This document shows positions 1 to 60,511 of a DNA stretch of 60,511 nt, one piece after another. The stretch is from a virus. Within the stretch, counting starts at the first letter, position 1, and each line of letters starts with the position of its first letter. The translations under genes were made by a program, and so were the position numbers. The stretch spans positions 1 through 60,511 of IMG/VR virus record IMGVR_UViG_3300044991_001911. One strand, written 5' to 3'. The notes under the pieces were generated by a model, which saw nothing but the letters and a program-made list of their open reading frames with translations, had not been told where the DNA came from and made no database searches.

Positions 1-1
1 T

Positions 2-904
2 TCAGGTTCAAGTGGTTCTTCAGGAACTTCAGGTTCAAGCGGTTCTTCAGGAACATCTGGTTCATCAGGAACATCTGGTTCAAGCGGTACATCAGGTTCA
101 AGCGGTACATCAGGTTCAAGCGGTTCTTCAGGAACATCTGGTTCATCAGGAACATCTGGTTCAAGTGGTACATCAGGTTCATCAGGAACTAGCGGTTCAA
201 GCGGTTCATCAGGAACTTCAGGTTCAAGCGGTTCTTCAGGAACTTCAGGTTCAAGTGGTTCTTCAGGAACTTCAGGTTCAAGTGGTTCTTCAGGTAAATC
301 AGGTTCAAGCGGTACATCAGGTTCTTCAGGAACTAGCGGTTCAAGTGGTTCTTCAGGAACTTCAGGTTCAAGCGGTTCATCAGGAACATCTGGTTCAAGC
401 GGTACATCAGGTTCATCAGGAACATCAGGTTCGAGCGGTTCTTCAGGAACTAGCGGAAGTTCAGGTTCAAGTGGTTCTTCAGGAACATCTGGTTCATCAG
501 GAACTTCAGGTTCAAGTGGTTCTTCAGGTAAATCAGGTTCAAGCGGTACATCAGGTTCTTCAGGAACTAGCGGTTCAAGTGGTTCGTCAGGAACTAGCGG
601 TTCAAGTGGTTCGTCAGGAACTAGCGGAAGTTCAGGTTCAAGCGGTACATCAGGTTTAAGTGGTTCTTCAGGAACTAGCGGTTCAAGTGGTTCTTCAGGA
701 ACTTCAGGTTCAAGTGGTTCTTCAGGTACATCAGGTTCATCAGGAACTAGCGGTTCAAGCGGTTCTTCAGGAACATCTGGTTCATCAGGAACATCTGGTT
801 CAAGTGGTACATCAGGTTCTTCAGGTTCAAGTGGTACATCAGGTTCATCAGGTTCGTCAGGAACTAGCGGTTCAAGTGGTTCGTCAGGAACATCAGGTTC
901 TGCA
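2..904 (+). repeat. Tandem Gly-Ser/Thr-Ser coding repeats
   Basis: Imperfect 9-nt and 18-nt units encode GSS, GTS and GKS triplets for about 900 bp. Codons alternate (tca/agt/agc, gga/ggt), so units are degenerate at DNA level while the peptide period stays exact. The region is prone to repeat-number change between isolates, and assembly length here may be unreliable. It ends where the non-repetitive globular domain starts (SATILNNVDN). Confidence 0.9.
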
Positions 905-1381
905 ACTATTTTAAATAATGTTGACAATTACGTAATAACTGCAACTGGAACATCAGGTGTTATTAATGGTGAGGTTAATTTAAGGTTTGATGGAAGTACT
1001 TTAAGAGTTACTGGTGATACTGCAATAACAGGAGCATTAACAGCGGCGTCAAAATCATTTGACATTCCCCACCCAACAAAAGAGGGGTATAGATTAAGAT
1101 ACGGTGTATTAGAGGGACCAGAACATGGAGTTTATTTTAGAGGTAAAGCAACTGATAAAGTAATTGAATTACCTGATTATTGGATTGGATTAGTCCACGA
1201 AGATAGTTTTACGGTAAACTTAACATCAATAGGATATCCTTGTGAAAACTATGTAGTTGAAGTTAAAGATAATAAAGTATTCATTGATAGTACTTGTGAT
1301 AATATTAATGTGTTCTACTTAATATATGCAGAACGTAAAGATGTTGAAAAAGTATTATTAGAATATAAAGCAATAATATAA
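2..1381 (+). CDS. Collagen-like phage fiber protein, 5'-truncated
   Basis: The gene is open from the left edge in the frame starting at base 2 and stops at 1379-1381, so the true start lies outside. About 300 residues are triplets of the form Gly-Ser-Ser, Gly-Thr-Ser and Gly-Lys-Ser, with glycine at every third position as in collagen. A globular end of about 155 residues follows, with the run HPTKEGYRLRYGVLEGPEHG and then ELPDYWIGLV. That end resembles a C-terminal domain I know from T4-like phage fibers and cyanophage structural proteins. The triplet region is probably a triple-helical shaft and the end a trimerisation or receptor domain. It has no proline, unlike animal collagen. The Ser/Thr-rich shaft lies beside a glycosylation locus and is a candidate substrate. 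Product class is confident; receptor role is inference. Confidence 0.85.
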   Translation, partial: SGSSGSSGTSGSSGSSGTSGSSGTSGSSGTSGSSGTSGSSGSSGTSGSSGTSGSSGTSGSSGTSGSSGSSGTSGSSGSSGTSGSSGSSGTSGSSGSSGKSGSSGTSGSSGTSGSSGSSGTSGSSGSSGTSGSSGTSGSSGTSGSSGSSGTSGSSGSSGSSGTSGSSGTSGSSGSSGKSGSSGTSGSSGTSGSSGSSGTSGSSGSSGTSGSSGSSGTSGLSGSSGTSGSSGSSGTSGSSGSSGTSGSSGTSGSSGSSGTSGSSGTSGSSGTSGSSGSSGTSGSSGSSGTSGSSGSSGTSGSATILNNVDNYVITATGTSGVINGEVNLRFDGSTLRVTGDTAITGALTAASKSFDIPHPTKEGYRLRYGVLEGPEHGVYFRGKATDKVIELPDYWIGLVHEDSFTVNLTSIGYPCENYVVEVKDNKVFIDSTCDNINVFYLIYAERKDVEKVLLEYKAII

Positions 1382-1386
1382 AAAAA

Positions 1387-1410
1387 GGGACTCTAAGTCC
1401 CTTTTTTTTT
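1387..1410. terminator. Bidirectional intrinsic terminator between convergent genes
   Basis: A 6-bp stem GGGACT/AGTCCC with loop CTA is flanked by six A on the left and nine T on the right, so it can end transcription from both sides. It serves the fiber gene on the plus strand and the glycosyltransferase gene on the minus strand, whose stop codon at 1409 lies at its edge. Confidence 0.85.
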
Positions 1411-3682
1411 AATCTTTAATTATTGGTAATGAGTTAAATACTTGTAGAGGCGTTATTGATTTTTGACAAATATGTTGTCTTTCGGTGTTTTTATAAACAG
1501 GACACCAATCCCAATCACCAGGATTAAATACTAATACAGGGTCATTCCAACATTTAATACAAACATTATTTGATACTCGTGTCACATTGGTTTGACATTC
1601 ATGACTATCTTCACTAAAACCTGATATCATAACTGTTTTTTTATTTAATGACCAATTAACCCAAGATAGTCCCGAACTTAAACCTACAAAAAATTCTGAA
1701 TGATATAAACAATTCATAACTTCATTCCAATCTTTAGTTGTGTTAACATGTACTCCATCTATTTTATAATCATTAAGGGATAATATCATAATTTCATAAC
1801 CAATTTCTTTTAACATTTTAGATAATGTTATCCAATTTTCTAAAACCCATTCTTTACAACCGGCAGTTGATTGTGGACCAAATACAACATATTTGTTTTT
1901 TATTGGTCTTTTAGATAATTTGAAATTAACACCATGATTAATTTCTTTGAAATCTAAACCTAAAATATCTGTTGCTGTTTTTTGTAGGGGAATTAAGTTT
2001 ACTTGATTTGGGTGCATATCAAATCTTTTCCATCCTGTTTTATCATCTTTAAACCATCCTAATTTATAGATAACGTCACAATCTGAAGAATGTCCTGGAT
2101 TAATAAATTCAATATTTTTATATGAATCTAAACCTTTGAACCATTCATTATGAAAAGTTGATAATACTACCTTACAATTTCTTTGTTTCATTAACTCAAC
2201 TGCATATGGTGACCAAGCAATAGTATCACCAATTGATTTGGATTCAAATCTGATTAAAACTTTTTTATTGTCTAAACTAAAATTTTCAACAACTTTACCA
2301 TTTATTTTAATTGTCCATGGAACATAATATTTTATACCACAAGAAGTCCACATATTGTTGGTTATGGTGTCTGAAAATCTAACTTTACCTTCACCATCAA
2401 TAAATTCAACAAAGTATTTATTATTGTGATTACCTTTAATTTCAACTCTTGGTCCATCAAAGTAAGTAATTATTGTTTTATTAGTGTCCTCAACTTTAAG
2501 AGTTTTTTCCAAAAATTCGTTAATTGTTTTTATCCCAATTTCTGCAACATGTTCCCAATTAAATTCTTTTCTAATAATTTCAGATTCTTCTAATGCTATT
2601 TGTTTATAGTGTTGGTGATTAGTAACTACATTCCACATCTGTTTACCTAAATCATTAAAGTCAGGTTCGTAGTAGTTTCCAATAGAATCGTTAAAATGAC
2701 TATAGGTACTGGCATCAACTGGTTTTTCACCCACAATTTTAACGGGTAAACCTTTACCTTCAGCAAATTCTAATTGACCTGAACAGTTTGAATAGATAGA
2801 TGGTGTACCACAAGCCATCGCTTCAATAAGTGGTAGGTTCCATCCTTCAGACCTTGCACATGATACAAACGCGTCACAAGATTTTAATATTTTAATATAT
2901 TCTTCTCTTGGAGGGAAATGTAATATTTTAATTCTGTCATCGTTTAATCCGTAATGTTCTAATCTTTCTTCCGTAGTTTTCATACCATCACCTGAAAATG
3001 GGTTATCAACAGAAATAATTAAATCAACTGGTTCATCTTTATCAAAAGTTTTAAGAAATGTCTCAATAATTTCTTTAATTGATTTTCTATAATCCCATCT
3101 ACCTGCTAAAAAGAATTTAAATCTTCCATCTGAGGTTAATTCATGTGAAGTATCTTCAGGAAAGAAAGTATTAACATCAACACCTTCAGGAACAACTTTA
3201 ATTTTACTTGGGTCATAACCTTGAGAGATAGTACAATCTCTTTGCCATTTTGATGGTACCCATAATTCATCAAATTCTTTTAATTTGTTGAAATAACCTT
3301 CAGGTTGTAATGTGGATTCCCAAACATTATATGCAATTTTTGGTCCATAATATTCATCGTAAAATAAATGGTGGTTTGTTTCACATAATACAATGTTAAC
3401 ATCAGGGAAAAAATCTTTTGATGGGTCTTCATAAATTTTATGATTACCTCTTGTTTTATCTGTATTCCAAAGGATTTGTTCGTACAGTAATTTTCTATCT
3501 GTATCGTTAAAATACGGCTCGTTATTATGTGGTTCAGGACTTATCCCATCCCAAGAACTACCTACAGTAAAATTTCTAACTTTTATCTGGGCATGTTTTG
3601 ATAAATGTCTAAAAAAGTCTCTTGTATGTTGATTATAACCTGTGTTCCCAATGTAAGAACCATGTGCAAATATTTTCTTCAT
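1409..3682 (-). CDS. GT4 glycosyltransferase fused to TibC-type O-heptosyltransferase
   Basis: The protein has 757 residues in two parts. Residues 1-400 form a GT-B group-1 (GT4) glycosyltransferase with the EGWNLPLIE motif (E279, E287). Residues about 400-757 match the bacterial autotransporter heptosyltransferase (Aah/TibC) family: SIGDTIAWSPY at 483-493, a GPQSTAGCKEW segment, a GLSSGLSW segment, and a C-terminal cysteine set C708-x2-C711-x15-C727-x11-C739. In TibC four cysteines with the same C-x2-C-x15-C start bind iron. TibC-family enzymes put heptose on Ser/Thr of surface proteins. A phage copy fused to a GT4 domain could build a sugar on virion Ser/Thr residues. It is divergent from the sugar gene run that starts at 3751. 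Family assignment is strong; substrate is inference. Confidence 0.85.
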   Translation of the reverse strand: MKKIFAHGSYIGNTGYNQHTRDFFRHLSKHAQIKVRNFTVGSSWDGISPEPHNNEPYFNDTDRKLLYEQILWNTDKTRGNHKIYEDPSKDFFPDVNIVLCETNHHLFYDEYYGPKIAYNVWESTLQPEGYFNKLKEFDELWVPSKWQRDCTISQGYDPSKIKVVPEGVDVNTFFPEDTSHELTSDGRFKFFLAGRWDYRKSIKEIIETFLKTFDKDEPVDLIISVDNPFSGDGMKTTEERLEHYGLNDDRIKILHFPPREEYIKILKSCDAFVSCARSEGWNLPLIEAMACGTPSIYSNCSGQLEFAEGKGLPVKIVGEKPVDASTYSHFNDSIGNYYEPDFNDLGKQMWNVVTNHQHYKQIALEESEIIRKEFNWEHVAEIGIKTINEFLEKTLKVEDTNKTIITYFDGPRVEIKGNHNNKYFVEFIDGEGKVRFSDTITNNMWTSCGIKYYVPWTIKINGKVVENFSLDNKKVLIRFESKSIGDTIAWSPYAVELMKQRNCKVVLSTFHNEWFKGLDSYKNIEFINPGHSSDCDVIYKLGWFKDDKTGWKRFDMHPNQVNLIPLQKTATDILGLDFKEINHGVNFKLSKRPIKNKYVVFGPQSTAGCKEWVLENWITLSKMLKEIGYEIMILSLNDYKIDGVHVNTTKDWNEVMNCLYHSEFFVGLSSGLSWVNWSLNKKTVMISGFSEDSHECQTNVTRVSNNVCIKCWNDPVLVFNPGDWDWCPVYKNTERQHICQKSITPLQVFNSLPIIKD

Positions 3683-3701
3683 TATTATGTGATTATTTTA
3701 G

Positions 3702-3733
3702 TTGAAATATAGGGGATATTGTCTATATTTCAA
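3702..3733. promoter_or_regulatory. Symmetric divergent promoter/operator
   Basis: A perfect 10-bp inverted repeat (TTGAAATATA at 3702-3711, TATATTTCAA at 3724-3733) with a 12-nt spacer lies between the divergent genes at 3682 and 3751. Each arm contains the TTG of one promoter and, on the other strand, a TATATTTC -7 element (7 of 8 to TAnnTTTG) of the opposite promoter, with 19 nt between elements in both directions. The symmetry suggests a bidirectional promoter, or an operator for a dimeric regulator. Confidence 0.5.
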
Positions 3734-3750
3734 ATACTAACTAAAAAATA

Positions 3751-4761
3751 ATGAGACCAATAATAATTTTAGATGCATTTGTTACTGACAAACAAGAAGA
3801 AGGTATCTTAATAAATTTTATTGATTCGGTTAAAACAATAGGTGACGATTTATTATTAATGTCTAATACAACAACTTCAAAAGAAGTTCAAGATAAAGTT
3901 GATTATTTTTTCTATGATAAAAAAAATCAATTATTCAAAGAAAAATATTCAAAATATGATTATGTAAACTATTGGACACAGTACGATTGGTTTAAAGTTT
4001 CAAATTGTTTTCCTCATACTCAAAACCATGGATTATCTGTTTTAATTAGTTTATTTCGTTCGGTTAGAATGGCTAAAGAGTTGGGTTATACTCATTTTTA
4101 TAAAATGGAATATGACGCTAGATTAACTGAAAAAACTAAAATTAAAATTAAAGGATTAAATGATGAATGTATTTTAAGTGGTAAAAAGGGTGTTTTTTTT
4201 GTTGATAATCATGGGGACCATTCATCAATGTCAGTACATTATTTTTTCTGTGAGATTGATTATTTCTTAGATAATTTTTCGAATATAACTTGCGAACAAG
4301 ATTATATTAATTTTTTAGAATCAGAATTTGGTAATCGTGATTTTTTAATAATGGAAAGATTCATGTATGAAAATGTTAAAAAATTAAATCCTAATGAGAT
4401 TTATATTAAAGAAGGATTTTTTACTGAATTTGATAGTACTCTTTGGAATACAAAACAAACTAGAGTTTATGATGATAAAAAATATAAAGAATGTGTAACA
4501 AAATTTTATTTAAAACAAGACCATCCTGATGAGATTGTGATTTATAGTAAAAATGTAAAATCAGAACCTGACTTTAGAAGAATACTTGTTAAATTTAATG
4601 ATGGTACTGAAAAAGAAATAATTCAAGAATTTGGGTCATATGGGGCTTGGTCATATATCGCTTTACCAAATAATGTTGAAAAAATGTTAGTATATGATAG
4701 AGATGAACTATTATTTGAAGAATATTTTAAGGACATAATAAACGTAATTGACTTTCATTAA
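3751..4761 (+). CDS. Glycosyltransferase-like protein, paralogous family member 1
   Basis: This 336-residue protein shares its layout with three others in the locus (4763, 7554, 8565). An N-terminal alpha/beta domain starts with a hydrophobic strand (IIILDAFVTDKQEEG), then VDYFFYDKKN, and a strand ending in KMEYDARL that resembles the acidic site of GT-A enzymes. The last 100 residues are beta-rich and look like a binding module. I do not recognise a named family, but such proteins occur in sugar clusters of large phages. First gene of a plus-strand run with near-zero spacing. Role as a sugar-modifying enzyme is inference from fold-like features and context. Confidence 0.55.
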   Translation: MRPIIILDAFVTDKQEEGILINFIDSVKTIGDDLLLMSNTTTSKEVQDKVDYFFYDKKNQLFKEKYSKYDYVNYWTQYDWFKVSNCFPHTQNHGLSVLISLFRSVRMAKELGYTHFYKMEYDARLTEKTKIKIKGLNDECILSGKKGVFFVDNHGDHSSMSVHYFFCEIDYFLDNFSNITCEQDYINFLESEFGNRDFLIMERFMYENVKKLNPNEIYIKEGFFTEFDSTLWNTKQTRVYDDKKYKECVTKFYLKQDHPDEIVIYSKNVKSEPDFRRILVKFNDGTEKEIIQEFGSYGAWSYIALPNNVEKMLVYDRDELLFEEYFKDIINVIDFH

Positions 4762-4762
4762 C

Positions 4763-5719
4763 ATGGAAAAAAATAAAGAATTGATTTTAATATTAAATTA
4801 TTCTCCTGATAACAAAAGACAAGAATTATTAAGAACTTTAGTTAATGATATTAATAATGATGAATTTGATATTATGATTGCAACACATTCGTTTGTTCCA
4901 CAAGATATTTCGGATAAAGTGGACTACATTGTTTATGAAAAGGAAAATTTGTTATTAACTGATATTAAGTCAAAATATAAGATGGTTTTCGCTAATAGTG
5001 ATTTTACTGTCAAGACAACTGAATGTAAAAAATATAATCATGGGTTTACGTGCTTAAGATTACTTTTATTTGGATTAAAAAGCGCAAAAAATTTAGATTA
5101 TGTTAAAGTCCATTTTTTTGAGTACGATTGCGAAATTAAAAGTGATATTGAAATTAAAGACAATTCTAAACTTTTAGACATACACCCAATCATTTGGTAT
5201 AAATGGAAACATTTTTCGTATCCAACCGCGCCAGTTTCATATAATTTATTGAAAATATCGGATTCATGGTTTAATACATCAAAAGAAAAATTAATGAATT
5301 ATTTTAATGGTGATATGACAAATGCCGCAGAAGAATATCACATGGGGTTAATAAATGAAAGTGATAATGTTTTAACAAAAGACATGAAACTTTTAGAAAA
5401 TATTGGAGTAAAAATACAATTAAATAGTGATATTACGGAATACCAATGGGTGGTGCCTGTTTATGATAATAATTCAAAAAAGATGGTATTATTTTCTTGG
5501 GGTCAAGATGAAATAAAAAATATGGAAATTAAACTAATTGTTAATGATTCAATTATACTTAATTACACGGTAAAACCTGGTTATTGGATTTTAAGAGATA
5601 TTGGTGATATTGACAGTATTCAAAGTATTATAATATTAGTTAACAATACACTAAGAAATTCAATAGATTTTAATAAAACAGATAAAAATATTTATATTAA
5701 TAAGAATACAATTAATTAA
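4763..5719 (+). CDS. Glycosyltransferase-like protein, paralogous family member 2
   Basis: The protein has 318 residues from the ATG at 4763, one base after the previous stop; an upstream in-frame ATG at 4748 lies inside the previous gene and is less likely. It shares with its paralogs the opening LILILNYSPDNKRQELLRTL, the motif VDYIVYEKENLL, and FFEYDCEIKSD near residue 125, then a beta-rich end containing IGDIDSIQSIIILVN. The 7554 gene has the same end (IGDINNIDSIITLVN), so these two are the closest pair. Catalytic role is not proven by any motif I can name. Confidence 0.55.
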   Translation: MEKNKELILILNYSPDNKRQELLRTLVNDINNDEFDIMIATHSFVPQDISDKVDYIVYEKENLLLTDIKSKYKMVFANSDFTVKTTECKKYNHGFTCLRLLLFGLKSAKNLDYVKVHFFEYDCEIKSDIEIKDNSKLLDIHPIIWYKWKHFSYPTAPVSYNLLKISDSWFNTSKEKLMNYFNGDMTNAAEEYHMGLINESDNVLTKDMKLLENIGVKIQLNSDITEYQWVVPVYDNNSKKMVLFSWGQDEIKNMEIKLIVNDSIILNYTVKPGYWILRDIGDIDSIQSIIILVNNTLRNSIDFNKTDKNIYINKNTIN

Positions 5720-5721
5720 AA

Positions 5722-6366
5722 ATGGCACAAGGAGTACATAAAATAACTGAAGATTTTGAGAAAGCATTATGCGATTACACAGGAGCTCCTCACGCAATTG
5801 CGTTAGATAATATGAGTAACGCATTATTCTTAGCGTTATACTACGAAAAGAATATAAAGAAAACATTAACTGGTGATACCATAGATTGTCCATCAAAGAC
5901 ATATCCATCGGTACCATGTGAAATAATTCACGCAGGGTTAAAAGTTAATTTTACACCGGTTGAGGGTGATAAGATTAAAGGGGCTTACGAACTATCGCCA
6001 AGTAATGTTTGGGACTCAGCGTTAAGATTCACAGCTGACATGTATGTCCCAAAATCACATATGTGTGTTTCATTCACAGGCCCATATAAAACTTTAAAAT
6101 TAAGTAAAGGTGGCGCGATTTTAACCGATGATTATCAAGCGATGTTATGGTTTAAACGAGCAAGATTTAGCGGAAGAAGAGAATGTTCATATCATGATGA
6201 CAACTTTGATATGTTAGGATGGAATTTCTATATGATGCCTGAGTTATCGGCAAGAGGGATATTAATGATGACACAATTTTATAATTTAGACGGAACTAAA
6301 AAACATAATGAGGATTTAGAATTACCATATCCTGACTTATCAAAATACGAAATTTACAAAAAATGA
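5722..6366 (+). CDS. Short DegT/DnrJ/EryC1-type sugar aminotransferase
   Basis: The 214-residue protein matches the PLP-binding half of nucleotide-sugar aminotransferases. YTGAPHAIALDNMSNAL fits the GxxxAxxxxSGTxAL region, then comes FTGPYKTLKLSKGGAILTDD, where the family has the cofactor lysine before GGA(I/M)(L/V)T(N/D), and GWNFYMMPELSARGILMM fits the GxNxRMxxxxAA region. The usual length is 370-400 residues, so the C-terminal small domain is missing. The gene runs straight into the next (overlap 4 nt), with no sign of a frameshift, so the short form appears natural. With the NeuD-type acyltransferase at 6974 it could make an N-acylated amino sugar. Confidence 0.75.
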   Translation: MAQGVHKITEDFEKALCDYTGAPHAIALDNMSNALFLALYYEKNIKKTLTGDTIDCPSKTYPSVPCEIIHAGLKVNFTPVEGDKIKGAYELSPSNVWDSALRFTADMYVPKSHMCVSFTGPYKTLKLSKGGAILTDDYQAMLWFKRARFSGRRECSYHDDNFDMLGWNFYMMPELSARGILMMTQFYNLDGTKKHNEDLELPYPDLSKYEIYKK

Positions 6367-6977
6367 AAAATTATACTTTTACAGAAAATTGGTTTAACGA
6401 TGACGGGCTATCAATTTTAAATGAATTAGGGGTTAAAAAAGAATTACACATTCTTGAAGTTGGTTCTTTTGAAGGAAAATCAACCATATGGTTTTTGGAT
6501 AATATTTTACAAAATAAAAATTCAACCATTACTTGTGTTGACCCTTGGATGAATTATAGTCAAGACCATGATAGTTTAAATTCCTATAATAACGAAGACA
6601 ATGAATGGATGTTAACCGAGAGAAAAACTAAAGAAATATTTTTACATAATATTATTGAAAGTGGTGATAGTGATAAAGTTATTATACGACAAGGGTTTTC
6701 TAATAAGATTTTACCATCTTTAATTACGGAACAAAAAATGTATGATATAATTTTTATTGATGGTAATCACACCGCCCCATATGTTATGATGGATAGTATA
6801 ATGTCTTGGGGGGTATTAAAAAAAGGGGGTATTCTTATTTTTGATGACTATACTTGGGGATTAGATAGAACAACTACTTTGAGACCAAAAGAATCGGTGG
6901 ACTATTTTATGTTAACTTTTGCGGATTATATTACTGAATTATATTCAAACTATCGTAAAATAATTAAAAAATTATGA
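6363..6977 (+). CDS. Class I SAM-dependent methyltransferase
   Basis: The 204-residue protein has the SAM-binding glycine motif ILEVGSFEGKSTIWF (residues about 30-45), an acidic end of strand 2 in ITCVDPW, FIDGNHTAPYVMMD, and LKKGGILIFDDYTWG. This order is that of the Methyltransf_24 type found in sugar clusters. It overlaps the preceding and following genes by 4 nt each, so it is translationally coupled. The methyl acceptor is probably a sugar, by context only. Confidence 0.8.
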   Translation: MKNYTFTENWFNDDGLSILNELGVKKELHILEVGSFEGKSTIWFLDNILQNKNSTITCVDPWMNYSQDHDSLNSYNNEDNEWMLTERKTKEIFLHNIIESGDSDKVIIRQGFSNKILPSLITEQKMYDIIFIDGNHTAPYVMMDSIMSWGVLKKGGILIFDDYTWGLDRTTTLRPKESVDYFMLTFADYITELYSNYRKIIKKL

Positions 6978-7552
6978 TGATAAAAGTATTAATTGGAAAT
7001 GGGGGTCATGCGAGAGAAGTTATGGCTCAAATGGGGTGTAAATTAGACCGATTTGTTGATGAACAATATGTTGATGATGATACACAACCCTTGTCTAAAT
7101 TAGACCCTACCAAACACATTGTAATGATTGCAATTTCAGATTCTAAAGATAGATTTGACATTTCACAAAGATTACCCGAGGGGATTCAATTTTTCACTTT
7201 TATACATCCAACCGCATTAATAATGGAAGATGTTGAAATTGGGGAGGGAAGTTTTGTTGGGGCTTATTCAATACTCACAACAAATATAAAAATAGGGAAA
7301 CATTCAATATTAAATAGGGGTAATCACATTGGACACGATTGTAGAATTGGAGATTATTTTAGTGCAATGCCTGGTGCAATTGTTTCAGGTAATGTTACAA
7401 TTTATAGTTTAGTTTATATGGGTAGTAACTCATCAATACGAGAAAAGTTATCAGTTCATAGTTTAGCTACGATTGGTATGAACTCCGCAGTTGTTAAACA
7501 CATTGAAGAGGGTGGTGTTTATGTTGGATGCCCTGCAAAAAAAATTAAATAA
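6974..7552 (+). CDS. NeuD/PglD-type sugar acyltransferase
   Basis: The protein has 192 residues. It opens with an N-terminal Rossmann-like strand and glycine motif (IGNGGHAREVM), followed by a left-handed beta-helix with hexapeptide repeats (IGEGSFVGAYS, IGKHSILN, IGHDCRIGDY) and ends VYVGCPAKKIK. This is the full architecture of sialic acid/bacillosamine acetyltransferases, which acetylate a 4-amino sugar made by a DegT-type aminotransferase like the one at 5722. ATG codons at 6974 and 6977 are adjacent; either could start. Confidence 0.88.
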   Translation: MMIKVLIGNGGHAREVMAQMGCKLDRFVDEQYVDDDTQPLSKLDPTKHIVMIAISDSKDRFDISQRLPEGIQFFTFIHPTALIMEDVEIGEGSFVGAYSILTTNIKIGKHSILNRGNHIGHDCRIGDYFSAMPGAIVSGNVTIYSLVYMGSNSSIREKLSVHSLATIGMNSAVVKHIEEGGVYVGCPAKKIK

Positions 7553-7553
7553 T

Positions 7554-8552
7554 ATGAAAGAATTAATTTTAATTGGTGCACATTGTCCCGATGACGAGAG
7601 AGAATCCCTATTAAATGAGTGTGTTAATTCACTACAAAAATGTCGTAATGAATATGATATTTTAATTTGTAGTCATACTGAAATACCATCATATATTACT
7701 AAAAAAGTTGATTATGTTTTTTATGATAAGAATAATGATTTAATTACTGATTTGAAATATCTAAACCAACCTTGGTTTTCACCAATTGAAGGAATGACTA
7801 TCCTATCAACATATATCGGTCAAAATAGTACATATTTGGCAGTTTATAGATTGGTTACGGCAGGATTAGGATTTGCAAAAATGTTTAAATACAAAAAGGT
7901 ACATTATATTGAGTATGATACAATTATGAATGATTTATCGGAATTATATGATAATTCAAAATTGTTGGATGAATATGATAATGTTGTTATTCAAAAAGAA
8001 GAAAGGGGTTATGAAGAAAACATTGCATGGCCTATTGGTAATTTCATGTCATTCAAAGTGGATTCAATAAATGAATTATTAACATCTTACGATAAAGAAA
8101 AATTATTAGAAATTTTATTTAATAGTACATCAAAAACTAATGAAAAAATTACAAATGACATTATGAATATGAATGGTAATACCATTCATATTAAAAATTA
8201 TGACCATGTTAAATTAAAAGATATAAAATTTGCATTATCTAATAATACTTCTAAAGAAACTATGAATTATTGGACAGTCCCATTTTATAACACAAAAGAA
8301 AATAAAGTTTCTGTAATAGTTTGGAACAACAAAGATGACGAACCAATAAATGTTAATTTTATTGTTAACAATGAAAAAATTATAACATTTAAAGAAGTTA
8401 ATAAATTTGAATGGAAAATGGATGAAATTGGTGATATTAACAATATTGATTCAATAATCACATTAGTTAATGGAAAAAAGAAAAATGAAATAAAATTTGA
8501 TAAGAATTTACGAGAAATTTTTAAAAAAACAAATTATACAATTTATACTTAA
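7554..8552 (+). CDS. Glycosyltransferase-like protein, paralogous family member 3
   Basis: I start this 332-residue protein at the ATG at 7554, one base after the previous stop. An in-frame ATG at 7491 would add 21 residues inside the upstream gene. It begins KELILIGAHCPDDERESLLN, has VDYVFYDKNNDLI and KVHYIEYDTIMNDL near residue 125, and ends with the beta module containing IGDINNIDSIITLVN. It is the nearest relative of the 4763 gene. Function is inferred as sugar transfer or modification. Confidence 0.55.
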   Translation: MKELILIGAHCPDDERESLLNECVNSLQKCRNEYDILICSHTEIPSYITKKVDYVFYDKNNDLITDLKYLNQPWFSPIEGMTILSTYIGQNSTYLAVYRLVTAGLGFAKMFKYKKVHYIEYDTIMNDLSELYDNSKLLDEYDNVVIQKEERGYEENIAWPIGNFMSFKVDSINELLTSYDKEKLLEILFNSTSKTNEKITNDIMNMNGNTIHIKNYDHVKLKDIKFALSNNTSKETMNYWTVPFYNTKENKVSVIVWNNKDDEPINVNFIVNNEKIITFKEVNKFEWKMDEIGDINNIDSIITLVNGKKKNEIKFDKNLREIFKKTNYTIYT

Positions 8553-8564
8553 AAAAACAAAATA

Positions 8565-9479
8565 ATGAAAAAAATCGCATTGATAAGTACTTTTTGTGAT
8601 AATCAAGAAAAACTTGATTTATTAATTGAAAATATAAAAAAAATAAAATCATTAGGTGTTGATGTAATGATAATAAGTCCTTTAAAATTAAATGATGAAG
8701 TTATTGAACTTTGTGATTATGCAATATTTTCAAAAGAAAATCCGGTGTTAAATTGGCCTGAAAAGTCTTATTTTCAGTGGTGGACCGGTAATTTTAATGG
8801 AGTTAACCTCACCATGACAACAACATATCCGGATTACGGATATGCGGGATTATTACAATTTAAAAGAATGGCAGATTTTGCTTTATCAATGGACTACGAA
8901 ATATTTTTCCCAATGATATATGATATAAACATTACACCATACGTTGAATCAGTTTTTAATGACAATAAAAAAAATAGTTTTTTCCCTTCTTACAGAGATG
9001 GTATGACTTGGGCAATTGGTTTACATTTAATCTCGTTGGATAGGGAACATTTGATTAAATTTAAAATGTTAATAACCAAAGAAAGTTATTTAGTGGAAAG
9101 TGATTTTGACGCTTTTTCGTGGTTACATAGAGCGGTAAAATTAATACCAGGTGTAATAGAAGAACAACCTATTGAAGATTTAATATATCTCCTATCAAAT
9201 AAAGATTTTTTTAATTGTTCTCCATCCAATAAATTTAAATGTTTCATTCATAAAACTCTGACAGATAATATGAAAATTGTTTTCTATGATTTTGGTGGAA
9301 TAAAACATTTTAATGTTAAAACAGATTCGTTTGAAAATAATTATGAAGTTAGGGAATGGGATGAAATTGAATTACCATTTTTAAATACAGATGAATTAAT
9401 TATCACAAATGATGGTGAAACATTTGATTTAAGCCATCATGTAAATAATATTGGAGAAAACACATTTATAAAATCATGA
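8565..9479 (+). CDS. Glycosyltransferase-like protein, paralogous family member 4
   Basis: The 304-residue protein has the same opening strand (KKIALISTFCDNQEKLDLLI), CDYAIFSKENPVL in place of the VDYxFYDK motif, a YEIFFPMIYDINITPY segment at the place of the acidic strand, and a beta-rich end. It is the most divergent of the four paralogs and carries tryptophan-rich segments (FQWWTGNF). It overlaps the acetyltransferase start at 9476 by 4 nt. Confidence 0.5.
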   Translation: MKKIALISTFCDNQEKLDLLIENIKKIKSLGVDVMIISPLKLNDEVIELCDYAIFSKENPVLNWPEKSYFQWWTGNFNGVNLTMTTTYPDYGYAGLLQFKRMADFALSMDYEIFFPMIYDINITPYVESVFNDNKKNSFFPSYRDGMTWAIGLHLISLDREHLIKFKMLITKESYLVESDFDAFSWLHRAVKLIPGVIEEQPIEDLIYLLSNKDFFNCSPSNKFKCFIHKTLTDNMKIVFYDFGGIKHFNVKTDSFENNYEVREWDEIELPFLNTDELIITNDGETFDLSHHVNNIGENTFIKS

Positions 9480-10024
9480 TAGAGAATATACATTTATGGA
9501 AATCAGATAGAGGAACTTATTACGATAGGAATGTCAACATAATTTCTTGGAGTAATGAGTATGAAATTCATGTTGGGAAATATTGTTCCATTGGAAGAGA
9601 TTGTAATTTCTTCTTACACGCAAATCATAGACCTGATTGGATAACAACAAGTTCTCAATTATGGGGACCGGTTACTCCTGAGATTGCAAGTATGCACATG
9701 GAGATGGGCCATCCATCTTGTAAAGGTAATATTACGGTTGGTAGTGATGTTTGGGTTGGTGCGAAAGCGACAATAATGTCGGGAATTAAAATTGGACATG
9801 GGGCAATTGTTGCCGCGGGTGCATTGGTTACCAAAGATGTTGAACCTTATTCTGTTGTTGGTGGAAATCCTGCAAAACATATAAAATATAGATTTGAGGA
9901 AGAACAAATTAAAAACCTACTAGATATTGCTTGGTGGGATTGGGAAGAAAGTAAAATCAAAGAAGAAGCCATGGTACTGTGGAGTCAAGATATAAACCAT
10001 TTTATAGAAAAACATAAAAAATGA
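9476..10024 (+). CDS. CatB-type hexapeptide O-acetyltransferase
   Basis: The 182-residue left-handed beta-helix protein has the xenobiotic/CatB acetyltransferase signature: IHVGKYCSIG, a HANHRPDW loop carrying the catalytic histidine region, ITVGSDVWVGAKATIMSG, IGHGAIVAAGALVTKDVEPYS and VVGGNPAKHIKYRF. In sugar clusters this family O-acetylates polysaccharide or nucleotide-sugar hydroxyls. It overlaps the next gene by 4 nt. Confidence 0.9.
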   Translation: MIENIHLWKSDRGTYYDRNVNIISWSNEYEIHVGKYCSIGRDCNFFLHANHRPDWITTSSQLWGPVTPEIASMHMEMGHPSCKGNITVGSDVWVGAKATIMSGIKIGHGAIVAAGALVTKDVEPYSVVGGNPAKHIKYRFEEEQIKNLLDIAWWDWEESKIKEEAMVLWSQDINHFIEKHKK

Positions 10025-10863
10025 TTACAGTAACATACAATTCAGAAGGTATTAGGGTTAATGTTGGTCAGATTAATAAATATAATCAAAATTTACCTTT
10101 AAAATTAAAAATAAAAAAACATGTTAGCGGTGAGGTACAATGGTCTACCAAATTAAATGATAATTGGTTTGGGTCTTACCCAAATACTGAAATGTTTGAT
10201 GTTGAAATCACGGATTCAAAAGATAGGATTATTTACACAAAAGTATGGGATGTTATGGAACATGGAAATCATTTCTATAAATCTTTATGGATGTATAATA
10301 AATCTGTTTTGTCTAATGGTAAGTTTCCAAAAGGATTGGTTATTGGGACTCACGACGGTGAGTTTGGAGAATGGGTACCAATTGTTCAAAAAAGAGAATG
10401 TAATGTGGTATTAGTTGAAGCGTCCGACACACAATTTCAAAAATTAAAAGATAACTACAAAAATAAATCATTAGTTAAATCTATTCAAAAATTAATTACA
10501 CCAAATGGTGGTGAAGTTGAATTTTTTGAAGGAGGTGAGGGGTATACAAATACTGTTGTTGAAAATGTGATTAGACATTGGGAAACGGAAGAAATCAATT
10601 CAACCAAAAGAGATTCAATTAGTATTACAGACTTAATTCTAAATGAATGCGGTGGTCAAATAGATTGGTTGCACCTTGATGTTGAAGGATTGGATGCTCA
10701 ATTAATTATGGGTATTGATGAAACTAAAATTACATTACCAAATTTTATAATATTTGAGGATTATAATTTACCTCAAGATAAAAAAGATGAAATCTATAGT
10801 TGGTTACAACAAAGAGGGTATCAAACTTATTCTGAAGGTGGAATTTGTGAGGCGGTTAAATAA
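10021..10863 (+). CDS. FkbM-family methyltransferase with N-terminal beta domain
   Basis: The protein has 280 residues. About 95 N-terminal residues are beta-rich and precede a class I methyltransferase of FkbM type: VIGTHDGEFGEWV (SAM glycine region), VVLVEASDTQFQKLK, ITDLILNECGGQIDWLHLDVEG (the FkbM IDxLKxDxEG-like motif, here WLHLDVEGLD) and PNFIIFED. FkbM enzymes O-methylate sugars. It is the last gene of the sugar run. The N-terminal domain recalls the beta modules at the ends of the glycosyltransferase-like paralogs. Confidence 0.85.
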   Translation: MITVTYNSEGIRVNVGQINKYNQNLPLKLKIKKHVSGEVQWSTKLNDNWFGSYPNTEMFDVEITDSKDRIIYTKVWDVMEHGNHFYKSLWMYNKSVLSNGKFPKGLVIGTHDGEFGEWVPIVQKRECNVVLVEASDTQFQKLKDNYKNKSLVKSIQKLITPNGGEVEFFEGGEGYTNTVVENVIRHWETEEINSTKRDSISITDLILNECGGQIDWLHLDVEGLDAQLIMGIDETKITLPNFIIFEDYNLPQDKKDEIYSWLQQRGYQTYSEGGICEAVK

Positions 10864-10875
10864 TATTATATTAAA

Positions 10876-11055
10876 TTAATTGTTTTCATTAGAATTTATT
10901 TCCTTTGATTTGTACAGATTCATTAATTTTAAAGAATCTTTATAATGTTTTTCCAATCTATCAAGTTCCTCAATTGACACATTATTATCACAAGCGGCAT
11001 TGTATTGTTCCTCAGCTTCTTTAATAATATTTTCTATGGTTTTTAGAAGTTTCAT
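10876..11055 (-). CDS. Small helical protein of unknown function
   Basis: The 59-residue, highly charged protein (KTIENIIKEAEEQYNAAC and then ELDRLEKHYKDSLKLMNLYK) should fold as two helices. I choose the start at 11055, not the upstream in-frame ATG at 11082, because the motif TATTTATG lies on this strand exactly 4 nt upstream, as at several other genes here. It is convergent with the sugar run and lies within 13 bp of its end. Confidence 0.55.
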   Translation of the reverse strand: MKLLKTIENIIKEAEEQYNAACDNNVSIEELDRLEKHYKDSLKLMNLYKSKEINSNENN

Positions 11056-11059
11056 ATAC

Positions 11060-11067
11060 CATAAATA
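11060..11067 (-). promoter_or_regulatory. Late-type promoter motif TATTTATG
   Basis: The motif lies 4 nt upstream of the ATG at 11055 (minus strand). It belongs to a set of at least twelve TATTTATN sites upstream of genes in this window. No -35 element is visible. Confidence 0.5.
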
Positions 11068-11139
11068 CCTCACATCATTCACTTTATTTTTATTATTAAA
11101 AGAATCTTAATCAAATTTTAGAAAAAGGATAAATCGCGT

Positions 11140-11147
11140 TATTTATA
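11140..11147 (+). promoter_or_regulatory. Late-type promoter motif TATTTATA
   Basis: Perfect TATTTATA 29 nt upstream of the fiber gene start at 11177. No -35 element. It opens the run of virion genes. Confidence 0.55.
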
Positions 11148-11176
11148 ATAGTATCAAAAAACAAAAAATAATATAG

Positions 11177-13714
11177 ATGGCATGTACTAGTTTGATGGCG
11201 TATAACGCAGGTAGTAATCAAGATTGGGCGTTAAATACCAGTAGGGTCTCAGTCGCGGTTAACAATTCTGTTAATTTAACTAATTTGGATTGGTGTCCGA
11301 CTTGTGGGGTGTGTAATAACTATAATCTTCTAATTGATTCTTATTTTATGAATAAGACAACTGAGGCGGAAGCATTTATGTTATGTTATTGTACTAGTGA
11401 TTTGTCTGATAATAGTTTGATTAATCTTATTAATAGAGTTGCAAGAGCAAAATCCGAAGGTCCATTTCTAACTTTATCAACAGCGATGAATTGGGCAATA
11501 ACAAATGGAGTATTTGTGACCAATCAAAACTATCCACAAATTGTTACAAGTGGTAATACATTAAATCTTGACGCAGGATTACCTTCTTCATACCCAAAAA
11601 CAGGTACTGTATGGTATGACTTAACTAACAATCCCAACAATAATGGAACATTGGTTAATGGGGTTACTTACAACTCAGGTTCAAAAGGGTATCTAAGTTT
11701 TAATGGTATCAATCGATATATTTCTTTTACTACGCCAACAAATATTCCTATTGGTAATTCAAATTATACAATAAGTGTTTGGTTCTTCATAAATACAATA
11801 TCATCTAATCAAGGTCTTGTCGGGTGGGGTAATTATGGAACTACAAATCAAGTAAACGCGTTTAAACTTACTACAACAGGTTTATCTAATTCATGGGGTT
11901 CAAATGATTTGAATGTAACAACAACAATAACTAATGGTAATTGGTATAACGCTGTTGCAACTTTTAATGGAACAACAAGAAGTATTTGGGTTAATGGTGT
12001 TTTAATTGGTTCTGATTTACCAATAGGACATAATGTCCCTAACGCCAATAATCTTACAATAGGATTAACAGATACAACTGAATATTATAATGGTATAATA
12101 TCAGAAGTTCAAATTTTTAATAGAGGATTAACATCCAATGAGATTGTAAGTAACTATAATGCATTACTGACAAGATATAACGGGTCAGATACAAATATTT
12201 GCGTAACTCCAACCTATTGTCCTCAATTAACACCAACTCCAACCCGAACACCTACAGTCACTCAATTGTCTGTGACTTGTTACAATGTTATAGGGATTTA
12301 CAATAATCCAGACCCGGCACATCCGACAGGGGGATATATTGATTATTATAATAATTATGGTGTTTTAATTAGTCTTACTAATATATGGGATGATACTCCA
12401 ATAGTGATATATGCGTCATCAGTTATTTCTCAAGCTGGTATTATTAGGACTGCTTGTGTCTCGCCAACACCAACAAAAACTCCTACACAAACACCAACAA
12501 ACACACAAACTTATACGCCAACACCTTCAACAACTTCAATACCTATTAATTGTATATCGCTTATTGGTACTGTAATATCTCCAGTTCCCCAAACTGGGAT
12601 TAATAATTACTATGGCGTAAATGTCGCTTTAGACCCGTGGCCTGTTTCAGAAAATGTCACTGTTACAGGGTATATTAAAGATGACGATAATCCTTCAAAT
12701 CAATATGATTTCTCGATAACGATTTATTCATTAGAACAATCTGGTGAAACCGCTAATAATGTGTTAGTAACGGGTGGAGCAAGTACAGCAACAATGGAAA
12801 TAACAGGCGTGACACCAACAACGGTAACATATAATGGAAATTCTGTTTATTTCTGTGGATTTCAACCACCAACACCTAGTCCGACCCCAACTAACACTAC
12901 AACTCCAACAGTAACACCAACTGCAACACCATATGAGATTATTACGGGTAATGGAGTATGTAATGTCGCTGTAAATGGTGGTAGTGGAGGAAGGGGATAT
13001 TTTGAATATACCATCCAACTTGGAAGAGGGACGGGTACTATTCCATTTACATATGATGCGTATAGCGTGCCTGACCAATTCCAAATTTATTATAACGGTA
13101 GTTTAGTTATTGATACAGGGTTTAGAGGAGAATCATACTATAACTCAGAGTTAAATGCTTTGGGTTATCCTAACGTGTCAGGTCCTGGGTCGGGAAGTAC
13201 TAGTTTTACAAAAACATCAGCATTACCTGAAACATGTTTGGTAGTTATTACTGCTCCGATAATAGGTACCGCATGGACATTTTTAGTTGGGTGCCCACCA
13301 AACGTCCCAACACCAACTCAAACCCCGACTAATACACCAACACCTTCAACAACGCCGCCACCTAATTCAGTAGAGTGGTTTGGTGACCCATACGTTGGTT
13401 ATGGAGGAGACCCTTCAGGAGGGAGTACTGAATTAAATGGGACTGTTGAAATAATAGGTGACCCTGTTACTTTTAGGGCTTATGTATACATACCGTTTGT
13501 TGTTGGAGGTGGGTCAGCATCTACAAATATTTGGGTAGGTACCGCAACCCCGGCAACAAATAGATATGTAGAGATAGTATCACCTCCAAATGATGGAAAT
13601 GCGTATTCAACAAGTTTTACGCTACCAGCAGGTACTTATGATTGGCAAGTAAATTTTGGTTGGTTTGGTGATGCAGGTTCAGAAGGAGAAGGCGGGATAG
13701 ATTGGGTACAATAA
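11177..13714 (+). CDS. Giant virion adhesin/fiber with LamG domain and Thr/Pro linkers
   Basis: The 845-residue protein begins with a cysteine-bearing region of about 120 residues (CPTCGVC), then a LamG/concanavalin-like jelly-roll at about 145-335 (GTVWYDLTNN, then YLSFNGINRYISF, then NYTISVWFF and IWVNGVLIGS). Three or four beta-rich modules follow, separated by mucin-like linkers such as TPTPTRTPT and TPTQTPTNTPTPSTTPPP. LamG domains bind glycans. The N-terminus MACT is shared with the next gene at 13880, so the two may attach at the same virion site. Predicted tail or decoration protein contacting the host surface; Thr-rich linkers are likely O-glycosylation substrates. Confidence 0.75.
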   Translation: MACTSLMAYNAGSNQDWALNTSRVSVAVNNSVNLTNLDWCPTCGVCNNYNLLIDSYFMNKTTEAEAFMLCYCTSDLSDNSLINLINRVARAKSEGPFLTLSTAMNWAITNGVFVTNQNYPQIVTSGNTLNLDAGLPSSYPKTGTVWYDLTNNPNNNGTLVNGVTYNSGSKGYLSFNGINRYISFTTPTNIPIGNSNYTISVWFFINTISSNQGLVGWGNYGTTNQVNAFKLTTTGLSNSWGSNDLNVTTTITNGNWYNAVATFNGTTRSIWVNGVLIGSDLPIGHNVPNANNLTIGLTDTTEYYNGIISEVQIFNRGLTSNEIVSNYNALLTRYNGSDTNICVTPTYCPQLTPTPTRTPTVTQLSVTCYNVIGIYNNPDPAHPTGGYIDYYNNYGVLISLTNIWDDTPIVIYASSVISQAGIIRTACVSPTPTKTPTQTPTNTQTYTPTPSTTSIPINCISLIGTVISPVPQTGINNYYGVNVALDPWPVSENVTVTGYIKDDDNPSNQYDFSITIYSLEQSGETANNVLVTGGASTATMEITGVTPTTVTYNGNSVYFCGFQPPTPSPTPTNTTTPTVTPTATPYEIITGNGVCNVAVNGGSGGRGYFEYTIQLGRGTGTIPFTYDAYSVPDQFQIYYNGSLVIDTGFRGESYYNSELNALGYPNVSGPGSGSTSFTKTSALPETCLVVITAPIIGTAWTFLVGCPPNVPTPTQTPTNTPTPSTTPPPNSVEWFGDPYVGYGGDPSGGSTELNGTVEIIGDPVTFRAYVYIPFVVGGGSASTNIWVGTATPATNRYVEIVSPPNDGNAYSTSFTLPAGTYDWQVNFGWFGDAGSEGEGGIDWVQ

Positions 13715-13855
13715 TTTACAATAGTTTCTCTTTAATAACTTCAATTGAGGGAGCTAATTTATGTCTAAATGTCTTAATTAAAATAACAGAAATAACATCT
13801 TTATTAAAATTATAATCATTCTATCTTTTATTTTGTATAAAAACCAATATTAGGT

Positions 13856-13863
13856 TATTTATA
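13856..13863 (+). promoter_or_regulatory. Late-type promoter motif TATTTATA
   Basis: Perfect motif 16 nt upstream of the ATG at 13880. A TTTTG lies about 20 nt further upstream, but the other TATTTATN sites show no such element, so I do not count it. Confidence 0.55.
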
Positions 13864-13879
13864 GTGTAAGGGAAAAATT

Positions 13880-16800
13880 ATGGCTTGTACTTATTTAGAA
13901 TTAACGATTAGTAGTATTGATATTGCTGCTGCAACATCAAACAGTAATGTGTATCCTTTTTTGGATAACACTGTATTTGTTGACTATTATGATTGTTATG
14001 GTAATGTAGTTACGGAACCGTTTACGGTTGCAGGTCCTTATACTGCGTCAGCTTGTACCGATTATTTTACATATGGGTATCCATACCTTTATTATTATAA
14101 TAGTGATATAGTTGTTAGTGCAATTAATAGTACAGAAGCACCTGGTGTCCCTTGTATTCCTCCTACACCATCACCAACGGAAACTCCGACTCAAACGCCA
14201 ACAAATACACCAACTCAAACAGAGGCTGGATGTATTTATCTTCAGAAATTTAATTATAGTACAATTAGTTGTTATACCGCCTGTACTATTGATAATTCTG
14301 TTGACGTATATTCAAATTATAACCCGCCAATAGTAGGTCTATCAATATTTTATGATAATAATAGTCCTTGTACAAATGTTTTACCAGATGGGTATTATAG
14401 TTCTGCAACAGGTATTGCACCTTATGGTTGTTATACTATTAGTGGTGGGACAGGTCTTCTTATAGACTATTATCCTTGTACAATTGGAAAATGTTTTACT
14501 CTTGAAATCCCTAATGGGACTGGAGTCTATCCATCGGAGCTTACGGATGGTGTTGATGATTTATATGTAGATTATCTCAATAATTTTGGGGATACTATAT
14601 TATTAAATATGGTTACATCAATGCCATATAATACTACAATAAATCCTGGTTATAACACATATTACATATGTACCGACTCAGGGGGATATCCATATTTTCG
14701 TTATGGGCCTTTAGGGTCAACGGTGACTTTAACAAATGCAATTATATTTGCAGGAGATGGTTGTACTGCAGATGGTGATTGTGAGCCACCACCACCGACA
14801 CCTAGTCCAACACCAACTAATACTGCAACTCCAACAAATACACCAACTAATACTACAACCCCAACAGTAACACCAACTAATACTGCGACTCCAACAGTAA
14901 CACCAAGTGAACCATACGATATTTATTTATTTGAGGAATGTAGTAATCCTTCAAATCAATTTAGATTTGAAAATGTCCCTGGTACATTATCTGTTGGTGA
15001 TGTATATTCAATTACAGGGCCTTATTTTAATGGCATTGCCACGGTAATAACTTATTCTGCTATTGGAACTGTATATCCATCTATTGGTAGTGTGTTTATT
15101 GGTCAAATGGCGTGTCCAACACCAACACCAACCAATACATCTACACCCACCACAACACCAACAAACACCACAACACCAACAAACACTATAACACCAACAA
15201 ATACTGCAACACCGGGTAACACTCCAACACCATCCCCAACACCTTTTGCATGTGAATATAGTCAATTTTGTTTTTACACAACTTTGCCATCATTATCGGG
15301 TTATAGTGGAAATTATACCGCAGGGTCAACATATAATGGTTTTCCGAGTTATTCAGGTGACGGTACGAGTGCTGGTGTAATTTATTATTATAGTTCTATC
15401 ACAACAACATATTGGTGTTTATCTAATAGTTTAGGAGGTACTTGTTATTTAACAGGTGCTAGTCCATGTAAATCAGATTGTCCTGACATTTCAGCCAATA
15501 GTTTTACTACAGGTATTTGTCCAACGCCAACGCCAACAGCGGTTAATTGTTCTATTTTTGATTTTACAGCATATTTTGATTGTGATTGGGAACCATTACC
15601 AACACCAACGCCAAGTATTGCATGTGACGATGTGAATTTTACATTTGATACTTTAGGGGTGACGCCAACACCTACACCAACGGGTGATATTTGTAATGGT
15701 GTTGGAATTTCATTTAGTATGAGTGGATATACTCCAGCCGTAACACCAACAGTTACTTTAACACCTTCGGTTACTTTAACAAGAACTGTTAATGCGTCAG
15801 GACAAGCAACATTCCAAATGTTAGATGAAACATTTACTTGTGTGTCGGTTAAAGTACTTATAGATTGTCAATCAGGTCAAGAATACTATGTTACAAATAG
15901 TCTTGTGTATTTGGGAGTACCTGTTGTCATTGGAATGAGTATGTTAGTTGAAATTGCTGGTGGATTGCATTGTGTTACTTATATTAGTGATAATGATAAT
16001 ATATCGTCAAATGCAAATGTTAATAGTATACTTCAGATTTATGCGGTTTGTAGTAATTGTAATGTATATCCAACACCAACACCTACAGTAACGTCTAGTT
16101 CTACATCTACGCCAACTCCAACCCAAACTAAAACACCTACGAACACTCCAACAAATACTGTAACACCAACAACAACAGCAACGATAGGTACTACACCACC
16201 TCCAACACCTAATCAAACATTAACTCAAACACCAACTCAGACAACAACACCAACTGTAACACCGACACCTTCAACAACACCTAATTATGTTTATGTGTAT
16301 GAAAGTTGTAATCCAATATCACCAAATACTCTTAAAACACAAATGATTCAAGATGTAAAATCTCCTTTGGTGACAACGGAAGGACAATGTTTTAATGTTT
16401 ATGGAACTTGTTGGAATTATCTTGGAAGATTTAATACAGGTTATGCTGCACCATCAACGGTTTTCCCATTAACTTCTAGTGTTGATTTCTTTGCGGGATA
16501 TACTTCAAATGTTTTTAATGATTGTAATAGTTGTTTAACTTATACTCCACCAGCACCTGTACAAACTTATAACGTAGTTGGTCCGTATGATGGTAATTCA
16601 GCAGCTTGTTTTGCAGGTAATTCCGCAGGAGCTGTATTAGGGTTTTATACTTTTACTAATGGAATTACAATTGGTTCCCAACTTTATAATAATCCACTGT
16701 TTGGGTCGCCAACATTAGTGACAACACCTGGTTGGTATGCAGCTTCGGGGTCATTCTTGTCTTTTTACGGTTCATTTAGAATTGATAACACAGGTACTAT

Positions 16801-17215
16801 TGTAGAAATAGGTAATTCTTGTGTTGGAATTATAGTTGGGCCAATAGGTCCAATAGGGGGTGGAACAGGTTCAAAAATCATATGTGATTTATTATATCGT
16901 CAAGGATTCTTACCTAAAGAAATTTGGGAAGCGGATGAGAAGTTTGGTAGATTAATGTTAAAAACAAATAGAGAAGGATTGTTTGGTTATTTAACTTGGG
17001 CAAAACCTGTGGTTAATTTCTTAACTAAACATCCACAATATTCTAAATATTTCTATTTAATAACTAAACCTTGGTCTGAACACATGGCTTATATGATGGG
17101 AGTATTACCTGAAGATAATAAACTTGGAAAATTGATACATTATGTTGGTAATAAATTCTCTGTCATGGTTTATAAATTAATAACATCTAAAAAAAGAAGA
17201 AAAAAAAATAAATAA
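13880..17215 (+). CDS. Giant multi-module virion protein with Thr/Pro linkers
   Basis: The 1111-residue protein starts MACTYLELTISSID and alternates cysteine-containing beta modules of 70-120 residues with linkers of the type TPTNTPTNTTTPTVTPTNT. The last 115 residues are different: helical, basic and Trp-rich (KIICDLLYRQGFLPKEIWEA, AKPVVNFL, ITKPWSEHMAYMMG) and end in KKRRKKNK. Similar helical ends occur in tail proteins of marine T4-like phages and probably anchor or fold the fiber. The stop overlaps the next ATG by one base. Role as fiber or decoration is inferred from composition and position. Confidence 0.7.
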   Translation: MACTYLELTISSIDIAAATSNSNVYPFLDNTVFVDYYDCYGNVVTEPFTVAGPYTASACTDYFTYGYPYLYYYNSDIVVSAINSTEAPGVPCIPPTPSPTETPTQTPTNTPTQTEAGCIYLQKFNYSTISCYTACTIDNSVDVYSNYNPPIVGLSIFYDNNSPCTNVLPDGYYSSATGIAPYGCYTISGGTGLLIDYYPCTIGKCFTLEIPNGTGVYPSELTDGVDDLYVDYLNNFGDTILLNMVTSMPYNTTINPGYNTYYICTDSGGYPYFRYGPLGSTVTLTNAIIFAGDGCTADGDCEPPPPTPSPTPTNTATPTNTPTNTTTPTVTPTNTATPTVTPSEPYDIYLFEECSNPSNQFRFENVPGTLSVGDVYSITGPYFNGIATVITYSAIGTVYPSIGSVFIGQMACPTPTPTNTSTPTTTPTNTTTPTNTITPTNTATPGNTPTPSPTPFACEYSQFCFYTTLPSLSGYSGNYTAGSTYNGFPSYSGDGTSAGVIYYYSSITTTYWCLSNSLGGTCYLTGASPCKSDCPDISANSFTTGICPTPTPTAVNCSIFDFTAYFDCDWEPLPTPTPSIACDDVNFTFDTLGVTPTPTPTGDICNGVGISFSMSGYTPAVTPTVTLTPSVTLTRTVNASGQATFQMLDETFTCVSVKVLIDCQSGQEYYVTNSLVYLGVPVVIGMSMLVEIAGGLHCVTYISDNDNISSNANVNSILQIYAVCSNCNVYPTPTPTVTSSSTSTPTPTQTKTPTNTPTNTVTPTTTATIGTTPPPTPNQTLTQTPTQTTTPTVTPTPSTTPNYVYVYESCNPISPNTLKTQMIQDVKSPLVTTEGQCFNVYGTCWNYLGRFNTGYAAPSTVFPLTSSVDFFAGYTSNVFNDCNSCLTYTPPAPVQTYNVVGPYDGNSAACFAGNSAGAVLGFYTFTNGITIGSQLYNNPLFGSPTLVTTPGWYAASGSFLSFYGSFRIDNTGTIVEIGNSCVGIIVGPIGPIGGGTGSKIICDLLYRQGFLPKEIWEADEKFGRLMLKTNREGLFGYLTWAKPVVNFLTKHPQYSKYFYLITKPWSEHMAYMMGVLPEDNKLGKLIHYVGNKFSVMVYKLITSKKRRKKNK

Positions 17216-17433
17216 TGGCGGTACAGGTAACAATTAGTTCAATAACAGGTCAATCACCTTATGATATCTACGTATGTCAAGCAAATGGTACGGGATGTTT
17301 TTACTATTCAACAACATCTGTAATACCATATGTTTTTGATATACCAGCGCCATATAATACATCACCTTCGTATATGTTAAAAGTTATCGATTCAAATAAC
17401 TGTGTCATAGTAGGAACAACAATAGTACAATAA
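17215..17433 (+). CDS. Single-module paralog of the following fiber N-terminus
   Basis: The 72-residue protein consists of one beta module (VQVTISSITGQSPYDIYVC ... YMLKVIDSNNCVIVG). The same module, about 40% identical by eye, forms the first 70 residues of the next gene (LVTITSITANTPAEIYYC ... YLIKIIDTNGCIDGE). Both start on the base that ends the previous stop codon. It looks like a tandem duplication in which only the second copy carries the long Thr/Pro stalk, so this may be a free tip or connector subunit. Confidence 0.65.
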   Translation: MAVQVTISSITGQSPYDIYVCQANGTGCFYYSTTSVIPYVFDIPAPYNTSPSYMLKVIDSNNCVIVGTTIVQ

Positions 17434-18719
17434 TGGGACAACTAGTAACAATAACATCAATAACTGCAAACACACCGGCCGAAATTTACTATTGCGGGCC
17501 TACTAGCGGAGATTGTGTATATGTTGCAACAATCTCGGTAGTACCATTTACGTTTGAAGTTCCTGACCCTGTAGACAATTCTACTTATTTAATTAAAATT
17601 ATTGATACTAACGGATGTATTGATGGTGAATTTGTTTATATCACACCAACTCCGACCGCTAGTGTTACACCTACGATGACACAAACCCCTACAGTCACAT
17701 CAACTAGCACATCAACACCAACTCAAACACCAACAAATACTACAACAAACACTGCAACACCAACAAACACTGCAACTCAAACACCTACTCCTTCAGTAAC
17801 ACCAATTGCTTCTTCACATTTTATTGGTCAAAATACTTTTACCACTTCGGCAAACACTTGTAGTGATACATTATCTTTAACTGTATTATACACTTACATA
17901 AATGAGGCGAATTTAATTCCTGTTATTGGAGTTACTGTTTATCAAAATTTATATGATGGAGTTTTATACACACCATATGATGGTCAAGATAGATTTATTC
18001 TAATGTATTGGGGAGGTCTTTATTACGCAGTTCAAATAAACTTATCTGGTCAAATTATGAGTTATGTACTTTGTACTAATTTAATTACTCCTACGCCAAC
18101 TATTACGTCAACACCGACTAATACTCCAACTATTGGTCAAACGCCAACGCCAACTATTACCCAAACTCAAACATCTACAAGTACTCCAACTAATACTCAA
18201 ACATCAACAAACACTCCGACTAATACCGAGACACCAACCAACACTCCGACTAATACTGAAACGCCAACAAACACTCCAACTAATACAGAGACACCAACAC
18301 CAACCGAAACAATGACACCAACACCAACTGAAACAATAACACCAACACCTTCGGTTACTATAGGATTAACACCCACCTCAACTCCGACTAATACAGAAAC
18401 ACCAACTAATACTCCTACAAATACACCTACAAATACAGAAACTCCAACTCAAACTCAAACACCAACAAGGTCTTATTATGTGTATAGTTTAGGTTTTGGT
18501 GCAAATGAAATTGATGCTTGTAATGATTATATTTCATCACCAAGTACAATTTATGGAACAGTCTCGGGAGGAATCGGACCAAATATTGGAGAGTATTTAT
18601 ACTCTAATTCAGGATTAACAATCCCTACAGTGAATGGTTATTATTCAAACGGAACTGCGATATATGTTGTGACAGGAGGGTTAGGGCAAATCACTTCTTC
18701 AGACCCATCAGGATGTTAA
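17433..18719 (+). CDS. Virion fiber with long Thr/Pro stalk
   Basis: The 428-residue protein comprises the N-terminal module shared with the 17215 gene, a short Thr/Pro linker, a beta module (about 130-215), a stalk of about 130 residues built from units like NTPTNTETPT and PTETMTPTPTET, and a C-terminal domain of about 80 residues with SNSGLTIPTVNGYYSNGTAI. The stalk is more than 40% Thr and about 25% Pro, like mucin linkers, and carries no Lys or Arg apart from its ends. Expected to be extended and heavily O-glycosylated if the phage enzymes act on it. Confidence 0.7.
   Translation: MGQLVTITSITANTPAEIYYCGPTSGDCVYVATISVVPFTFEVPDPVDNSTYLIKIIDTNGCIDGEFVYITPTPTASVTPTMTQTPTVTSTSTSTPTQTPTNTTTNTATPTNTATQTPTPSVTPIASSHFIGQNTFTTSANTCSDTLSLTVLYTYINEANLIPVIGVTVYQNLYDGVLYTPYDGQDRFILMYWGGLYYAVQINLSGQIMSYVLCTNLITPTPTITSTPTNTPTIGQTPTPTITQTQTSTSTPTNTQTSTNTPTNTETPTNTPTNTETPTNTPTNTETPTPTETMTPTPTETITPTPSVTIGLTPTSTPTNTETPTNTPTNTPTNTETPTQTQTPTRSYYVYSLGFGANEIDACNDYISSPSTIYGTVSGGIGPNIGEYLYSNSGLTIPTVNGYYSNGTAIYVVTGGLGQITSSDPSGC
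18091..18474 (+). repeat. Thr/Pro stalk coding repeats
   Basis: Degenerate tandem units of 12, 24 and 30 nt (acNccaacNaacacNccNac type) encode TPTNTPTNTETPT. Similar shorter arrays occur around 12460-12540, 14800-14905, 15110-15245, 16070-16285, 17640-17805, 19115-19260 and 19420-19545. They are prone to recombination between fiber genes. Confidence 0.85.
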
Positions 18720-18780
18720 TAACAATAAAATCTACAGATAAAATAACTAAAGATTATACTTATAATAAAAGGAATTAATA

Positions 18781-21351
18781 ATGGCAGCAGTACCAATAGA
18801 ATTTTGTAATTGTTTTGAAGTCTTTGTACCAATAGATGACGCTCAAAGTGGTGGTAATCCATTGTATATTGGGTATTTACAATGTAATGGATTTTACACT
18901 AATAGTAGTCTTTACACATTTCCTTTAATAGACGGTGCAGATGGATATACACTTTATCTTTGTGTTGGTAATGGGTTGACTCCTACAACACGATATGGGT
19001 TTACCGGTCCAAATGTTTATGTACCTGCAGTAACATTTACAAATTTAGAAACTAATTGTACTACATTTATTGATTGTTATGGGTCTCCTCCCGAACCAGA
19101 ACCGTCGTTATCACCAACTCAAACACCAACTCAAACTCCAACTAACACAGGAACACCAACTCAAACGCCAACTTTAACTAGAACACCAACTAATACTCCA
19201 ACTAATACAAGTACTCCAACCAATACAAGAACACCTAACCCAACACCATCTACAACACCAATATCATGTGGACAAGGTGTTACAACAGGTAATTACTATT
19301 ACACGGATTGTTGTGGGAATTTTATACAAGGAACTGAGGTAGGTATTTTGGTTACATTAAATTATGGTAGTTCATCTAATGGAGTTACTAAATTATTTAG
19401 CCCGGCATCAGTAAATTGTCCAACACCAACACCAACAGGAACTCAAACACCAACACCAACTAATACTAATACTCCAACAGTAACACCAACAAGTACAACC
19501 ACACCTACATTAACAAGAACTCCAACACAGACACCAACAAATAGTCAAGTTCGTAAACTTAAAAATAATTGTGATGTTTTTACTTTATTTGAAATGGGAA
19601 TTACTTGTAACCCTATTGTACAACCGAGTAATTCAAAGTCGTTAGATGGTATTTTATCTTTAATTGTGACAGGAGGGACAAGTCCTTATACATATAATTG
19701 GGCCCGTGGGCAAAGAAGCCAAACATTGGTAGGGATGGCTCAGGGTGATTATGAGGTAACGGTGGTTGATTACTATGGTGATTATACTGCAACAACAATA
19801 TGTAGTCTAATGGCGGCAACTAATGCTCCAACTCCAACACCTACGACAACTCCAACACCTACGTCACCATTGAAATGTGTTAACCTTTGTTTAATAACTT
19901 ATGACAGTAGTGGGTTGGCAACTGAAGGGCCTTATCAATTTGTATGTAATGGATATAAAAATGGTAAATTTACTTGGAGTGATAGTAGAAATGAAATAAT
20001 ATGGAGTTTAACTAATAATAGATGGGAAATTTATGTTCTTGGTACAACTGAGTTATTTACATTACAGGATAGTATACTTGCAAGTACAAATACTTCTGAA
20101 ATACCTAATTCTTCATGGAATTATTATGGAGGAAAAGCAATCGGAACAATCTCAGTGACTAAAGGGACTTGCCCTACAACAATACCTTTACAAATTTCAT
20201 TAATGGCAGAAAATAGTAGTTGTAATACCGGAACTAAATGTAATGGTGGAATCACGGTTTCAGCGTTTAATGGAGCAGCTCCATACTTGTATTCAATTGA
20301 TGGTGGTAACACATATCAAAGTAATAATTATTTTGGTGGATTATGCCCTAAATCTTATACAATAACAGTACAAGATGCTCTTGGTACCGTAGTTACACAA
20401 ACAATTACAGTATCTTATGACGAAATACCTGTAACTTACCAATTAACAGTAAGCGCAAATACTGACAATGTTGTTAGTAGTGTAACACCAAACTTTAATT
20501 CAAGAACAACAACAGTACAAATTATTACAGTTCCTGAATTACCTATAGGTGTTGAAATAGAATTTGGATTAGTGTTATCATCACAAAAAACTTATAATGG
20601 GCCAGGTACTGGAACAATTACGGATACATTCAATGTAACACAAGGAGGTGTTGTTAAAACACCAACTTTAACACAATCAATATCTGATGGGGCAACAACA
20701 AGACCTAATTGTAGTCCGAATGAACAAACAATAATTTCTGAAGCTGACACCTATAATTTAAAGGTAAGTAGAACATCTCCTGTGATTATTCTTGATACCT
20801 CAACATTGTCAATTGTGGATGGACAAGAAGCTAATAATTGTTTGACTAATTTAACACAACTGATATATGCACAATTGATTACACCATCAATATTAGGATG
20901 TTCTTGTTGTGATGTGGTTGCGGATTCACAATTCTTAACAATTAACGAAAATACTTTAGATTATACTCCAGGGTCTGATGATATTGTTTTATCAGTAAAT
21001 GCAAAATCAAATGTCTATTGTGCAAACACTGAAGAAGCTTCAGTAGTTTTTAATCGTTTTGTAGGAGGTTCAGGTGAATATCAAATGACAAGTACTTATT
21101 ACACCGGATGTGGAGCTGCTTTAGCAGGGTCGTTTGTTGATGTTACAGGAAGTAACACATACACATCAGTACCTAATGGACTTAACTATGTTGCAATTAG
21201 AGACAAAAATGACATATCAAATGTTGTTTGTTTAGCGGTTGAGGTTGGTTGTACTTATGGTGGAGGTTACTACTGTGATTATGGTCAAGGATGTGTTTTT
21301 CAATTAGACCCTTGTCCTTCTGACGTAATCAATTGTAGTCTTTTAGAATAA
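18781..21351 (+). CDS. Giant virion protein with SprB-like repeats
   Basis: In this 856-residue protein two N-terminal beta modules are joined by Thr/Pro linkers (TPTQTPTNTGTPTQTPT). Then come modules with the SprB-repeat pattern: TGGTSPYTYNWARGQRSQTL then GDYEVTVVDYYGD (about 300-340), and CNGGITVSAFNGAAPYLYSI then SYTITVQDALG (about 485-550). SprB repeats are typical of Bacteroidota surface adhesins such as the gliding protein SprB. The C-terminus is Cys-rich (CDYGQGCVFQLDPCPSDVI). A phage fiber that copies a host adhesin repeat could use the same carbohydrate ligands. It starts after a 61-bp gap. Confidence 0.7.
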   Translation: MAAVPIEFCNCFEVFVPIDDAQSGGNPLYIGYLQCNGFYTNSSLYTFPLIDGADGYTLYLCVGNGLTPTTRYGFTGPNVYVPAVTFTNLETNCTTFIDCYGSPPEPEPSLSPTQTPTQTPTNTGTPTQTPTLTRTPTNTPTNTSTPTNTRTPNPTPSTTPISCGQGVTTGNYYYTDCCGNFIQGTEVGILVTLNYGSSSNGVTKLFSPASVNCPTPTPTGTQTPTPTNTNTPTVTPTSTTTPTLTRTPTQTPTNSQVRKLKNNCDVFTLFEMGITCNPIVQPSNSKSLDGILSLIVTGGTSPYTYNWARGQRSQTLVGMAQGDYEVTVVDYYGDYTATTICSLMAATNAPTPTPTTTPTPTSPLKCVNLCLITYDSSGLATEGPYQFVCNGYKNGKFTWSDSRNEIIWSLTNNRWEIYVLGTTELFTLQDSILASTNTSEIPNSSWNYYGGKAIGTISVTKGTCPTTIPLQISLMAENSSCNTGTKCNGGITVSAFNGAAPYLYSIDGGNTYQSNNYFGGLCPKSYTITVQDALGTVVTQTITVSYDEIPVTYQLTVSANTDNVVSSVTPNFNSRTTTVQIITVPELPIGVEIEFGLVLSSQKTYNGPGTGTITDTFNVTQGGVVKTPTLTQSISDGATTRPNCSPNEQTIISEADTYNLKVSRTSPVIILDTSTLSIVDGQEANNCLTNLTQLIYAQLITPSILGCSCCDVVADSQFLTINENTLDYTPGSDDIVLSVNAKSNVYCANTEEASVVFNRFVGGSGEYQMTSTYYTGCGAALAGSFVDVTGSNTYTSVPNGLNYVAIRDKNDISNVVCLAVEVGCTYGGGYYCDYGQGCVFQLDPCPSDVINCSLLE

Positions 21352-21365
21352 AAAAATATAACAAA

Positions 21366-21373
21366 TATTTATT
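21366..21373 (+). promoter_or_regulatory. Late-type promoter motif TATTTATT, 4 nt before ATG
   Basis: The motif ends 4 nt before the ATG at 21378. If it is a promoter the mRNA would start at or next to the start codon. Confidence 0.45.
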
Positions 21374-21377
21374 AACA

Positions 21378-23591
21378 ATGGCATATATTATTAAAAATAC
21401 AGCAGGGCTGATTAATACAAGGTTAACCGACGTTGGAAGAAGAAATATCTCTCAAGGTAATTTTACTATTTCTTATTTTCAAATAGGAGATAGTGAGGTG
21501 AATTACACCGCATTAAAGTCGGCGTCTCCTGCTTATAACCAAACAAATAATAATATTTTGATGCCAGCATTTAACGCTCAAAATGATACTGGTTCACCAC
21601 AATCAAATAAACAAAATGTTAAATATCCTTATTATGTTGAAGGAAGTAATGGAGGTACCTACGGTATTCCTTTTATGGATAACCAAATACAATCTGTTTA
21701 TAATGCAGCAGGACCTAAAGGGTTTTTTACATCAGCATCTACTTTAATAGAAACATCTTCTGCTTATACAATTACATCAAATTATTGGATTGATATGTCA
21801 ACAATGACAGGACAAACAACAATTAATATTGAGTTTGACCCTAATACTTGTAATCAAACAACAACAGGAACTCCTCAAATTAATGATTATGTAACTATTG
21901 TTTTGGATGGTAACGGAGGGTGTGGCAACTTTGGTACAAATCAAATTTTAACCTATAAAATTCAAGGGATGAACCCTGTTACAGGGACCACTGGTGATAC
22001 ATTTACAATAACATTAGATAGGAAGTTACCAACATATACAGGATTAATTCCTGATAGTTATTACGCTAGGATTTATGTTTATCCATCAGGTATGACTCAA
22101 TTGTATGATTTTATAACACCAGCCCCTTTTTGGCAAACAGACACTCTTAATTTTGAATCTCCTTGTGATGTAAGAAATCGTGAAAACACTTTAATTTGGA
22201 ATATGAATATTCCATGGAGTGAAAGTCCTGCGGGTGTTTATGCAAGTACTTATGAAGATTTTACTCAATATAATTCCGCAACATACATTGGAACTAAAGA
22301 ATATTTAGGTTACCAAGAACCAAGTGGTCAAACAGATACTAGTCAAGTTTACTATTTTAATTCATTTGATGAACCAATGTTAGTTAGACCTCAAGACCAA
22401 AAGGCAATTGCAATTATTCATTATACTAATCAAGATATTGATAATGTTTATGGGGAAAAATTCGCAACACAACCTTACGACCCTCAAAACCCTACCAATG
22501 ATATTGGATTAGCTAGACACTTTAAATTAACTATCCCTACTTTAATGTGGCATAAATCTTCAGGAAATACTATTGGGCAAACATTTTGGATTGACCCACC
22601 TGGTTATAATGGGTTATGTATTCCATATTATATCAAATCCACAAAAAATCTTGATATGAATGACCCTGGTATTAGATATTATCATTTGTGGGATACAAAT
22701 CCTGATGATAATGGTAATTTAAATAGAATTGGTAAAGTATTCCCTGACCAAGAAACTATAGTTATTGATGATGAAGAAGTAATTGCAGCAATGTCATACA
22801 AATCAAATAGAAACTGGACATTACCAGCCCCAAAATTATCATTATTAACACCTAATACTTGTGATTTTGATAATGCAACTGCAACAGGTGTTTTAACAAA
22901 CCCTGATGAAAGAATGTGGGTGACATATAGATTTGATACCAATTCAGGAGCAACAAGCTCATTACATTGTAACTATTACAGTTTAATTAGACCTAATGTA
23001 ACTGTTACTGCTAACACATTAAATGTTGCTGTTAGATTTGGAGCAGAATTTAATTTTTTATCACAAGTAGAATTTTCAGGATACTCGGCAAATTCAATGA
23101 AATTGTTATGTCAAATAGTTACTGGTGATACAAGACCATCACCAACTGCTTGGAGAGTTATTGATGTGACTACAGGTATGACTTTAACAAACGGATATAT
23201 TACTCAGGATGCAATAACAGGGACAACATTCCAAATTACAACTAATAACTATAATCCAACTACTGGTGTAACTTATTACAATTTAGGACCAATATTAAGT
23301 TTACCTCTTAATGGACAAACTAGTCAAATGAATTTTGGAGATGAGTTTTATTTCTATGGGAATTTAGAAACAGATATCACCGCAACAATTTATGAAATGA
23401 ATTACCTTATTAACTTAAATCGTAACCAATTTACAAATACTTCAAACCCAACATGGACAAAAGGGACAAAATCATATGTAACCGAGATAGCTCTTTATGA
23501 TTCTAATTATGACCTTATTGTCATTTCAAAATTACAATCTCCTGAGTTAAGACAAGGGATTCAACAGTTTGTTGTTAAATTAGACTTTTAA
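21378..23591 (+). CDS. Virion structural protein with LTDxGR N-terminus (baseplate/tail-type)
   Basis: The protein has 737 residues. The start AGLINTRLTDVGRRNISQG followed by FTISYFQIGDSEVNY is the conserved N-terminal module of T4-like tail and baseplate-associated structural proteins (LTxxGRxxLxxGxFxIxYFxLGDxEI). Two long beta-rich regions follow, with SSGNTIGQTFWIDPPG and WTLPAPKLSLLTP, and the end KLQSPELRQGIQQFVVKLDF is typical of a packed virion subunit. No Thr/Pro linkers. It closes the virion gene block. General role is confident; exact position in the tail is not. Confidence 0.72.
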   Translation: MAYIIKNTAGLINTRLTDVGRRNISQGNFTISYFQIGDSEVNYTALKSASPAYNQTNNNILMPAFNAQNDTGSPQSNKQNVKYPYYVEGSNGGTYGIPFMDNQIQSVYNAAGPKGFFTSASTLIETSSAYTITSNYWIDMSTMTGQTTINIEFDPNTCNQTTTGTPQINDYVTIVLDGNGGCGNFGTNQILTYKIQGMNPVTGTTGDTFTITLDRKLPTYTGLIPDSYYARIYVYPSGMTQLYDFITPAPFWQTDTLNFESPCDVRNRENTLIWNMNIPWSESPAGVYASTYEDFTQYNSATYIGTKEYLGYQEPSGQTDTSQVYYFNSFDEPMLVRPQDQKAIAIIHYTNQDIDNVYGEKFATQPYDPQNPTNDIGLARHFKLTIPTLMWHKSSGNTIGQTFWIDPPGYNGLCIPYYIKSTKNLDMNDPGIRYYHLWDTNPDDNGNLNRIGKVFPDQETIVIDDEEVIAAMSYKSNRNWTLPAPKLSLLTPNTCDFDNATATGVLTNPDERMWVTYRFDTNSGATSSLHCNYYSLIRPNVTVTANTLNVAVRFGAEFNFLSQVEFSGYSANSMKLLCQIVTGDTRPSPTAWRVIDVTTGMTLTNGYITQDAITGTTFQITTNNYNPTTGVTYYNLGPILSLPLNGQTSQMNFGDEFYFYGNLETDITATIYEMNYLINLNRNQFTNTSNPTWTKGTKSYVTEIALYDSNYDLIVISKLQSPELRQGIQQFVVKLDF

Positions 23592-23669
23592 TAAGAACTT
23601 TACAATCAATTTCATTTTGTTAATTTATAATCAATACGGGAGAATAATAGAAGCCCAAATTTTCTAATT

Positions 23670-24278
23670 ATGACAAATAGACAACAAATTGAATTAAATA
23701 CTCCAAAAGTATTGGGGTTAGATGTTTCAACAAAAACAATTGGGTTTGCGTTATTTGATATTCAATCACAACAATTATTGGAACTTACTCATGTTTCTCC
23801 AACACCAAAACCTAAAGTTGAAAATAAGATTGAAGAGTTAATGTTAAAAAGTAACATCTTCAGAGAAAAACTTTTGGCGTACGTCGGTATGGGAATCACC
23901 TATGTTATTATTGAGGAGCCACTTTTAAACTCAAATAATGTTTATACCGTTGGAACACTATTAAGATTTAATACCCTTGTTTGTAAAGAAGTATATGATA
24001 TATTAGGTGTTGTGCCAGAATTCATTTCTACTTACAATTCAAGAAAATTTGCCTTCCCACACTTAGTACAACCCAACGACAAAGGAAAATATGTTTTATT
24101 CGGTGGTCTACCAAAAGACATTGATAAAAAAGTCGTAATATGGGAACAAGTCTCCAAACGAGAACCTCAAATTGTTTGGAATTATACCAGAAACAATACA
24201 CTTAAAAAAGAAAATTTTGACTCTTCAGATGCTTATAGTGCCGCTTTAGGTTATATGAAGATGAAAGAAATTTGGTAG
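23670..24278 (+). CDS. RuvC-like Holliday junction resolvase
   Basis: The 202-residue RNase H-fold enzyme has VLGLDVSTKTIGFAL with D18, VIIEEPL with E82/E83, and a C-terminal SSDAYSAALGYM with D184/D187, so all four acidic sites of the RuvC family are present. It should resolve branched DNA before packaging, the job of endonuclease VII in T4. It opens the DNA metabolism block, and the promoter of the next gene starts inside its last codons. Confidence 0.85.
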   Translation: MTNRQQIELNTPKVLGLDVSTKTIGFALFDIQSQQLLELTHVSPTPKPKVENKIEELMLKSNIFREKLLAYVGMGITYVIIEEPLLNSNNVYTVGTLLRFNTLVCKEVYDILGVVPEFISTYNSRKFAFPHLVQPNDKGKYVLFGGLPKDIDKKVVIWEQVSKREPQIVWNYTRNNTLKKENFDSSDAYSAALGYMKMKEIW

Positions 24279-24302
24279 ATTAAAATCTTTTTTGTATCTT
24301 TG
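24271..24302 (+). promoter_or_regulatory. Bacteroidota-type promoter TTTG-N20-TATCTTTG
   Basis: TTTG at 24271-24274, 20 nt, TATCTTTG at 24295-24302. The ATG of the next gene follows after 4 nt, so the transcript is predicted to be leaderless. Confidence 0.75.
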
Positions 24303-24306
24303 TTTT

Positions 24307-24672
24307 ATGTCAAGATACACCATTGTTAATTCCGAAACTAAATCAATTAAGAAGTTACTTCCAAAATTGGGTGAAATCCCTATTTGTGATGGAAATCTTG
24401 ATGGTATTATAAAAATTAAAAACTATCGTAAATATACATCACGAGATGAAATAGATGTTGTTTTTGAAGGTAAGATTTTTGTAAAGATTGTTAATGGAAA
24501 TAAAACATGGTATGACACATCCATTCTTGAACATAAGGGATATAGAGTATCTAAAATTAAATTAAATAGATTTTTAAGAAAAAATATGTTATGGGAAGTA
24601 AAAAACAGAATGTATTATTTTAATGTTGATATAAAAGATTACGGATTTATAAATAAAGTAGGATGGGAATAG
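24307..24672 (+). CDS. Hypothetical protein
   Basis: I do not recognise this 121-residue basic protein (SRYTIVNSETKSIKKLLPKL, then a beta-rich middle, then NRFLRKNMLWEVKNRMYYFN). An earlier in-frame ATG at 24292 lies inside the promoter, so 24307 is the start. The end overlaps the small membrane protein gene at 24663. Confidence 0.65.
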   Translation: MSRYTIVNSETKSIKKLLPKLGEIPICDGNLDGIIKIKNYRKYTSRDEIDVVFEGKIFVKIVNGNKTWYDTSILEHKGYRVSKIKLNRFLRKNMLWEVKNRMYYFNVDIKDYGFINKVGWE

Positions 24673-24827
24673 TTTTATTTATTTGGTTATTTTTGGCTTT
24701 CGTCACAATTCTTTTTGTGTTCGGAGCATTTACAATTGAGAAATATTTTGATGAAGATAGTTCTGTTATGAAATGGTGGAGAAAACATATTGTGGGTGTT
24801 ACTAAAAAAGATGACAATCCTAAATAA
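24663..24827 (+). CDS. Small membrane protein
   Basis: The 54-residue protein opens MGIVLFIWLFLAFVTILFVF, a single N-terminal membrane helix of about 22 residues, then an acidic-to-basic tail (EKYFDEDSSVMKWWRKHIVG). The ATG overlaps the last three codons of the previous gene, as is usual for coupled phage genes. Function unknown. Confidence 0.7.
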   Translation: MGIVLFIWLFLAFVTILFVFGAFTIEKYFDEDSSVMKWWRKHIVGVTKKDDNPK

Positions 24828-24832
24828 TTTAC

Positions 24833-24840
24833 TATATTTG
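24833..24840 (+). promoter_or_regulatory. -7 element TATATTTG before the primase gene
   Basis: TATATTTG fits TAnnTTTG and ends 4 nt before the ATG at 24845, the same spacing as at 24307 and 45426. No TTTG is seen 20 nt upstream, so it is weaker evidence. Confidence 0.5.
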
Positions 24841-24844
24841 TAAT

Positions 24845-25759
24845 ATGTCAGACGAAATTGAGGTATTAGTTGAGTTACTTACGGATGTATTGGGAAGACC
24901 CAAACAACATTACGAATCTAAAGGTCAAATATCTTTTGACTGTCCTGTGTGTGCTGATGAAAAAGGGTTAGATGGGGGTGATGGTAAAGGTAACCTTGAG
25001 ATTAATTATGGAAAACATGTTTATAAATGTTGGTCTTGTGGGGAAACATTCGGAACTCAAGGACCTCTTGGTAAACTATTTGACAAACATGGAACCAAAG
25101 CACAAAAGAAACTTTATAATTTAATCAAACCTGAGGAGTTAAAGAAAGAAGAACTTAAACGACCTAAATTAAGATTACCCGAAGGATACACCACCTTCAA
25201 GGATTCCAACGCAAGATTTATTCCACACATTGAGGCCATGAGGTATCTTACCTCAAGAGGTATTACTGAAGAAATTATTGAAAAGTATAAAATTGGATAC
25301 ACCGTATCTGGTGACTTCGCCTATAGAATTATAGTACCATCATTTAATACAGAAGGGGCTCTTAACTATTTTGTTGCAAGAGCGTGGGTAGCAAACAAAA
25401 TGAAATACAAAAACCCAACAGTACCTAAAGATGAAATCATATTTAATGAAGGTCTTATTGATTGGTTTGAAGATGTTTATTTGGTTGAAGGTGCGTTTGA
25501 TGGGTTTTTCTTAAATAACTCAATTGTTATGTTGGGTAAGAAAATGAGTGCTTTGTTATTTGAAACTTTATATGAAAAGGCGTTAAGAAATATTATCATC
25601 TGTGTTGACGGTGATGCTTGGGCTGACGGATTAAAATTATACCATGAATTAAATGGTGGTAGGTTATACAATAAAATAAAGATTATTAAATTACCTGGTG
25701 ACAAAGACATCTGTGATTTAAAAGGTCAAATTGAAGAATATTATTATGAAATTAAATAA
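24845..25759 (+). CDS. DnaG/T4 gp61-type DNA primase
   Basis: The 304-residue protein has an N-terminal zinc-binding domain with C33-x2-C36 and C62-x2-C65 (four cysteines), then a TOPRIM catalytic core: VYLVEGAFDGF with E215 and IIICVDGDAWADG with D255 and D257. It makes RNA primers for lagging-strand synthesis. Length is close to T4 gp61 and lacks a helicase-binding extension; no helicase lies in this window. The end overlaps the nuclease gene by 14 nt. Confidence 0.9.
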   Translation: MSDEIEVLVELLTDVLGRPKQHYESKGQISFDCPVCADEKGLDGGDGKGNLEINYGKHVYKCWSCGETFGTQGPLGKLFDKHGTKAQKKLYNLIKPEELKKEELKRPKLRLPEGYTTFKDSNARFIPHIEAMRYLTSRGITEEIIEKYKIGYTVSGDFAYRIIVPSFNTEGALNYFVARAWVANKMKYKNPTVPKDEIIFNEGLIDWFEDVYLVEGAFDGFFLNNSIVMLGKKMSALLFETLYEKALRNIIICVDGDAWADGLKLYHELNGGRLYNKIKIIKLPGDKDICDLKGQIEEYYYEIK

Positions 25760-26591
25760 AATTGTCGAAGAGATAAGAGAATTAATATCTCAAAGACAAA
25801 ATGAACTTGGGTTAACTTTTGAAGAGGCAGACCACATATACACAATGAATGGTAGGAATGATTATCCTTCTGTGTCAAAAGTACTTAAGAAATTTTACAC
25901 AGAATTTCCGTTAGAACAAGCATCTTATAATAAAGCTGGTGGTGACCCGCAAAGACAACAAGAGTTAATTGAAGAGTGGGCGGCGGCAGGAACTTACTCC
26001 ACAAATATGGGTAGTAGGGTCCATTTTGTATTGGAGAAAAACATTATTGAACGTAATGGAAATTACAAAGAAGTTAGACAACCTATCTTTGAATGTGACG
26101 CGGTTCAAATTATGAAAGGAGATGCGATGATTAGTGCGGGGGATAAATATATTAAATTGATGGAAGAAAGAGGGGCTGTGTTATTAGATACGGAGATGGT
26201 TTTAGGAGACCCTGAATTAGGTTATACAGGTCAACCCGATAAGGTATGGTTAATGATGAACAAAGACAAAACAGGATTTGGATTGGTTATTACGGATTGG
26301 AAAACAAATAAGAAAAAGAATTTCCAAGAGACCAGTTATACCAAAAGATTGAAAGTCCCATTTAATAAGTTCCCTGACACCGCATTAGGGCACTACTACC
26401 TTCAATTACCATTCTATGGTAAATTACTTATAAAGATGTTAAAAGGGACCAAATATGAAGATATCAAACTACTTGGTTGTGTTATATCCCATTTGAAAGA
26501 TGATGGTGAGTACGACGAGTATAAAGTACCTCAAGAGGTTATCAATATGATTTTAAGTATGGATATGAAAAAATATTTGACAAAGAAGTAA
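25746..26591 (+). CDS. PD-(D/E)XK (RecB/Cas4-like) nuclease
   Basis: The 281-residue protein carries the core motif: a glutamate/histidine region (NMGSRVHFVLEKNI), LGYTGQPDKVWLM with the metal-binding aspartate, and LVITDWKTNKKKN as the D-x-K strand (about residues 185-195). This is the order of RecB-family exonucleases. The N-terminal YPSVSKVLKKFY segment is common in phage members. The start at 25746 is chosen because the upstream ATG at 25731 lies deeper in the primase gene. It probably processes DNA ends with SbcCD or during replication. Confidence 0.8.
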   Translation: MKLNKIVEEIRELISQRQNELGLTFEEADHIYTMNGRNDYPSVSKVLKKFYTEFPLEQASYNKAGGDPQRQQELIEEWAAAGTYSTNMGSRVHFVLEKNIIERNGNYKEVRQPIFECDAVQIMKGDAMISAGDKYIKLMEERGAVLLDTEMVLGDPELGYTGQPDKVWLMMNKDKTGFGLVITDWKTNKKKNFQETSYTKRLKVPFNKFPDTALGHYYLQLPFYGKLLIKMLKGTKYEDIKLLGCVISHLKDDGEYDEYKVPQEVINMILSMDMKKYLTKK

Positions 26592-26618
26592 AAAATAACT
26601 AAATTTAAAAGAAAAAAT

Positions 26619-26858
26619 ATGAGCGAATTACAGCAACCAAAAATTAATTTAAGAGATTGCCCGACAATTAAATGTGAAAAATGTGAAGGGATTTACTTCA
26701 ATGAGGTAATCTATCTTAAAAGAGTTCCCGCACTTATGACTGGTTCATCAGAAGATACTACGGTACCATTCCCGATTTATAAATGTGAATCTTGCGGTCA
26801 TGTAAATAAAGGATTTAATCCATTTGATGAAAACGAAAAAACATTAATTAATGATTAA
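26619..26858 (+). CDS. Zinc-ribbon protein
   Basis: The 79-residue protein has two cysteine pairs, CEKC (25-28) and CESC (about 58-61), about 30 residues apart, which should bind one zinc. It ends 8 bp inside the SbcD gene. Such small zinc ribbons sit next to gp47-like genes in T4-like phages; the role is unknown. Confidence 0.75.
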   Translation: MSELQQPKINLRDCPTIKCEKCEGIYFNEVIYLKRVPALMTGSSEDTTVPFPIYKCESCGHVNKGFNPFDENEKTLIND

Positions 26859-27630
26859 TAGATTAGTTCATTTTTCAGACTTACATGTTAGGTTATTTAA
26901 AGACCACGACTTATATCGTGGAATACTTGAGTCCGCATTAAAAGAATGGAAAACACTTCAACCTGATAGAATTGTTTTTACTGGTGATTTAGTTCATTCT
27001 AAAAATCAAATGACACCCGAACTTATTGAGTTTGTTGCTTGGATATTAACAGAATGTGCCAAAATTGCAAAGACTATTGTTATAATTGGTAATCACGATT
27101 TCCTTGAGAACAACAACACCAGACTTGATGCCTTAACTCCAATCATTGATTCACTTAACAATGATAACATTGTCTATTTAAAGAACAGAGGAGTGTATGA
27201 GGATGACAATGTTAATTGGTGTGTATTCTCATTAATGGAACATAACATTCCACCTGATGTTCAAAAATCAACAAACAAAAATATTGGATTATTCCATGGA
27301 CCAATACAAGGTCTTTATACTGATATTGGATATAAATTTGAAGATGGGTTTGACACCAGTAAATTTAAAGGATGTGACCTTGTTTTATGTGGAGATATTC
27401 ATAAGAGACAAGTGTTTGATATACCTGGTGAAAAGAAAGCGTATATGATTGGCTCTACTATCCAACAGAACTTTGGGGAGAAAATAACTAAACATGGGTA
27501 CGGTGTGTATGATATTGAAAAAGATGAATATGATTTTGTTGATTTACCAAACCCTAAACCATTTTTATCGTTCTACATTAACTCAATTGATTGTTTAATT
27601 GAAGGGACTGAGAAATTAGTTAACTATTAA
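26851..27630 (+). CDS. SbcD/Mre11-type nuclease (T4 gp47-like)
   Basis: The 259-residue metallophosphoesterase has all motifs: FSDLHV (D10, H12), FTGDLVHS (D46), IGNHDF (N81, H82, D83), LFHGPI (H149) and GDIHKRQ (D182, H184). It lacks the long C-terminal capping domain of cellular SbcD, as does T4 gp47. It works with the ATPase at 29554 in DNA end processing and recombination-dependent replication. The five genes between the two subunits are unusual. Confidence 0.92.
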   Translation: MINRLVHFSDLHVRLFKDHDLYRGILESALKEWKTLQPDRIVFTGDLVHSKNQMTPELIEFVAWILTECAKIAKTIVIIGNHDFLENNNTRLDALTPIIDSLNNDNIVYLKNRGVYEDDNVNWCVFSLMEHNIPPDVQKSTNKNIGLFHGPIQGLYTDIGYKFEDGFDTSKFKGCDLVLCGDIHKRQVFDIPGEKKAYMIGSTIQQNFGEKITKHGYGVYDIEKDEYDFVDLPNPKPFLSFYINSIDCLIEGTEKLVNY

Positions 27631-27631
27631 T

Positions 27632-28288
27632 ATGGAAGTAAAACTTAATCTCTCAACTACTGAACATAAAGATTTATTGTCTTATTGTAATCTAAATGAT
27701 TTACTGATTAGTTCAGTTGTCAAGGATTCCTTTACAGTTGGATTTAATATAGAAAGATATGGACTTTTGAATACTGGCCAAGAAGTTATTGAAAAAGAAG
27801 TTATCAAAGAAATTATTAAGTATGTTGAGATTCCTGTGGTTGAGGAGAAAGAGGTTATTAGGATTGAATATGTTGATGTTGAAAAACCTATTGAAGTCAT
27901 TAAGGAAGTTATAGTAGAAAAAGTTGTTGAAGTAATTAAAGAAGTGTCTGTCCCAAATTTAGACAATATTTGGGACGAAACTAAAGTAAATGAACTGTTG
28001 TTAAAAATACAACAGTTGGAAAATCAAGAACCAATTATTAAGGAAGTCATTGTAGAGAAAGAGGTGATAAAAGAAGTTGTCGTAGAAAAGGAGACAACTG
28101 ATAATAGTTTAAAACCAAAACTTGATGCCCTTCAAAATACAGTTCAAAAGTTGAAACAAGATAACATTGACAAAGACAAAAAGATTAAAGAATACGAAAA
28201 AACGATTGAAGACATTCAAAAGTTTAATGACGATAAAAGAGCGATGTTCTTAAAAGGGTCTAATTTAGACGATAAACTTTATAAATAA
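27632..28288 (+). CDS. Repetitive coiled-coil protein
   Basis: In this 218-residue protein residues 50-105 and 135-160 consist of repeats such as EVIEKEVIKEII, EVIKEVIVEKVVEVIKEV and VIVEKEVIKEVVVEKE, then a clear coiled coil (LQNTVQKLKQDNIDKDKKIK). The alternating E/K and V/I pattern suggests beta-strand or fibrous assembly before the coil. Between SbcD and SbcC genes. Function unknown. Confidence 0.7.
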   Translation: MEVKLNLSTTEHKDLLSYCNLNDLLISSVVKDSFTVGFNIERYGLLNTGQEVIEKEVIKEIIKYVEIPVVEEKEVIRIEYVDVEKPIEVIKEVIVEKVVEVIKEVSVPNLDNIWDETKVNELLLKIQQLENQEPIIKEVIVEKEVIKEVVVEKETTDNSLKPKLDALQNTVQKLKQDNIDKDKKIKEYEKTIEDIQKFNDDKRAMFLKGSNLDDKLYK

Positions 28289-28296
28289 AAATAAAT

Positions 28297-28650
28297 ATGA
28301 TTACACAACTATTATTATGGATGATTATGGCGTATGGGATGACCAACATAATCGTTTACGGAAGTATCTTTAATGGACCAAGAAACTCCATTAATAAAGC
28401 ATCAAACACACCACATTTTCCTTTCAGAGGGTTCTTTATATTTGTGAGTGATATGATTAAATGTATGATGTGTGCGTCGGTATGGGTTGGATTCTTATTT
28501 GGAATTTTCTTATATTCACCAGTACACGAAATGCTTGGAGTTAGTTCATGGGCATCATGGTTCTTTGACGGGATGTTAGGTTCAGGTTCAGTATGGGCAA
28601 TTAATGCAATTGTTGAATGGTATGAAGAAAACCGACCAAAAAAAGGATAA
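28297..28650 (+). CDS. Conserved-type phage membrane protein
   Basis: The 117-residue protein has three likely membrane helices (LLLWMIMAYGMTNIIVY; MCASVWVGFLFGIFLY; SWFFDGMLGSGSVWAI) and the motif KCMMCASVWVGF, which recalls the Cys-x-x-x-Trp motif of DUF1360-type membrane proteins. Resemblance only; function unknown. Confidence 0.7.
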   Translation: MITQLLLWMIMAYGMTNIIVYGSIFNGPRNSINKASNTPHFPFRGFFIFVSDMIKCMMCASVWVGFLFGIFLYSPVHEMLGVSSWASWFFDGMLGSGSVWAINAIVEWYEENRPKKG

Positions 28651-28651
28651 T

Positions 28652-28849
28652 ATGCAAAGAGTATCTGCGGAGTATGTGGTATCAGTGAAAATTGAAGACT
28701 TAATGTGGACTTCAGATGAAACCGATGTTAATACAAAAATTATTGAATTAGGAAAAAAACAATTAAAAAAATACTTGAATGGGAAAATGTTTGACCCTGA
28801 TGGTAAAGTAATAACTGAACAAATTAAAATAATCGCAAAAGGATTGTAG
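28652..28849 (+). CDS. Small hypothetical protein
   Basis: The 65-residue protein starts MQRVSAEYVVSVKIEDLMWT and ends with a Lys-rich half. The ATG at 28652 follows the previous stop by one base; a longer frame from 28604 lies in the membrane protein gene. Unknown function. Confidence 0.6.
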   Translation: MQRVSAEYVVSVKIEDLMWTSDETDVNTKIIELGKKQLKKYLNGKMFDPDGKVITEQIKIIAKGL

Positions 28850-28850
28850 G

Positions 28851-29357
28851 GTGGAAAAATTAAATGAATTTATCGTTAAACAACTTAATGATAAGAAAGT
28901 TCAAAGATGGATTATTAAGGCAACTGACTTATTTACATTATGTAATAATATGGGAATTCTTGATGATGATGAACTCATGATTGATATTATTGAGTATTTG
29001 GAGAATAACGAAATTGATATTAATTTTATTGGTGGGGATGCGTTTTATAAAGATTTTACTCGACTTGAGAATAAAGTTAAAATGGGTAAAATGTTGAGAG
29101 GAAGTAAGACTGAAGTTCAACTGATGATTGAAAAAATAGATTCAATTAAAGTTCCTGAGAGACCTCAATGGTTAAATTCCTATATGGATGATGAAGAGGA
29201 ACCTAACGAGAATGAAATACGAGAAGATAATCATAACCAATACCAACGAATTAACGACATGATTATTCAAAAACTTCAAGACCAAGTTGAAAACGAACTA
29301 ACACCGACAATTGAAGAAATACAAGAAGAAATGAATAACGAATTAAATAACAATTAA
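28851..29357 (+). CDS. Hypothetical acidic protein, GTG start
   Basis: The 168-residue protein starts at a GTG, two bases after the previous stop. The N-terminal half is helical (EKLNEFIVKQLNDKKVQRWI), the middle has ERPQWLNSYMDDEEEPNENE, and the end is acidic and Gln-rich. No recognised domain. This is one of few non-ATG starts in the window; the first in-frame ATG at 28950 would remove 33 well-patterned residues. Confidence 0.65.
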   Translation: MEKLNEFIVKQLNDKKVQRWIIKATDLFTLCNNMGILDDDELMIDIIEYLENNEIDINFIGGDAFYKDFTRLENKVKMGKMLRGSKTEVQLMIEKIDSIKVPERPQWLNSYMDDEEEPNENEIREDNHNQYQRINDMIIQKLQDQVENELTPTIEEIQEEMNNELNNN

Positions 29358-29363
29358 ATAACT

Positions 29364-29552
29364 ATGGCAAAATCTAAAAAAAGAGGCGGAGATAAAGCTC
29401 ACGCAAAAAAAGTGGCAGCAAGAACCCAAAAAATTAATGCTGAAAAAACCGCAATGCAAAACTTATTTAAAAAGTCAATGCAGGAACAAATGGAGGAGTT
29501 AAAAAAGAAATACGACGAGGATAAACTAAAAGAACAAATTCCAACCGTATAA
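29364..29552 (+). CDS. Small Lys-rich protein
   Basis: The 62-residue protein has a basic N-terminus (AKSKKRGGDKAHAKKVAAR) followed by a charged helix (NLFKKSMQEQMEELKKKYDE). Likely nucleic-acid binding through the basic part, by composition only. It ends 1 bp before the SbcC-like gene. Confidence 0.6.
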   Translation: MAKSKKRGGDKAHAKKVAARTQKINAEKTAMQNLFKKSMQEQMEELKKKYDEDKLKEQIPTV

Positions 29553-29553
29553 A

Positions 29554-31932
29554 ATGACATGGGATTTATTCAATCCACAACCAACATTTAATTATAACCA
29601 TATGAGCACCAAAATAGATGTATCTGCTTTGGAGAATCCCTACATCCAAGTCATTTGGGAGGATACTCCTGAAAACTTTACCCAAGAGAGAATTAAGTCG
29701 GTAAAGCAATACTTCATAAAGAAGTATAACTCCTCTAACATCAATGTTATCACTAAGGTGAAGACAACTGATGAGACCCAACAAACTGTTGATGTTTCTG
29801 TAAACATCATGGATAAAAATTATCAAAAGGAATTGATTAAATCATTACTTGAGTCTAAAGGGCAAGAACAACATTTAGACCAAGTTATGAACATTGACCT
29901 TGCGGTGGAGAACAGAATGGCGGCCAACGAAGTTGAGGTTACTCCATTCAAAAGATGGTATATCAAAAAGATTGAGTTCAGTAACTTTTTATCTTATGGT
30001 GATAACCAAGTAATTGATTTTGAGAAATGTAATGGTATTACTGTTGTTGAGTCAGACCCACCTAATTTTGGTGGTAAGACTGTACTTACGGTGGACTTAC
30101 TATTGTTCTTGTTTTTTAACACCACTACGAAGACCCAGAAAGCAGAAGAAATCTTTAATAGGTTTACAGACTCTAACAAAGTTAGTGTTAAGGGTGACAT
30201 CGTAATTGACGGTGAGGAATACATTATTGCTCGTCAGATTGAACGAAAGAAGTCCAAGGCTGGTGAATGGAATGTTAAAACAGAACTTGAGTTCTTCAAG
30301 AAACTTGCCGATGGTCAACTTCAAAACTTTACAGGAGAACAACGAAGAGAAACGGAAGACTTTATGAAGAAATCTATTGGAACAATGGATGACTTCTTAA
30401 TGACAATCGTAACAACAGCATCCAACCTTGAGGACTTATTGGAATCAAAACCAACCGCTCGTGGTCAAGTATTGAGTAGATTTTTGGGATTAGAGTTTCT
30501 TAAAAAGAAAGAAGAAACAGGTAAAGAAATTTATTCTGAATTTTCTAAAGGAATGATGTCCAATGTTTATAACACAGAGTCTTTGAAACAAGACAATGAA
30601 ACTTCTGGTGAAGAGATTATCCAAAAAAAGGATGAAATTAAAGAGATGACCAAAAACATTGGAGATGTTGATGAAAGACTTAAGAAAGGTCAAGATTACA
30701 AAGACAATTTACTTAATTCTAAGTTTGCGGATTTAGACCAAGAGTTGATTATTTTAAATCCAATTAAACTTCAGTCAGATATCTCAGACCTTGAAACTTC
30801 AAGTGATAGAATTAAAGGACAAATCAAAGAGATTAAAGTTGTTGAACCATCTGAATTTTACCACGAAGACAAACACGATGAGGTAAAACAGGAGATTAAG
30901 GAGTTGATTACCAAACAAGCGGAGAACAACGCAAAGATTAAAACTATTGAAGAACTTAAAAGTTCGGTTGATGGTGGAATCAAATGCGAACATTGTGGTA
31001 TTGAACTGATGAATGCAGCAATAACCAACGCAAAAATAGGTGAGCTTGCCGGTTTTATCACGCATAAAGGACAATTAGAGGGGTTAATGCGTGACTTAAC
31101 CAGCAAAGAACAAGGATTTGTTAATCTTAAGAAAGACTTTGATGAGTATGAAAGAAACAAACTTATTAAGGAGAAACACGAACTATCTTTAGAAGCAAAT
31201 GACTTAAAACTTGAACAGGTTAAGGACAAACTTAGAAGGTATCAAGAAGTTCAGGACAAAATCAAAAAGAACAATGAGATTGATGGTCAATTAATTAAAG
31301 CTGGTTTGCGTATTGATGAATTGATTGGAGAGAAAAGAGGGTATGAGAAAATTCAAAATACCAACTCAACTCAAATTGAAAATCTTGAAGCACGTATTGA
31401 GAAAAACAATAGTGTTATTCTTAAGATTGCCGAGGAGTTTGAAAGAGAAAAGATTTATAAAATCTATGTGGACATCTATGGTAAGAACGGGATTAGTAAA
31501 ATCATTATGAAAACTATGATGCCATTAATCAACTCTGAACTTCAAAGGTTACTTCAGGACTCTTGTTTCTTTAACTTGGAGATTCGTATCAACGATAAGA
31601 ATGAGGTTGACTTCATAATGATTGATAATGGTACTGGTGTTGAAAAACCAATGACCGCAGGTTCAGGGTATGAAAAAACAATTGGAGCACTTGCCATTAG
31701 AGCGGTACTATCAAAAGTATGTTCATTACCAAAACCAAACATATCAGTGTATGATGAGACTTGGGGTAAAGTATCTAATGATAATCTTGAAATGGTTGGG
31801 GATTTCTTTATGAAACTTAAAGACTATTTTGAAAAAATATTTGTGATTAGTCATAACCCACTAATTTCAAATTGGGCTGATAATGTGGTTAAAATTAATA
31901 AGACCGATAACATTTCAAAAGTCTCACAATAA
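29554..31932 (+). CDS. SbcC/Rad50-type ATPase (T4 gp46-like)
   Basis: In this 792-residue protein the ATPase domain starts near residue 135 (IKKIEFSNFLSYGDNQVIDF), with Walker A in the unusual form ESDPPNFGGKT (K175, T176), a coiled-coil arm broken by the zinc hook IKCEHCGIEL (C478, C481), signature region MTAGSGYEKTIGALAIRAVL, Walker B SVYDETWG (D734, E735) and switch histidine H767 in VISHNP. The first 130 residues are an added domain not found in T4 gp46 as I know it. Partner of SbcD at 26851 in recombination. The last codons lie within a terminator. Confidence 0.92.
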   Translation: MTWDLFNPQPTFNYNHMSTKIDVSALENPYIQVIWEDTPENFTQERIKSVKQYFIKKYNSSNINVITKVKTTDETQQTVDVSVNIMDKNYQKELIKSLLESKGQEQHLDQVMNIDLAVENRMAANEVEVTPFKRWYIKKIEFSNFLSYGDNQVIDFEKCNGITVVESDPPNFGGKTVLTVDLLLFLFFNTTTKTQKAEEIFNRFTDSNKVSVKGDIVIDGEEYIIARQIERKKSKAGEWNVKTELEFFKKLADGQLQNFTGEQRRETEDFMKKSIGTMDDFLMTIVTTASNLEDLLESKPTARGQVLSRFLGLEFLKKKEETGKEIYSEFSKGMMSNVYNTESLKQDNETSGEEIIQKKDEIKEMTKNIGDVDERLKKGQDYKDNLLNSKFADLDQELIILNPIKLQSDISDLETSSDRIKGQIKEIKVVEPSEFYHEDKHDEVKQEIKELITKQAENNAKIKTIEELKSSVDGGIKCEHCGIELMNAAITNAKIGELAGFITHKGQLEGLMRDLTSKEQGFVNLKKDFDEYERNKLIKEKHELSLEANDLKLEQVKDKLRRYQEVQDKIKKNNEIDGQLIKAGLRIDELIGEKRGYEKIQNTNSTQIENLEARIEKNNSVILKIAEEFEREKIYKIYVDIYGKNGISKIIMKTMMPLINSELQRLLQDSCFFNLEIRINDKNEVDFIMIDNGTGVEKPMTAGSGYEKTIGALAIRAVLSKVCSLPKPNISVYDETWGKVSNDNLEMVGDFFMKLKDYFEKIFVISHNPLISNWADNVVKINKTDNISKVSQ

Positions 31933-31949
31933 TGTGGGACTTTTTTTTT
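31921..31949 (+). terminator. Intrinsic terminator overlapping the SbcC stop codon
   Basis: An 8-bp stem GTCTCACA/TGTGGGAC (one G-U pair) with loop ATAA is followed by nine T. The stop codon at 31930-31932 is in the loop and stem, so coding and termination share sequence. Confidence 0.85.
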
Positions 31950-31978
31950 GGATATTATGAAACATTGTCTTATCTTTG
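31947..31978 (+). promoter_or_regulatory. Bacteroidota-type promoter TTTG-N20-TATCTTTG
   Basis: TTTG at 31947-31950 is formed by the last T of the terminator tail; TATCTTTG is at 31971-31978 after 20 nt. The ATG of the next gene is 18 nt downstream. Confidence 0.8.
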
Positions 31979-31996
31979 CTCGTATAACAATAGACT

Positions 31997-32488
31997 ATGG
32001 AAGAAAGAATATATGAAGAGATTAAAACAATGGACAATCCGTTGAATGTTTTATTGGGGTTGATTAATCAATTAAAGAATGATAATGGGTTTACCCAAGA
32101 TGTTTTAACACCAGGATTTTTAAAAGAATGGATAATCTCTGAGATTTTAGGGCATAGATGTCATAAGACTAAACATGGTCCTGACGCAACTTCGTTAGAG
32201 GGTGATAAAAAATATGAATACTTGTCTTGTAAACAAGGTGGTAGTTTCCAATTAGACAGAATCCACAAAGATAATCTTCATCGTATTGAAAGAAACGATG
32301 AGTTTTTTTTCGCATCATTCAATAAAGAAAGTGGACTTGTTTGTGAAAAAATATGGAAATGTGAAACAAGTATAGTGTTGGAAGAGGCTAAGGTTAAAAT
32401 TGAAAATATGAGTAAATCTTCAAATCACATTTCATTCAGTGAAAAATGGGTTAAAGATAATTGTGAAATTGTTTATTCGTTAAGATAA
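31997..32488 (+). CDS. Putative PD-(D/E)XK-like nuclease
   Basis: The 163-residue protein has LKEWIISEILGHRCHKTKHG, then GPDATSLEGDKKYEYLSCK. A helix with a conserved glutamate, then G-x-D-A and E-Y-x-x-x-K, is the pattern of restriction-endonuclease-like folds that read hGxDAxxxxGxxYEYK. Followed by SFQLDRIHKDNLHRIER. Could be a host-DNA degrading or restriction-type enzyme. Family assignment by motif pattern only. Own promoter upstream. Confidence 0.5.
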   Translation: MEERIYEEIKTMDNPLNVLLGLINQLKNDNGFTQDVLTPGFLKEWIISEILGHRCHKTKHGPDATSLEGDKKYEYLSCKQGGSFQLDRIHKDNLHRIERNDEFFFASFNKESGLVCEKIWKCETSIVLEEAKVKIENMSKSSNHISFSEKWVKDNCEIVYSLR

Positions 32489-32504
32489 TTTCAAAAATTA
32501 TTCA

Positions 32505-32512
32505 TATCTTTG
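32505..32512 (+). promoter_or_regulatory. -7 element TATCTTTG before the sigma operon
   Basis: Perfect TATCTTTG 20 nt before the ATG at 32533. No clear TTTG 20 nt upstream. It would drive the 32533 gene and the sigma factor. Confidence 0.55.
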
Positions 32513-32532
32513 TATAAATTATAATAATTAAT

Positions 32533-33060
32533 ATGACTAACTACTTATTAACCGTAATCGGTTTTTTTGAATCAGAACAAGATTGTAGACAAATTGCTCT
32601 ATCAATTACACCAATTGTAGATTCCCCTAATTTAAAATTTCAGTATTCTAAAGGTGTTATGTTATATCACTTTGCGTCTGAGGTTGCTAAAATTGAATTG
32701 TTTGACTACATAACAGGTGTGTTATATGGTATTTCGGATTCATTTATTTTAACAGAGATGTCTGACAAAGTGTCAGTGTCGTTACCTGAGGAGGCGAAAA
32801 AAAATTTATTTGACTTGGAGAGTCCTACAGGGGATGTTAATATGAGATTAGAGATGTCTCGTATTAAAAATAATTTGGATTTTATGGAAGAATTTGAAGA
32901 AGAGGAAGATGAAGAAGTTATGGCACAATTTTGGTTAAATTTAAAAGACAAACTTAAAGAACCGTCTTTAGACCAAATATTAGATAAGATATGTTGTGAT
33001 GGTGTAAGTTCATTAACAGCGTTTGAAAAAGAAATTTTAGAAACATACAGTAAAAAATAA
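32533..33060 (+). CDS. Hypothetical protein upstream of sigma factor
   Basis: The 175-residue protein has an N-terminal alpha/beta part (NYLLTVIGFFESEQDCRQIA), an acidic stretch (EEFEEEEDEEVMAQFWLNLK) and a C-terminus PSLDQILDKICCDGVSSLTA followed by FEKEILETYSKK. The last segment resembles the short helical tail (LDxILDKIxxxGxxSLTxxExxFL) found at the ends of many Bacteroidota proteins. It is 3 bp from the sigma gene and could modulate it; no direct evidence. Confidence 0.65.
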   Translation: MTNYLLTVIGFFESEQDCRQIALSITPIVDSPNLKFQYSKGVMLYHFASEVAKIELFDYITGVLYGISDSFILTEMSDKVSVSLPEEAKKNLFDLESPTGDVNMRLEMSRIKNNLDFMEEFEEEEDEEVMAQFWLNLKDKLKEPSLDQILDKICCDGVSSLTAFEKEILETYSKK

Positions 33061-33063
33061 AAT

Positions 33064-33861
33064 ATGAAAGAAAAATCGTCAATTCCAATTAATCAAGAAG
33101 AAATTAGTCACTATCTTAAAGACCTTAGGAAATTAAGAGTTATGACACCTGAAAGAGAAAGAGAGTTAGCAGAAATAATGCTATCGGAAAATGTAACCGA
33201 AAAACAAACAAAAGAGATTCAAAAAGAGTTGTTAGAGGGTAATTTACGTTTTGTAATTACTGTGAGTAAACAATATCAAAATCAAGGGTTAGAACTATCT
33301 GATTTAATTGCCGAAGGTAATCTTGGATTAATGAAAGCAATTGAGAATTTTGATTGGTCTAAAAGACTGAGATTTATTTCTTATGCTGTTTGGTGGGTTA
33401 GACAATCTATTTTACAATCATTAAATGAAAATGCTAGAACTATTCGTCTACCTGTTAATGTGGTTCAAGAACTTCATAGGGCCAAAAAAGATTTGGAAAG
33501 GGCTGGTATTGAATTACCTGAAAAGTTTGTGAATTTACCATATACCGTTAATTTAGATAATCCATTGAATGAAGATGGAGATACATTGTTGGATATATTA
33601 AACAACCCTAATGCTGAATTGGCAGATGCTGGATTATCTAGTGAAGATACTTTAAAAGATAAACTGTTTTCTATGTTAGATGTTTTAGATGGACGAGAAA
33701 AATTGATAATTCAAGACTATTTTGGGTTATCGGGTTCAACAAGAACATTGGAAGATATTGGGAATGATTTTGATTTAACTAAAGAAAGAGTTCGGCAGAT
33801 TAAAGAAAAAGCTCTCAGAAAATTAAGAAATGAGACGGCAATTTTATTTGACTACTTATAA
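33064..33861 (+). CDS. RNA polymerase sigma factor, RpoD/SigA-like
   Basis: The 265-residue protein has region 1.2 (ISHYLKDLRKLRVMTPERER), region 2 (NLRFVITVSKQYQNQGLELS, then AVWWVRQSILQSLNENAR), region 3 remnant, and region 4 (TLEDIGNDFDLTKERVRQIK). The KQYQNQG and YAVWWVRQSI segments are those of the Bacteroidota primary sigma factor, so the gene was probably acquired from a host. Unlike T4 gp55 it keeps region 4.2. It may read the TATTTATN late motif or redirect host TAnnTTTG transcription. Confidence 0.92.
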   Translation: MKEKSSIPINQEEISHYLKDLRKLRVMTPERERELAEIMLSENVTEKQTKEIQKELLEGNLRFVITVSKQYQNQGLELSDLIAEGNLGLMKAIENFDWSKRLRFISYAVWWVRQSILQSLNENARTIRLPVNVVQELHRAKKDLERAGIELPEKFVNLPYTVNLDNPLNEDGDTLLDILNNPNAELADAGLSSEDTLKDKLFSMLDVLDGREKLIIQDYFGLSGSTRTLEDIGNDFDLTKERVRQIKEKALRKLRNETAILFDYL

Positions 33862-33873
33862 ATTGATGTAAAG

Positions 33874-33898
33874 GGTGTATTTATTTAATACACCTTTT
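33874..33898 (+). terminator. Intrinsic terminator after the sigma gene
   Basis: An 8-bp stem GGTGTATT/AATACACC with a 5-nt loop and TTTT tail lies 12 bp after the sigma factor stop. Confidence 0.8.
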
Positions 33899-33930
33899 AT
33901 ATTTTAATAATAAATTTAAATCAAATTAAT

Positions 33931-34215
33931 ATGAAAAAATTTTTAGAAAACAACTTCACAGTAATTATTTTAGTGATTGCCGTATTAGGATTCTTCAAAA
34001 GTTGCGGAGATTCAAGAGAAATAAAATCAATTAAAAAAGAAATTGAGGCAATCAAAGATTCAACATACACCAAACAAGAATTAAACATTCAATTACAAAT
34101 ATCAGGACTTGAGGCGGAAAAAAGAATGATTCAGGCTACTGATAGAAAACTTATTGATGTTAGAAGACAAACTGAAATTGAGAATGAAATAAAAAAATTA
34201 AACACAAAAAAATAA
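33931..34215 (+). CDS. Membrane-anchored coiled-coil protein, possible spanin or lipoprotein
   Basis: The 94-residue protein has an N-terminal membrane helix (FTVIILVIAVLGFFKSCG), in which FFKSC could be read as a poor lipobox, followed by a long helix with heptads (EIKSIKKEIEAIKDSTY). Located at the start of the probable lysis cassette. Topology fits an inner-membrane spanin; the lipoprotein reading is weaker. Confidence 0.6.
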   Translation: MKKFLENNFTVIILVIAVLGFFKSCGDSREIKSIKKEIEAIKDSTYTKQELNIQLQISGLEAEKRMIQATDRKLIDVRRQTEIENEIKKLNTKK

Positions 34216-34949
34216 TGAATTGGTTCCAAAGGAATTTTAAAACAATAATATACATTTCATTCTTGGTTCCAATATTGACCGTTGCGTTTGTGTCAATTTC
34301 CCATGTAACGAAATGGTATGGATTATCTAATCCTTTTAGTTGGGCAATTTACTTATCAATTGGTATTGAAATTGCTGCGTTGTCAGCATTGGCCGCAATA
34401 TCTGCTCAGATGGGGAAAAAAGTGTATTTCCCATTTGGTATTGTTACTTTAATCCAATTTATAGGTAATATATTTTTTGCATACCAATATATTGATATTA
34501 ATAGTCAAGCGTTTAAAGATTGGGTTGATTTAGTTGACCCACTAGTTAGTTTTCTTGGAGTTGGAGATATTTCGGGGCACAAAAGATTTTTAGCGTTATT
34601 TTCAGGGGGAATGTTACCTTTAATTTCACTTTCATTCTTACACATGTTAGTTAAATTTGAAGAAGAAGATAAAAAAAAATTACCGATAGAAACTCCAACA
34701 ATAGATATTGAAGCTCTAAGTCTCCAAGCGGGAAAAATGGAAGGAGAAATTGAAAACCAAAAGTATACACCAACTGAGGATGATTTAAAAAGACTTGAGG
34801 AAGAGTTAGTGAAATTAAACCAACAAAAGTTTGGTTCGCTTGAAGGTCCCATAGGGAACGATGGACCCGATGATTCAACATTAACCACTTCAGAAGAAAT
34901 AAATGGGACTGAAAAAAAAGTCTTGAGTTATTCAAAAAGAAATGATTGA
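34215..34949 (+). CDS. Multi-pass membrane protein, holin candidate
   Basis: The 244-residue protein has four likely membrane helices in the first 150 residues (IIYISFLVPILTVAFVSI; FSWAIYLSIGIEIAALSALA; FPFGIVTLIQFIGNIFFAY; FLALFSGGMLPLISLSFLHM), then a charged cytoplasmic tail (EEEDKKKLPIE). It overlaps the previous stop by one base and the amidase by 8 bp. Holin role is suggested only by its place before the amidase; it is long for a holin. Confidence 0.6.
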   Translation: MNWFQRNFKTIIYISFLVPILTVAFVSISHVTKWYGLSNPFSWAIYLSIGIEIAALSALAAISAQMGKKVYFPFGIVTLIQFIGNIFFAYQYIDINSQAFKDWVDLVDPLVSFLGVGDISGHKRFLALFSGGMLPLISLSFLHMLVKFEEEDKKKLPIETPTIDIEALSLQAGKMEGEIENQKYTPTEDDLKRLEEELVKLNQQKFGSLEGPIGNDGPDDSTLTTSEEINGTEKKVLSYSKRND

Positions 34950-35547
34950 TATCCAAAAATATGGAAACTTCAAACCTACGGGTAAACAAAAGAAAAAAAA
35001 ACAAATAATCCTATGTCATACATCAAGGGAGGTTAAAGAATATTTAACTTCCCTTAAACTTAGGTATAATGGGAAATTTGATAAGATACCCAATTACATT
35101 ATTACAAGAGAAGGTAAAATTTTACAACTACTCTCTGACGATTCACACACCAATTTTTTTCAAGAATCTAACATTAACAGGAATTCTATAATTATATGTT
35201 TAGAGAATTTAGGATGGTTAGAAAAGAAACCTTTAACCAACTATTATATTAACTGGAAAGGAAGTATTTATAATCAACAGGTTTACGAGAAAAAATGGAG
35301 AGATTACTTTTTTTGGCAACCCTATACAGATTTACAGATTAAATCAACTGCGGATTTGTGTAACCAATTAATTAGTGATTATAAAATAGATAAAAGATGT
35401 ATTGGTCATAATGTAAAAATTGACGGTATTTCCGAGTTTGAAGGGATTGTTACAAGAAGTAATTTTAATTCAAACTTTACTGACCTAAACCCATCATTTA
35501 ATTTTGAAACCTTTAGAAAATTTTTAGAAAATGAGCAATTTGCATAA
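34942..35547 (+). CDS. N-acetylmuramoyl-L-alanine amidase (endolysin)
   Basis: The 201-residue Amidase_2/T7-lysozyme-like fold has IILCHTSREV with zinc ligand H26, IPNYIITREGKI with the tyrosine Y52 and the GKI(L/Y)QL strand, and CIGHNVKIDG with H156 and K159. T7 lysozyme has cysteine as third ligand; here the equivalent position is not clear after KIDG, perhaps the aspartate. No signal peptide, so export would need a holin. Cleaves peptidoglycan at lysis. Confidence 0.75.
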   Translation: MIDIQKYGNFKPTGKQKKKKQIILCHTSREVKEYLTSLKLRYNGKFDKIPNYIITREGKILQLLSDDSHTNFFQESNINRNSIIICLENLGWLEKKPLTNYYINWKGSIYNQQVYEKKWRDYFFWQPYTDLQIKSTADLCNQLISDYKIDKRCIGHNVKIDGISEFEGIVTRSNFNSNFTDLNPSFNFETFRKFLENEQFA

Positions 35548-36097
35548 CGAAAGATACGATGAAATTAAATCTCTATTAAAGAGGTCTAAATTATTGTTTG
35601 AACAACAAGTTAATGTTGGCGCGGATGTTGAAAGTAGAATACAACAAGATGCCGAATATGAAACAGCCGACAAAGAAGTTGAGAATGGTGAGAATCCAAC
35701 TCAAAAAGATAAAACCCAAAAATACAGAATTTCTGGTGGTATACTAGCTTTACATGGTAAAGATAGAAGTGAATTAGATATTACATCTGATGAAAAAATT
35801 GCATTCCAAGAAACTATGGACGAGTTTGTTAATGAGGTTTCTGACTTAGCAGATTTTAATACATTAAATGTTTACCAAAATAATGTAGAGTGGTCAGGTA
35901 AGCTTATAGATGATGACATTGAATTTAGTTTATCAATAGGTGAGAATAGTGGAATATACATCAATGGAACCATGATTAAAGTTGATGAAGATTTTTTAAC
36001 CACATTAAATAAATTACAACAATTTTACCAAAAATTTAAATCTAAGTGGGGTAAAGTACTTGCTAATAGAAAGAAAACTAAAGAATCACCACAATAA
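35531..36097 (+). CDS. Hypothetical protein after amidase
   Basis: The 188-residue protein has a helical N-terminus (NLHNERYDEIKSLLKRSKLL), a beta-rich middle (YRISGGILALHGKDRSELDI) and a helical end (LQQFYQKFKSKWGKVLANRK). The DITSDEKIAFQETMDEFVNE segment suggests a conserved helix. Overlaps the amidase by 17 bp. No recognised family. Confidence 0.65.
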   Translation: MSNLHNERYDEIKSLLKRSKLLFEQQVNVGADVESRIQQDAEYETADKEVENGENPTQKDKTQKYRISGGILALHGKDRSELDITSDEKIAFQETMDEFVNEVSDLADFNTLNVYQNNVEWSGKLIDDDIEFSLSIGENSGIYINGTMIKVDEDFLTTLNKLQQFYQKFKSKWGKVLANRKKTKESPQ

Positions 36098-36107
36098 TTT
36101 ATTAATT

Positions 36108-36443
36108 ATGAAAGATAATAAAGAAACCATTTTATTAATCATCGTTATTGTATTGGTCGCTTGGAACATTTTTAATACAAATAGTATTAAAACTGATGTT
36201 AAGTCTTACAAGGAAAAAATAGAAAACATCCAAATAGAGGTAGACTCTGTTCAGGTTGTAAATAAAAAAATTGAGGATAAAGTTTTTGAGGTGAAAGAAA
36301 ATGTAAATAATATTACAAAAGAAATTCATCACATTGATAATAATTTAACAATAGTAAAAGAAAAAACAAATGAGAAAGTTAATAATGTTAATAACTTTGG
36401 TAATGTTGAGCTGGAGCAGTTACTCACAGCAAGATACAACTAA
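36108..36443 (+). CDS. Inner-membrane spanin-like protein
   Basis: The 111-residue protein has an N-terminal membrane anchor (ETILLIIVIVLVAWNIF) and then a continuous periplasmic coiled coil of about 80 residues. This is i-spanin (Rz) topology. The next gene begins inside its end in another frame, as with Rz/Rz1 pairs. The start at 36108 is chosen over the in-frame ATG at 36060, which lies in the previous gene. Confidence 0.6.
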   Translation: MKDNKETILLIIVIVLVAWNIFNTNSIKTDVKSYKEKIENIQIEVDSVQVVNKKIEDKVFEVKENVNNITKEIHHIDNNLTIVKEKTNEKVNNVNNFGNVELEQLLTARYN

Positions 36444-36783
36444 AGTAATACTCCCAACCAAAACAGCCAGATTAATCTATAAAGATTTATTGAAATTTGA
36501 TGGGTATAAAGAAGAAGTAAAATTATTAAATGATAAAATTTTTAAACTTAATGAGAAAGACTCTCAAAAAGACACGATTATTAATTTATTAACAACTAAA
36601 GATAAAAATAATCAATTCATGATTGTAAAAAAAAATGAACAATTAAAAGTGTCTGAAGAGTTAACTAATAGTTTACATAAAGAATTAAAAAGTCAAAGAA
36701 CTAAAACTTTTTTATGGAAAGTTGGAACTTTTGCTGGAATAATATCAACAACATATCTAATACTAAATAATGGCGTTAACTAG
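36370..36783 (+). CDS. Secreted coiled-coil protein with C-terminal anchor
   Basis: The 137-residue protein has a signal peptide (RKLIMLITLVMLSWSSYSQQ, cleavage likely after YSQ), then KVILPTKTARLIYKDLLKFD, a coiled coil to about 115, and a C-terminal hydrophobic helix (VGTFAGIISTTYLILNN). It overlaps the spanin-like gene by 74 bp in a different frame. Together they could bridge the envelope for lysis. There is no lipobox, so it is not a classic o-spanin. Confidence 0.6.
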   Translation: MRKLIMLITLVMLSWSSYSQQDTTKVILPTKTARLIYKDLLKFDGYKEEVKLLNDKIFKLNEKDSQKDTIINLLTTKDKNNQFMIVKKNEQLKVSEELTNSLHKELKSQRTKTFLWKVGTFAGIISTTYLILNNGVN

Positions 36784-37015
36784 TTCTGAAGTTAAAGAGA
36801 TGGAAGTATTAATTCGTAAAGAAATAAAAAGCTTTATGGAAAATAATACTCTTAAACAATTTGAAGATAAATTACTGGATAGAATCGGTAAAGAAATCAA
36901 AAGAGGTAAATTAGAAGGTGATGTTAAAGACATCACATTAAGAATGTTCCGAGAGTTCTACCAATTTATGTGGATGAATAGAAGTTATTGGGAACCAAGA
37001 CTTAAAAACGCATAA
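36770..37015 (+). CDS. Small conserved-type phage protein
   Basis: The 81-residue, helical, charged protein (SSEVKEMEVLIRKEIKSFME then FREFYQFMWMNRSYWEPRL). Such short proteins precede head-protein genes in related phages, as here. Function unknown. Confidence 0.65.
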   Translation: MALTSSEVKEMEVLIRKEIKSFMENNTLKQFEDKLLDRIGKEIKRGKLEGDVKDITLRMFREFYQFMWMNRSYWEPRLKNA

Positions 37016-37017
37016 CT

Positions 37018-37875
37018 ATGCCAAAAACAGCACAAGAAGTATTCAAAGACGGGTTAGATAAAGCATATACAAGTGTTAATCTTAATCAGGGAACTATGAC
37101 TGATTATGCATCTTATAGACAAGGTGTTAAAGAAGATGAAACAGAAGATGAAACACCAATGATTAGAAGAAGTATTAAGAAATTTTTACTTAATAAAAAG
37201 AAAGAGACTAAAGACGAAACAGGTCATTCAAAATATTATCCTGGAGGTAAAACGCCTGGTTTAACTACAGATGTTTTAAACACTATATTAACAAATATGG
37301 GTAAAGGGATGAAAAGTGATAAAAACGAGGTTACCGAGAAGTGGAGTGAAAAATATAAAAAATCCATAAATTGTTCAAACCCAAAAGGTTTTAGTCAAAA
37401 AGCGCATTGTGACGGTAAGAAAAAAGAAACTAAGGAAGCCACAGGTTCAGGTTCTTCAGGTGCATATTCAGGACCAGTATTTGGAGGTAACGATGAATTT
37501 TGGGAAAGAAGTAGAAGAGAAACTCCAAAATTAAAAGAGAGTGATGTTGAAAAAGTAGAGGCGAAAGAAGCCACAACTACAGGTTCAAGTGGAGCGTATG
37601 AATCACCATCTATGTGGGCTAAATCAACTAAAAAGAAAGATTGGGGTCCAAGTAGAAAAACTCAAATACCTGGTGGGGGATTTGTTAAGATAAAAAAGAA
37701 GTGTACTAAATTCCCGTATTGTAATCAAGGTGATATTAATAATGTAAAAATTAGTAAAAACGAATCAGTTAAAGAGGCAATCAAGAATGTTTCTAGTAAA
37801 ATTGGTATCAGTGAGAATGTTATTAAGACTATTTTGGAACATGAATACGAAAAAATGAATAAAAGACACAATTAA
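37018..37875 (+). CDS. Head-associated protein with Cys-rich motifs
   Basis: The 285-residue, very Lys-rich protein (over 18% Lys) contains SINCSNPKGFSQKAHCDGKK, the linker ATGSGSSGAYSGPVFGG and its partial copy ATTTGSSGAYESPSMW, and CTKFPYCNQGDINNVKI. Proteins with these pieces are found in T4-like phages near head genes, where they may be scaffold or internal head proteins. The two Gly-Ser copies suggest an internal duplication. It has no TATTTATN motif and lies 2 bp after the previous gene. Confidence 0.6.
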   Translation: MPKTAQEVFKDGLDKAYTSVNLNQGTMTDYASYRQGVKEDETEDETPMIRRSIKKFLLNKKKETKDETGHSKYYPGGKTPGLTTDVLNTILTNMGKGMKSDKNEVTEKWSEKYKKSINCSNPKGFSQKAHCDGKKKETKEATGSGSSGAYSGPVFGGNDEFWERSRRETPKLKESDVEKVEAKEATTTGSSGAYESPSMWAKSTKKKDWGPSRKTQIPGGGFVKIKKKCTKFPYCNQGDINNVKISKNESVKEAIKNVSSKIGISENVIKTILEHEYEKMNKRHN

Positions 37876-37878
37876 ATA

Positions 37879-37886
37879 TATTTATA
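37879..37886 (+). promoter_or_regulatory. Late-type promoter motif TATTTATA
   Basis: Perfect motif 11 nt before the ATG at 37898 and 3 nt after the previous stop. Confidence 0.55.
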
Positions 37887-37897
37887 AGAAAACAATA

Positions 37898-39205
37898 ATG
37901 ATGAGTAATTTTAACAAAAATATTGACAAACTTGTTTCAAGAATTCTAAACGAAGAAATTGAGAGTAAAGTTAAAGAATTATCAAAAACTATCAATGAAG
38001 GTGAATGGACTGAAATTGAAATGGGAGAAGAACTTAAAGGTGGTCAAAAAAAGATAGATGTTGCCGAACCAAAAGGTAAAATCACTGCTGCGGATTTCAA
38101 AAAATTAAGAGATGCTAAATCTCATAAGAAAGAAGTTGAAGAATTTTTCTTTGATAATAACGATATAGATGAGGATGAGTGTAATGAGTGCGGTGACGAA
38201 ATGTATGAGTCTAAGGAAGATAAAAATTGGATTCAAAAAACTAAAATGAATAAAGGGGCTTTACATAAAAAATTAGGAATACCTGAAGGTGACAAAATCC
38301 CTAACGCTAAATTACAATCGTTAAAAAAGGAATTAATGAAAAAAAGTGAGGGAGATAAAAAATTATCGGCATCTGATTCTACATTGTTGAAACAAGTTAA
38401 TTTAGCATTAACACTTAAAAGTGTTAAGGAAAGTACAAAATCTTTAAAATTAACTGAAGAAGAATTAATTGATATGATTGAGACTTTAGTGATTGAACAA
38501 AAAATTAAAGACATAGCAGAGAAAAACAATATTTCAGTTAAAGAACCTCAAGGTCTTAAAAAAACTAACAAAGTTTTAGATTTAGACAAAAAAGAAAATG
38601 ATGACTATTCTAAAGAGGTTGTTAAGAAAATGAAAGATTATATGAAGGATATGTTCATGGGTGGTGGCGAGTACAACGAAAATCCTGACGATTTCCCACA
38701 AAGTAATTACCAAATGGATAAAGACGCTAAAGTGATGAAATATAATCCATCAGAGGCGGTTGATGAGTATATTGATGCTTTTAGTTATCCTGGTATGACT
38801 AATTTAGTTTATGACGAAATTAAACCCGACGATAAGAAAATAGATAAATACTTAAAAGGGGATTCAACAACGGGTAATGCGGTTACTGATAAAGATGGAA
38901 AGGCATTAGGTAATGTAGGTAAAAGTAAACTTGGAGATAAATTCAAAAAGAATTATGATGAGAATCTATATGGTGCTGAACAAATGAATGTTTCTTATAA
39001 AAGACAATCACAACCTGTTGATGTTGCAGGGGAAAATACGGAATCAGGTTCATTACAAAGCAAAAGAGGTAGTAAAAGTTCTACGGCTAAGGCTCAAAAT
39101 ATTATGAACAAACTTGAATCTGTTGAAGATAAAAAGTTAAAAATAGTATCTGAAGAAATGAATAAGATGAAAAATCTAATTTCTTACGACAGAAAAACTC
39201 AATAA
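37898..39205 (+). CDS. Candidate internal head protein with capsid-targeting-like N-terminus
   Basis: The 435-residue, charged protein (Lys about 16%). The N-terminus NKNIDKLVSRILNE ends in the I-L-N-E form expected at a T4 gp21 prohead protease site. The region about 105-170 (WIQKTKMNKGALHKKLGIPE and KKLSASDSTLLKQVNLALTL) is a repeat-like helical domain known from such phage head proteins. CNECGDE near 90 may bind metal. Late motif upstream. Function as packaged protein is inference. Confidence 0.6.
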   Translation: MMSNFNKNIDKLVSRILNEEIESKVKELSKTINEGEWTEIEMGEELKGGQKKIDVAEPKGKITAADFKKLRDAKSHKKEVEEFFFDNNDIDEDECNECGDEMYESKEDKNWIQKTKMNKGALHKKLGIPEGDKIPNAKLQSLKKELMKKSEGDKKLSASDSTLLKQVNLALTLKSVKESTKSLKLTEEELIDMIETLVIEQKIKDIAEKNNISVKEPQGLKKTNKVLDLDKKENDDYSKEVVKKMKDYMKDMFMGGGEYNENPDDFPQSNYQMDKDAKVMKYNPSEAVDEYIDAFSYPGMTNLVYDEIKPDDKKIDKYLKGDSTTGNAVTDKDGKALGNVGKSKLGDKFKKNYDENLYGAEQMNVSYKRQSQPVDVAGENTESGSLQSKRGSKSSTAKAQNIMNKLESVEDKKLKIVSEEMNKMKNLISYDRKTQ

Positions 39206-39233
39206 AAATTCACATTTAATATCATTTTATTAT

Positions 39234-39268
39234 ATTCTCCATAGATGAACTCTATGGAGAATTTTTTT
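39234..39268 (+). terminator. Terminator hairpin holding a start codon
   Basis: A perfect 11-bp stem ATTCTCCATAG/CTATGGAGAAT with a 7-nt loop (ATGAACT) is followed by seven T. It ends the 37898 gene, but the loop is the first ATG of the next gene and a second ATG lies in the 3' stem. Confidence 0.8.
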
Positions 39269-39718
39269 AATTGGATGTCTAAGGTAATCCCCAATGATGA
39301 AGTAACAATTTGGTTTAATATTCATAACATGAATTATGAAAAAATTGAGTTGTACGGTGATATATTCAAGTCTTTGAATCATATTGTCGCGGACACTTAC
39401 ATGGGTAATACAAGTAGTAGTTATGAGACTAAAATACTACTCACTCAAGAAGATAATGAATCACATTTTGATTGGTGTTGGGGCAAAGTTATAAATGACT
39501 TTAAAAAAGAAGATATCATTATTAAAGAATCGGGAGAACACCGAGAATATTTCAAATCATTTTTTATTGACACATTTTATAATCATCCTGATAAGGGTGT
39601 AAAAGAGTCTATCCCTAATTTTTTATTTGAAGTTTTTGATGTTTATAAACCATTTAGTAAATCTGATTTAGACATATTAACACAAATTTATAAGATGTTG
39701 GAAAAAAGTGTTAGTTAA
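39245..39718 (+). CDS. Hypothetical protein with start inside a hairpin
   Basis: The 157-residue protein (or 154 from 39254, or 147 from 39275) has an opening MENFFNWMSKVIPNDEVTIW and later SHFDWCWGKVINDFKKEDII. No recognised family. The first two start codons are buried in the terminator-like hairpin at 39234-39268; the ATG at 39275 lies just beyond the T-run and is then the start if the hairpin ends most transcripts. Confidence 0.65.
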   Translation: MNSMENFFNWMSKVIPNDEVTIWFNIHNMNYEKIELYGDIFKSLNHIVADTYMGNTSSSYETKILLTQEDNESHFDWCWGKVINDFKKEDIIIKESGEHREYFKSFFIDTFYNHPDKGVKESIPNFLFEVFDVYKPFSKSDLDILTQIYKMLEKSVS

Positions 39719-39799
39719 AAAAAACCTTAATTCTATTTACACCAGAGTAAGAAAAGTTAATATTCTAAAATAAACAATAAACTAATTTATAAATTAAAA

Positions 39800-39982
39800 A
39801 TGGAAACATTAGAAAAAATTAAAGAACTAACTGAGTTACTATCAGTTGATGCTACTAAATTCTATAAAGGAAATAAAAGCGCGGGAACTAGAACTAGAAA
39901 AACTGCTCAAGAGTTGAAAGACGCTCTTCAACAATTCAGAAAAGAAATTTTAGAACATAGCAAATCAGAAAAGAATGCATAA
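39800..39982 (+). CDS. Histone H1-like Hc1 family protein
   Basis: The 60-residue protein METLEKIKELTELLSVDATK then GNKSAGTRTRKTAQELKDAL and FRKEILEHSK matches the Hc1-like domain common in Bacteroidota (GNKAAGxRxRKxxxxLxxLxKxFR). These proteins bind DNA through the basic AGTRTRK turn. In a phage it may compact genome or host DNA. About 81 bp upstream are noncoding. Confidence 0.8.
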   Translation: METLEKIKELTELLSVDATKFYKGNKSAGTRTRKTAQELKDALQQFRKEILEHSKSEKNA

Positions 39983-40163
39983 TATTGACACAATATATTT
40001 TTTTATATTTGTTTTTACAATATTAGTATCATTGAAAAATGTTACAAAATTCATAGGAGCCCTGTTATCTAGAGAACCAAAACCATTGGTTTATAGTAAC
40101 AGGGAACTTATTTACATTGCATTATCAATTAGTTACATAATCACATATCTATACGCAAAATGA
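39975..40163 (+). CDS. Small two-helix membrane protein
   Basis: The 62-residue protein has two hydrophobic helices (TIYFFIFVFTILVSLKNV and ELIYIALSISYIITYLYA) joined by a basic loop (LLSREPKP). It overlaps both neighbours by 4-8 nt. Function unknown. Confidence 0.65.
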   Translation: MHNIDTIYFFIFVFTILVSLKNVTKFIGALLSREPKPLVYSNRELIYIALSISYIITYLYAK

Positions 40164-40624
40164 GTTTTTATAAAGAATTAGCACCGTTTGTTGAATACAT
40201 ACACTCAATAAGAAAATTAAAGACTTATTTGAGTTTTGACATGTTATTCCCAACTAAATGGGCATTACCAAAAAGTATTATTGATGAGGGACAAATCGTT
40301 GGGTTTGATTCAGATGACCAAAATTTAAAAGGTATTTCGTTTGTTTCCGAGATTAATGAAAATAATGTTTCAATAACTTTGACAAAGATTGCCAAAATTA
40401 TTAAGTTAAATAAAGAAAGGGAATTAAAAGAACGACTGTTTAAACAAACTGTTGACCAATTAAAACAAACATTTGAAAAAACTGATTTAGATAGACTTCA
40501 AAACCTATATTTTGATTTTGATGAAGGGGACACAAGTTTAGAGATTAAGGAGGAAGAACCAAATTTAGAAACATATGAGCAAGACAGACCAATCACAGAG
40601 ACTGTTGAGAATGATAGAGAGTGA
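40160..40624 (+). CDS. Hypothetical protein
   Basis: The 154-residue protein begins with SFYKELAPFVEYIHSIRKLK and YLSFDMLFPTKWALPKSI, then a helical Lys/Glu-rich middle and an acidic tail. No recognised family. It overlaps the next gene by 50 bp in another frame. Confidence 0.65.
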   Translation: MSFYKELAPFVEYIHSIRKLKTYLSFDMLFPTKWALPKSIIDEGQIVGFDSDDQNLKGISFVSEINENNVSITLTKIAKIIKLNKERELKERLFKQTVDQLKQTFEKTDLDRLQNLYFDFDEGDTSLEIKEEEPNLETYEQDRPITETVENDRE

Positions 40625-40769
40625 GGAACGAAAAGATTCACAACAAGTTGAGAAAATTAAACAGGATTACATCTCACAAATTACTAAATTAAAGAAGGAA
40701 GAAATGTTTCCTATACCAAAAAAAATAAGTTTATGGAAGAGAATAAAAATCATCCTTTTGGGGAATTAG
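40575..40769 (+). CDS. Small basic helical protein
   Basis: The 64-residue protein SKTDQSQRLLRMIESEERKD to LWKRIKIILLGN has an amphipathic helix and a basic hydrophobic C-terminus that could touch membranes. Its ends overlap both neighbours, so the assignment rests on phage-type packing and continuous good codon use. Confidence 0.5.
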   Translation: MSKTDQSQRLLRMIESEERKDSQQVEKIKQDYISQITKLKKEEMFPIPKKISLWKRIKIILLGN

Positions 40770-40963
40770 AAAAATTAGCATTAATTGCTGAATCTTGTCA
40801 AACCATTTTTAGTGGTAAGGCGACTATAGTTTTTGAATTACCTAAAGGTGAATACACCAGTGTTATTAATCACTTTAGAGAAGTTGATAGACATCACAAA
40901 CAATTTACAATTGATATTTCAGGAACTGATTTTCATTTTATTTTGACTGAGGTAGAGAAGTAA
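40733..40963 (+). CDS. Hypothetical small protein
   Basis: The 76-residue protein (ENKNHPFGELEKLALIAESC then a beta-rich half, ISGTDFHFILTEVEK). The beta-strand pattern is regular and a single domain is likely. It ends 26 bp inside the convergent gene at 40938. Confidence 0.6.
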   Translation: MEENKNHPFGELEKLALIAESCQTIFSGKATIVFELPKGEYTSVINHFREVDRHHKQFTIDISGTDFHFILTEVEK

Positions 40964-41582
40964 ATTTTCTATAAAGTACTTTCTTATCAAAACCATTAGA
41001 TTCTAAAATACCATAAAGGTATTTTCTTTGAGCCGAGGAGTAGTCTTTCACAAAAAGACAATCTCCTCTTTTTATTTTAAAAAAGTAAGAAGATAAACAA
41101 TTAACAAATCTTGCGGATTCTTGTTCTGTTTTTAATGTAAATAAATAAAACTTTTCTTCTTGTTGTACAACAATTTTATTGTTTAATACGGAAATCATTT
41201 TCATACCATCACCCTTAAGATATTTTTTAATTAATTCTTGGGTTGTAATTTTTTTACCTTCTTTAATGTCGTAAATGAGTTCATCTTTTTTGTATGGGGA
41301 TATTTCAAAAAGAGTCATACCATCTTCATTTAATTTTACTTTAATACTTCTACCATACTCATCGGTCATATACACAGGTACGAGTTGTCTACCACTCATC
41401 TCAATGATACCAATCTCATATTTGCATTCCTTACCCGACTCAACTTCAACATCAAATATTATGTCTTGAGATTCTTTAACAAGTTTATTATAAAATAATT
41501 TAGCTCTATTATAAGTGATGAACTTATTTATTATTTTTTTCTTTGTCTTATTTTTGAACAAGACTACAAGGTAGTTCTCCAT
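40938..41582 (-). CDS. Hypothetical protein divergent from DnaJ
   Basis: The 214-residue protein starts MENYLVVLFKNKTKKKIINK. The ATG at 41582 is preferred over 41633, which would run into the DnaJ gene. It has a beta-rich middle with SGRQLVPVYMTDEYGRSIKV and a C-terminal RGDCLFVKDYSSAQRKYLYG. The start codon is only two bases from the divergent DnaJ ATG. No family recognised. Confidence 0.65.
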   Translation of the reverse strand: MENYLVVLFKNKTKKKIINKFITYNRAKLFYNKLVKESQDIIFDVEVESGKECKYEIGIIEMSGRQLVPVYMTDEYGRSIKVKLNEDGMTLFEISPYKKDELIYDIKEGKKITTQELIKKYLKGDGMKMISVLNNKIVVQQEEKFYLFTLKTEQESARFVNCLSSYFFKIKRGDCLFVKDYSSAQRKYLYGILESNGFDKKVLYRKFTSLPQSK

Positions 41583-41584
41583 AT

Positions 41585-42523
41585 ATGAAAGATTACTATA
41601 AAATTTTAGAAGTTGAAGAGAAATCGTCTGCAAATGAGATTAAAAAATCATACAGAACCCTCTCTAAGAAATATCACCCGGATATAAATCCTGAAGGCGC
41701 TGAACAATTTAAAGATATTGCGGAAGCTTACGACACCTTAGGTAATGAGGGTAAACGAACACAATACGACCAAGCCAAAAATAATCCATTTGCTGGCGGC
41801 GGGGGTGGTTCGTCATTTCAGGATATGTTTAACCAAATGTTTGGAGGGGCATCTCAACAATCTAGACAACAACCTATGAGAAAAAACGCTCCTGACAAAA
41901 TTGTTAAGGTGATGGTGTCTCCAATAGAGTCTTACAAAGGTATTCAAAAAACTATTCGTTATGTTAAGGATAATCATTGTCAACCTTGTAATGGAAAAGG
42001 TGGTGACCAACAAACTTGCGGAACTTGTAAAGGACAAGGGTTCCAAGTTAAAGTTTTTGGTACTGGATTTATGACACAACAAGTTAGACAAACATGCCCA
42101 ACATGTGCTGGAAGAGGATACACCCTAATACATAAATGTTATAATTGTAGTGGAAATGGTATAAAATCTGTGGCAAATGAAATTAATGTGACATTACCTA
42201 AAGGGGTTGATGATGGACAATATTTAAAAGTTGCCAATGCCGGAGATTTTAAAAATGGTGAGTATGGGGATTTGATTCTTCAAATACAAATGGTACCAAA
42301 AGACGGGTATGAAAAAATAAATAATGATTTAATTTATAATCTATACCTCAACTTAGAAGAAGTTCAAAAAGACAAATTTTTAATACCACATCCTGATGGT
42401 GATTTACAGATGGCGTCGCCTAAATTATTTGACACATCAAAACCATTAAGACTTAAAAATAAAGGATATAATGGTGGTGATATGTATGTTAAATTAAATG
42501 TTAAGTTTGAACGAGTTGATTAA
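41585..42523 (+). CDS. dnaJ: DnaJ-type co-chaperone
   Basis: In this 312-residue protein the J domain has KKYHPDINPEG (H31-P32-D33), a Gly/Phe linker (70-90), and four zinc-binding CxxCxGxG units: C132-C135 (CQPCNGKG), C145-C148 (CGTCKGQG), C171-C174 (CPTCAGRG) and C185-C188 (CYNCSGNG). The C-terminal peptide-binding domain is shorter than in cellular DnaJ (about 375). Recruits Hsp70 to phage or host proteins. A TATTTTTG at 41549-41556, 28 nt upstream, is a possible -7 element. Confidence 0.92.
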   Translation: MKDYYKILEVEEKSSANEIKKSYRTLSKKYHPDINPEGAEQFKDIAEAYDTLGNEGKRTQYDQAKNNPFAGGGGGSSFQDMFNQMFGGASQQSRQQPMRKNAPDKIVKVMVSPIESYKGIQKTIRYVKDNHCQPCNGKGGDQQTCGTCKGQGFQVKVFGTGFMTQQVRQTCPTCAGRGYTLIHKCYNCSGNGIKSVANEINVTLPKGVDDGQYLKVANAGDFKNGEYGDLILQIQMVPKDGYEKINNDLIYNLYLNLEEVQKDKFLIPHPDGDLQMASPKLFDTSKPLRLKNKGYNGGDMYVKLNVKFERVD

Positions 42524-42696
42524 AAAAGAGAAATTAAATTTTTAATCATAACGATTGTGCCATATACTGCAGAACTTAATAAATAAAATCCTAAAGCAAT
42601 TGTTGCATACTGTCTTCTTGATGTTGGTTTTTGATTACATTTTTTACATCCTTCTTTAGGTTGTTCTTCGATAATTTGTCCTTCAACTGTTTCCAT
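42520..42696 (-). CDS. Small Cys-bearing membrane protein
   Basis: The 58-residue protein METVEGQIIEEQPKEGCKKC then a helix ATIALGFYLLSSAVYGTIVM and the basic end IKNLISLF. It has a CKKC pair before a single membrane helix. TATTTATC lies 3 nt upstream of the ATG. Its stop codon overlaps the DnaJ stop codon tail to tail. Confidence 0.7.
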   Translation of the reverse strand: METVEGQIIEEQPKEGCKKCNQKPTSRRQYATIALGFYLLSSAVYGTIVMIKNLISLF

Positions 42697-42699
42697 AGT

Positions 42700-42707
42700 G
42701 ATAAATA
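42700..42707 (-). promoter_or_regulatory. Late-type promoter motif TATTTATC, 3 nt before ATG
   Basis: Minus-strand TATTTATC, 3 nt upstream of the ATG at 42696. Confidence 0.45.
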
Positions 42708-42796
42708 TTAATTTACTTAAAATATAATAAAAAATATTTGAAAGAGAAACTTGCTTTTTTATTTTTTATTTGTTATACTTTAAAAAAAACAAAATT

Positions 42797-43639
42797 ATGG
42801 CGTTATCATACATCGGAGGGAAATCTAAAATAGGTAAATGGATTGTCCCATTCATACCTCAAGACATTGAAACATATGTAGAACCATTTTCAGGTATGTT
42901 TTGGGTGTTCTTTAACATGGACCTAGCCAAGTACCCAAATTTAAAAGAAGTTGTCTATAACGACTTTAATCCACTTAATTACAATTTATTCCAATGTCTT
43001 CAAAATCCTGAAAGATTATTGGAGGAAGTGAATAATATTCCTTGTCAACAAAGGGACGAGTTTCCAACACCTGACATCTATAAAGAACAATTTATCAGGT
43101 TTCAAGCTGAAATATTTGGAACCAATTTCAGCGTACAAGCTTACGATTACGTTGTTGCAGCTAAATATGCTTATGTGTTAGCTCAAGTATTCTCGGGGTC
43201 TAAACCTGAAACAAGTTCGTTTATTGACTTAAAAGGGAAGTACAAATCAAAGTACCTTACATTTAGAGATAAGTTATCTAAACCTGAATGGGTAGAACAT
43301 TTCTTGAAGATTACTAAAGTGGAAAATATGGACTTCCAAGAGGTTATTCAGAAATATGATAGTCCATCAACTTATGTTTATGCTGACCCTCCATATTGGA
43401 AAACAGAGAACTACTATAACAACCACGACTTTGATACCACAGACCACGAGAGATTAGCAGATTGTTTAAAAGATATTAAAGGAAAATTCTCTTTATCTTA
43501 TTATGATTTTCCTCAATTACACACTTGGTTTCCTCAGATTCAATACAGATGGGAAAAGAAAGAGTTTGCTAAAGCTGCGGCGGCAAAAAAAGGAAAAACA
43601 CAAAATATGGGGGAAGAGTTGTTAATCTTAAATTATTAG
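42797..43639 (+). CDS. D12-class N6-adenine DNA methyltransferase (Dam-like)
   Basis: The 280-residue protein has YIGGKSKIGKWIVPFIP at the start, VEPFSGMFWVFF (the FxGxG SAM motif is replaced by FSGMF), NDFNPLNYNLF and a catalytic DPPYW (197-201). Order of motifs (SAM motif first, then DPPY) fits the alpha/D12 group. The start at 42797 is preferred over 42770 because YIGGKxK is the family N-terminus. Probable self-methylation to avoid host restriction. The weak SAM motif is unusual. Confidence 0.82.
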   Translation: MALSYIGGKSKIGKWIVPFIPQDIETYVEPFSGMFWVFFNMDLAKYPNLKEVVYNDFNPLNYNLFQCLQNPERLLEEVNNIPCQQRDEFPTPDIYKEQFIRFQAEIFGTNFSVQAYDYVVAAKYAYVLAQVFSGSKPETSSFIDLKGKYKSKYLTFRDKLSKPEWVEHFLKITKVENMDFQEVIQKYDSPSTYVYADPPYWKTENYYNNHDFDTTDHERLADCLKDIKGKFSLSYYDFPQLHTWFPQIQYRWEKKEFAKAAAAKKGKTQNMGEELLILNY

Positions 43640-43660
43640 CATATTTTTGCAATCACAATA

Positions 43661-43668
43661 TATTTATT
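43661..43668 (+). promoter_or_regulatory. Late-type promoter motif TATTTATT
   Basis: TATTTATT followed by AATAAA, 15 nt before the ATG at 43684. Confidence 0.55.
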
Positions 43669-43683
43669 AATAAATCAAAATAG

Positions 43684-45003
43684 ATGAAATTTACGTCGTT
43701 ATTAAGAACTATTATATCCGAGCAATCAAGATTTGAAGTATTATTTAATGCTTTGACAAAACCAGGAGAAAATAAAGGTGGGGTTAAAAGTAAGCCTCGA
43801 TTAAGTAAAAAAGAATTTATTGATTTAGTTAAAGCTGACCCTACAACTAAATTAAATAATGTAGATATTGATACCGCAAAATCTGAAGACCTATCTAAAG
43901 TAAAAGCTGGTAAGTATGTTCAATGGTTAATTAAAAATTATTTAACACCATCAACAGAAAGACAACCTGGTGATAACGGATACGATAGAGAAGTGGCACA
44001 AGTAAAGTCAACCTTTATGGAAGACCTTTATAAAGTTACTGATGACCTTAAAAAGTTTGACAGATTTAAAGCAAGAATTAAAGGAGAGAAAGACATCAAT
44101 AAGATGACCATTGACCAATTATACGATGCTGTTAAAGATTTTGACTTAACATTGGCAACAACAACTAAGTCTGAAAGAAAACAAGCGGAAGTTCACCCTG
44201 GTGGTAAACTTGTTTTTGATGGTGATGATTGGAGAGTTATTGAAATTAATGATAAGGGCGCAGTAGGTAAAGAAGCAGCATGTTTTTATGGTGGTAATAA
44301 CCAAGAAACAAGATGGTGTACATCAGCTCCTGGCGCATCATGGTTCGATAGATATATTAGTAAGGGTCCGTTATATGTTATTTTTAATCCTAATGATACT
44401 GATGTAAGCCCAATGACAGGTTTACCTAAGAATAGATATCAATTCCATTTCCCTGACGCTCAGTTTATGGATAAAGATGACCGTCAACAAGATTTGGTTG
44501 CGTTATTAAACGGACCAATGCAAGAATTAAAAGACTTCTTTAAACCTGAATTTGCAAAAGGTCTTACTGTGGGTGGAGAGAAATTAGTTATTGATAGTTT
44601 CAGTCACGGGGCAATTGGTAAGTTTATTGCTCTTTACGGATTAGATGATTTGATTGGTAATTTACCAGATACATTAAAAGAGTTTCAAATCCAAAATAGA
44701 GATAATAAAGGTAATGGTATTGTAATTACAATTCCTGAAGAAATTGGAAGATTCAAAGATTTGAATATGATTTTATTGGATAATTGTGTAACATCTATAC
44801 CGGATTCAATCTGTACACTACCTAAATTAAGATTCTTGGCTTTGATTAACAATCCTGAATTAAGAACAATTCCTGAATGTATTGTAAATTTACCAAACTT
44901 ATATTTCTTAAACTTAAAAGGAAGTAATAATGTTGAGGTACCTGAAGCAATCAAAGCGAAAGGAACTGACATGGGTGGAGGAATGTGGGACCTTCAAGAC
45001 TAA
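43684..45003 (+). CDS. WCT-domain protein with C-terminal leucine-rich repeats and capsid-targeting-like N-terminus
   Basis: In this 439-residue protein the N-terminus MKFTSLLRTIISE ends in I-S-E, a likely prohead-protease site. A phage domain follows with CFYGGNNQETRWCTSAPGAS and GPLYVIFNP (about 205-240); the same CxYGxxTxWCT pattern is in the 50778 gene. Residues about 345-425 are leucine-rich repeats of the plant/bacterial intracellular kind (IPEEIGRFKDLNMILLDNC, then PKLRFLALINNPELRTIPEC). LRR domains bind proteins, so a packaged protein that binds a host target is a possibility. Late motif upstream. Confidence 0.65.
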   Translation: MKFTSLLRTIISEQSRFEVLFNALTKPGENKGGVKSKPRLSKKEFIDLVKADPTTKLNNVDIDTAKSEDLSKVKAGKYVQWLIKNYLTPSTERQPGDNGYDREVAQVKSTFMEDLYKVTDDLKKFDRFKARIKGEKDINKMTIDQLYDAVKDFDLTLATTTKSERKQAEVHPGGKLVFDGDDWRVIEINDKGAVGKEAACFYGGNNQETRWCTSAPGASWFDRYISKGPLYVIFNPNDTDVSPMTGLPKNRYQFHFPDAQFMDKDDRQQDLVALLNGPMQELKDFFKPEFAKGLTVGGEKLVIDSFSHGAIGKFIALYGLDDLIGNLPDTLKEFQIQNRDNKGNGIVITIPEEIGRFKDLNMILLDNCVTSIPDSICTLPKLRFLALINNPELRTIPECIVNLPNLYFLNLKGSNNVEVPEAIKAKGTDMGGGMWDLQD

Positions 45004-45029
45004 TTGTTTAACTTTTAAATTAAAATAAT

Positions 45030-45365
45030 ATGAATGTTGATGTTGAAGTTTACATAAGCGGACTCGTCAAATTTTTCAAAGAAAATCCAAAAGACTTACT
45101 TAGTTTAGTCCCAAAGGATAAGGAACGAGATTTTTATCGTATGTTAAAAGAGTTCTCATTTGAAAATTATAAAAAAGGGGACGACTATGTTTTAACTAGA
45201 AAACAAATTCTTGAAATATGTGTTCAGTTAAATGAGAAAAAAAGACTTGAAAGTTCAAATACTGAAACGGTTTATGACTTAACTGATAGACTGAATACGG
45301 CAATTGAGAATGAAGATTATGAAGAAGCTGCAAGAATAAGAGACGAAATAAAAAAAATGTCTTAA
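45030..45365 (+). CDS. UVR-motif protein
   Basis: In this 111-residue protein the C-terminus LTDRLNTAIENEDYEEAARI then RDEIKKM is the UvrB/UvrC (UVR) interaction helix pair. The N-terminal 70 residues are unrecognised. It might contact UvrA/UvrB-like or Clp-type partners. It lies between a late gene and a strong terminator. Confidence 0.7.
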   Translation: MNVDVEVYISGLVKFFKENPKDLLSLVPKDKERDFYRMLKEFSFENYKKGDDYVLTRKQILEICVQLNEKKRLESSNTETVYDLTDRLNTAIENEDYEEAARIRDEIKKMS

Positions 45366-45371
45366 AATATT

Positions 45372-45404
45372 AAAAAAGGAGAGCAAAATTTGTTCTCCTT
45401 TTTT
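45372..45404 (+). terminator. Intrinsic terminator after UVR gene
   Basis: An 11-bp stem AAAAAAGGAGA/TCTCCTTTTTT with an 11-nt loop; the T-run continues. Within the loop lies the TTTG of the next promoter. Confidence 0.85.
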
Positions 45405-45421
45405 ATTTTTCATTATCTTTG
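45389..45421 (+). promoter_or_regulatory. Bacteroidota-type promoter inside terminator loop
   Basis: TTTG at 45389-45392, 21 nt, TATCTTTG at 45414-45421, then 4 nt and the ATG at 45426. The -33 element is located in the loop of the upstream terminator. Confidence 0.75.
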
Positions 45422-45425
45422 TGGT

Positions 45426-47090
45426 ATGAAAGTAGAACTATTCAAACAAAGTTACCAAGTTTATACCAATGTCTTACACAAATCCATATCACCTATCAAT
45501 TGGAGAGGGGACAAAAAACTTGCGTCAAGTGATGATTGGTTAAACGATGAAATTTCTTTTAATCAGTTTAATCCACCTACTTCAAAACACCCATTATTTA
45601 TTGTTGAAAAAACCACAAAAGATGAGGAAACATATGTTGAGAATTATGGTAATCCAATGTATGAAATAACAAAATATACCGCAATGGTTGTGGTTGAAAA
45701 AAATGGGGATAAACTTGCCTTAAAATTCTTCAATGGTTTTAGACATAGAAGAGTGGGTAAAACTTGGTTTAAGATTTCAAGAAACATTGATTACATAAGT
45801 GTTAATACAAGAACTGGTGATGTTTATACTGGATTTATTCACAATTATCAAAATAAAATAAAGTGTTCTAAAAAAATTAATAGAAATTATTTTGGTAACG
45901 ACCCAATTAATTTAATGAAGTCAAAGATTAAAAACAGTCTATCAATGATTTTTGGTAATAGTAATAATGATATTGTTATCCAAGCCATTTCTAAATTCAT
46001 GTTTGAATTAGATGGTAGAGAAGATTTTGGAGATATGGATTTTAGTCAAAGATTATTTAAATTTTATTTAGATAAAAGACAAATAAAATATCCTAATAAC
46101 TTTGATTGTTATTCAACAATTCTTGTTGGTCCAAAAATAAGAAAAGTATTAAAGAAAAATGGTAATAAACTTGTTGAGTCGTTTATGATTAGTGAGGGAT
46201 TATCAGGTAAAAAACTAAAGACCGCTCTACATACTTGTAAAAGTTTGAATGTTGGATTGTACCGGCACGCTAAAGATATGTTTGGTGATGATTGGTTAAA
46301 TCAAGATGGAGACGTAATTACTAAATTGTTAGGTTCAAAAGTAGAATATAATGCATATATTCCTGTGGAATTTAAAACACTAATATCTAATGATGAATTA
46401 AAAAGAGTCTATTCTATTTTTAAAAGAGTCTATGTTGATGGGGTGATGGATTCATATTCCTTTCAAGACCACATAAGAATGTACACTGAATTAAAATTAT
46501 TCGGGGAGAGAGATTTAAGATGGTTGTCAGAAAACAATAGAGATGAATTCAGACGAGAACACTTGGATTGGACGGATAAGGCTCAGTTTTATAAACAAGG
46601 GTTTTATCAAAGAAATTACCCTGAATATTTTGTGAATAAAATACAAAATAAGATTGGTGAATACGCTCCAATCTTATTAACCAACAGTTACGAATATAAC
46701 GAGGAAAGCTCAACGCAATCAAACTGTGTGAAGGCATACATTGGAAAGGCGAGTTCGTTCATTATATCTCTCAGAAATGAGTCTAATTACGAAAGAGCGA
46801 CTATTGAGTATTATATTACTAAACAAGATGATAAAGTTAAGATTAAACGAATCCAAAGTTTAGGTAGATTTAATAATAAATTAGGGGAAGAATGGAATGA
46901 TATTCTATTTAAATTAGATGATGTTGTATTATCTTGTTTAAAGGACAAAAGATTCAAAACGGTTAAAATTGATAAGGAATGTAAGAATGGTATAAAACTT
47001 AATTCTGATTCATATTGGGAAAACAATGAATTAAAATGGTCTTATAAAAATATTGATGGCGCAGAAAAATCTATGTGGGACCTTTTCTAA
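45426..47090 (+). CDS. PcfJ-like protein
   Basis: The 554-residue protein has a long helical N-terminal part and a PcfJ-like C-terminal domain: ESSTQSNCVKAYIGKASSFI then ISLRNESN, RATIEYYI and IKRIQSLGRFNNKLGEEWND (about 440-510). PcfJ domains (H/NCVxxY...R...ATIE...QxxGxxN) occur in plasmids and phages; the function is not known. The ATG at 45426 follows a promoter by 4 nt; an earlier in-frame ATG at 45390 lies within the promoter. Stop overlaps the next ATG. Confidence 0.7.
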   Translation: MKVELFKQSYQVYTNVLHKSISPINWRGDKKLASSDDWLNDEISFNQFNPPTSKHPLFIVEKTTKDEETYVENYGNPMYEITKYTAMVVVEKNGDKLALKFFNGFRHRRVGKTWFKISRNIDYISVNTRTGDVYTGFIHNYQNKIKCSKKINRNYFGNDPINLMKSKIKNSLSMIFGNSNNDIVIQAISKFMFELDGREDFGDMDFSQRLFKFYLDKRQIKYPNNFDCYSTILVGPKIRKVLKKNGNKLVESFMISEGLSGKKLKTALHTCKSLNVGLYRHAKDMFGDDWLNQDGDVITKLLGSKVEYNAYIPVEFKTLISNDELKRVYSIFKRVYVDGVMDSYSFQDHIRMYTELKLFGERDLRWLSENNRDEFRREHLDWTDKAQFYKQGFYQRNYPEYFVNKIQNKIGEYAPILLTNSYEYNEESSTQSNCVKAYIGKASSFIISLRNESNYERATIEYYITKQDDKVKIKRIQSLGRFNNKLGEEWNDILFKLDDVVLSCLKDKRFKTVKIDKECKNGIKLNSDSYWENNELKWSYKNIDGAEKSMWDLF

Positions 47091-47437
47091 TGAATATATC
47101 TAAGTACATATTAAAACTTGAGGAGAAAGGAGAAATATTCTCAACAATGACTCTATCACTACCAATTGAATTTGATGTATTTATTGGAGGTAAAAAGGTA
47201 ATCATAATTCATAGTCATTTTACTATGGATACAGATGGTAAAAGAATTTATAAAGAAAAATTGTATAAAACAACACAAGGGTTTTATATTTATTTATTTA
47301 GAGAACATGAATACATTACTGGTCAACAACAAATGATTGAAGTAACTATTCACTATAAACAAGAACAATCAAACGAATTTGACTTATTTATTGGTCAAGT
47401 ATTAAAACAATTTAAAAATGCAACAAATAACATCTGA
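47090..47437 (+). CDS. Hypothetical protein
   Basis: The 115-residue protein starts MNISKYILKLEEKGE at the base that ends the previous stop. It has a beta-rich fold (EFDVFIGGKKVIIIHSHFT). It ends 20 bp inside the thioredoxin gene. Unrecognised. Confidence 0.6.
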   Translation: MNISKYILKLEEKGEIFSTMTLSLPIEFDVFIGGKKVIIIHSHFTMDTDGKRIYKEKLYKTTQGFYIYLFREHEYITGQQQMIEVTIHYKQEQSNEFDLFIGQVLKQFKNATNNI

Positions 47438-47738
47438 AGAATTAAAACAAAAAATTATTAACAAAGAAAGTTTTGTATTAGATTTATTCGCAACATGGTG
47501 TGGCCCATGTAAAGTAATGTTAGTTAACTTAGAAAAAGTTAATGAATCGTTAATTAAAGAATCTACAGGAACACCTACATATGGGGTGTATAAATTTGAT
47601 ATCGAAAGTGATATGGATTATATGAGAGAGTTAGGAATCAGAAGCGTCCCAACAATAAAAGTCTTCAAGGAAGGAATGCAAACATTCTCCCAAGCGGGGA
47701 TTTTACAACCAGACCAAGTACTTGCTTTGTTAAACTAA
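47418..47738 (+). CDS. Thioredoxin
   Basis: The 106-residue protein has the active site FATWCGPCK (C28, C31) and cis-proline RSVPT (P78), complete for the family. It can reduce ribonucleotide reductase or serve in virion assembly. Directly followed by a glutaredoxin-like gene. Confidence 0.93.
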   Translation: MQQITSEELKQKIINKESFVLDLFATWCGPCKVMLVNLEKVNESLIKESTGTPTYGVYKFDIESDMDYMRELGIRSVPTIKVFKEGMQTFSQAGILQPDQVLALLN

Positions 47739-47743
47739 TTAAA

Positions 47744-48043
47744 ATGAAAGATTTAAATGTTATTGTGTACACGATGCAAGGTTGTCCATTTTGTACAGAG
47801 TTCAAAGAGTTATTAACTAAAGAAGGTGTTGAATTTTTTGATAGAGATATTGAGGTCTATAAGGATGAATATGACACATTCAGTCAAATAACTGAAAACG
47901 ATATGATTCCTGCATTATTAATTATTGAAGGTGATGGTGAAAACCATGAATCTTTTTTATATGTTCCTGATAAAAATTATTATGAACTTACAGAAGCGGT
48001 TGATATTGTTAATCAACATAGAAAAAACGTAGGAATTATTTAG
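47744..48043 (+). CDS. Glutaredoxin-like protein
   Basis: The 99-residue protein has an N-terminal CPFC (C14, C17) and EFFDRDIEVY in the thioredoxin fold, then MIPALLII with the cis-proline replaced by IPA. Ends tail to tail with the 48040 gene. Confidence 0.85.
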   Translation: MKDLNVIVYTMQGCPFCTEFKELLTKEGVEFFDRDIEVYKDEYDTFSQITENDMIPALLIIEGDGENHESFLYVPDKNYYELTEAVDIVNQHRKNVGII

Positions 48044-48798
48044 AATAAAATTAAATCTTTATTTTTTTCTTTAATTACAGAATATTCTTTAAGTGGATTT
48101 GTGAGTTCTATACTCCAATCCACTTTTTTCATTTCAGTACTTAACCAAGACATATCAAAATCAAAAACATCTAAAATTGCGGAAACTAATCTATCGTCAT
48201 TGGTTCCAAGATATGGGTTAAACACTTTAAGTAGGTTATCACCATCTTCATCTTTTAATGTGGTTAAATTGAATGTTAATGATTGTGTTGAATAATCTGA
48301 CGGAATACTATAAAATATGTGTTTACCGTAGTAATATAATAATCTACCTTGGCCGAGAGAATATCCATGAGGAAATTCAGATACAGTAACCAATTCTTCA
48401 TTGGTTATTTTTTTAGGGACATATTCATTAGTGTATGTACAATCCTCAGACTTAAATAAATCAATTTGTTTTTGATTATAAGCACAATTGTCGGTAAAAT
48501 AATAAGTGTGAGTAATCTCTGATGTAGATGACATATCAACACCATATTCAATTAAGTCAATCGAGTGACTTATTTTAACATCTTTAATTATTGATTTGTA
48601 TTTTTTTTCAAATTCTGAAGTTAAAGTTGAAATGTCTAAAACTTCATTATAAGTTGTTTTTCCTTTAATTACAAAGAAGTTGGTACAATCAATCACTTTT
48701 ATGATAGACTGTTCTTCTTTTGGTATTTTAGATAATATGAAATCTGCAAATAAATTTGTTGCAAAGATATTACTTCCGATTTTCTTTAAATTCATCAA
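48040..48798 (-). CDS. Hypothetical protein
   Basis: The 252-residue protein with ATNLFADFILSKIPKEEQSI, then VSEFPHGYSLGQGRLLYYYG and SYSLT-like beta strands. No recognised motif. The stop codon overlaps the glutaredoxin stop codon. ATG codons at 48798 and 48795 are adjacent. Confidence 0.6.
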   Translation of the reverse strand: MMNLKKIGSNIFATNLFADFILSKIPKEEQSIIKVIDCTNFFVIKGKTTYNEVLDISTLTSEFEKKYKSIIKDVKISHSIDLIEYGVDMSSTSEITHTYYFTDNCAYNQKQIDLFKSEDCTYTNEYVPKKITNEELVTVSEFPHGYSLGQGRLLYYYGKHIFYSIPSDYSTQSLTFNLTTLKDEDGDNLLKVFNPYLGTNDDRLVSAILDVFDFDMSWLSTEMKKVDWSIELTNPLKEYSVIKEKNKDLILF

Positions 48799-48872
48799 TA
48801 AGTTAAATTATTATTTATTGAGTGAATAATAGGGATTTTAAAAAATAAAACGAATAGAAGATTATAAAAATA

Positions 48873-49865
48873 TTAAATATAATCAGGAAATAATTCATTT
48901 ATATTTTTATCTACTTTTTGAAAATCAGGGTAATCTGGTGAGCGAACACCCAAACAATCAGCCCATTCTTTTAAAACATCTACGTAACTACCCCAATACT
49001 CTAAAGTACCTGAATTACCGTAACCTTTATTATCTTCTAAAAATTTAACAATATCGGATTCAAAATTGGCTATTGGTATGACAAAGTGTTGAACTTCGGT
49101 ATCTTTTTTATATCTGTGAGGTCTTGATACCCATTCGCCATGACCTATAAAGTAAGTACTAAGTTCATTCCAAACTTCTTCCCAAACAGTATCTTCATAC
49201 GCATTATTATATGATTGACTATGAATACTATACAATTCTCCGTGTAGTTCTGGTAATCCAGTGTCCCACAAATATTTTAATGTTTCTTCGTCTCTAATTA
49301 TTTGAGTAACATTCTCATAATTAATGATTGGATTTTCAGTTCCTTGGGATGTTGCAATGTCAGACAAAAGTTCGGTTTCTGGTTCAATTTCTTTACCCTC
49401 AAGATTAGATACAATGTATTCACCAAGAAGTTTTAAATTGTCTTCATTAAGCTCTTCAACAACATCTCTGTAAACATCATCGGTTGTGTTCCAATAAGGG
49501 TCCCAATCACTTTCACCGCTAAGAATACCTTCAATAGTACTTCGTGAGATATCATTTCTACCATCACAAAATAATTTACTTAACTCACCTCTATCATCAA
49601 CATCCAAATAATAAACACCGTCTTTAAAAATAACATCATTCAATAGAGGTGGTACCCATTTGTTAAAGGCGGTTTTATCATTATGGTATAACCATAACAA
49701 ATATTCATTTTGCCATTGGTCACCATCAGTGGCATTATTTGGGTCTATTTCACTCATTAAACCTCTTTTCTTTAATACACTGAAGAAAGTCTCATAGTCG
49801 TTAAAATATTTTTCAACATCTAAATCTCCATTATTAAATTTTTCTACTATATCATTAAAATCCAT
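48873..49865 (-). CDS. Acidic hypothetical protein, late-motif controlled
   Basis: The 330-residue protein, Asp/Glu- and Trp-rich, with FNNGDLDVEKYFNDYETFFS, SDWDPYWNTTDDVYRDVVEE and YWGSYVDVLKEWADCLGV. The start at 49865 is chosen because TATTTATA lies 3 nt upstream; a longer frame from 49898 would start inside a terminator. Composition recalls the 590-residue protein at 50778. Not a known family to me. Confidence 0.6.
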   Translation of the reverse strand: MDFNDIVEKFNNGDLDVEKYFNDYETFFSVLKKRGLMSEIDPNNATDGDQWQNEYLLWLYHNDKTAFNKWVPPLLNDVIFKDGVYYLDVDDRGELSKLFCDGRNDISRSTIEGILSGESDWDPYWNTTDDVYRDVVEELNEDNLKLLGEYIVSNLEGKEIEPETELLSDIATSQGTENPIINYENVTQIIRDEETLKYLWDTGLPELHGELYSIHSQSYNNAYEDTVWEEVWNELSTYFIGHGEWVSRPHRYKKDTEVQHFVIPIANFESDIVKFLEDNKGYGNSGTLEYWGSYVDVLKEWADCLGVRSPDYPDFQKVDKNINELFPDYI

Positions 49866-49868
49866 ATG

Positions 49869-49876
49869 TATAAATA
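49869..49876 (-). promoter_or_regulatory. Late-type promoter motif TATTTATA, 3 nt before ATG
   Basis: Minus-strand perfect TATTTATA, 3 nt upstream of the ATG at 49865, and immediately after the U-tract of an upstream terminator. Confidence 0.5.
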
Positions 49877-49905
49877 CAAAAAAAGGGGCAATTTTCATTG
49901 TCCCT
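49877..49905 (-). terminator. Intrinsic terminator of the small minus-strand gene
   Basis: On the minus strand AGGGACAAT/ATTGCCCCT (8 of 9 paired) with GAAA loop and seven U. It ends the transcript from 50089 and directly abuts the next promoter. Confidence 0.75.
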
Positions 49906-49927
49906 CTGTTAATTTATGTAAAATTCC

Positions 49928-50089
49928 TTAGTTAGAGGTTTTATTTACATTGTAGTACTTCTCAACAGTTTTCTTGATAGCTTGTTTAATGCTTTCAGTT
50001 TGTTGTTGTTTAACAGCTTGTGCCTGTTGAACTTGAGCGGTTTGTTGCTCAGGTGTTTGATTTTGCTTATTTTTGCATCCACACGACAT
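49928..50089 (-). CDS. Small Cys/Gln-rich protein
   Basis: The 53-residue protein MSCGCKNKQNQTPEQQTAQV then QAVKQQQTESIKQAIKKTVE. A similar MSCGCK start occurs in small proteins of other large phages I know of. The CGC motif may bind metal or be a cysteine site. Its own terminator lies 23 bp downstream. Confidence 0.65.
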   Translation of the reverse strand: MSCGCKNKQNQTPEQQTAQVQQAQAVKQQQTESIKQAIKKTVEKYYNVNKTSN

Positions 50090-50104
50090 AGTGATTCGTT
50101 TTTT

Positions 50105-50695
50105 TTAGTTTATTATATTAAAATTATGTTTATAACAAGTTTTTCTTATTGTTTCTGTTTTACTTCCATTGTTAACTTTAATCCCCCTAAGCGAGTTTGA
50201 TAATTTCATTCTCACATTCCGAGATTTCCCTTTTGCAAATCCATTTTGAATTAAATAATTGGCGCCGTCAACTAATGTATTAAATGTGTGTTCTTTATTA
50301 GTTTGAATATTAGTTAGTGAATATGTATTAAAATTACCATTCTTGGTTAAATTATATTTAGACAATTTAACTTTAACTTCATTATTATATGTATTTCTTC
50401 TAAATTCATTTACGGTTGCCAAATTATAACCAAACTCGCTATTGTTAGATTTATATTTAAAAATATGATAATTTTCTTTAATTATTAAATCTTTATTATT
50501 ACATTCTTCTAATACTTCAAATATAAATGAATCCTCACCAAATTTATTGTAACTATGTTGGAGATGACAATTATCGTGAATCCCTTTTTTTAACATCCAA
50601 AAATGTTTTTGTTTTCGGCTAATAATATTAATAGAACTTCCGATATAAACTTTACCATCAATTAAATTTTCTATCTTGTAAATCCCTCCTACCAT
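50105..50695 (-). CDS. GIY-YIG homing endonuclease
   Basis: The 196-residue GIY-YIG domain: GGIYKIENLIDGKVYIGSSI, then LQHSYNKFGEDSFIFEVLEE and KEN with the catalytic glutamate context (ENYHIFKYKSN). A C-terminal DNA-binding part has the helix-turn-helix-like DGANYLIQNGFAKGKSRNVR. It is a freestanding mobile gene, like T4 seg genes, with a TATTTATA promoter motif. The start could also be 50704. Confidence 0.88.
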   Translation of the reverse strand: MVGGIYKIENLIDGKVYIGSSINIISRKQKHFWMLKKGIHDNCHLQHSYNKFGEDSFIFEVLEECNNKDLIIKENYHIFKYKSNNSEFGYNLATVNEFRRNTYNNEVKVKLSKYNLTKNGNFNTYSLTNIQTNKEHTFNTLVDGANYLIQNGFAKGKSRNVRMKLSNSLRGIKVNNGSKTETIRKTCYKHNFNIIN

Positions 50696-50716
50696 ATTAA
50701 ACAATAACTTTATTAC

Positions 50717-50724
50717 TATAAATA
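50717..50724 (-). promoter_or_regulatory. Late-type promoter motif TATTTATA (GIY-YIG gene)
   Basis: Perfect motif on the minus strand, 21 nt before the ATG at 50695 (12 nt before 50704). Divergent from the motif at 50757. Confidence 0.55.
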
Positions 50725-50756
50725 GTGATTATGGTTTAATTATAATATAAAAATGA

Positions 50757-50764
50757 TATTTATT
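50757..50764 (+). promoter_or_regulatory. Late-type promoter motif TATTTATT
   Basis: TATTTATT followed by AAATAAA, 13 nt before the ATG at 50778. Confidence 0.55.
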
Positions 50765-50777
50765 AAATAAAAGATTA

Positions 50778-52550
50778 ATGGATTTTTTAAAATTAATACA
50801 AGAAGGAAGAGTTGATGACTTTAAATCCAAGTATGGAAAGAAATTTTCACCTGAAAATTTGAACAAAATTATTGAGAAAGTACCACAAAAATATTTTGAG
50901 TGGGTAGGCAAGGTATCTGACAACATTAACTTTGATGAGAACTTTACCAAATTAGTAGATGCTCTTGAAAGGTTTGATAAGATTTCAACAAACCTACCAA
51001 AAACTGATATTACACAATATCAAAATGCTGATGAATTAATAAACTCAATTGTGAACTATCATAATAGGGCTCGGAGAGATGTTAAAAAAGTTGAGGGTGG
51101 TAATGTTGTTTATGATGATGGAAAGTTTTTTGTTGTTAATCCATTAACACATGACGCTTCGTGTTATTATGGTAAAGGTACCAAGTGGTGTACTGCGGCA
51201 GAATCTGATTACCAATTCAAAAGATATAATGAAGATGGAAAGTTATTCTACATTTTAGATAGAACTAAAGCAACCAGTGACCCATTGTATAAAGTTGCGT
51301 TATTAAGAAAATTTGATGGGGGTACAATTTATTATGACGCGAAAGATGAGGCAATTAAAAATGGATGGATACTCAACACAAACAAAATTAATGAAATAAT
51401 ATCTTCAGTTGATTCTTATTTACAACAAGAATACGGAGAACAACTTAAAATATATTCTGATATTGCTTCTGCCAAAAAAGAAAAAGAAAGACTTGAAAGA
51501 TTAAGAGAACAACAGAGAGTTCAAGGAATGAGGGAAGACGCTCAAGAGAGAAGAGAAGATGAGGAATGGGATTTGAATGGTGATTGTCCTGATGAAGGAT
51601 TAGAGGCCCATGCATTACTAAACTTTCTTGTTGAAAATTCAGATGTTAGTGTATTAACTAATGATGACAGGGCGGATATTCTAAGAATTAATAATGAGAT
51701 AGAGGTACTTAAAAGAAGATATGATGATGATGAAAGAGAAGGAGAACCTGATGAAAATGTTGAAATATTAGATGAAATTGAAGCTCTTGAGGATGAATTA
51801 ACAACTTATGATGGACATATTGATGTGTACAACATTGTTCCTGTGGGACAACATTATGACTTAACTGAATTTGAAGTTATTGATGCTGATTTAGATGGTA
51901 GAAGATATGGGGTTGGTGATGATGATGATATGCAAAAAAGTTGTTATGACTACGTGGATAATTTAATTGATGATATTGGTTATACAGGATTTAACTCAGG
52001 ATTTGCTCAAGGGTATTTGGACACCGAAGCTATTGTTAAAGAAGCGGAAGATGTTTATGAAAATGATGTGAGAGATAGTCCTGAATCTTATTTTAGTGAT
52101 GAGGATAGAATGTTATCTGAAGACCAAGAAGAAAAAATTGAAATCTTGAATAATAAAATTGAAAAACTTGAAAACCATATTAATGACATGGAAAGTCATA
52201 TGGATGGTGGTGAAGGAGATGAAAGTATTCAAGACAAGATTGATGAATTAAATGAACTTATTGAAGAATTTAAAGAAGAGATTGAAGAAATAGAAACCAA
52301 TCCTGACGGAGACTTCCCTGAGGATATGATTGAAGATAAGATTAATGAGTTAGTTCGTGATGTTAATTATGACCCGGAAGAATTCATGCAAAATTATGGG
52401 TTAGATTGGGAGAATTATATTGACAAAGATGATTTTATCCAAGGAGTGATAAATGCTGATGGGTATGGTGCAACTATAAGTAGTTATGATGGTAGTGCTG
52501 ATGAGATTTATGTGAAAGATGAGTTATTTTATGTAATCAGAATTGATTAA
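50778..52550 (+). CDS. Large acidic WCT-domain protein with capsid-targeting-like N-terminus
   Basis: The 590-residue protein starts MDFLKLIQEGRVDDF, close to the T4 capsid-targeting form MKTYQEFIAE|A with a cut after I-Q-E. Domain with CYYGKGTKWCTAAESDYQFK, LFYILDR at about 127-165 is shared with the 43684 gene (CFYGG...TRWCTS). The C-terminal two thirds are very acidic (Asp/Glu over 30%) with coiled-coil stretches. Acidic DNA-mimic or host-binding role is possible but unproven. Late motif upstream. Confidence 0.6.
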   Translation: MDFLKLIQEGRVDDFKSKYGKKFSPENLNKIIEKVPQKYFEWVGKVSDNINFDENFTKLVDALERFDKISTNLPKTDITQYQNADELINSIVNYHNRARRDVKKVEGGNVVYDDGKFFVVNPLTHDASCYYGKGTKWCTAAESDYQFKRYNEDGKLFYILDRTKATSDPLYKVALLRKFDGGTIYYDAKDEAIKNGWILNTNKINEIISSVDSYLQQEYGEQLKIYSDIASAKKEKERLERLREQQRVQGMREDAQERREDEEWDLNGDCPDEGLEAHALLNFLVENSDVSVLTNDDRADILRINNEIEVLKRRYDDDEREGEPDENVEILDEIEALEDELTTYDGHIDVYNIVPVGQHYDLTEFEVIDADLDGRRYGVGDDDDMQKSCYDYVDNLIDDIGYTGFNSGFAQGYLDTEAIVKEAEDVYENDVRDSPESYFSDEDRMLSEDQEEKIEILNNKIEKLENHINDMESHMDGGEGDESIQDKIDELNELIEEFKEEIEEIETNPDGDFPEDMIEDKINELVRDVNYDPEEFMQNYGLDWENYIDKDDFIQGVINADGYGATISSYDGSADEIYVKDELFYVIRID

Positions 52551-52576
52551 TTTATCATTAATTGTATTATTGAAAA

Positions 52577-53356
52577 ATGGGAAGAAAGAAAAAAATATCA
52601 TTTAAGTTAAATCCTGAGTGGATGTTCAAAGAGCCTATTGATTTTGAATATAACAAATATACTTTATTAGATTACTTACAAAAATGTGAAAAAGGATTTG
52701 ATAAGTTGGAAATATATCCTGACTTTGTTGAATTGTCGCTACATTTGGCGAACTTACAATCTATTGTTAAAGAAAATACATTATTACTGACTAATAAAAA
52801 ATTTGAGTCGTGTGATGATGAAATCCTTGTTAAAGAACTTATTTCAAAAAAACCAAGACAATTATCAAATGATGAAGAAAGTGAGTTAGATAAGACTCTT
52901 ACATTTTCAGGTGGAAAATTATTTGATGCGTTTAATATTGCAAAATCAATATGGAATTTAGCCTATGATAGTACAGACATTTTTCTTAAAAAAAACAAAA
53001 AAGGATTAATCTCTGGTATGGGTTATATGTTTTATTTTGATAAAGAAAATGAAAAATTAATGGTTTGGGAATATGAAATAAAAAAACCAAAAGGGGATAC
53101 TCATAATAATAAAACTTATATTAATTTAATTTACGATAATACTTTGAATGGGATGACACTAACTAGTGTTATCAATACTTTCACAAAATGGAATCATACA
53201 GATTCTTATAAAGACCTTCCAATATTTGAGATGAAATGTTCTCAAAAACTACCAATGGAACAAACCATGATTCCAATCATGAAAAGAAAACTAATGGCAT
53301 ACATTTTTCAAATTGTTAACCTTGAAAAGATGAATTCCTTTGACTCTGAAAAATAA
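52577..53356 (+). CDS. Hypothetical protein
   Basis: The 259-residue protein opens GRKKKISFKLNPEWMFKEPI; the middle is mixed alpha/beta with LISKKPRQLSNDEESELDKT, and the end MIPIMKRKLMAYIFQIVNLE. Unrecognised family; intact, with good codon use and close spacing. Confidence 0.6.
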   Translation: MGRKKKISFKLNPEWMFKEPIDFEYNKYTLLDYLQKCEKGFDKLEIYPDFVELSLHLANLQSIVKENTLLLTNKKFESCDDEILVKELISKKPRQLSNDEESELDKTLTFSGGKLFDAFNIAKSIWNLAYDSTDIFLKKNKKGLISGMGYMFYFDKENEKLMVWEYEIKKPKGDTHNNKTYINLIYDNTLNGMTLTSVINTFTKWNHTDSYKDLPIFEMKCSQKLPMEQTMIPIMKRKLMAYIFQIVNLEKMNSFDSEK

Positions 53357-53373
53357 GTTTCTTATAATTACTT

Positions 53374-53589
53374 ATGGGATTTAATAAACGATGGGTTACT
53401 CTTGAAGGAAGTATTAATGCTTTAAACAATGGTAGGCTAAAACAATATTATGGTAAGAGTGATGCTTTAATCTTTGAAGATAAGATGGGTGATTTTATTC
53501 ATAAGTTATATTGTAAAGGTAAGTCAGATAAAGAAATTCTTATAATTATTAACAATAAAAAACACGGAGGAAACAATGAAGTGCATTAA
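53374..53589 (+). CDS. Small hypothetical protein
   Basis: The 71-residue protein FNKRWVTLEGSINALNNGRL then KQYYGKSDALIFEDKMG and HKLYCKGKSDKEILIIINN. Compact alpha/beta. It overlaps the next gene by 14 bp. Unknown function. Confidence 0.6.
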   Translation: MGFNKRWVTLEGSINALNNGRLKQYYGKSDALIFEDKMGDFIHKLYCKGKSDKEILIIINNKKHGGNNEVH

Positions 53590-53803
53590 ATTAATTAGAC
53601 AAACAAAAGGTAGAGAATTAGGGGAAGTTATGAGAACTACCGACTATGACGCTGGAATTAGAGTAAAAGGTGGTAACTGGGCTTACACACCAAAATCAGA
53701 TTGGAAAGAATACAGAGGTAAAGTTAAAAAGACCGACCAAGTAACCGACCAAGTAACCGACCAAGTACCGACTAAGAGAGGAAAACGAAGTGATAACCAA
53801 TAA
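53576..53803 (+). CDS. Small protein with TDQV repeat tail
   Basis: The 75-residue protein KCIKLIRQTKGRELGEVMRT folds as a small domain; the tail has three TDQV units encoded by exact 12-bp repeats, then PTKRGKRSDNQ. The repeat count is likely variable. Confidence 0.6.
   Translation: MKCIKLIRQTKGRELGEVMRTTDYDAGIRVKGGNWAYTPKSDWKEYRGKVKKTDQVTDQVTDQVPTKRGKRSDNQ
53732..53767 (+). repeat. Three exact 12-bp direct repeats (ACCGACCAAGTA)
   Basis: Perfect tandem copies at 53732, 53744 and 53756, in frame within the coding sequence. Confidence 0.95.
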
Positions 53804-53808
53804 TCATT

Positions 53809-54030
53809 ATGTGTATATCTAAGAAAACATATTATATTGGTAGTGGTTGTAGTCAAACTGTGATTAGAGTATTTGATTATTCTATTTTATTTAGTACTTC
53901 ACCATCAGGATGGTCTATTAGATTTAATAATGGGTTTGGAATTAATGTGACCACAAAACCATTGTTTTCTGTTAGAAATGGCCATAAAAAGTCTCTTAAA
54001 TTGGGGAAATATTACATAGTGAAATTATGA
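53809..54030 (+). CDS. Small hypothetical protein
   Basis: The 73-residue protein CISKKTYYIGSGCSQTVIRV then FDYSILFSTSPSGWSIRFNN. Beta-rich. It overlaps the next gene by 4 nt. Unrecognised. Confidence 0.55.
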   Translation: MCISKKTYYIGSGCSQTVIRVFDYSILFSTSPSGWSIRFNNGFGINVTTKPLFSVRNGHKKSLKLGKYYIVKL

Positions 54031-54257
54031 GTAAAAATAAAGAAATGGTTAACCACCCAGAACATTACGGTGGTCAGGATAATCCATATGAAGTTGTAAA
54101 AGTTTGCGAGGCTTGGGGGCTTGATAAAGATGCTTACATCTTCAATGTTGTTAAGTATGTTGCGAGAGCGGGTAAAAAAGACTCGGATAAAGAACTCCAA
54201 GATTTAAAGAAAGCTTTATGGTATTTGGAGAGAAAAATTAAAAACTTAGAAAAATGA
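54027..54257 (+). CDS. DUF3310 family protein
   Basis: The 76-residue protein NHPEHYGGQDNPYEVVKVCE then NVVKYVARAGKKDSDKELQD and KALWYLERKI matches DUF3310 (SaV-like), a common small phage protein thought to bind nucleotides or DNA. Overlaps the next gene by 4 nt. Confidence 0.85.
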   Translation: MSKNKEMVNHPEHYGGQDNPYEVVKVCEAWGLDKDAYIFNVVKYVARAGKKDSDKELQDLKKALWYLERKIKNLEK

Positions 54258-54685
54258 TTTATTGGTTAACAGGACAACCTGGTGCAGGTAAGACAACATT
54301 GGCAAAATCAATTATGGAGTTAAGGTACTTCAATAATTGGTACCATATTGATGGTGATGATATTAGAGAATTATTTGATAATAAAGATTATTCAAAAGAA
54401 GGACGAATGAAGAATATACAATTAGCTCAACATTTGGCTCAATATCTTCACTCCAAAGGACAAAATGTTTTAGTATCATTAGTGTCTCCTTACAAAGGAC
54501 AAAGAGATGCATTCAAAGAGAAACTTGAAAATGCAATAAAAGAAGTTTATGTTTATACTTCAGAGGTAAGAGGTAGGGAACAATTCTTTGTTCAAGACTA
54601 TGAACCACCAACAGAAAATTACATTGACATGTGCACCGACAACATCACTGTTGCCGAATGTGTTGAAAAAATATTTAAAAAATAA
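54254..54685 (+). CDS. APS kinase-like P-loop protein (CysC-type)
   Basis: The 143-residue protein has P-loop GQPGAGKTT (7-15), HIDGDDIRELFDNKDYSKEG (the APS kinase DGD(N/D)xR and S/T segment), and SLVSPYKGQRDAFKEKL. Shorter than CysC (about 200) and keeps the substrate-binding DGD motif. Next to a nucleotidyltransferase and DNA methylase. Could phosphorylate an APS-like or nucleotide-sugar substrate. Confidence 0.8.
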   Translation: MIYWLTGQPGAGKTTLAKSIMELRYFNNWYHIDGDDIRELFDNKDYSKEGRMKNIQLAQHLAQYLHSKGQNVLVSLVSPYKGQRDAFKEKLENAIKEVYVYTSEVRGREQFFVQDYEPPTENYIDMCTDNITVAECVEKIFKK

Positions 54686-54686
54686 T

Positions 54687-55088
54687 ATGGAAAAGATACA
54701 CATAGAAGGAGACCCAAAATTAAAAAATAACCCTGGTAAACAATTCTCAATGTTTATTGGAAGATGGCAACCATGGCACGATGGGCACAGATGGTTGATA
54801 GACCAAAGACTTGAACAAGGTAAGAATGTTTTAATCTGTGTTAGAGACATAGAACCTAACGAACAGAACCCATTCACAGCACAAGAAGTTTATGAAAATA
54901 TCCTTATCAAGTTATATGATTTAATTATTGAGGGAAGAGTTAAGGTTATGGTAATCCCTGATGTTGAATCGGTAAATTTTGGAAGAGGAGTTGGTTACGA
55001 TATAATAGAGCATTTACCACCTCAAGAAGTGAGTGATATCTCAGCCACCAAAATAAGAGAACAATTAAAACAAGAAGGTAAATTATAA
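54687..55088 (+). CDS. HxGH nucleotidyltransferase (NMNAT/cytidylyltransferase-like)
   Basis: The 133-residue protein has FIGRWQPWHDGHRWLI with H31-x2-H34, and ISATKIREQL near 118, the (I)S(S/A)TxIR motif. GRWQPxHxGH resembles NMN adenylyltransferase and the nucleotidyltransferase partners of APS kinase in phages. The ATG at 54687 follows the previous stop by one base. Substrate unknown. Confidence 0.82.
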   Translation: MEKIHIEGDPKLKNNPGKQFSMFIGRWQPWHDGHRWLIDQRLEQGKNVLICVRDIEPNEQNPFTAQEVYENILIKLYDLIIEGRVKVMVIPDVESVNFGRGVGYDIIEHLPPQEVSDISATKIREQLKQEGKL

Positions 55089-55936
55089 TGTTAGAAACAA
55101 AAAGAATTATTCAAGGAGATTGTATTGTTGAGATGGCTAAACTTCCTGAGTCAACTATTGATTTAATTGTAACCTCTCCACCATATAATGTTGGTATTGA
55201 TTATGATAGTCATGACGATAGAATGATGATGGATGAGTATTGGGAATTTACAGAACAATGGTTGACACAGGCATATCGGTTAATAAAAGATGATGGTAGA
55301 GTTGCAATAAACATACCTTATGAAGTAAATGTACAAGATAGAGGTGGTAGAGTATTATTTATGTCTGAATTTTGGGCGGTGATGAAGAAAGTTGGATTTA
55401 AATTCTATGGGCTTGTAGACCTTGATGAGAACTCACCACACAGAAGTAAAACCACAGCTTGGGGTTCATGGATGTCACCAAGTAGTCCATACATTTATAA
55501 TCCAAAAGAGTGTGTAGTATTGGCCTATAAGAAAGACCGTATTAAAAAGGTTAAGGGTGAATCACAATGGAAAGGAGAATTGGTTGATTTAGAACAAGAG
55601 GATGGTACTATTAAACAAAAGATGATGTATCAAGATGAGGATAAGAAAGAGTTTATGAGTTTAGTATATGGACAATGGGAATATTTTGCAGATACTAAAC
55701 AACAAACCAAAGCGACATTCTCAATGGATATACCATTAAAGGCAATCAAAATATTAACATATAGGAATGATATTGTTTTGGACCCATTCACAGGTAGTGG
55801 TACTAGTTTAGTTGCTGCTGAAGTAAGTGGAAGACGATGGATAGGGATTGAATTAAGTGAGAATTATACCAAAGTGGCCACTGATAGAGTTCAACACTTT
55901 ATAGATAAAAACAAACAAATAGAATTAGATTTATAA
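55088..55936 (+). CDS. DNA methyltransferase, beta-type (SPPYN)
   Basis: The 282-residue protein has LIVTSPPYNVGIDY (S30-P-P-Y-N34) at the N-terminus and DPFTGSGTS (about 232-240) at the C-terminus. Catalytic motif before SAM motif is the order of the beta group (N4-cytosine or N6-adenine). A central insertion carries SKTTAWGSWMSPSSPYI. Overlaps the previous stop by one base. Confidence 0.9.
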   Translation: MLETKRIIQGDCIVEMAKLPESTIDLIVTSPPYNVGIDYDSHDDRMMMDEYWEFTEQWLTQAYRLIKDDGRVAINIPYEVNVQDRGGRVLFMSEFWAVMKKVGFKFYGLVDLDENSPHRSKTTAWGSWMSPSSPYIYNPKECVVLAYKKDRIKKVKGESQWKGELVDLEQEDGTIKQKMMYQDEDKKEFMSLVYGQWEYFADTKQQTKATFSMDIPLKAIKILTYRNDIVLDPFTGSGTSLVAAEVSGRRWIGIELSENYTKVATDRVQHFIDKNKQIELDL

Positions 55937-55941
55937 TAAAA

Positions 55942-55962
55942 GGGTCATTGACCCTTTTTTTT
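55942..55962 (+). terminator. Intrinsic terminator after DNA methylase
   Basis: Stem GGGTC/GACCC with 3-nt loop and eight T. Confidence 0.85.
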
Positions 55963-55973
55963 GTTTCTACGAA

Positions 55974-55981
55974 TATTTATT
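55974..55981 (+). promoter_or_regulatory. Late-type promoter motif TATTTATT
   Basis: TATTTATT followed by AATAAA, 13 nt before the ATG at 55995, just after a terminator. Confidence 0.55.
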
Positions 55982-55994
55982 AATAAAAGATTAA

Positions 55995-57059
55995 ATGAGT
56001 GAAATTATAATTACTGAACACCAATTAAAATTAATTAAAGAATCCATCATTAAAGATAAAAATGGTGAGAAAACAATTAATGAGGCGTGGTATAACAATG
56101 TGATGGATATTGTCGGTATCATAGACCCAACACCAATCACCGATTCAATCAATGCTATTTCTTATTTTATACAAGGAGATACCCTTTTTGGTGTCTTAAG
56201 TTTAGTAGCTGCGGTTCCATTTTTTGTTGGTGACATTGTCGCTAAGCCTGTTATGGGAGCAATGAAAATTGGCTCCAAAGCAACAAAAGAATTAGAAGCG
56301 GCAATAAAACTATCTAAAACTAATCCTGCAAAAGCAACTGAAATGATTTCAAGTCTTGCTAAAGACCCAGGACCTGTTGGTAAATTCTTACAAAGTGCTG
56401 GTGGTACTGGTGGATGGGCAGAAAAAGTTAATAGTTTTTTAAAAGAACTTCCTGTGGGACCATTCAAAGGTATGAAGAACACTATTATGGATTATTTCAC
56501 TTTATTGGGTAGAGCGGGTACTAAAAGTAAAGGTGTTAGTGGTTTGGCAAAATCATTAGAAGCCGACATGAAGTTAGGTAAAGCTAAAATTCATGATATT
56601 CAGGCACTTAAAGATTTGATGAAAGATAGTAAAGTATTTGATGTTGCGGCACTATCTAAACCTGGATTTTTGAGTCAAACATTCTTCGGAGGAATTCCAA
56701 GAGTGTTCCGAAGCCCTGAAGGTAGAAGATTAAAGATTATGATGCAGCAAACCAAATGGTGGTTAGGGTTCTTGGATTATATTGGTATTGGAAATTGGGT
56801 AGGAGCGGAAGAAGTTATTAAAAAATTAGGTAGTGAAAATGAAATGATTAAGTCAATGGAAGATTATCAGAAAACTCCCGAATCTAAAGAATATTTTAAT
56901 CAATCGTTTAAAGAAGGAAACTCACCAGTAGACCCTATCAAAAATACCGCAGATGATATATCACAGAGTGTGTCAAGTGACAATGTCACAGGTGACCCAT
57001 TCGCTAAATTCTTAAGAGGTTTATTCACGGGACAAGTAAATCCAATCCCTGGAATGTAA
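55995..57059 (+). CDS. Candidate internal virion protein with hydrophobic segment
   Basis: In this 354-residue protein the N-terminus IIITEHQLKLIKE ends I-K-E, a candidate prohead-protease site. Hydrophobic segment LFGVLSLVAAVPFFVGDIVA (about 60-80) may cross a membrane. Later KLMQ-like helices and WWLGFLDYIGIGNWVGAEEV. It could be an ejected protein that interacts with the membrane. Unrecognised family. Confidence 0.6.
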   Translation: MSEIIITEHQLKLIKESIIKDKNGEKTINEAWYNNVMDIVGIIDPTPITDSINAISYFIQGDTLFGVLSLVAAVPFFVGDIVAKPVMGAMKIGSKATKELEAAIKLSKTNPAKATEMISSLAKDPGPVGKFLQSAGGTGGWAEKVNSFLKELPVGPFKGMKNTIMDYFTLLGRAGTKSKGVSGLAKSLEADMKLGKAKIHDIQALKDLMKDSKVFDVAALSKPGFLSQTFFGGIPRVFRSPEGRRLKIMMQQTKWWLGFLDYIGIGNWVGAEEVIKKLGSENEMIKSMEDYQKTPESKEYFNQSFKEGNSPVDPIKNTADDISQSVSSDNVTGDPFAKFLRGLFTGQVNPIPGM

Positions 57060-57082
57060 ATTAATACAAATTAAAAAATAAA

Positions 57083-57430
57083 ATGGCAAAAAGAATTATA
57101 AGATTAACAGAATCAGATTTAACTAAATTAGTTAGAAGAGTTATTAAAGAACAAAATCAACTAAGTAGTCAAGAAGTGTTTGAATTACAAACGGCTCTTA
57201 ATGATTATTTTAAAATGAAAAAAGTTGGGGTGAATGGTAAATTATTCCAAATACCTGTGGATGAAAAATGGGGACCAACTACGGTTAACGCTCTTAAAAA
57301 ATTCCAAGAAAAAGAGAATATTAACCCTGACGGAATTCCAGGACCTGACACATATACAGCATTACATAAATTAGGATTGGACCAAGACATTATTGATAAA
57401 GCTGTTGCTTGGATAAGTAAATTATTTTAA
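57083..57430 (+). CDS. Peptidoglycan-binding domain protein with capsid-targeting-like N-terminus
   Basis: In this 115-residue protein residues 1-21 (IIRLTESDLTKLVRRVIKE) end I-K-E; the rest is a PG_binding_1 domain: QTALNDYFKM, DEKWGPTTVNALKKFQEKEN and GIPGPDTYTALHKLG. The peptidoglycan binder suggests wall contact during entry. Short gap after the 55995 gene. Confidence 0.8.
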   Translation: MAKRIIRLTESDLTKLVRRVIKEQNQLSSQEVFELQTALNDYFKMKKVGVNGKLFQIPVDEKWGPTTVNALKKFQEKENINPDGIPGPDTYTALHKLGLDQDIIDKAVAWISKLF

Positions 57431-57433
57431 TTT

Positions 57434-58846
57434 ATGAAAAGAATTATATCAGAATCAGGGTTGAGAAATATCAACGCCTTAAAGAAAAGATATCAAAAAG
57501 CTGAGATTTATTTTCACCAAGACCTTGATGGGGTAACAACAGCGATTGCGATGAAAAAATACCTTGAAGACAACGGTATTGATGTTGTTGGTGCCCATAT
57601 TATACAATATGGTGATAAGGAGTTCTCGGTTAAAAAGAATGACGCTCAAGGGGATACAATGCCTGTTCTAGTAGATTTTGCTCATGGTAAACCAATGTTT
57701 GTGATTCACACAGACCATCACGATAAACAAGTTGGTGTTGAAAAGGGTACCTCCAAACAATTTAGAGGGGCTCGTTCAAATGTTGAGACTATTTCTCAAG
57801 TAGTTTCACCAACAGATTTATTCCCATCATCTGATATATTATTGATTAATACCGTGGATTCTGCGGATTATGCAAAACATGATATTACACCAAAAGAAGT
57901 GGTTAATTATATCTACAGAATAGATAAAGACTCTTCATTACAAAAGAATAAAATGTTATTAGGTTTAGTAATAAACAAATTACTTTTAGCTTTTAAAAAC
58001 AAACCAGGATTTTTAGAAGGATTGGTTATGGATTCTGAACCTTCTTTATTGTCTATACTAAATAACATTAGAGCTTGGATGACAAAAACAAATGCCGCCA
58101 AACCTGAAGACTTACAAAAAAATGCACAAGATTATGCAGACAAAATGGCAGACTATCCAACAGTGTCTGATAACATTATTTTTCAATACGGTGGGGGTAG
58201 TATGTTTAAGCCTGGGTCTTACGACAGATATACACCATTCAGAAATAATCCTGAGGCGGATTTTCTTATCATGGCTTGGCCGATGGGTCTTGTTCAAGCA
58301 TCTTGTAATCCGTTTAAAAAAGAAAGAGAACTTAAAGGGGTTAATCTTGGGGAGATAGCTCAAGAAGTTTTGGTTAGATGGGAATCTCAATTAAAGGATA
58401 GGAAAATTCCTTTGTCAACTATGAAATGGGTTAGTGAAACAAGTGCTGGACCTGAAAGTGTTGGTTTTACTTTTAAAGACTTTGACGCTCTTTACGGTGG
58501 AAAATTTGTATTCATGGACGGTGGAGAAGAAGCCTTAGGAAAAATTGAAAGAATGATGGAAAAACCATTCAATGAATTATCTGAACAAGAACTTGAATTG
58601 ATGGATAAAATTGGTATTAATGCTTGGGATTTAATTCAGTCTAATTCTGGTGGTCACAAATGTATTACCAATATCTCAGGACTTAATTATTTAGGTAGAG
58701 GTAAAAGACCACCACAAGGTAAGTATAAGTATGATTCTGAGAAAGATGATTCACCATCAGTTAAGTTTACAAAAATGATTGCTACTGAATTTCAAAAAGT
58801 ATTAAAGAAAAAAATTGAGGAGTCTAAAAATTCTTCGGAGGATTAA
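57434..58846 (+). CDS. DHH-family phosphoesterase with short IxE N-terminus
   Basis: The 470-residue protein has FHQDLDGVTT (H28, D30, D32), VLVDFAHG (D81) and HTDHHDKQ (D94-H95-H96), the metal-binding set of DHH phosphoesterases. The start MKRIISESGL has I-S-E at residues 5-7. DHH enzymes hydrolyse oligonucleotides, cyclic dinucleotides or pyrophosphate; the long C-terminal region (GGHKCITNIS near 410) resembles a DHHA1-type domain in part. Packaged form is inference. Confidence 0.8.
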   Translation: MKRIISESGLRNINALKKRYQKAEIYFHQDLDGVTTAIAMKKYLEDNGIDVVGAHIIQYGDKEFSVKKNDAQGDTMPVLVDFAHGKPMFVIHTDHHDKQVGVEKGTSKQFRGARSNVETISQVVSPTDLFPSSDILLINTVDSADYAKHDITPKEVVNYIYRIDKDSSLQKNKMLLGLVINKLLLAFKNKPGFLEGLVMDSEPSLLSILNNIRAWMTKTNAAKPEDLQKNAQDYADKMADYPTVSDNIIFQYGGGSMFKPGSYDRYTPFRNNPEADFLIMAWPMGLVQASCNPFKKERELKGVNLGEIAQEVLVRWESQLKDRKIPLSTMKWVSETSAGPESVGFTFKDFDALYGGKFVFMDGGEEALGKIERMMEKPFNELSEQELELMDKIGINAWDLIQSNSGGHKCITNISGLNYLGRGKRPPQGKYKYDSEKDDSPSVKFTKMIATEFQKVLKKKIEESKNSSED

Positions 58847-59196
58847 GATAAGTCGTAAGTGATACTATCACCCGGTTGAATGTTGAGGATTTCACAAGAA
58901 CCACCCTCAAGTTCTAATACAATATTACCGTTTCCACAATAGGAAGGACAATCAAATTCATTATTACATGGAGGACAATCGTGATGTATATTTACAATCA
59001 CATTGTTCTTTATAATGATTATGTCTAATGGAATTACACAACCCTTCATCCAAAAACATTGTTTCTTACCATCCATTAAGAATAACAATCCATTAAAAGT
59101 TCCATCAAATGCTTTACCCATCATCCCAATTGATTGGGATTCTCTATCAATTAATGTTTTTACATTAAAACTGTTATCGTTAATTCTTACCTTCAT
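58843..59196 (-). CDS. DUF192 family protein
   Basis: The 117-residue protein has SIGMMGKAFDGTFNGLLFLM and CFWMKGCVIPLDIIII then VLELEGGSCEILNIQPGDSI, the DUF192 pattern (RxxGMMxRxxL, FWMKxTxIPLDxIF). Start at 59196 is chosen by homology and by TATTTATT 4 nt upstream. The family normally has a signal peptide; this copy has none. Confidence 0.85.
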   Translation of the reverse strand: MKVRINDNSFNVKTLIDRESQSIGMMGKAFDGTFNGLLFLMDGKKQCFWMKGCVIPLDIIIIKNNVIVNIHHDCPPCNNEFDCPSYCGNGNIVLELEGGSCEILNIQPGDSITYDLS

Positions 59197-59200
59197 ATCA

Positions 59201-59208
59201 AATAAATA
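59201..59208 (-). promoter_or_regulatory. Late-type promoter motif TATTTATT, 4 nt before ATG
   Basis: Minus-strand TATTTATT, 4 nt upstream of the ATG at 59196. Confidence 0.45.
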
Positions 59209-59240
59209 CTTTAGAAAACATAATAGTATTTGAATTTTTA

Positions 59241-59272
59241 TTTGACATTTCAATAATATTATTGTATTTTTA
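59241..59272 (+). promoter_or_regulatory. Candidate promoter P0 of the RNA island
   Basis: TTTG at 59241-59244 (in TTTGACA), 20 nt, TATTTTTA at 59265-59272 (7 of 8 to TAnnTTTG). The same TTTGACA occurs in P1, P3 and P4. A transcript would start near 59276. Confidence 0.45.
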
Positions 59273-59279
59273 AAAAAAA

Positions 59280-59312
59280 GGACATATTTATATGTTCATG
59301 TCCGAAAGGACA
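59280..59312 (+). ncRNA. Short structured leader with alternative hairpins
   Basis: GGACAT (59280-59285) can pair with ATGTCC (59298-59303), or TGTCC (59299-59303) with GGACA (59308-59312) around a GAAA loop. The two helices exclude each other. A TATTTATA lies at 59285-59292. A 34-codon frame from the ATG at 59298 also covers the region and runs through promoter P1, so coding is doubtful. Confidence 0.35.
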
Positions 59313-59347
59313 AACACCCCAGAAAATGTTTCGCGGTTAAAAAAAGA

Positions 59348-59379
59348 TTTGACAGTTCAAAAAAACTTTCCTATCTTTG
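59348..59379 (+). promoter_or_regulatory. Promoter P1 of the RNA island
   Basis: TTTG 59348-59351, 20 nt, TATCTTTG 59372-59379. It reads into a terminator-like hairpin and then the tRNA genes. Confidence 0.85.
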
Positions 59380-59386
59380 TGAAACA

Positions 59387-59437
59387 AATCCCGCAAGTGT
59401 GAGTTTGAGAAAACCCTTGTAGCTTGTGGGATTTTTT
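59387..59437 (+). terminator. Terminator/attenuator before the tRNA genes
   Basis: An 11-bp stem AATCCCGCAAG/CTTGTGGGATT (one G-U pair) with a 25-nt loop is followed by TTTT. It starts a few bases after the P1 start site, so it either makes a 50-nt RNA or attenuates tRNA transcription. Confidence 0.6.
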
Positions 59438-59467
59438 ATCTGAAGTTCTTTAAAATAATGATATATC

Positions 59468-59538
59468 GCGAGGGGGAGGTAAGGTATCTCACTGGTCTCA
59501 TAAGCCAGTCCAAGTCGGTTCGTTTCCGGCCCTACGCA
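59468..59538 (+). tRNA. tRNA with CAT anticodon (Met elongator or Ile2)
   Basis: The 71-nt cloverleaf: acceptor with one A-A mismatch, D stem GAGG/TCTC, anticodon stem CTGGT/GCCAG with loop CTCATAA (anticodon CAT at 59499-59501), T stem GTCGG/CCGGC with loop TTCGTTT, discriminator A. Only one base separates acceptor and D stem. CAT could read AUG, or AUA if lysidine-modified. The helices are good, but the tRNA is not canonical. Confidence 0.6.
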
Positions 59539-59553
59539 ACTAACAACAAACAT

Positions 59554-59626
59554 CGTGGGATAGAGCAGTTGGCAGCTCGTGTGGCTCATAACCATAAGGT
59601 CGGAGGTTCGAGTCCTTCTCCCGCTA
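59554..59626 (+). tRNA. Initiator-type tRNA-fMet (CAT)
   Basis: The 73-nt cloverleaf with C1 opposite T72 (mismatch, the formyltransferase mark of initiators), D stem GAGC/GCTC, anticodon CAT at 59587-59589 in CTCATAA, T stem GGAGG/CCTTC with loop TTCGAGT. The sequence strongly resembles bacterial initiator tRNA. Two of the three G-C pairs at the anticodon stem end are kept (30-40, 31-39); the third is T-A. Confidence 0.85.
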
Positions 59627-59653
59627 CTAATTAAAAAAAAGTTTTAAAAAGTG

Positions 59654-59685
59654 TTTGATTAATTGAAAAGTTATTCATATCTTTG
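59654..59685 (+). promoter_or_regulatory. Promoter P2 of the RNA island
   Basis: TTTG 59654-59657, 20 nt, TATCTTTG 59678-59685. The predicted RNA (to about 59772) can form ACCAT/ATGGT or GACC/GGTC pairings but has no strong single hairpin. Confidence 0.8.
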
Positions 59686-59782
59686 TAAAACAATTGGAGA
59701 TAACCCCAAGACCATGAAAGAGGGTGTGTTATAAAATATGGTTTTTGACTTTGGTCATTAAAAAAATAAACACAAAATTTCT

Positions 59783-59824
59783 AAAAAAAGATTTGACAGT
59801 TCAAAAAAACTTTCTTATCTTTGT
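59783..59824 (+). repeat. Duplicate of the P1 promoter core
   Basis: These 42 nt match 59339-59380 with one difference (T for C just before the TATCTTTG element). It suggests recent duplication of promoter plus RNA, with divergent transcripts. Confidence 0.9.
59792..59823 (+). promoter_or_regulatory. Promoter P3 of the RNA island
   Basis: TTTG 59792-59795, 20 nt, TATCTTTG 59816-59823. It drives the compact RNA that starts near 59827. Confidence 0.85.
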
Positions 59825-59826
59825 AA

Positions 59827-59906
59827 ACCAAACGGGTAACACTATTTGGTCTTTAACAATCACCGAAATCAAATCTCACTATCGGTAGTAACAGAGTAAG
59901 ATTGTT
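59827..59906 (+). ncRNA. Compact structured small RNA
   Basis: Three perfect helices: ACCAAA/TTTGGT (59827-59832 with 59845-59850), AACAATC/GATTGTT (59855-59861 with 59900-59906) and inside it ACCGA/TCGGT (59862-59866 with 59882-59886). No long reading frame. Function unknown. Confidence 0.6.
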
Positions 59907-59926
59907 AGAAAAAAGTTTTATAAAAA

Positions 59927-59958
59927 TTTGACAGTGTCAAAACTTTCATCTACCTTTG
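59927..59958 (+). promoter_or_regulatory. Promoter P4 of the RNA island
   Basis: TTTG 59927-59930, 20 nt, TACCTTTG 59951-59958. It precedes a long hairpin and the large RNA. Confidence 0.8.
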
Positions 59959-59970
59959 TAAAACAATTGA

Positions 59971-60022
59971 AATGAAGGAAGGGTTAAAATCCCACTTCGG
60001 TAAGGTTGACCTTTCCTTCATT
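59971..60022 (+). ncRNA. Long hairpin RNA
   Basis: A 14-bp stem (AATGAAGGAAGGGT at 59971-59984 with ACCTTTCCTTCATT at 60009-60022, one G-U pair) encloses 24 nt that contain an ACTTCGGT (UUCG) mini-hairpin. It is followed directly by the large RNA. Confidence 0.65.
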
Positions 60023-60511
60023 AATATGAATTACGTTCTTTGAAAATATTATTATCCATTTAGATGTTGATATCAAGACCTTCGGGTTGACATTGAGACT
60101 AATTTAATAAACGATAATCGGCTGTATATGGTCGTCAAATAAACCTCGAAAGGGGGATAAAGTGAACCTGTTGTGTTAACAGGATTGCGGTTTCAGAAAT
60201 GGAACTCGAGTATACAAGTGACATATCATCCGACCTTGAGTATTGAGGGCGACGCTTTAGGGAAAGTGGTTGGATGGTTTGGGAATGTGGGTTCCTGAAC
60301 TGAGTTTGGAAAAACAATAAGAATAAGTCACAGGGGTCAAGCAAAAAATGTTGTTCCAACAATATTATTGCGGACTCCAATATTAGAGGGGACTTAAAAC
60401 CGAAAGGTAAGTTAGAGAACGAGTGGTGTCGCTACTAACCTTACAAAACATCTACCAAGGTGTTCGTTTGAAGTAATCTTAAAATATGGAGATAGGGATA
60501 TCTCACCGAGT
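60023..60511 (+). ncRNA. Large structured noncoding RNA, 3'-truncated by window
   Basis: No gene is seen for the last 490 bases. Helices include a UUCG hairpin (60078-60087), CCTC-GAAA-GGGG (60144-60155), CCTGTT/AACAGG (60167-60183), a 9-bp CATCCGACC/GGTTGGATG (60227-60235 with 60268-60276), an ACC-GAAA-GGT hairpin (60399-60408), and GTAAG-TTAG with CTAA-c-CTTAC (60407-60415 with 60435-60444). GNRA and UUCG loops with long-range pairing indicate a large folded RNA. The setting after phage tRNA genes resembles GOLLD and ROOL RNAs; I cannot identify the class. Confidence 0.55.

Follow-up and report, generated by a model that had tools for sequence, protein, structure and literature searches.

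To our knowledge, few phages are known to glycosylate their virions, and sequence data have seldom allowed an enzyme to be matched with its acceptor. Collagen is hydroxylated and glycosylated by the lysyl hydroxylase/glycosyltransferases LH3 and mimivirus L230. In mycobacteriophages, phage-encoded glycosyltransferases modify the C-termini of capsid and tail-tube proteins (Freeman et al. 2023, as cited in PMC12619734), and BclA of the Bacillus exosporium carries O-glycans on a collagen-like stalk, as described in PMC11952670. The bacterial autotransporter heptosyltransferases (BAHT: TibC, AAH; TIGR04414; PDB 4RAP/4RB4) are encoded near long Ser/Thr-rich repeat proteins, the SLS autotransporters. 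The phage locus analyzed here is like the BAHT loci in this arrangement, and its enzyme is like theirs in family score, fold, the Asp, Lys, Trp and Thr residues and the four-Cys iron finger. It differs in being phage-encoded, in fusion to a GT4 domain (with more domains in relatives), in the loss of Arg286, and in its partner: the neighbor of the TibC gene is a Gly-Ser/Thr collagen-like ORF, not an SLS-repeat autotransporter. As in mycobacteriophages, phage-encoded glycosyltransferases would act on virion proteins, here a putative pair of TibC-type enzyme and collagen-like fiber; as in BclA, the O-glycans would sit on a collagen-like stalk, in a virion instead of a spore.

The window, that is, the whole stretch of 60,511 nucleotides analyzed, is a 60.5-kb virus record. 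A 145-kb contig in IMG/VR carries the fusion gene at 100% identity, and contigs with relatives of a neighboring gene reach 321 kb. The group consists of large, uncultured phages. The preliminary description had placed a cluster of glycan-modifying enzymes between fiber genes; the enzyme families are present (Table 1), while the number of stalks and the length of the aminotransferase had to be amended. ORFs in the scripted comparisons were taken from a simple longest-ORF caller.

Table 1. Features of the locus (T+P, Thr+Pro fraction of the best 40 residues)
Coordinates	Strand	Feature	Evidence and remarks
2..1381	+	Gly-Ser/Thr (GSS/GTS) collagen-like fiber protein, C-terminal part	PF01391 E 2.1e-44; PHROG tail-fiber families
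1409..3682	-	GT4 (~residues 1-395) fused to TibC-type O-heptosyltransferase-like domain (~401-757)	
3751..4761	+	PAR1, GT-A-like paralogue	29-member alignment; fold inferred from PAR4
4763..5719	+	PAR2, GT-A-like paralogue	ATG start 4763; 29-member alignment; fold inferred from PAR4
5722..6366	+	Half-length DegT/DnrJ-like aminotransferase, 214 aa	PF01041 E 3.7e-13
6363..6977	+	Methyltransf_24 methyltransferase	PF13578 E 1.2e-19
6974..7552	+	Sugar acetyltransferase, NeuD/PglD-like	TIGR03570 160.0 bits (cut-off 160.8); Hexapep E 4e-13
~7554..8552	+	PAR3, GT-A-like paralogue	Start set by relatives; 29-member alignment; fold inferred from PAR4
8565..9479	+	PAR4, GT-A-fold glycosyltransferase-like, with C-terminal beta domain	Model pLDDT 90.4
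9476..10024	+	CatB/Vat-type hexapeptide acetyltransferase-like protein	PF00132 E 2e-8; phrog_16087 E 1.6e-47
10021..10863	+	FkbM-type methyltransferase	PF05050 E 1e-9
11177..13714	+	LamG-type domain and short Thr/Pro stretches	PF13385 E 1e-14; T+P 0.57
13880..17215	+	Thr/Pro-stalk ORF	T+P 0.78
17433..18719	+	Thr/Pro-stalk ORF	T+P 0.75
18781..21351	+	Thr/Pro-stalk ORF; weak SprB-repeat match	T+P 0.78; PF13573 below cut-off
21378..23591	+	BP (working name), 737 aa, phage-group marker	79 loci in one set, 80 rows in another; tree built; no PHROG or Pfam match

The proposed fusion of GT4 with a TibC-type domain is borne out by profile matches (Pfam Glycos_transf_1, E 2.1e-16; TIGR04414, 205.4 bits against a cut-off of 200), by the similarity of the TibC-type domain to the 4RAP sequence (E 4.8e-33) and by a structural model with Z-scores of 32.6 to 4rap and 33.3 to 3oy2. 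Model residues 401-757 superpose on residues 22-390 of 4rap_A (rmsd 2.8, 344 aligned); the TibC fold is present with its N-terminal beta-barrel and C-lobe, and pLDDT dips near 545-563. Sequence alignment places the catalytic Asp110 of TibC at D486 and the sugar-binding Thr226, Lys230 and Trp305 at T606, K610 and W674 (roles as given in PMC4358343). All four iron-finger cysteines are kept (C708, C711, C727 and C739), as they are in 87 of 89 rows, near-duplicates counted. The sugar-binding Arg286 is not conserved: it is replaced by V655 in the window enzyme, and among 121 phage domains, in which Thr226, Lys230 and Trp305 are mostly conserved, the position holds Arg in 14 and another residue in 107. 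A pattern scan of IMG/VR confirmed 100 relatives, 80 of which were retained; L124_1343 is a misplaced outlier in the domain tree. Among the 37 matches listed, glycosyltransferases of Streptomyces and Rhodococcus phages match the GT4 half only. One TibC-bearing phage, Microcystis phage Mel-JY01, is cultured; it has a collagen-like ORF at 2-3052 of PP395634.1.

The four paralogous glycosyltransferase-like proteins align with one another and with relatives, although the GT-A fold was modeled for PAR4 only, where it spans residues 1-212 (best Z 13.9, GlcAT-S, 172 residues); PAR1-3 probably share this fold, judging by their alignment to PAR4. None of the four exceeds a curated Pfam cut-off or matches PHROGs or NCBIfam, and D120 in an EYD-like motif, a candidate for the acidic donor/metal site, is invariant in all 29 members of the family alignment. 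At 214 aa, the DegT-like aminotransferase reaches about half the length of its profile (360); its Lys motif, which we take to be the PLP site, is conserved in 16/16 relatives. Both acetyltransferases were recovered as hexapeptide acetyltransferase-like proteins, the CatB/Vat-like one scoring far below NCBIfam cut-offs and above the Pfam Hexapep cut-off, and both methyltransferases match their profiles.

The Gly-Ser-Thr collagen-like fiber is likewise real, although truncated by the window edge. In L003, where the end of the contig again truncates it, 1229 aa can be read, with Ser+Thr fractions of 0.97 and 0.99 at the X and Y positions of the repeat; in collagens measured from TibC-positive loci of this jumbo group, the fractions range from 0.88 to 1.00. 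In the window the collagen gene and the fusion gene are convergent, with 28 bp between them. Among 22 jumbo-type TibC loci (near-duplicates excluded; L041 included, though BP is not shown there), a Ser/Thr collagen lies within 5 kb of TibC in 15, on the opposite strand in 15/15, and is absent from the stretch read in seven. Collagen occurs in 24/26 TibC-positive versus 8/32 TibC-negative jumbo-group records, a table of 58 records of at least 60 kb from which the near-duplicates L099, L101, L102, L109, L155, L158, L161 and L162 were removed and in which others stay, accounted for by the tree test only. Shared descent alone can give related genomes both genes. The tree test, with 11 independent pairs, yielded on average 7.2 concordant and 0.0 opposed pairs (median sign-test p 0.016); restricted to records of at least 135 kb, it had too few pairs (p 0.125). 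Any collagen match is lacking from two TibC-positive records, of 84 and 66 kb. Conversely, L142 and L146 (72 and 94 kb) are TibC-negative yet carry Ser/Thr collagen, with no close TibC-positive relative in the tree; this absence of TibC has no good excuse and counts against the association. In L147, also TibC-negative, the Ser/Thr collagen sits at the contig end.

A similar pairing is found in bacteria, outside any phage region. The TIGR04414 score served to separate phage-like from classical TibC copies in bacteria (303-327 versus 654-663 bits; L310 298 and L302 301 bits). In 10 of the 11 gammaproteobacterial loci with phage-like TibC, a Gly-Thr/Ser-triplet protein is encoded 25-157 bp away, the neighbor in the eleventh being a poly-Ser/Thr protein, versus 0/7 classical loci with a Gly-Thr/Ser-repeat neighbor; SLS-type repeats adjoin three of these seven. 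L353, a partial TibC (209 aa, 113 bits) with no repeat neighbor, was excluded from the comparison. Methane-eating bacteria, including Methylobacter genomes, show the pairing; in Methylobacter luteus (L303) the repeat protein is encoded at 6947-7798 and its TibC neighbor at 7851-9137. Across 395 genomes from the phylum to which G082 belongs, a search recovered TibC solely in the centre genome itself. Overall, TibC pairs with Gly-Thr/Ser repeats on several phage and bacterial branches.

Co-occurrence, adjacency and the bacterial gene pairs support the enzyme-substrate link, and we predict, with a probability of roughly 70%, that the locus encodes O-glycosylation of a virion protein, the collagen-like fiber being the substrate of the TibC-type enzyme. 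Virion O-glycosylation, as originally proposed, remains the best reading, although the data favor the Gly-Ser/Thr collagen-like fiber over the Thr/Pro stalks as its acceptor. In the scheme that we infer, the TibC-type domain would catalyze transfer of the first sugar, in the host cytoplasm during infection, onto Ser/Thr of this long fiber, presumably a virion component, with ADP-heptose or a similar ADP-sugar as the probable donor. The fused GT4 and the GT-A paralogues may then extend the predicted glycan, which the aminotransferase-, acetyltransferase- and methyltransferase-like proteins may decorate; the order of sugars is putative.

The putative heptosyl nature of the transfer is favored by the retained Thr, Lys and Trp, and disfavored by the loss of Arg286. 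The idea of a self-contained system found no support: no heptose-synthesis gene was recognized among the window proteins scanned. The frequent substitution of Arg286 and this negative result would both suit another nucleotide sugar as donor, an option compatible with glycosylation of the collagen-like fiber that we consider possible without favoring it. Apart from the retained sugar-binding residues, it is opposed by a distant relative, L237, in which proteins whose best-matching models are rfaE domain I and rfaE domain II (113 and 101 bits, short of the curated cut-offs of 345 and 181.5) are encoded beside a TibC that likewise lacks Arg286. Among the copies checked, such an HldE-like pair adjoins TibC in L237 only. 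Two other candidate heptose-synthesis genes were rejected: a 132-aa ORF in L060, which is nearest to NMN adenylyltransferases, and a 612-aa ORF in L016, which encodes a nucleotidyltransferase/HAD protein.

Virion glycosylation might instead be directed mainly at structural proteins other than the collagen-like fiber, such as the tail sheath or the Thr/Pro stalks, which we consider unlikely. The stalks adjoin the enzyme cluster in the window, where we find four ORFs instead of the five fibers first described, since 21378-23591 lacks such a stretch (best 40-residue T+P 0.35); Thr/Pro content is weak in the LamG-type ORF and strong in the three others. However, Thr/Pro-rich ORFs (40 residues at T+P of at least 0.65) stand beside the BP marker in 26/26 TibC-positive and 30/32 TibC-negative loci (the exceptions being L110, cut at BP, and L147, at 0.55), and because this frequency is the same with and without TibC, the stalks were dropped as the acceptor that TibC tracks. 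The T4-like relatives could point toward the sheath: their TibC-type enzyme is encoded directly upstream of the tail sheath gene, in a variable slot bordered on its other side by neck-type genes. In 37 such loci (including the near-duplicates L050/L051, L016/L061 and L078/L173, and L068 without a visible sheath), a Ser/Thr collagen lies within 5 kb in six, and 16 have neither Ser/Thr collagen nor an oxygenase in the stretch read, counting L009, where collagen lies farther off in the same record; these numbers also weigh against the collagen-like fiber as acceptor. Against the sheath, many T4-like sheath loci lack the enzyme, and full-length sheaths contain 0.17-0.23 Ser+Thr, a range taken with no control set; the bacterial partners, moreover, are Gly-Thr/Ser repeat proteins.

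Equally improbable is a role in remodeling the polysaccharide of the host surface, perhaps as a barrier to superinfection, with the enzymes lying near fibers by way of a variable host-interaction region: glycosyltransferases of the pelagimyophage host-recognition region are so read in PMC7029224, and the T4-like slot is variable, with the enzyme absent from many sheath loci, but the TIGR04414 enzymes of known activity in PMC4358343 modify proteins, TibC follows the collagen gene and not the region in general, the bacterial pairs lie outside phage regions, and no membrane segment is likely in any enzyme of the window cluster (hydropathy over 19 residues at most 1.57), which makes the cluster unlike a full envelope-polysaccharide pathway.

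The T4-like relatives also provide a link to the LH3-type system. A 2OG-Fe(II) oxygenase gene accompanies Pro-containing collagen in 4/4 lineages and Ser/Thr collagen in 0/23, the lineages being clustered by TibC likeness, which is not a phylogenetic correction. This lineage test alone is used here, since a Fisher test on the oxygenase covered 30 of the 32 loci listed. Pro-containing collagens occur, for example, in L014, L032 and L078. The Pro-type loci L198 and L203 have neither TibC nor oxygenase in the stretch; L232, with mixed repeats and no TibC in the stretch, has the oxygenase. Some T4-like relatives encode a GT4-GT25 protein with a partial GT25 match (38 residues, 33 bits, cut-off 24) and a weak fused 2OG oxygenase match below cut-offs. 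The GT25/oxygenase arrangement is not seen in the window phage. Tentatively, phages might have two chemistries for attaching sugar to a collagen-like fiber, TibC acting on Gly-Ser/Thr repeats and an oxygenase-made hydroxyl serving on Pro-containing collagen, and pairing with Gly-Thr/Ser repeats might be the broader role of BAHT enzymes, with autotransporters as one clade. If true, the oxygenase on Pro-containing collagen would be a viral counterpart of the way collagen matures in animals.

The analysis names an enzyme family together with a likely acceptor and the residues that matter, and the occurrence of the same enzyme/repeat pairing in methane-eating bacteria makes the idea easy to test. 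The TibC-type family is common in environmental viruses. If the prediction is true, some very long phage fibers would be glycoproteins, which would matter for stability, for the binding of receptors and for escape from host defenses, and the BAHT enzymes would gain a second natural class of substrates.

The C-terminal half of the fusion protein matches TIGR04414, the profile of the BAHT (TibC/AAH) family, with 205.4 bits (cut-off 200), and retrieves TibC from the PDB with an E-value of 4.8e-33, bearing out the preliminary description of a GT4 plus TibC-type fusion. In a structural model (17 sequences in the alignment, pLDDT 83.7, pTM 0.55), residues 401-757 superpose on TibC 22-390 (Z 32.6, rmsd 2.8); for residues 2-392 the match is a chlorella-virus glycosyltransferase (Z 33.3). 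The TibC residues given as assayed in PMC4358343 are Asp110, Thr226, Lys230, Arg286, Trp305, and the iron-finger cysteines. The fusion has D486, T606, K610, and W674 in place of Asp110, Thr226, Lys230, and Trp305, and iron-finger cysteines C708, C711, C727, and C739; the aspartate is conserved in 89 of 89 rows and the cysteines in 87, in an alignment that also counts near-duplicate rows, the window protein, and the copy identical to it. The Arg286 position is occupied by V655, and arginine occurs there in only 14 of 121 phage domains. Since Arg286 is lost while the other tested residues are kept, the assignment to the TibC-type family holds, and the donor of the phage enzyme may differ from that of TibC.

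The window, a virus record of 60.5 kb, encodes phage replication genes (DNA primase and an SbcC/SbcD-like nuclease) and a sigma factor. The fusion gene recurs with 100% identity in a 145-kb IMG/VR contig, and contigs of up to 321 kb hold relatives of a gene neighbouring it. The search for likely membrane segments in the window cluster enzymes found none (top 19-residue hydropathy 1.57). Two tRNA-Met (CAT) genes lie side by side at 59468-59627. An isolate, Microcystis phage Mel-JY01 (PP395634.1), also encodes the fusion, which has 1226 aa in the deposited record and aligns in two pieces to 99% of the window protein with 44% identity; its label there, 'methyltransferase FkbM', is without Pfam support. 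Upstream of it, with one ORF intervening, lies a GTS/GSS collagen ORF, 2-3052 (+), much of which is covered in the deposited annotation by antisense ORFs 1-651 and 739-2298 (-). A similar antisense ORF, 1-927 (-), is present in the window.

Features of the window and of the relative loci (L-numbers) compared with it
Locus	Feature	Coordinates	Strand	Remarks
Window	GSS/GTS collagen-like protein, C-terminal part	2-1381		left end of window
Window	GT4-TibC fusion	1409-3682	-	convergent with collagen gene, gap 28 bp
Window	nine-gene tight run	3751-10863	+	adjacent genes overlapping or at most 13 bp apart
Window	four Thr/Pro-bearing ORFs	11177-21351		after the nine-gene run
Window	BP, 737 aa	21378-23591		after the Thr/Pro-bearing ORFs
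L281	1914-aa protein	7700-13444	-	FkbM, DXD sugar-transferase, second methyltransferase, polysaccharide pyruvyltransferase, GT4, GT9/TibC
L281	shorter GT9 protein	13441-14382	-	PF01075, 49.6 bits
L284	shorter GT9 protein	5174-6112	+
L282	shorter GT9 protein	12073-13020	-
L290	121-124-aa ORF after TibC	18403-18768
L291	121-124-aa ORF after TibC	17027-17401
L295	121-124-aa ORF after TibC	9237-9611
L025	121-124-aa ORF after TibC	12256-12630
L041	121-124-aa ORF after TibC	12301-12675
L030	GT4-GT25 protein, 786 aa	252-2612	+	weak 2OG-oxygenase match; L030-type loci, Pro-rich collagen

The acceptor was sought among loci gathered around BP, a marker protein of the jumbo phage group (79 loci in one collection and 80 rows in another, largely overlapping), and 58 records of at least 60 kb were scored for TibC (TIGR04414) and collagen repeats (PF01391). 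A Thr/Pro-rich ORF lies near BP in 26 of 26 TibC-positive and 30 of 32 TibC-negative records; the stalks thus do not track the enzyme and, against the earlier proposal, are not the favoured acceptor. Collagen does track TibC, being present in 24 of 26 TibC-positive versus 8 of 32 TibC-negative records (raw Fisher p 1.8e-7, kinship of records ignored). The BP tree shows 11 changes in TibC and 13 in collagen; in the 11 independent TibC-discordant pairs that it offers, collagen was concordant in 7.2 on average and opposite in 0 (median p 0.016). Counts of both, TibC only, collagen only, and neither were 22/1/6/17 for records of at least 75 kb (median p 0.016) and 11/0/3/10 for those of at least 135 kb (p 0.125, too few pairs). 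In measured collagens of TibC-positive jumbo loci, Ser/Thr make up 0.88-1.00 of the variable triplet positions X and Y. A Ser/Thr collagen lies within 5 kb of TibC in 15 of 22 jumbo-type loci, on the opposite strand in all 15; the stretch read at the other seven holds none, and some of those records carry it 37-50 kb off.

Of the eight collagen-bearing TibC-negative records, L150 and L255 carry repeats of Lys/Asn/Pro type (Ser/Thr 0.12-0.26 at X); L117, L156, and L256 are close kin of TibC-positive records on the BP tree and may be incomplete; in L147 the Ser/Thr collagen begins right at the contig start, beyond which TibC could have been cut off. For L142 and L146 (72 and 94 kb; collagen Ser/Thr 0.59-0.86), record length is the sole possible excuse. 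Conversely, two TibC-positive records, L087 and L090 (84 and 66 kb), lack collagen.

The strongest argument for a repeat-protein acceptor comes from bacteria. A scan of assembled genome contigs (10 loci, several being phage contigs) and profile searches of 369 genomes of the Methylobacter luteus class (2 over cut-off) and 301 of its order (15 over cut-off) together yielded 11 distinct bacterial loci with a phage-like TibC. At 10 of them a Gly-Thr/Ser-rich triplet protein, with a secretion-type leader by eye, is encoded 25-157 bp away; its gene lies upstream on the TibC strand in seven cases, downstream in one, and convergent, as in the window, in two. The eleventh, L348, has a poly-Ser/Thr-tract protein with a similar leader at about 440 bp. 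Classical TibC copies of the M. luteus order lack a Gly-Thr/Ser-triplet neighbour in 7 of 7 cases, and SLS-type repeats adjoin 3 of the 7. A TibC domain tree of 88 rows, unrooted and made by a quick method, groups the classical copies in a single clade and places the repeat-paired bacterial enzymes in two. The M. luteus copy sits amid ordinary chromosomal genes, its neighbours presumably being queA- and mfd-like.

These pairs bear on two alternative acceptors. That the enzymes act on host polysaccharide, as pelagimyophage glycosyltransferases were previously read to do with host O-chains (PMC7029224), seems unlikely; that they glycosylate another virion protein is similarly improbable. Glycans on mycobacteriophage virions are reported in work cited in PMC12619734. 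O-glycosylation of the collagen-like fibre is the reading we prefer, with a probability of roughly 0.7.

The identity of the donor is a question separate from these acceptor readings. In L237, where GT4 and TibC (196.5 bits with TIGR04414, just under the cut-off) lie upstream of the tail sheath, a 131-aa protein beside TibC has rfaE domain II as its best match (101 bits against a cut-off of 181.5) and a 244-aa one has rfaE domain I (113 bits against 345); this pair is also located before the tail sheath. Its position beside TibC favours a putative ADP-heptose-like donor in at least the L237 phage.

PAR1-4, the four paralogous glycosyltransferase-like window proteins, gave nothing over curated Pfam cut-offs and no match in PHROGs and NCBIfam searches. 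The PAR4 model (29 sequences, pLDDT 90.4) has a GT-A fold at residues 1-212 (GlcAT-S Z 13.9, rmsd 2.9, 172 aligned; nucleotidyltransferases tie) and a beta domain C-terminal to it. Among its top Foldseek rows are glycogenin, the PBCV-1 capsid glycosyltransferase, and LH3, with E-values between 2e-4 and 4e-4, and all 29 aligned PAR-type sequences share D120. Some jumbo relatives have much larger proteins with the TibC domain at the end; judged by its domains, the one in L281 reads as a glycan assembly line in a single polypeptide. Several jumbo relatives have an additional shorter GT9 protein (312-315 aa) adjoining TibC, and a conserved ORF with a start of KIEVSIGEIVDKLSIL type can follow TibC immediately.

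In T4-like relatives a common place for GT4 and TibC, whether fused or encoded separately, is between neck-type genes and the tail sheath. Among 37 T4-like loci with at least 5 kb available upstream, 8 have a Ser/Thr collagen (6 within 5 kb), 13 a 2OG-Fe(II) oxygenase (PF13640), and 16 neither. Within the set of TibC loci that include a collagen array, the oxygenase is present in all 4 lineages with Pro-containing collagen (Pro fraction at X 0.22-0.77 by locus) and in none of the 23 whose collagen is of Ser/Thr type (p 6e-5); counted by locus, the figures are 9 of 9 and 0 of 32. A simple reading of these gene contents is that the hydroxyl for glycosylation would be either pre-existing, on Ser/Thr, or created by hydroxylation. 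Against exclusivity, L044 and L282, which come from the two TibC-positive records lacking collagen, have oxygenase-like genes close to TibC, and Thr is also present in the L013-L015 collagens. At L044, a jumbo contig without collagen, several 2OG-oxygenase-like and, by eye, sulfotransferase-like ORFs stand in a row adjoining TibC (13148-19899). The oxygenase and Pro/Thr-type collagen of L014 are accompanied at 2791-5840 by ORFs for a radical-SAM/SPASM protein, a protein of 409 aa that matches FkbM weakly, and one of 329 aa without known family.

Literature searches found no publication on phage BAHT or collagen-directed enzymes. A collagen-like stalk is the glycosylated part in BclA, according to PMC11952670. 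The window system differs from BAHT in lacking both Arg286 and an autotransporter partner and is therefore called a BAHT variant rather than a plain member; as predicted here, it would work like BAHT acting on a collagen-like stalk.
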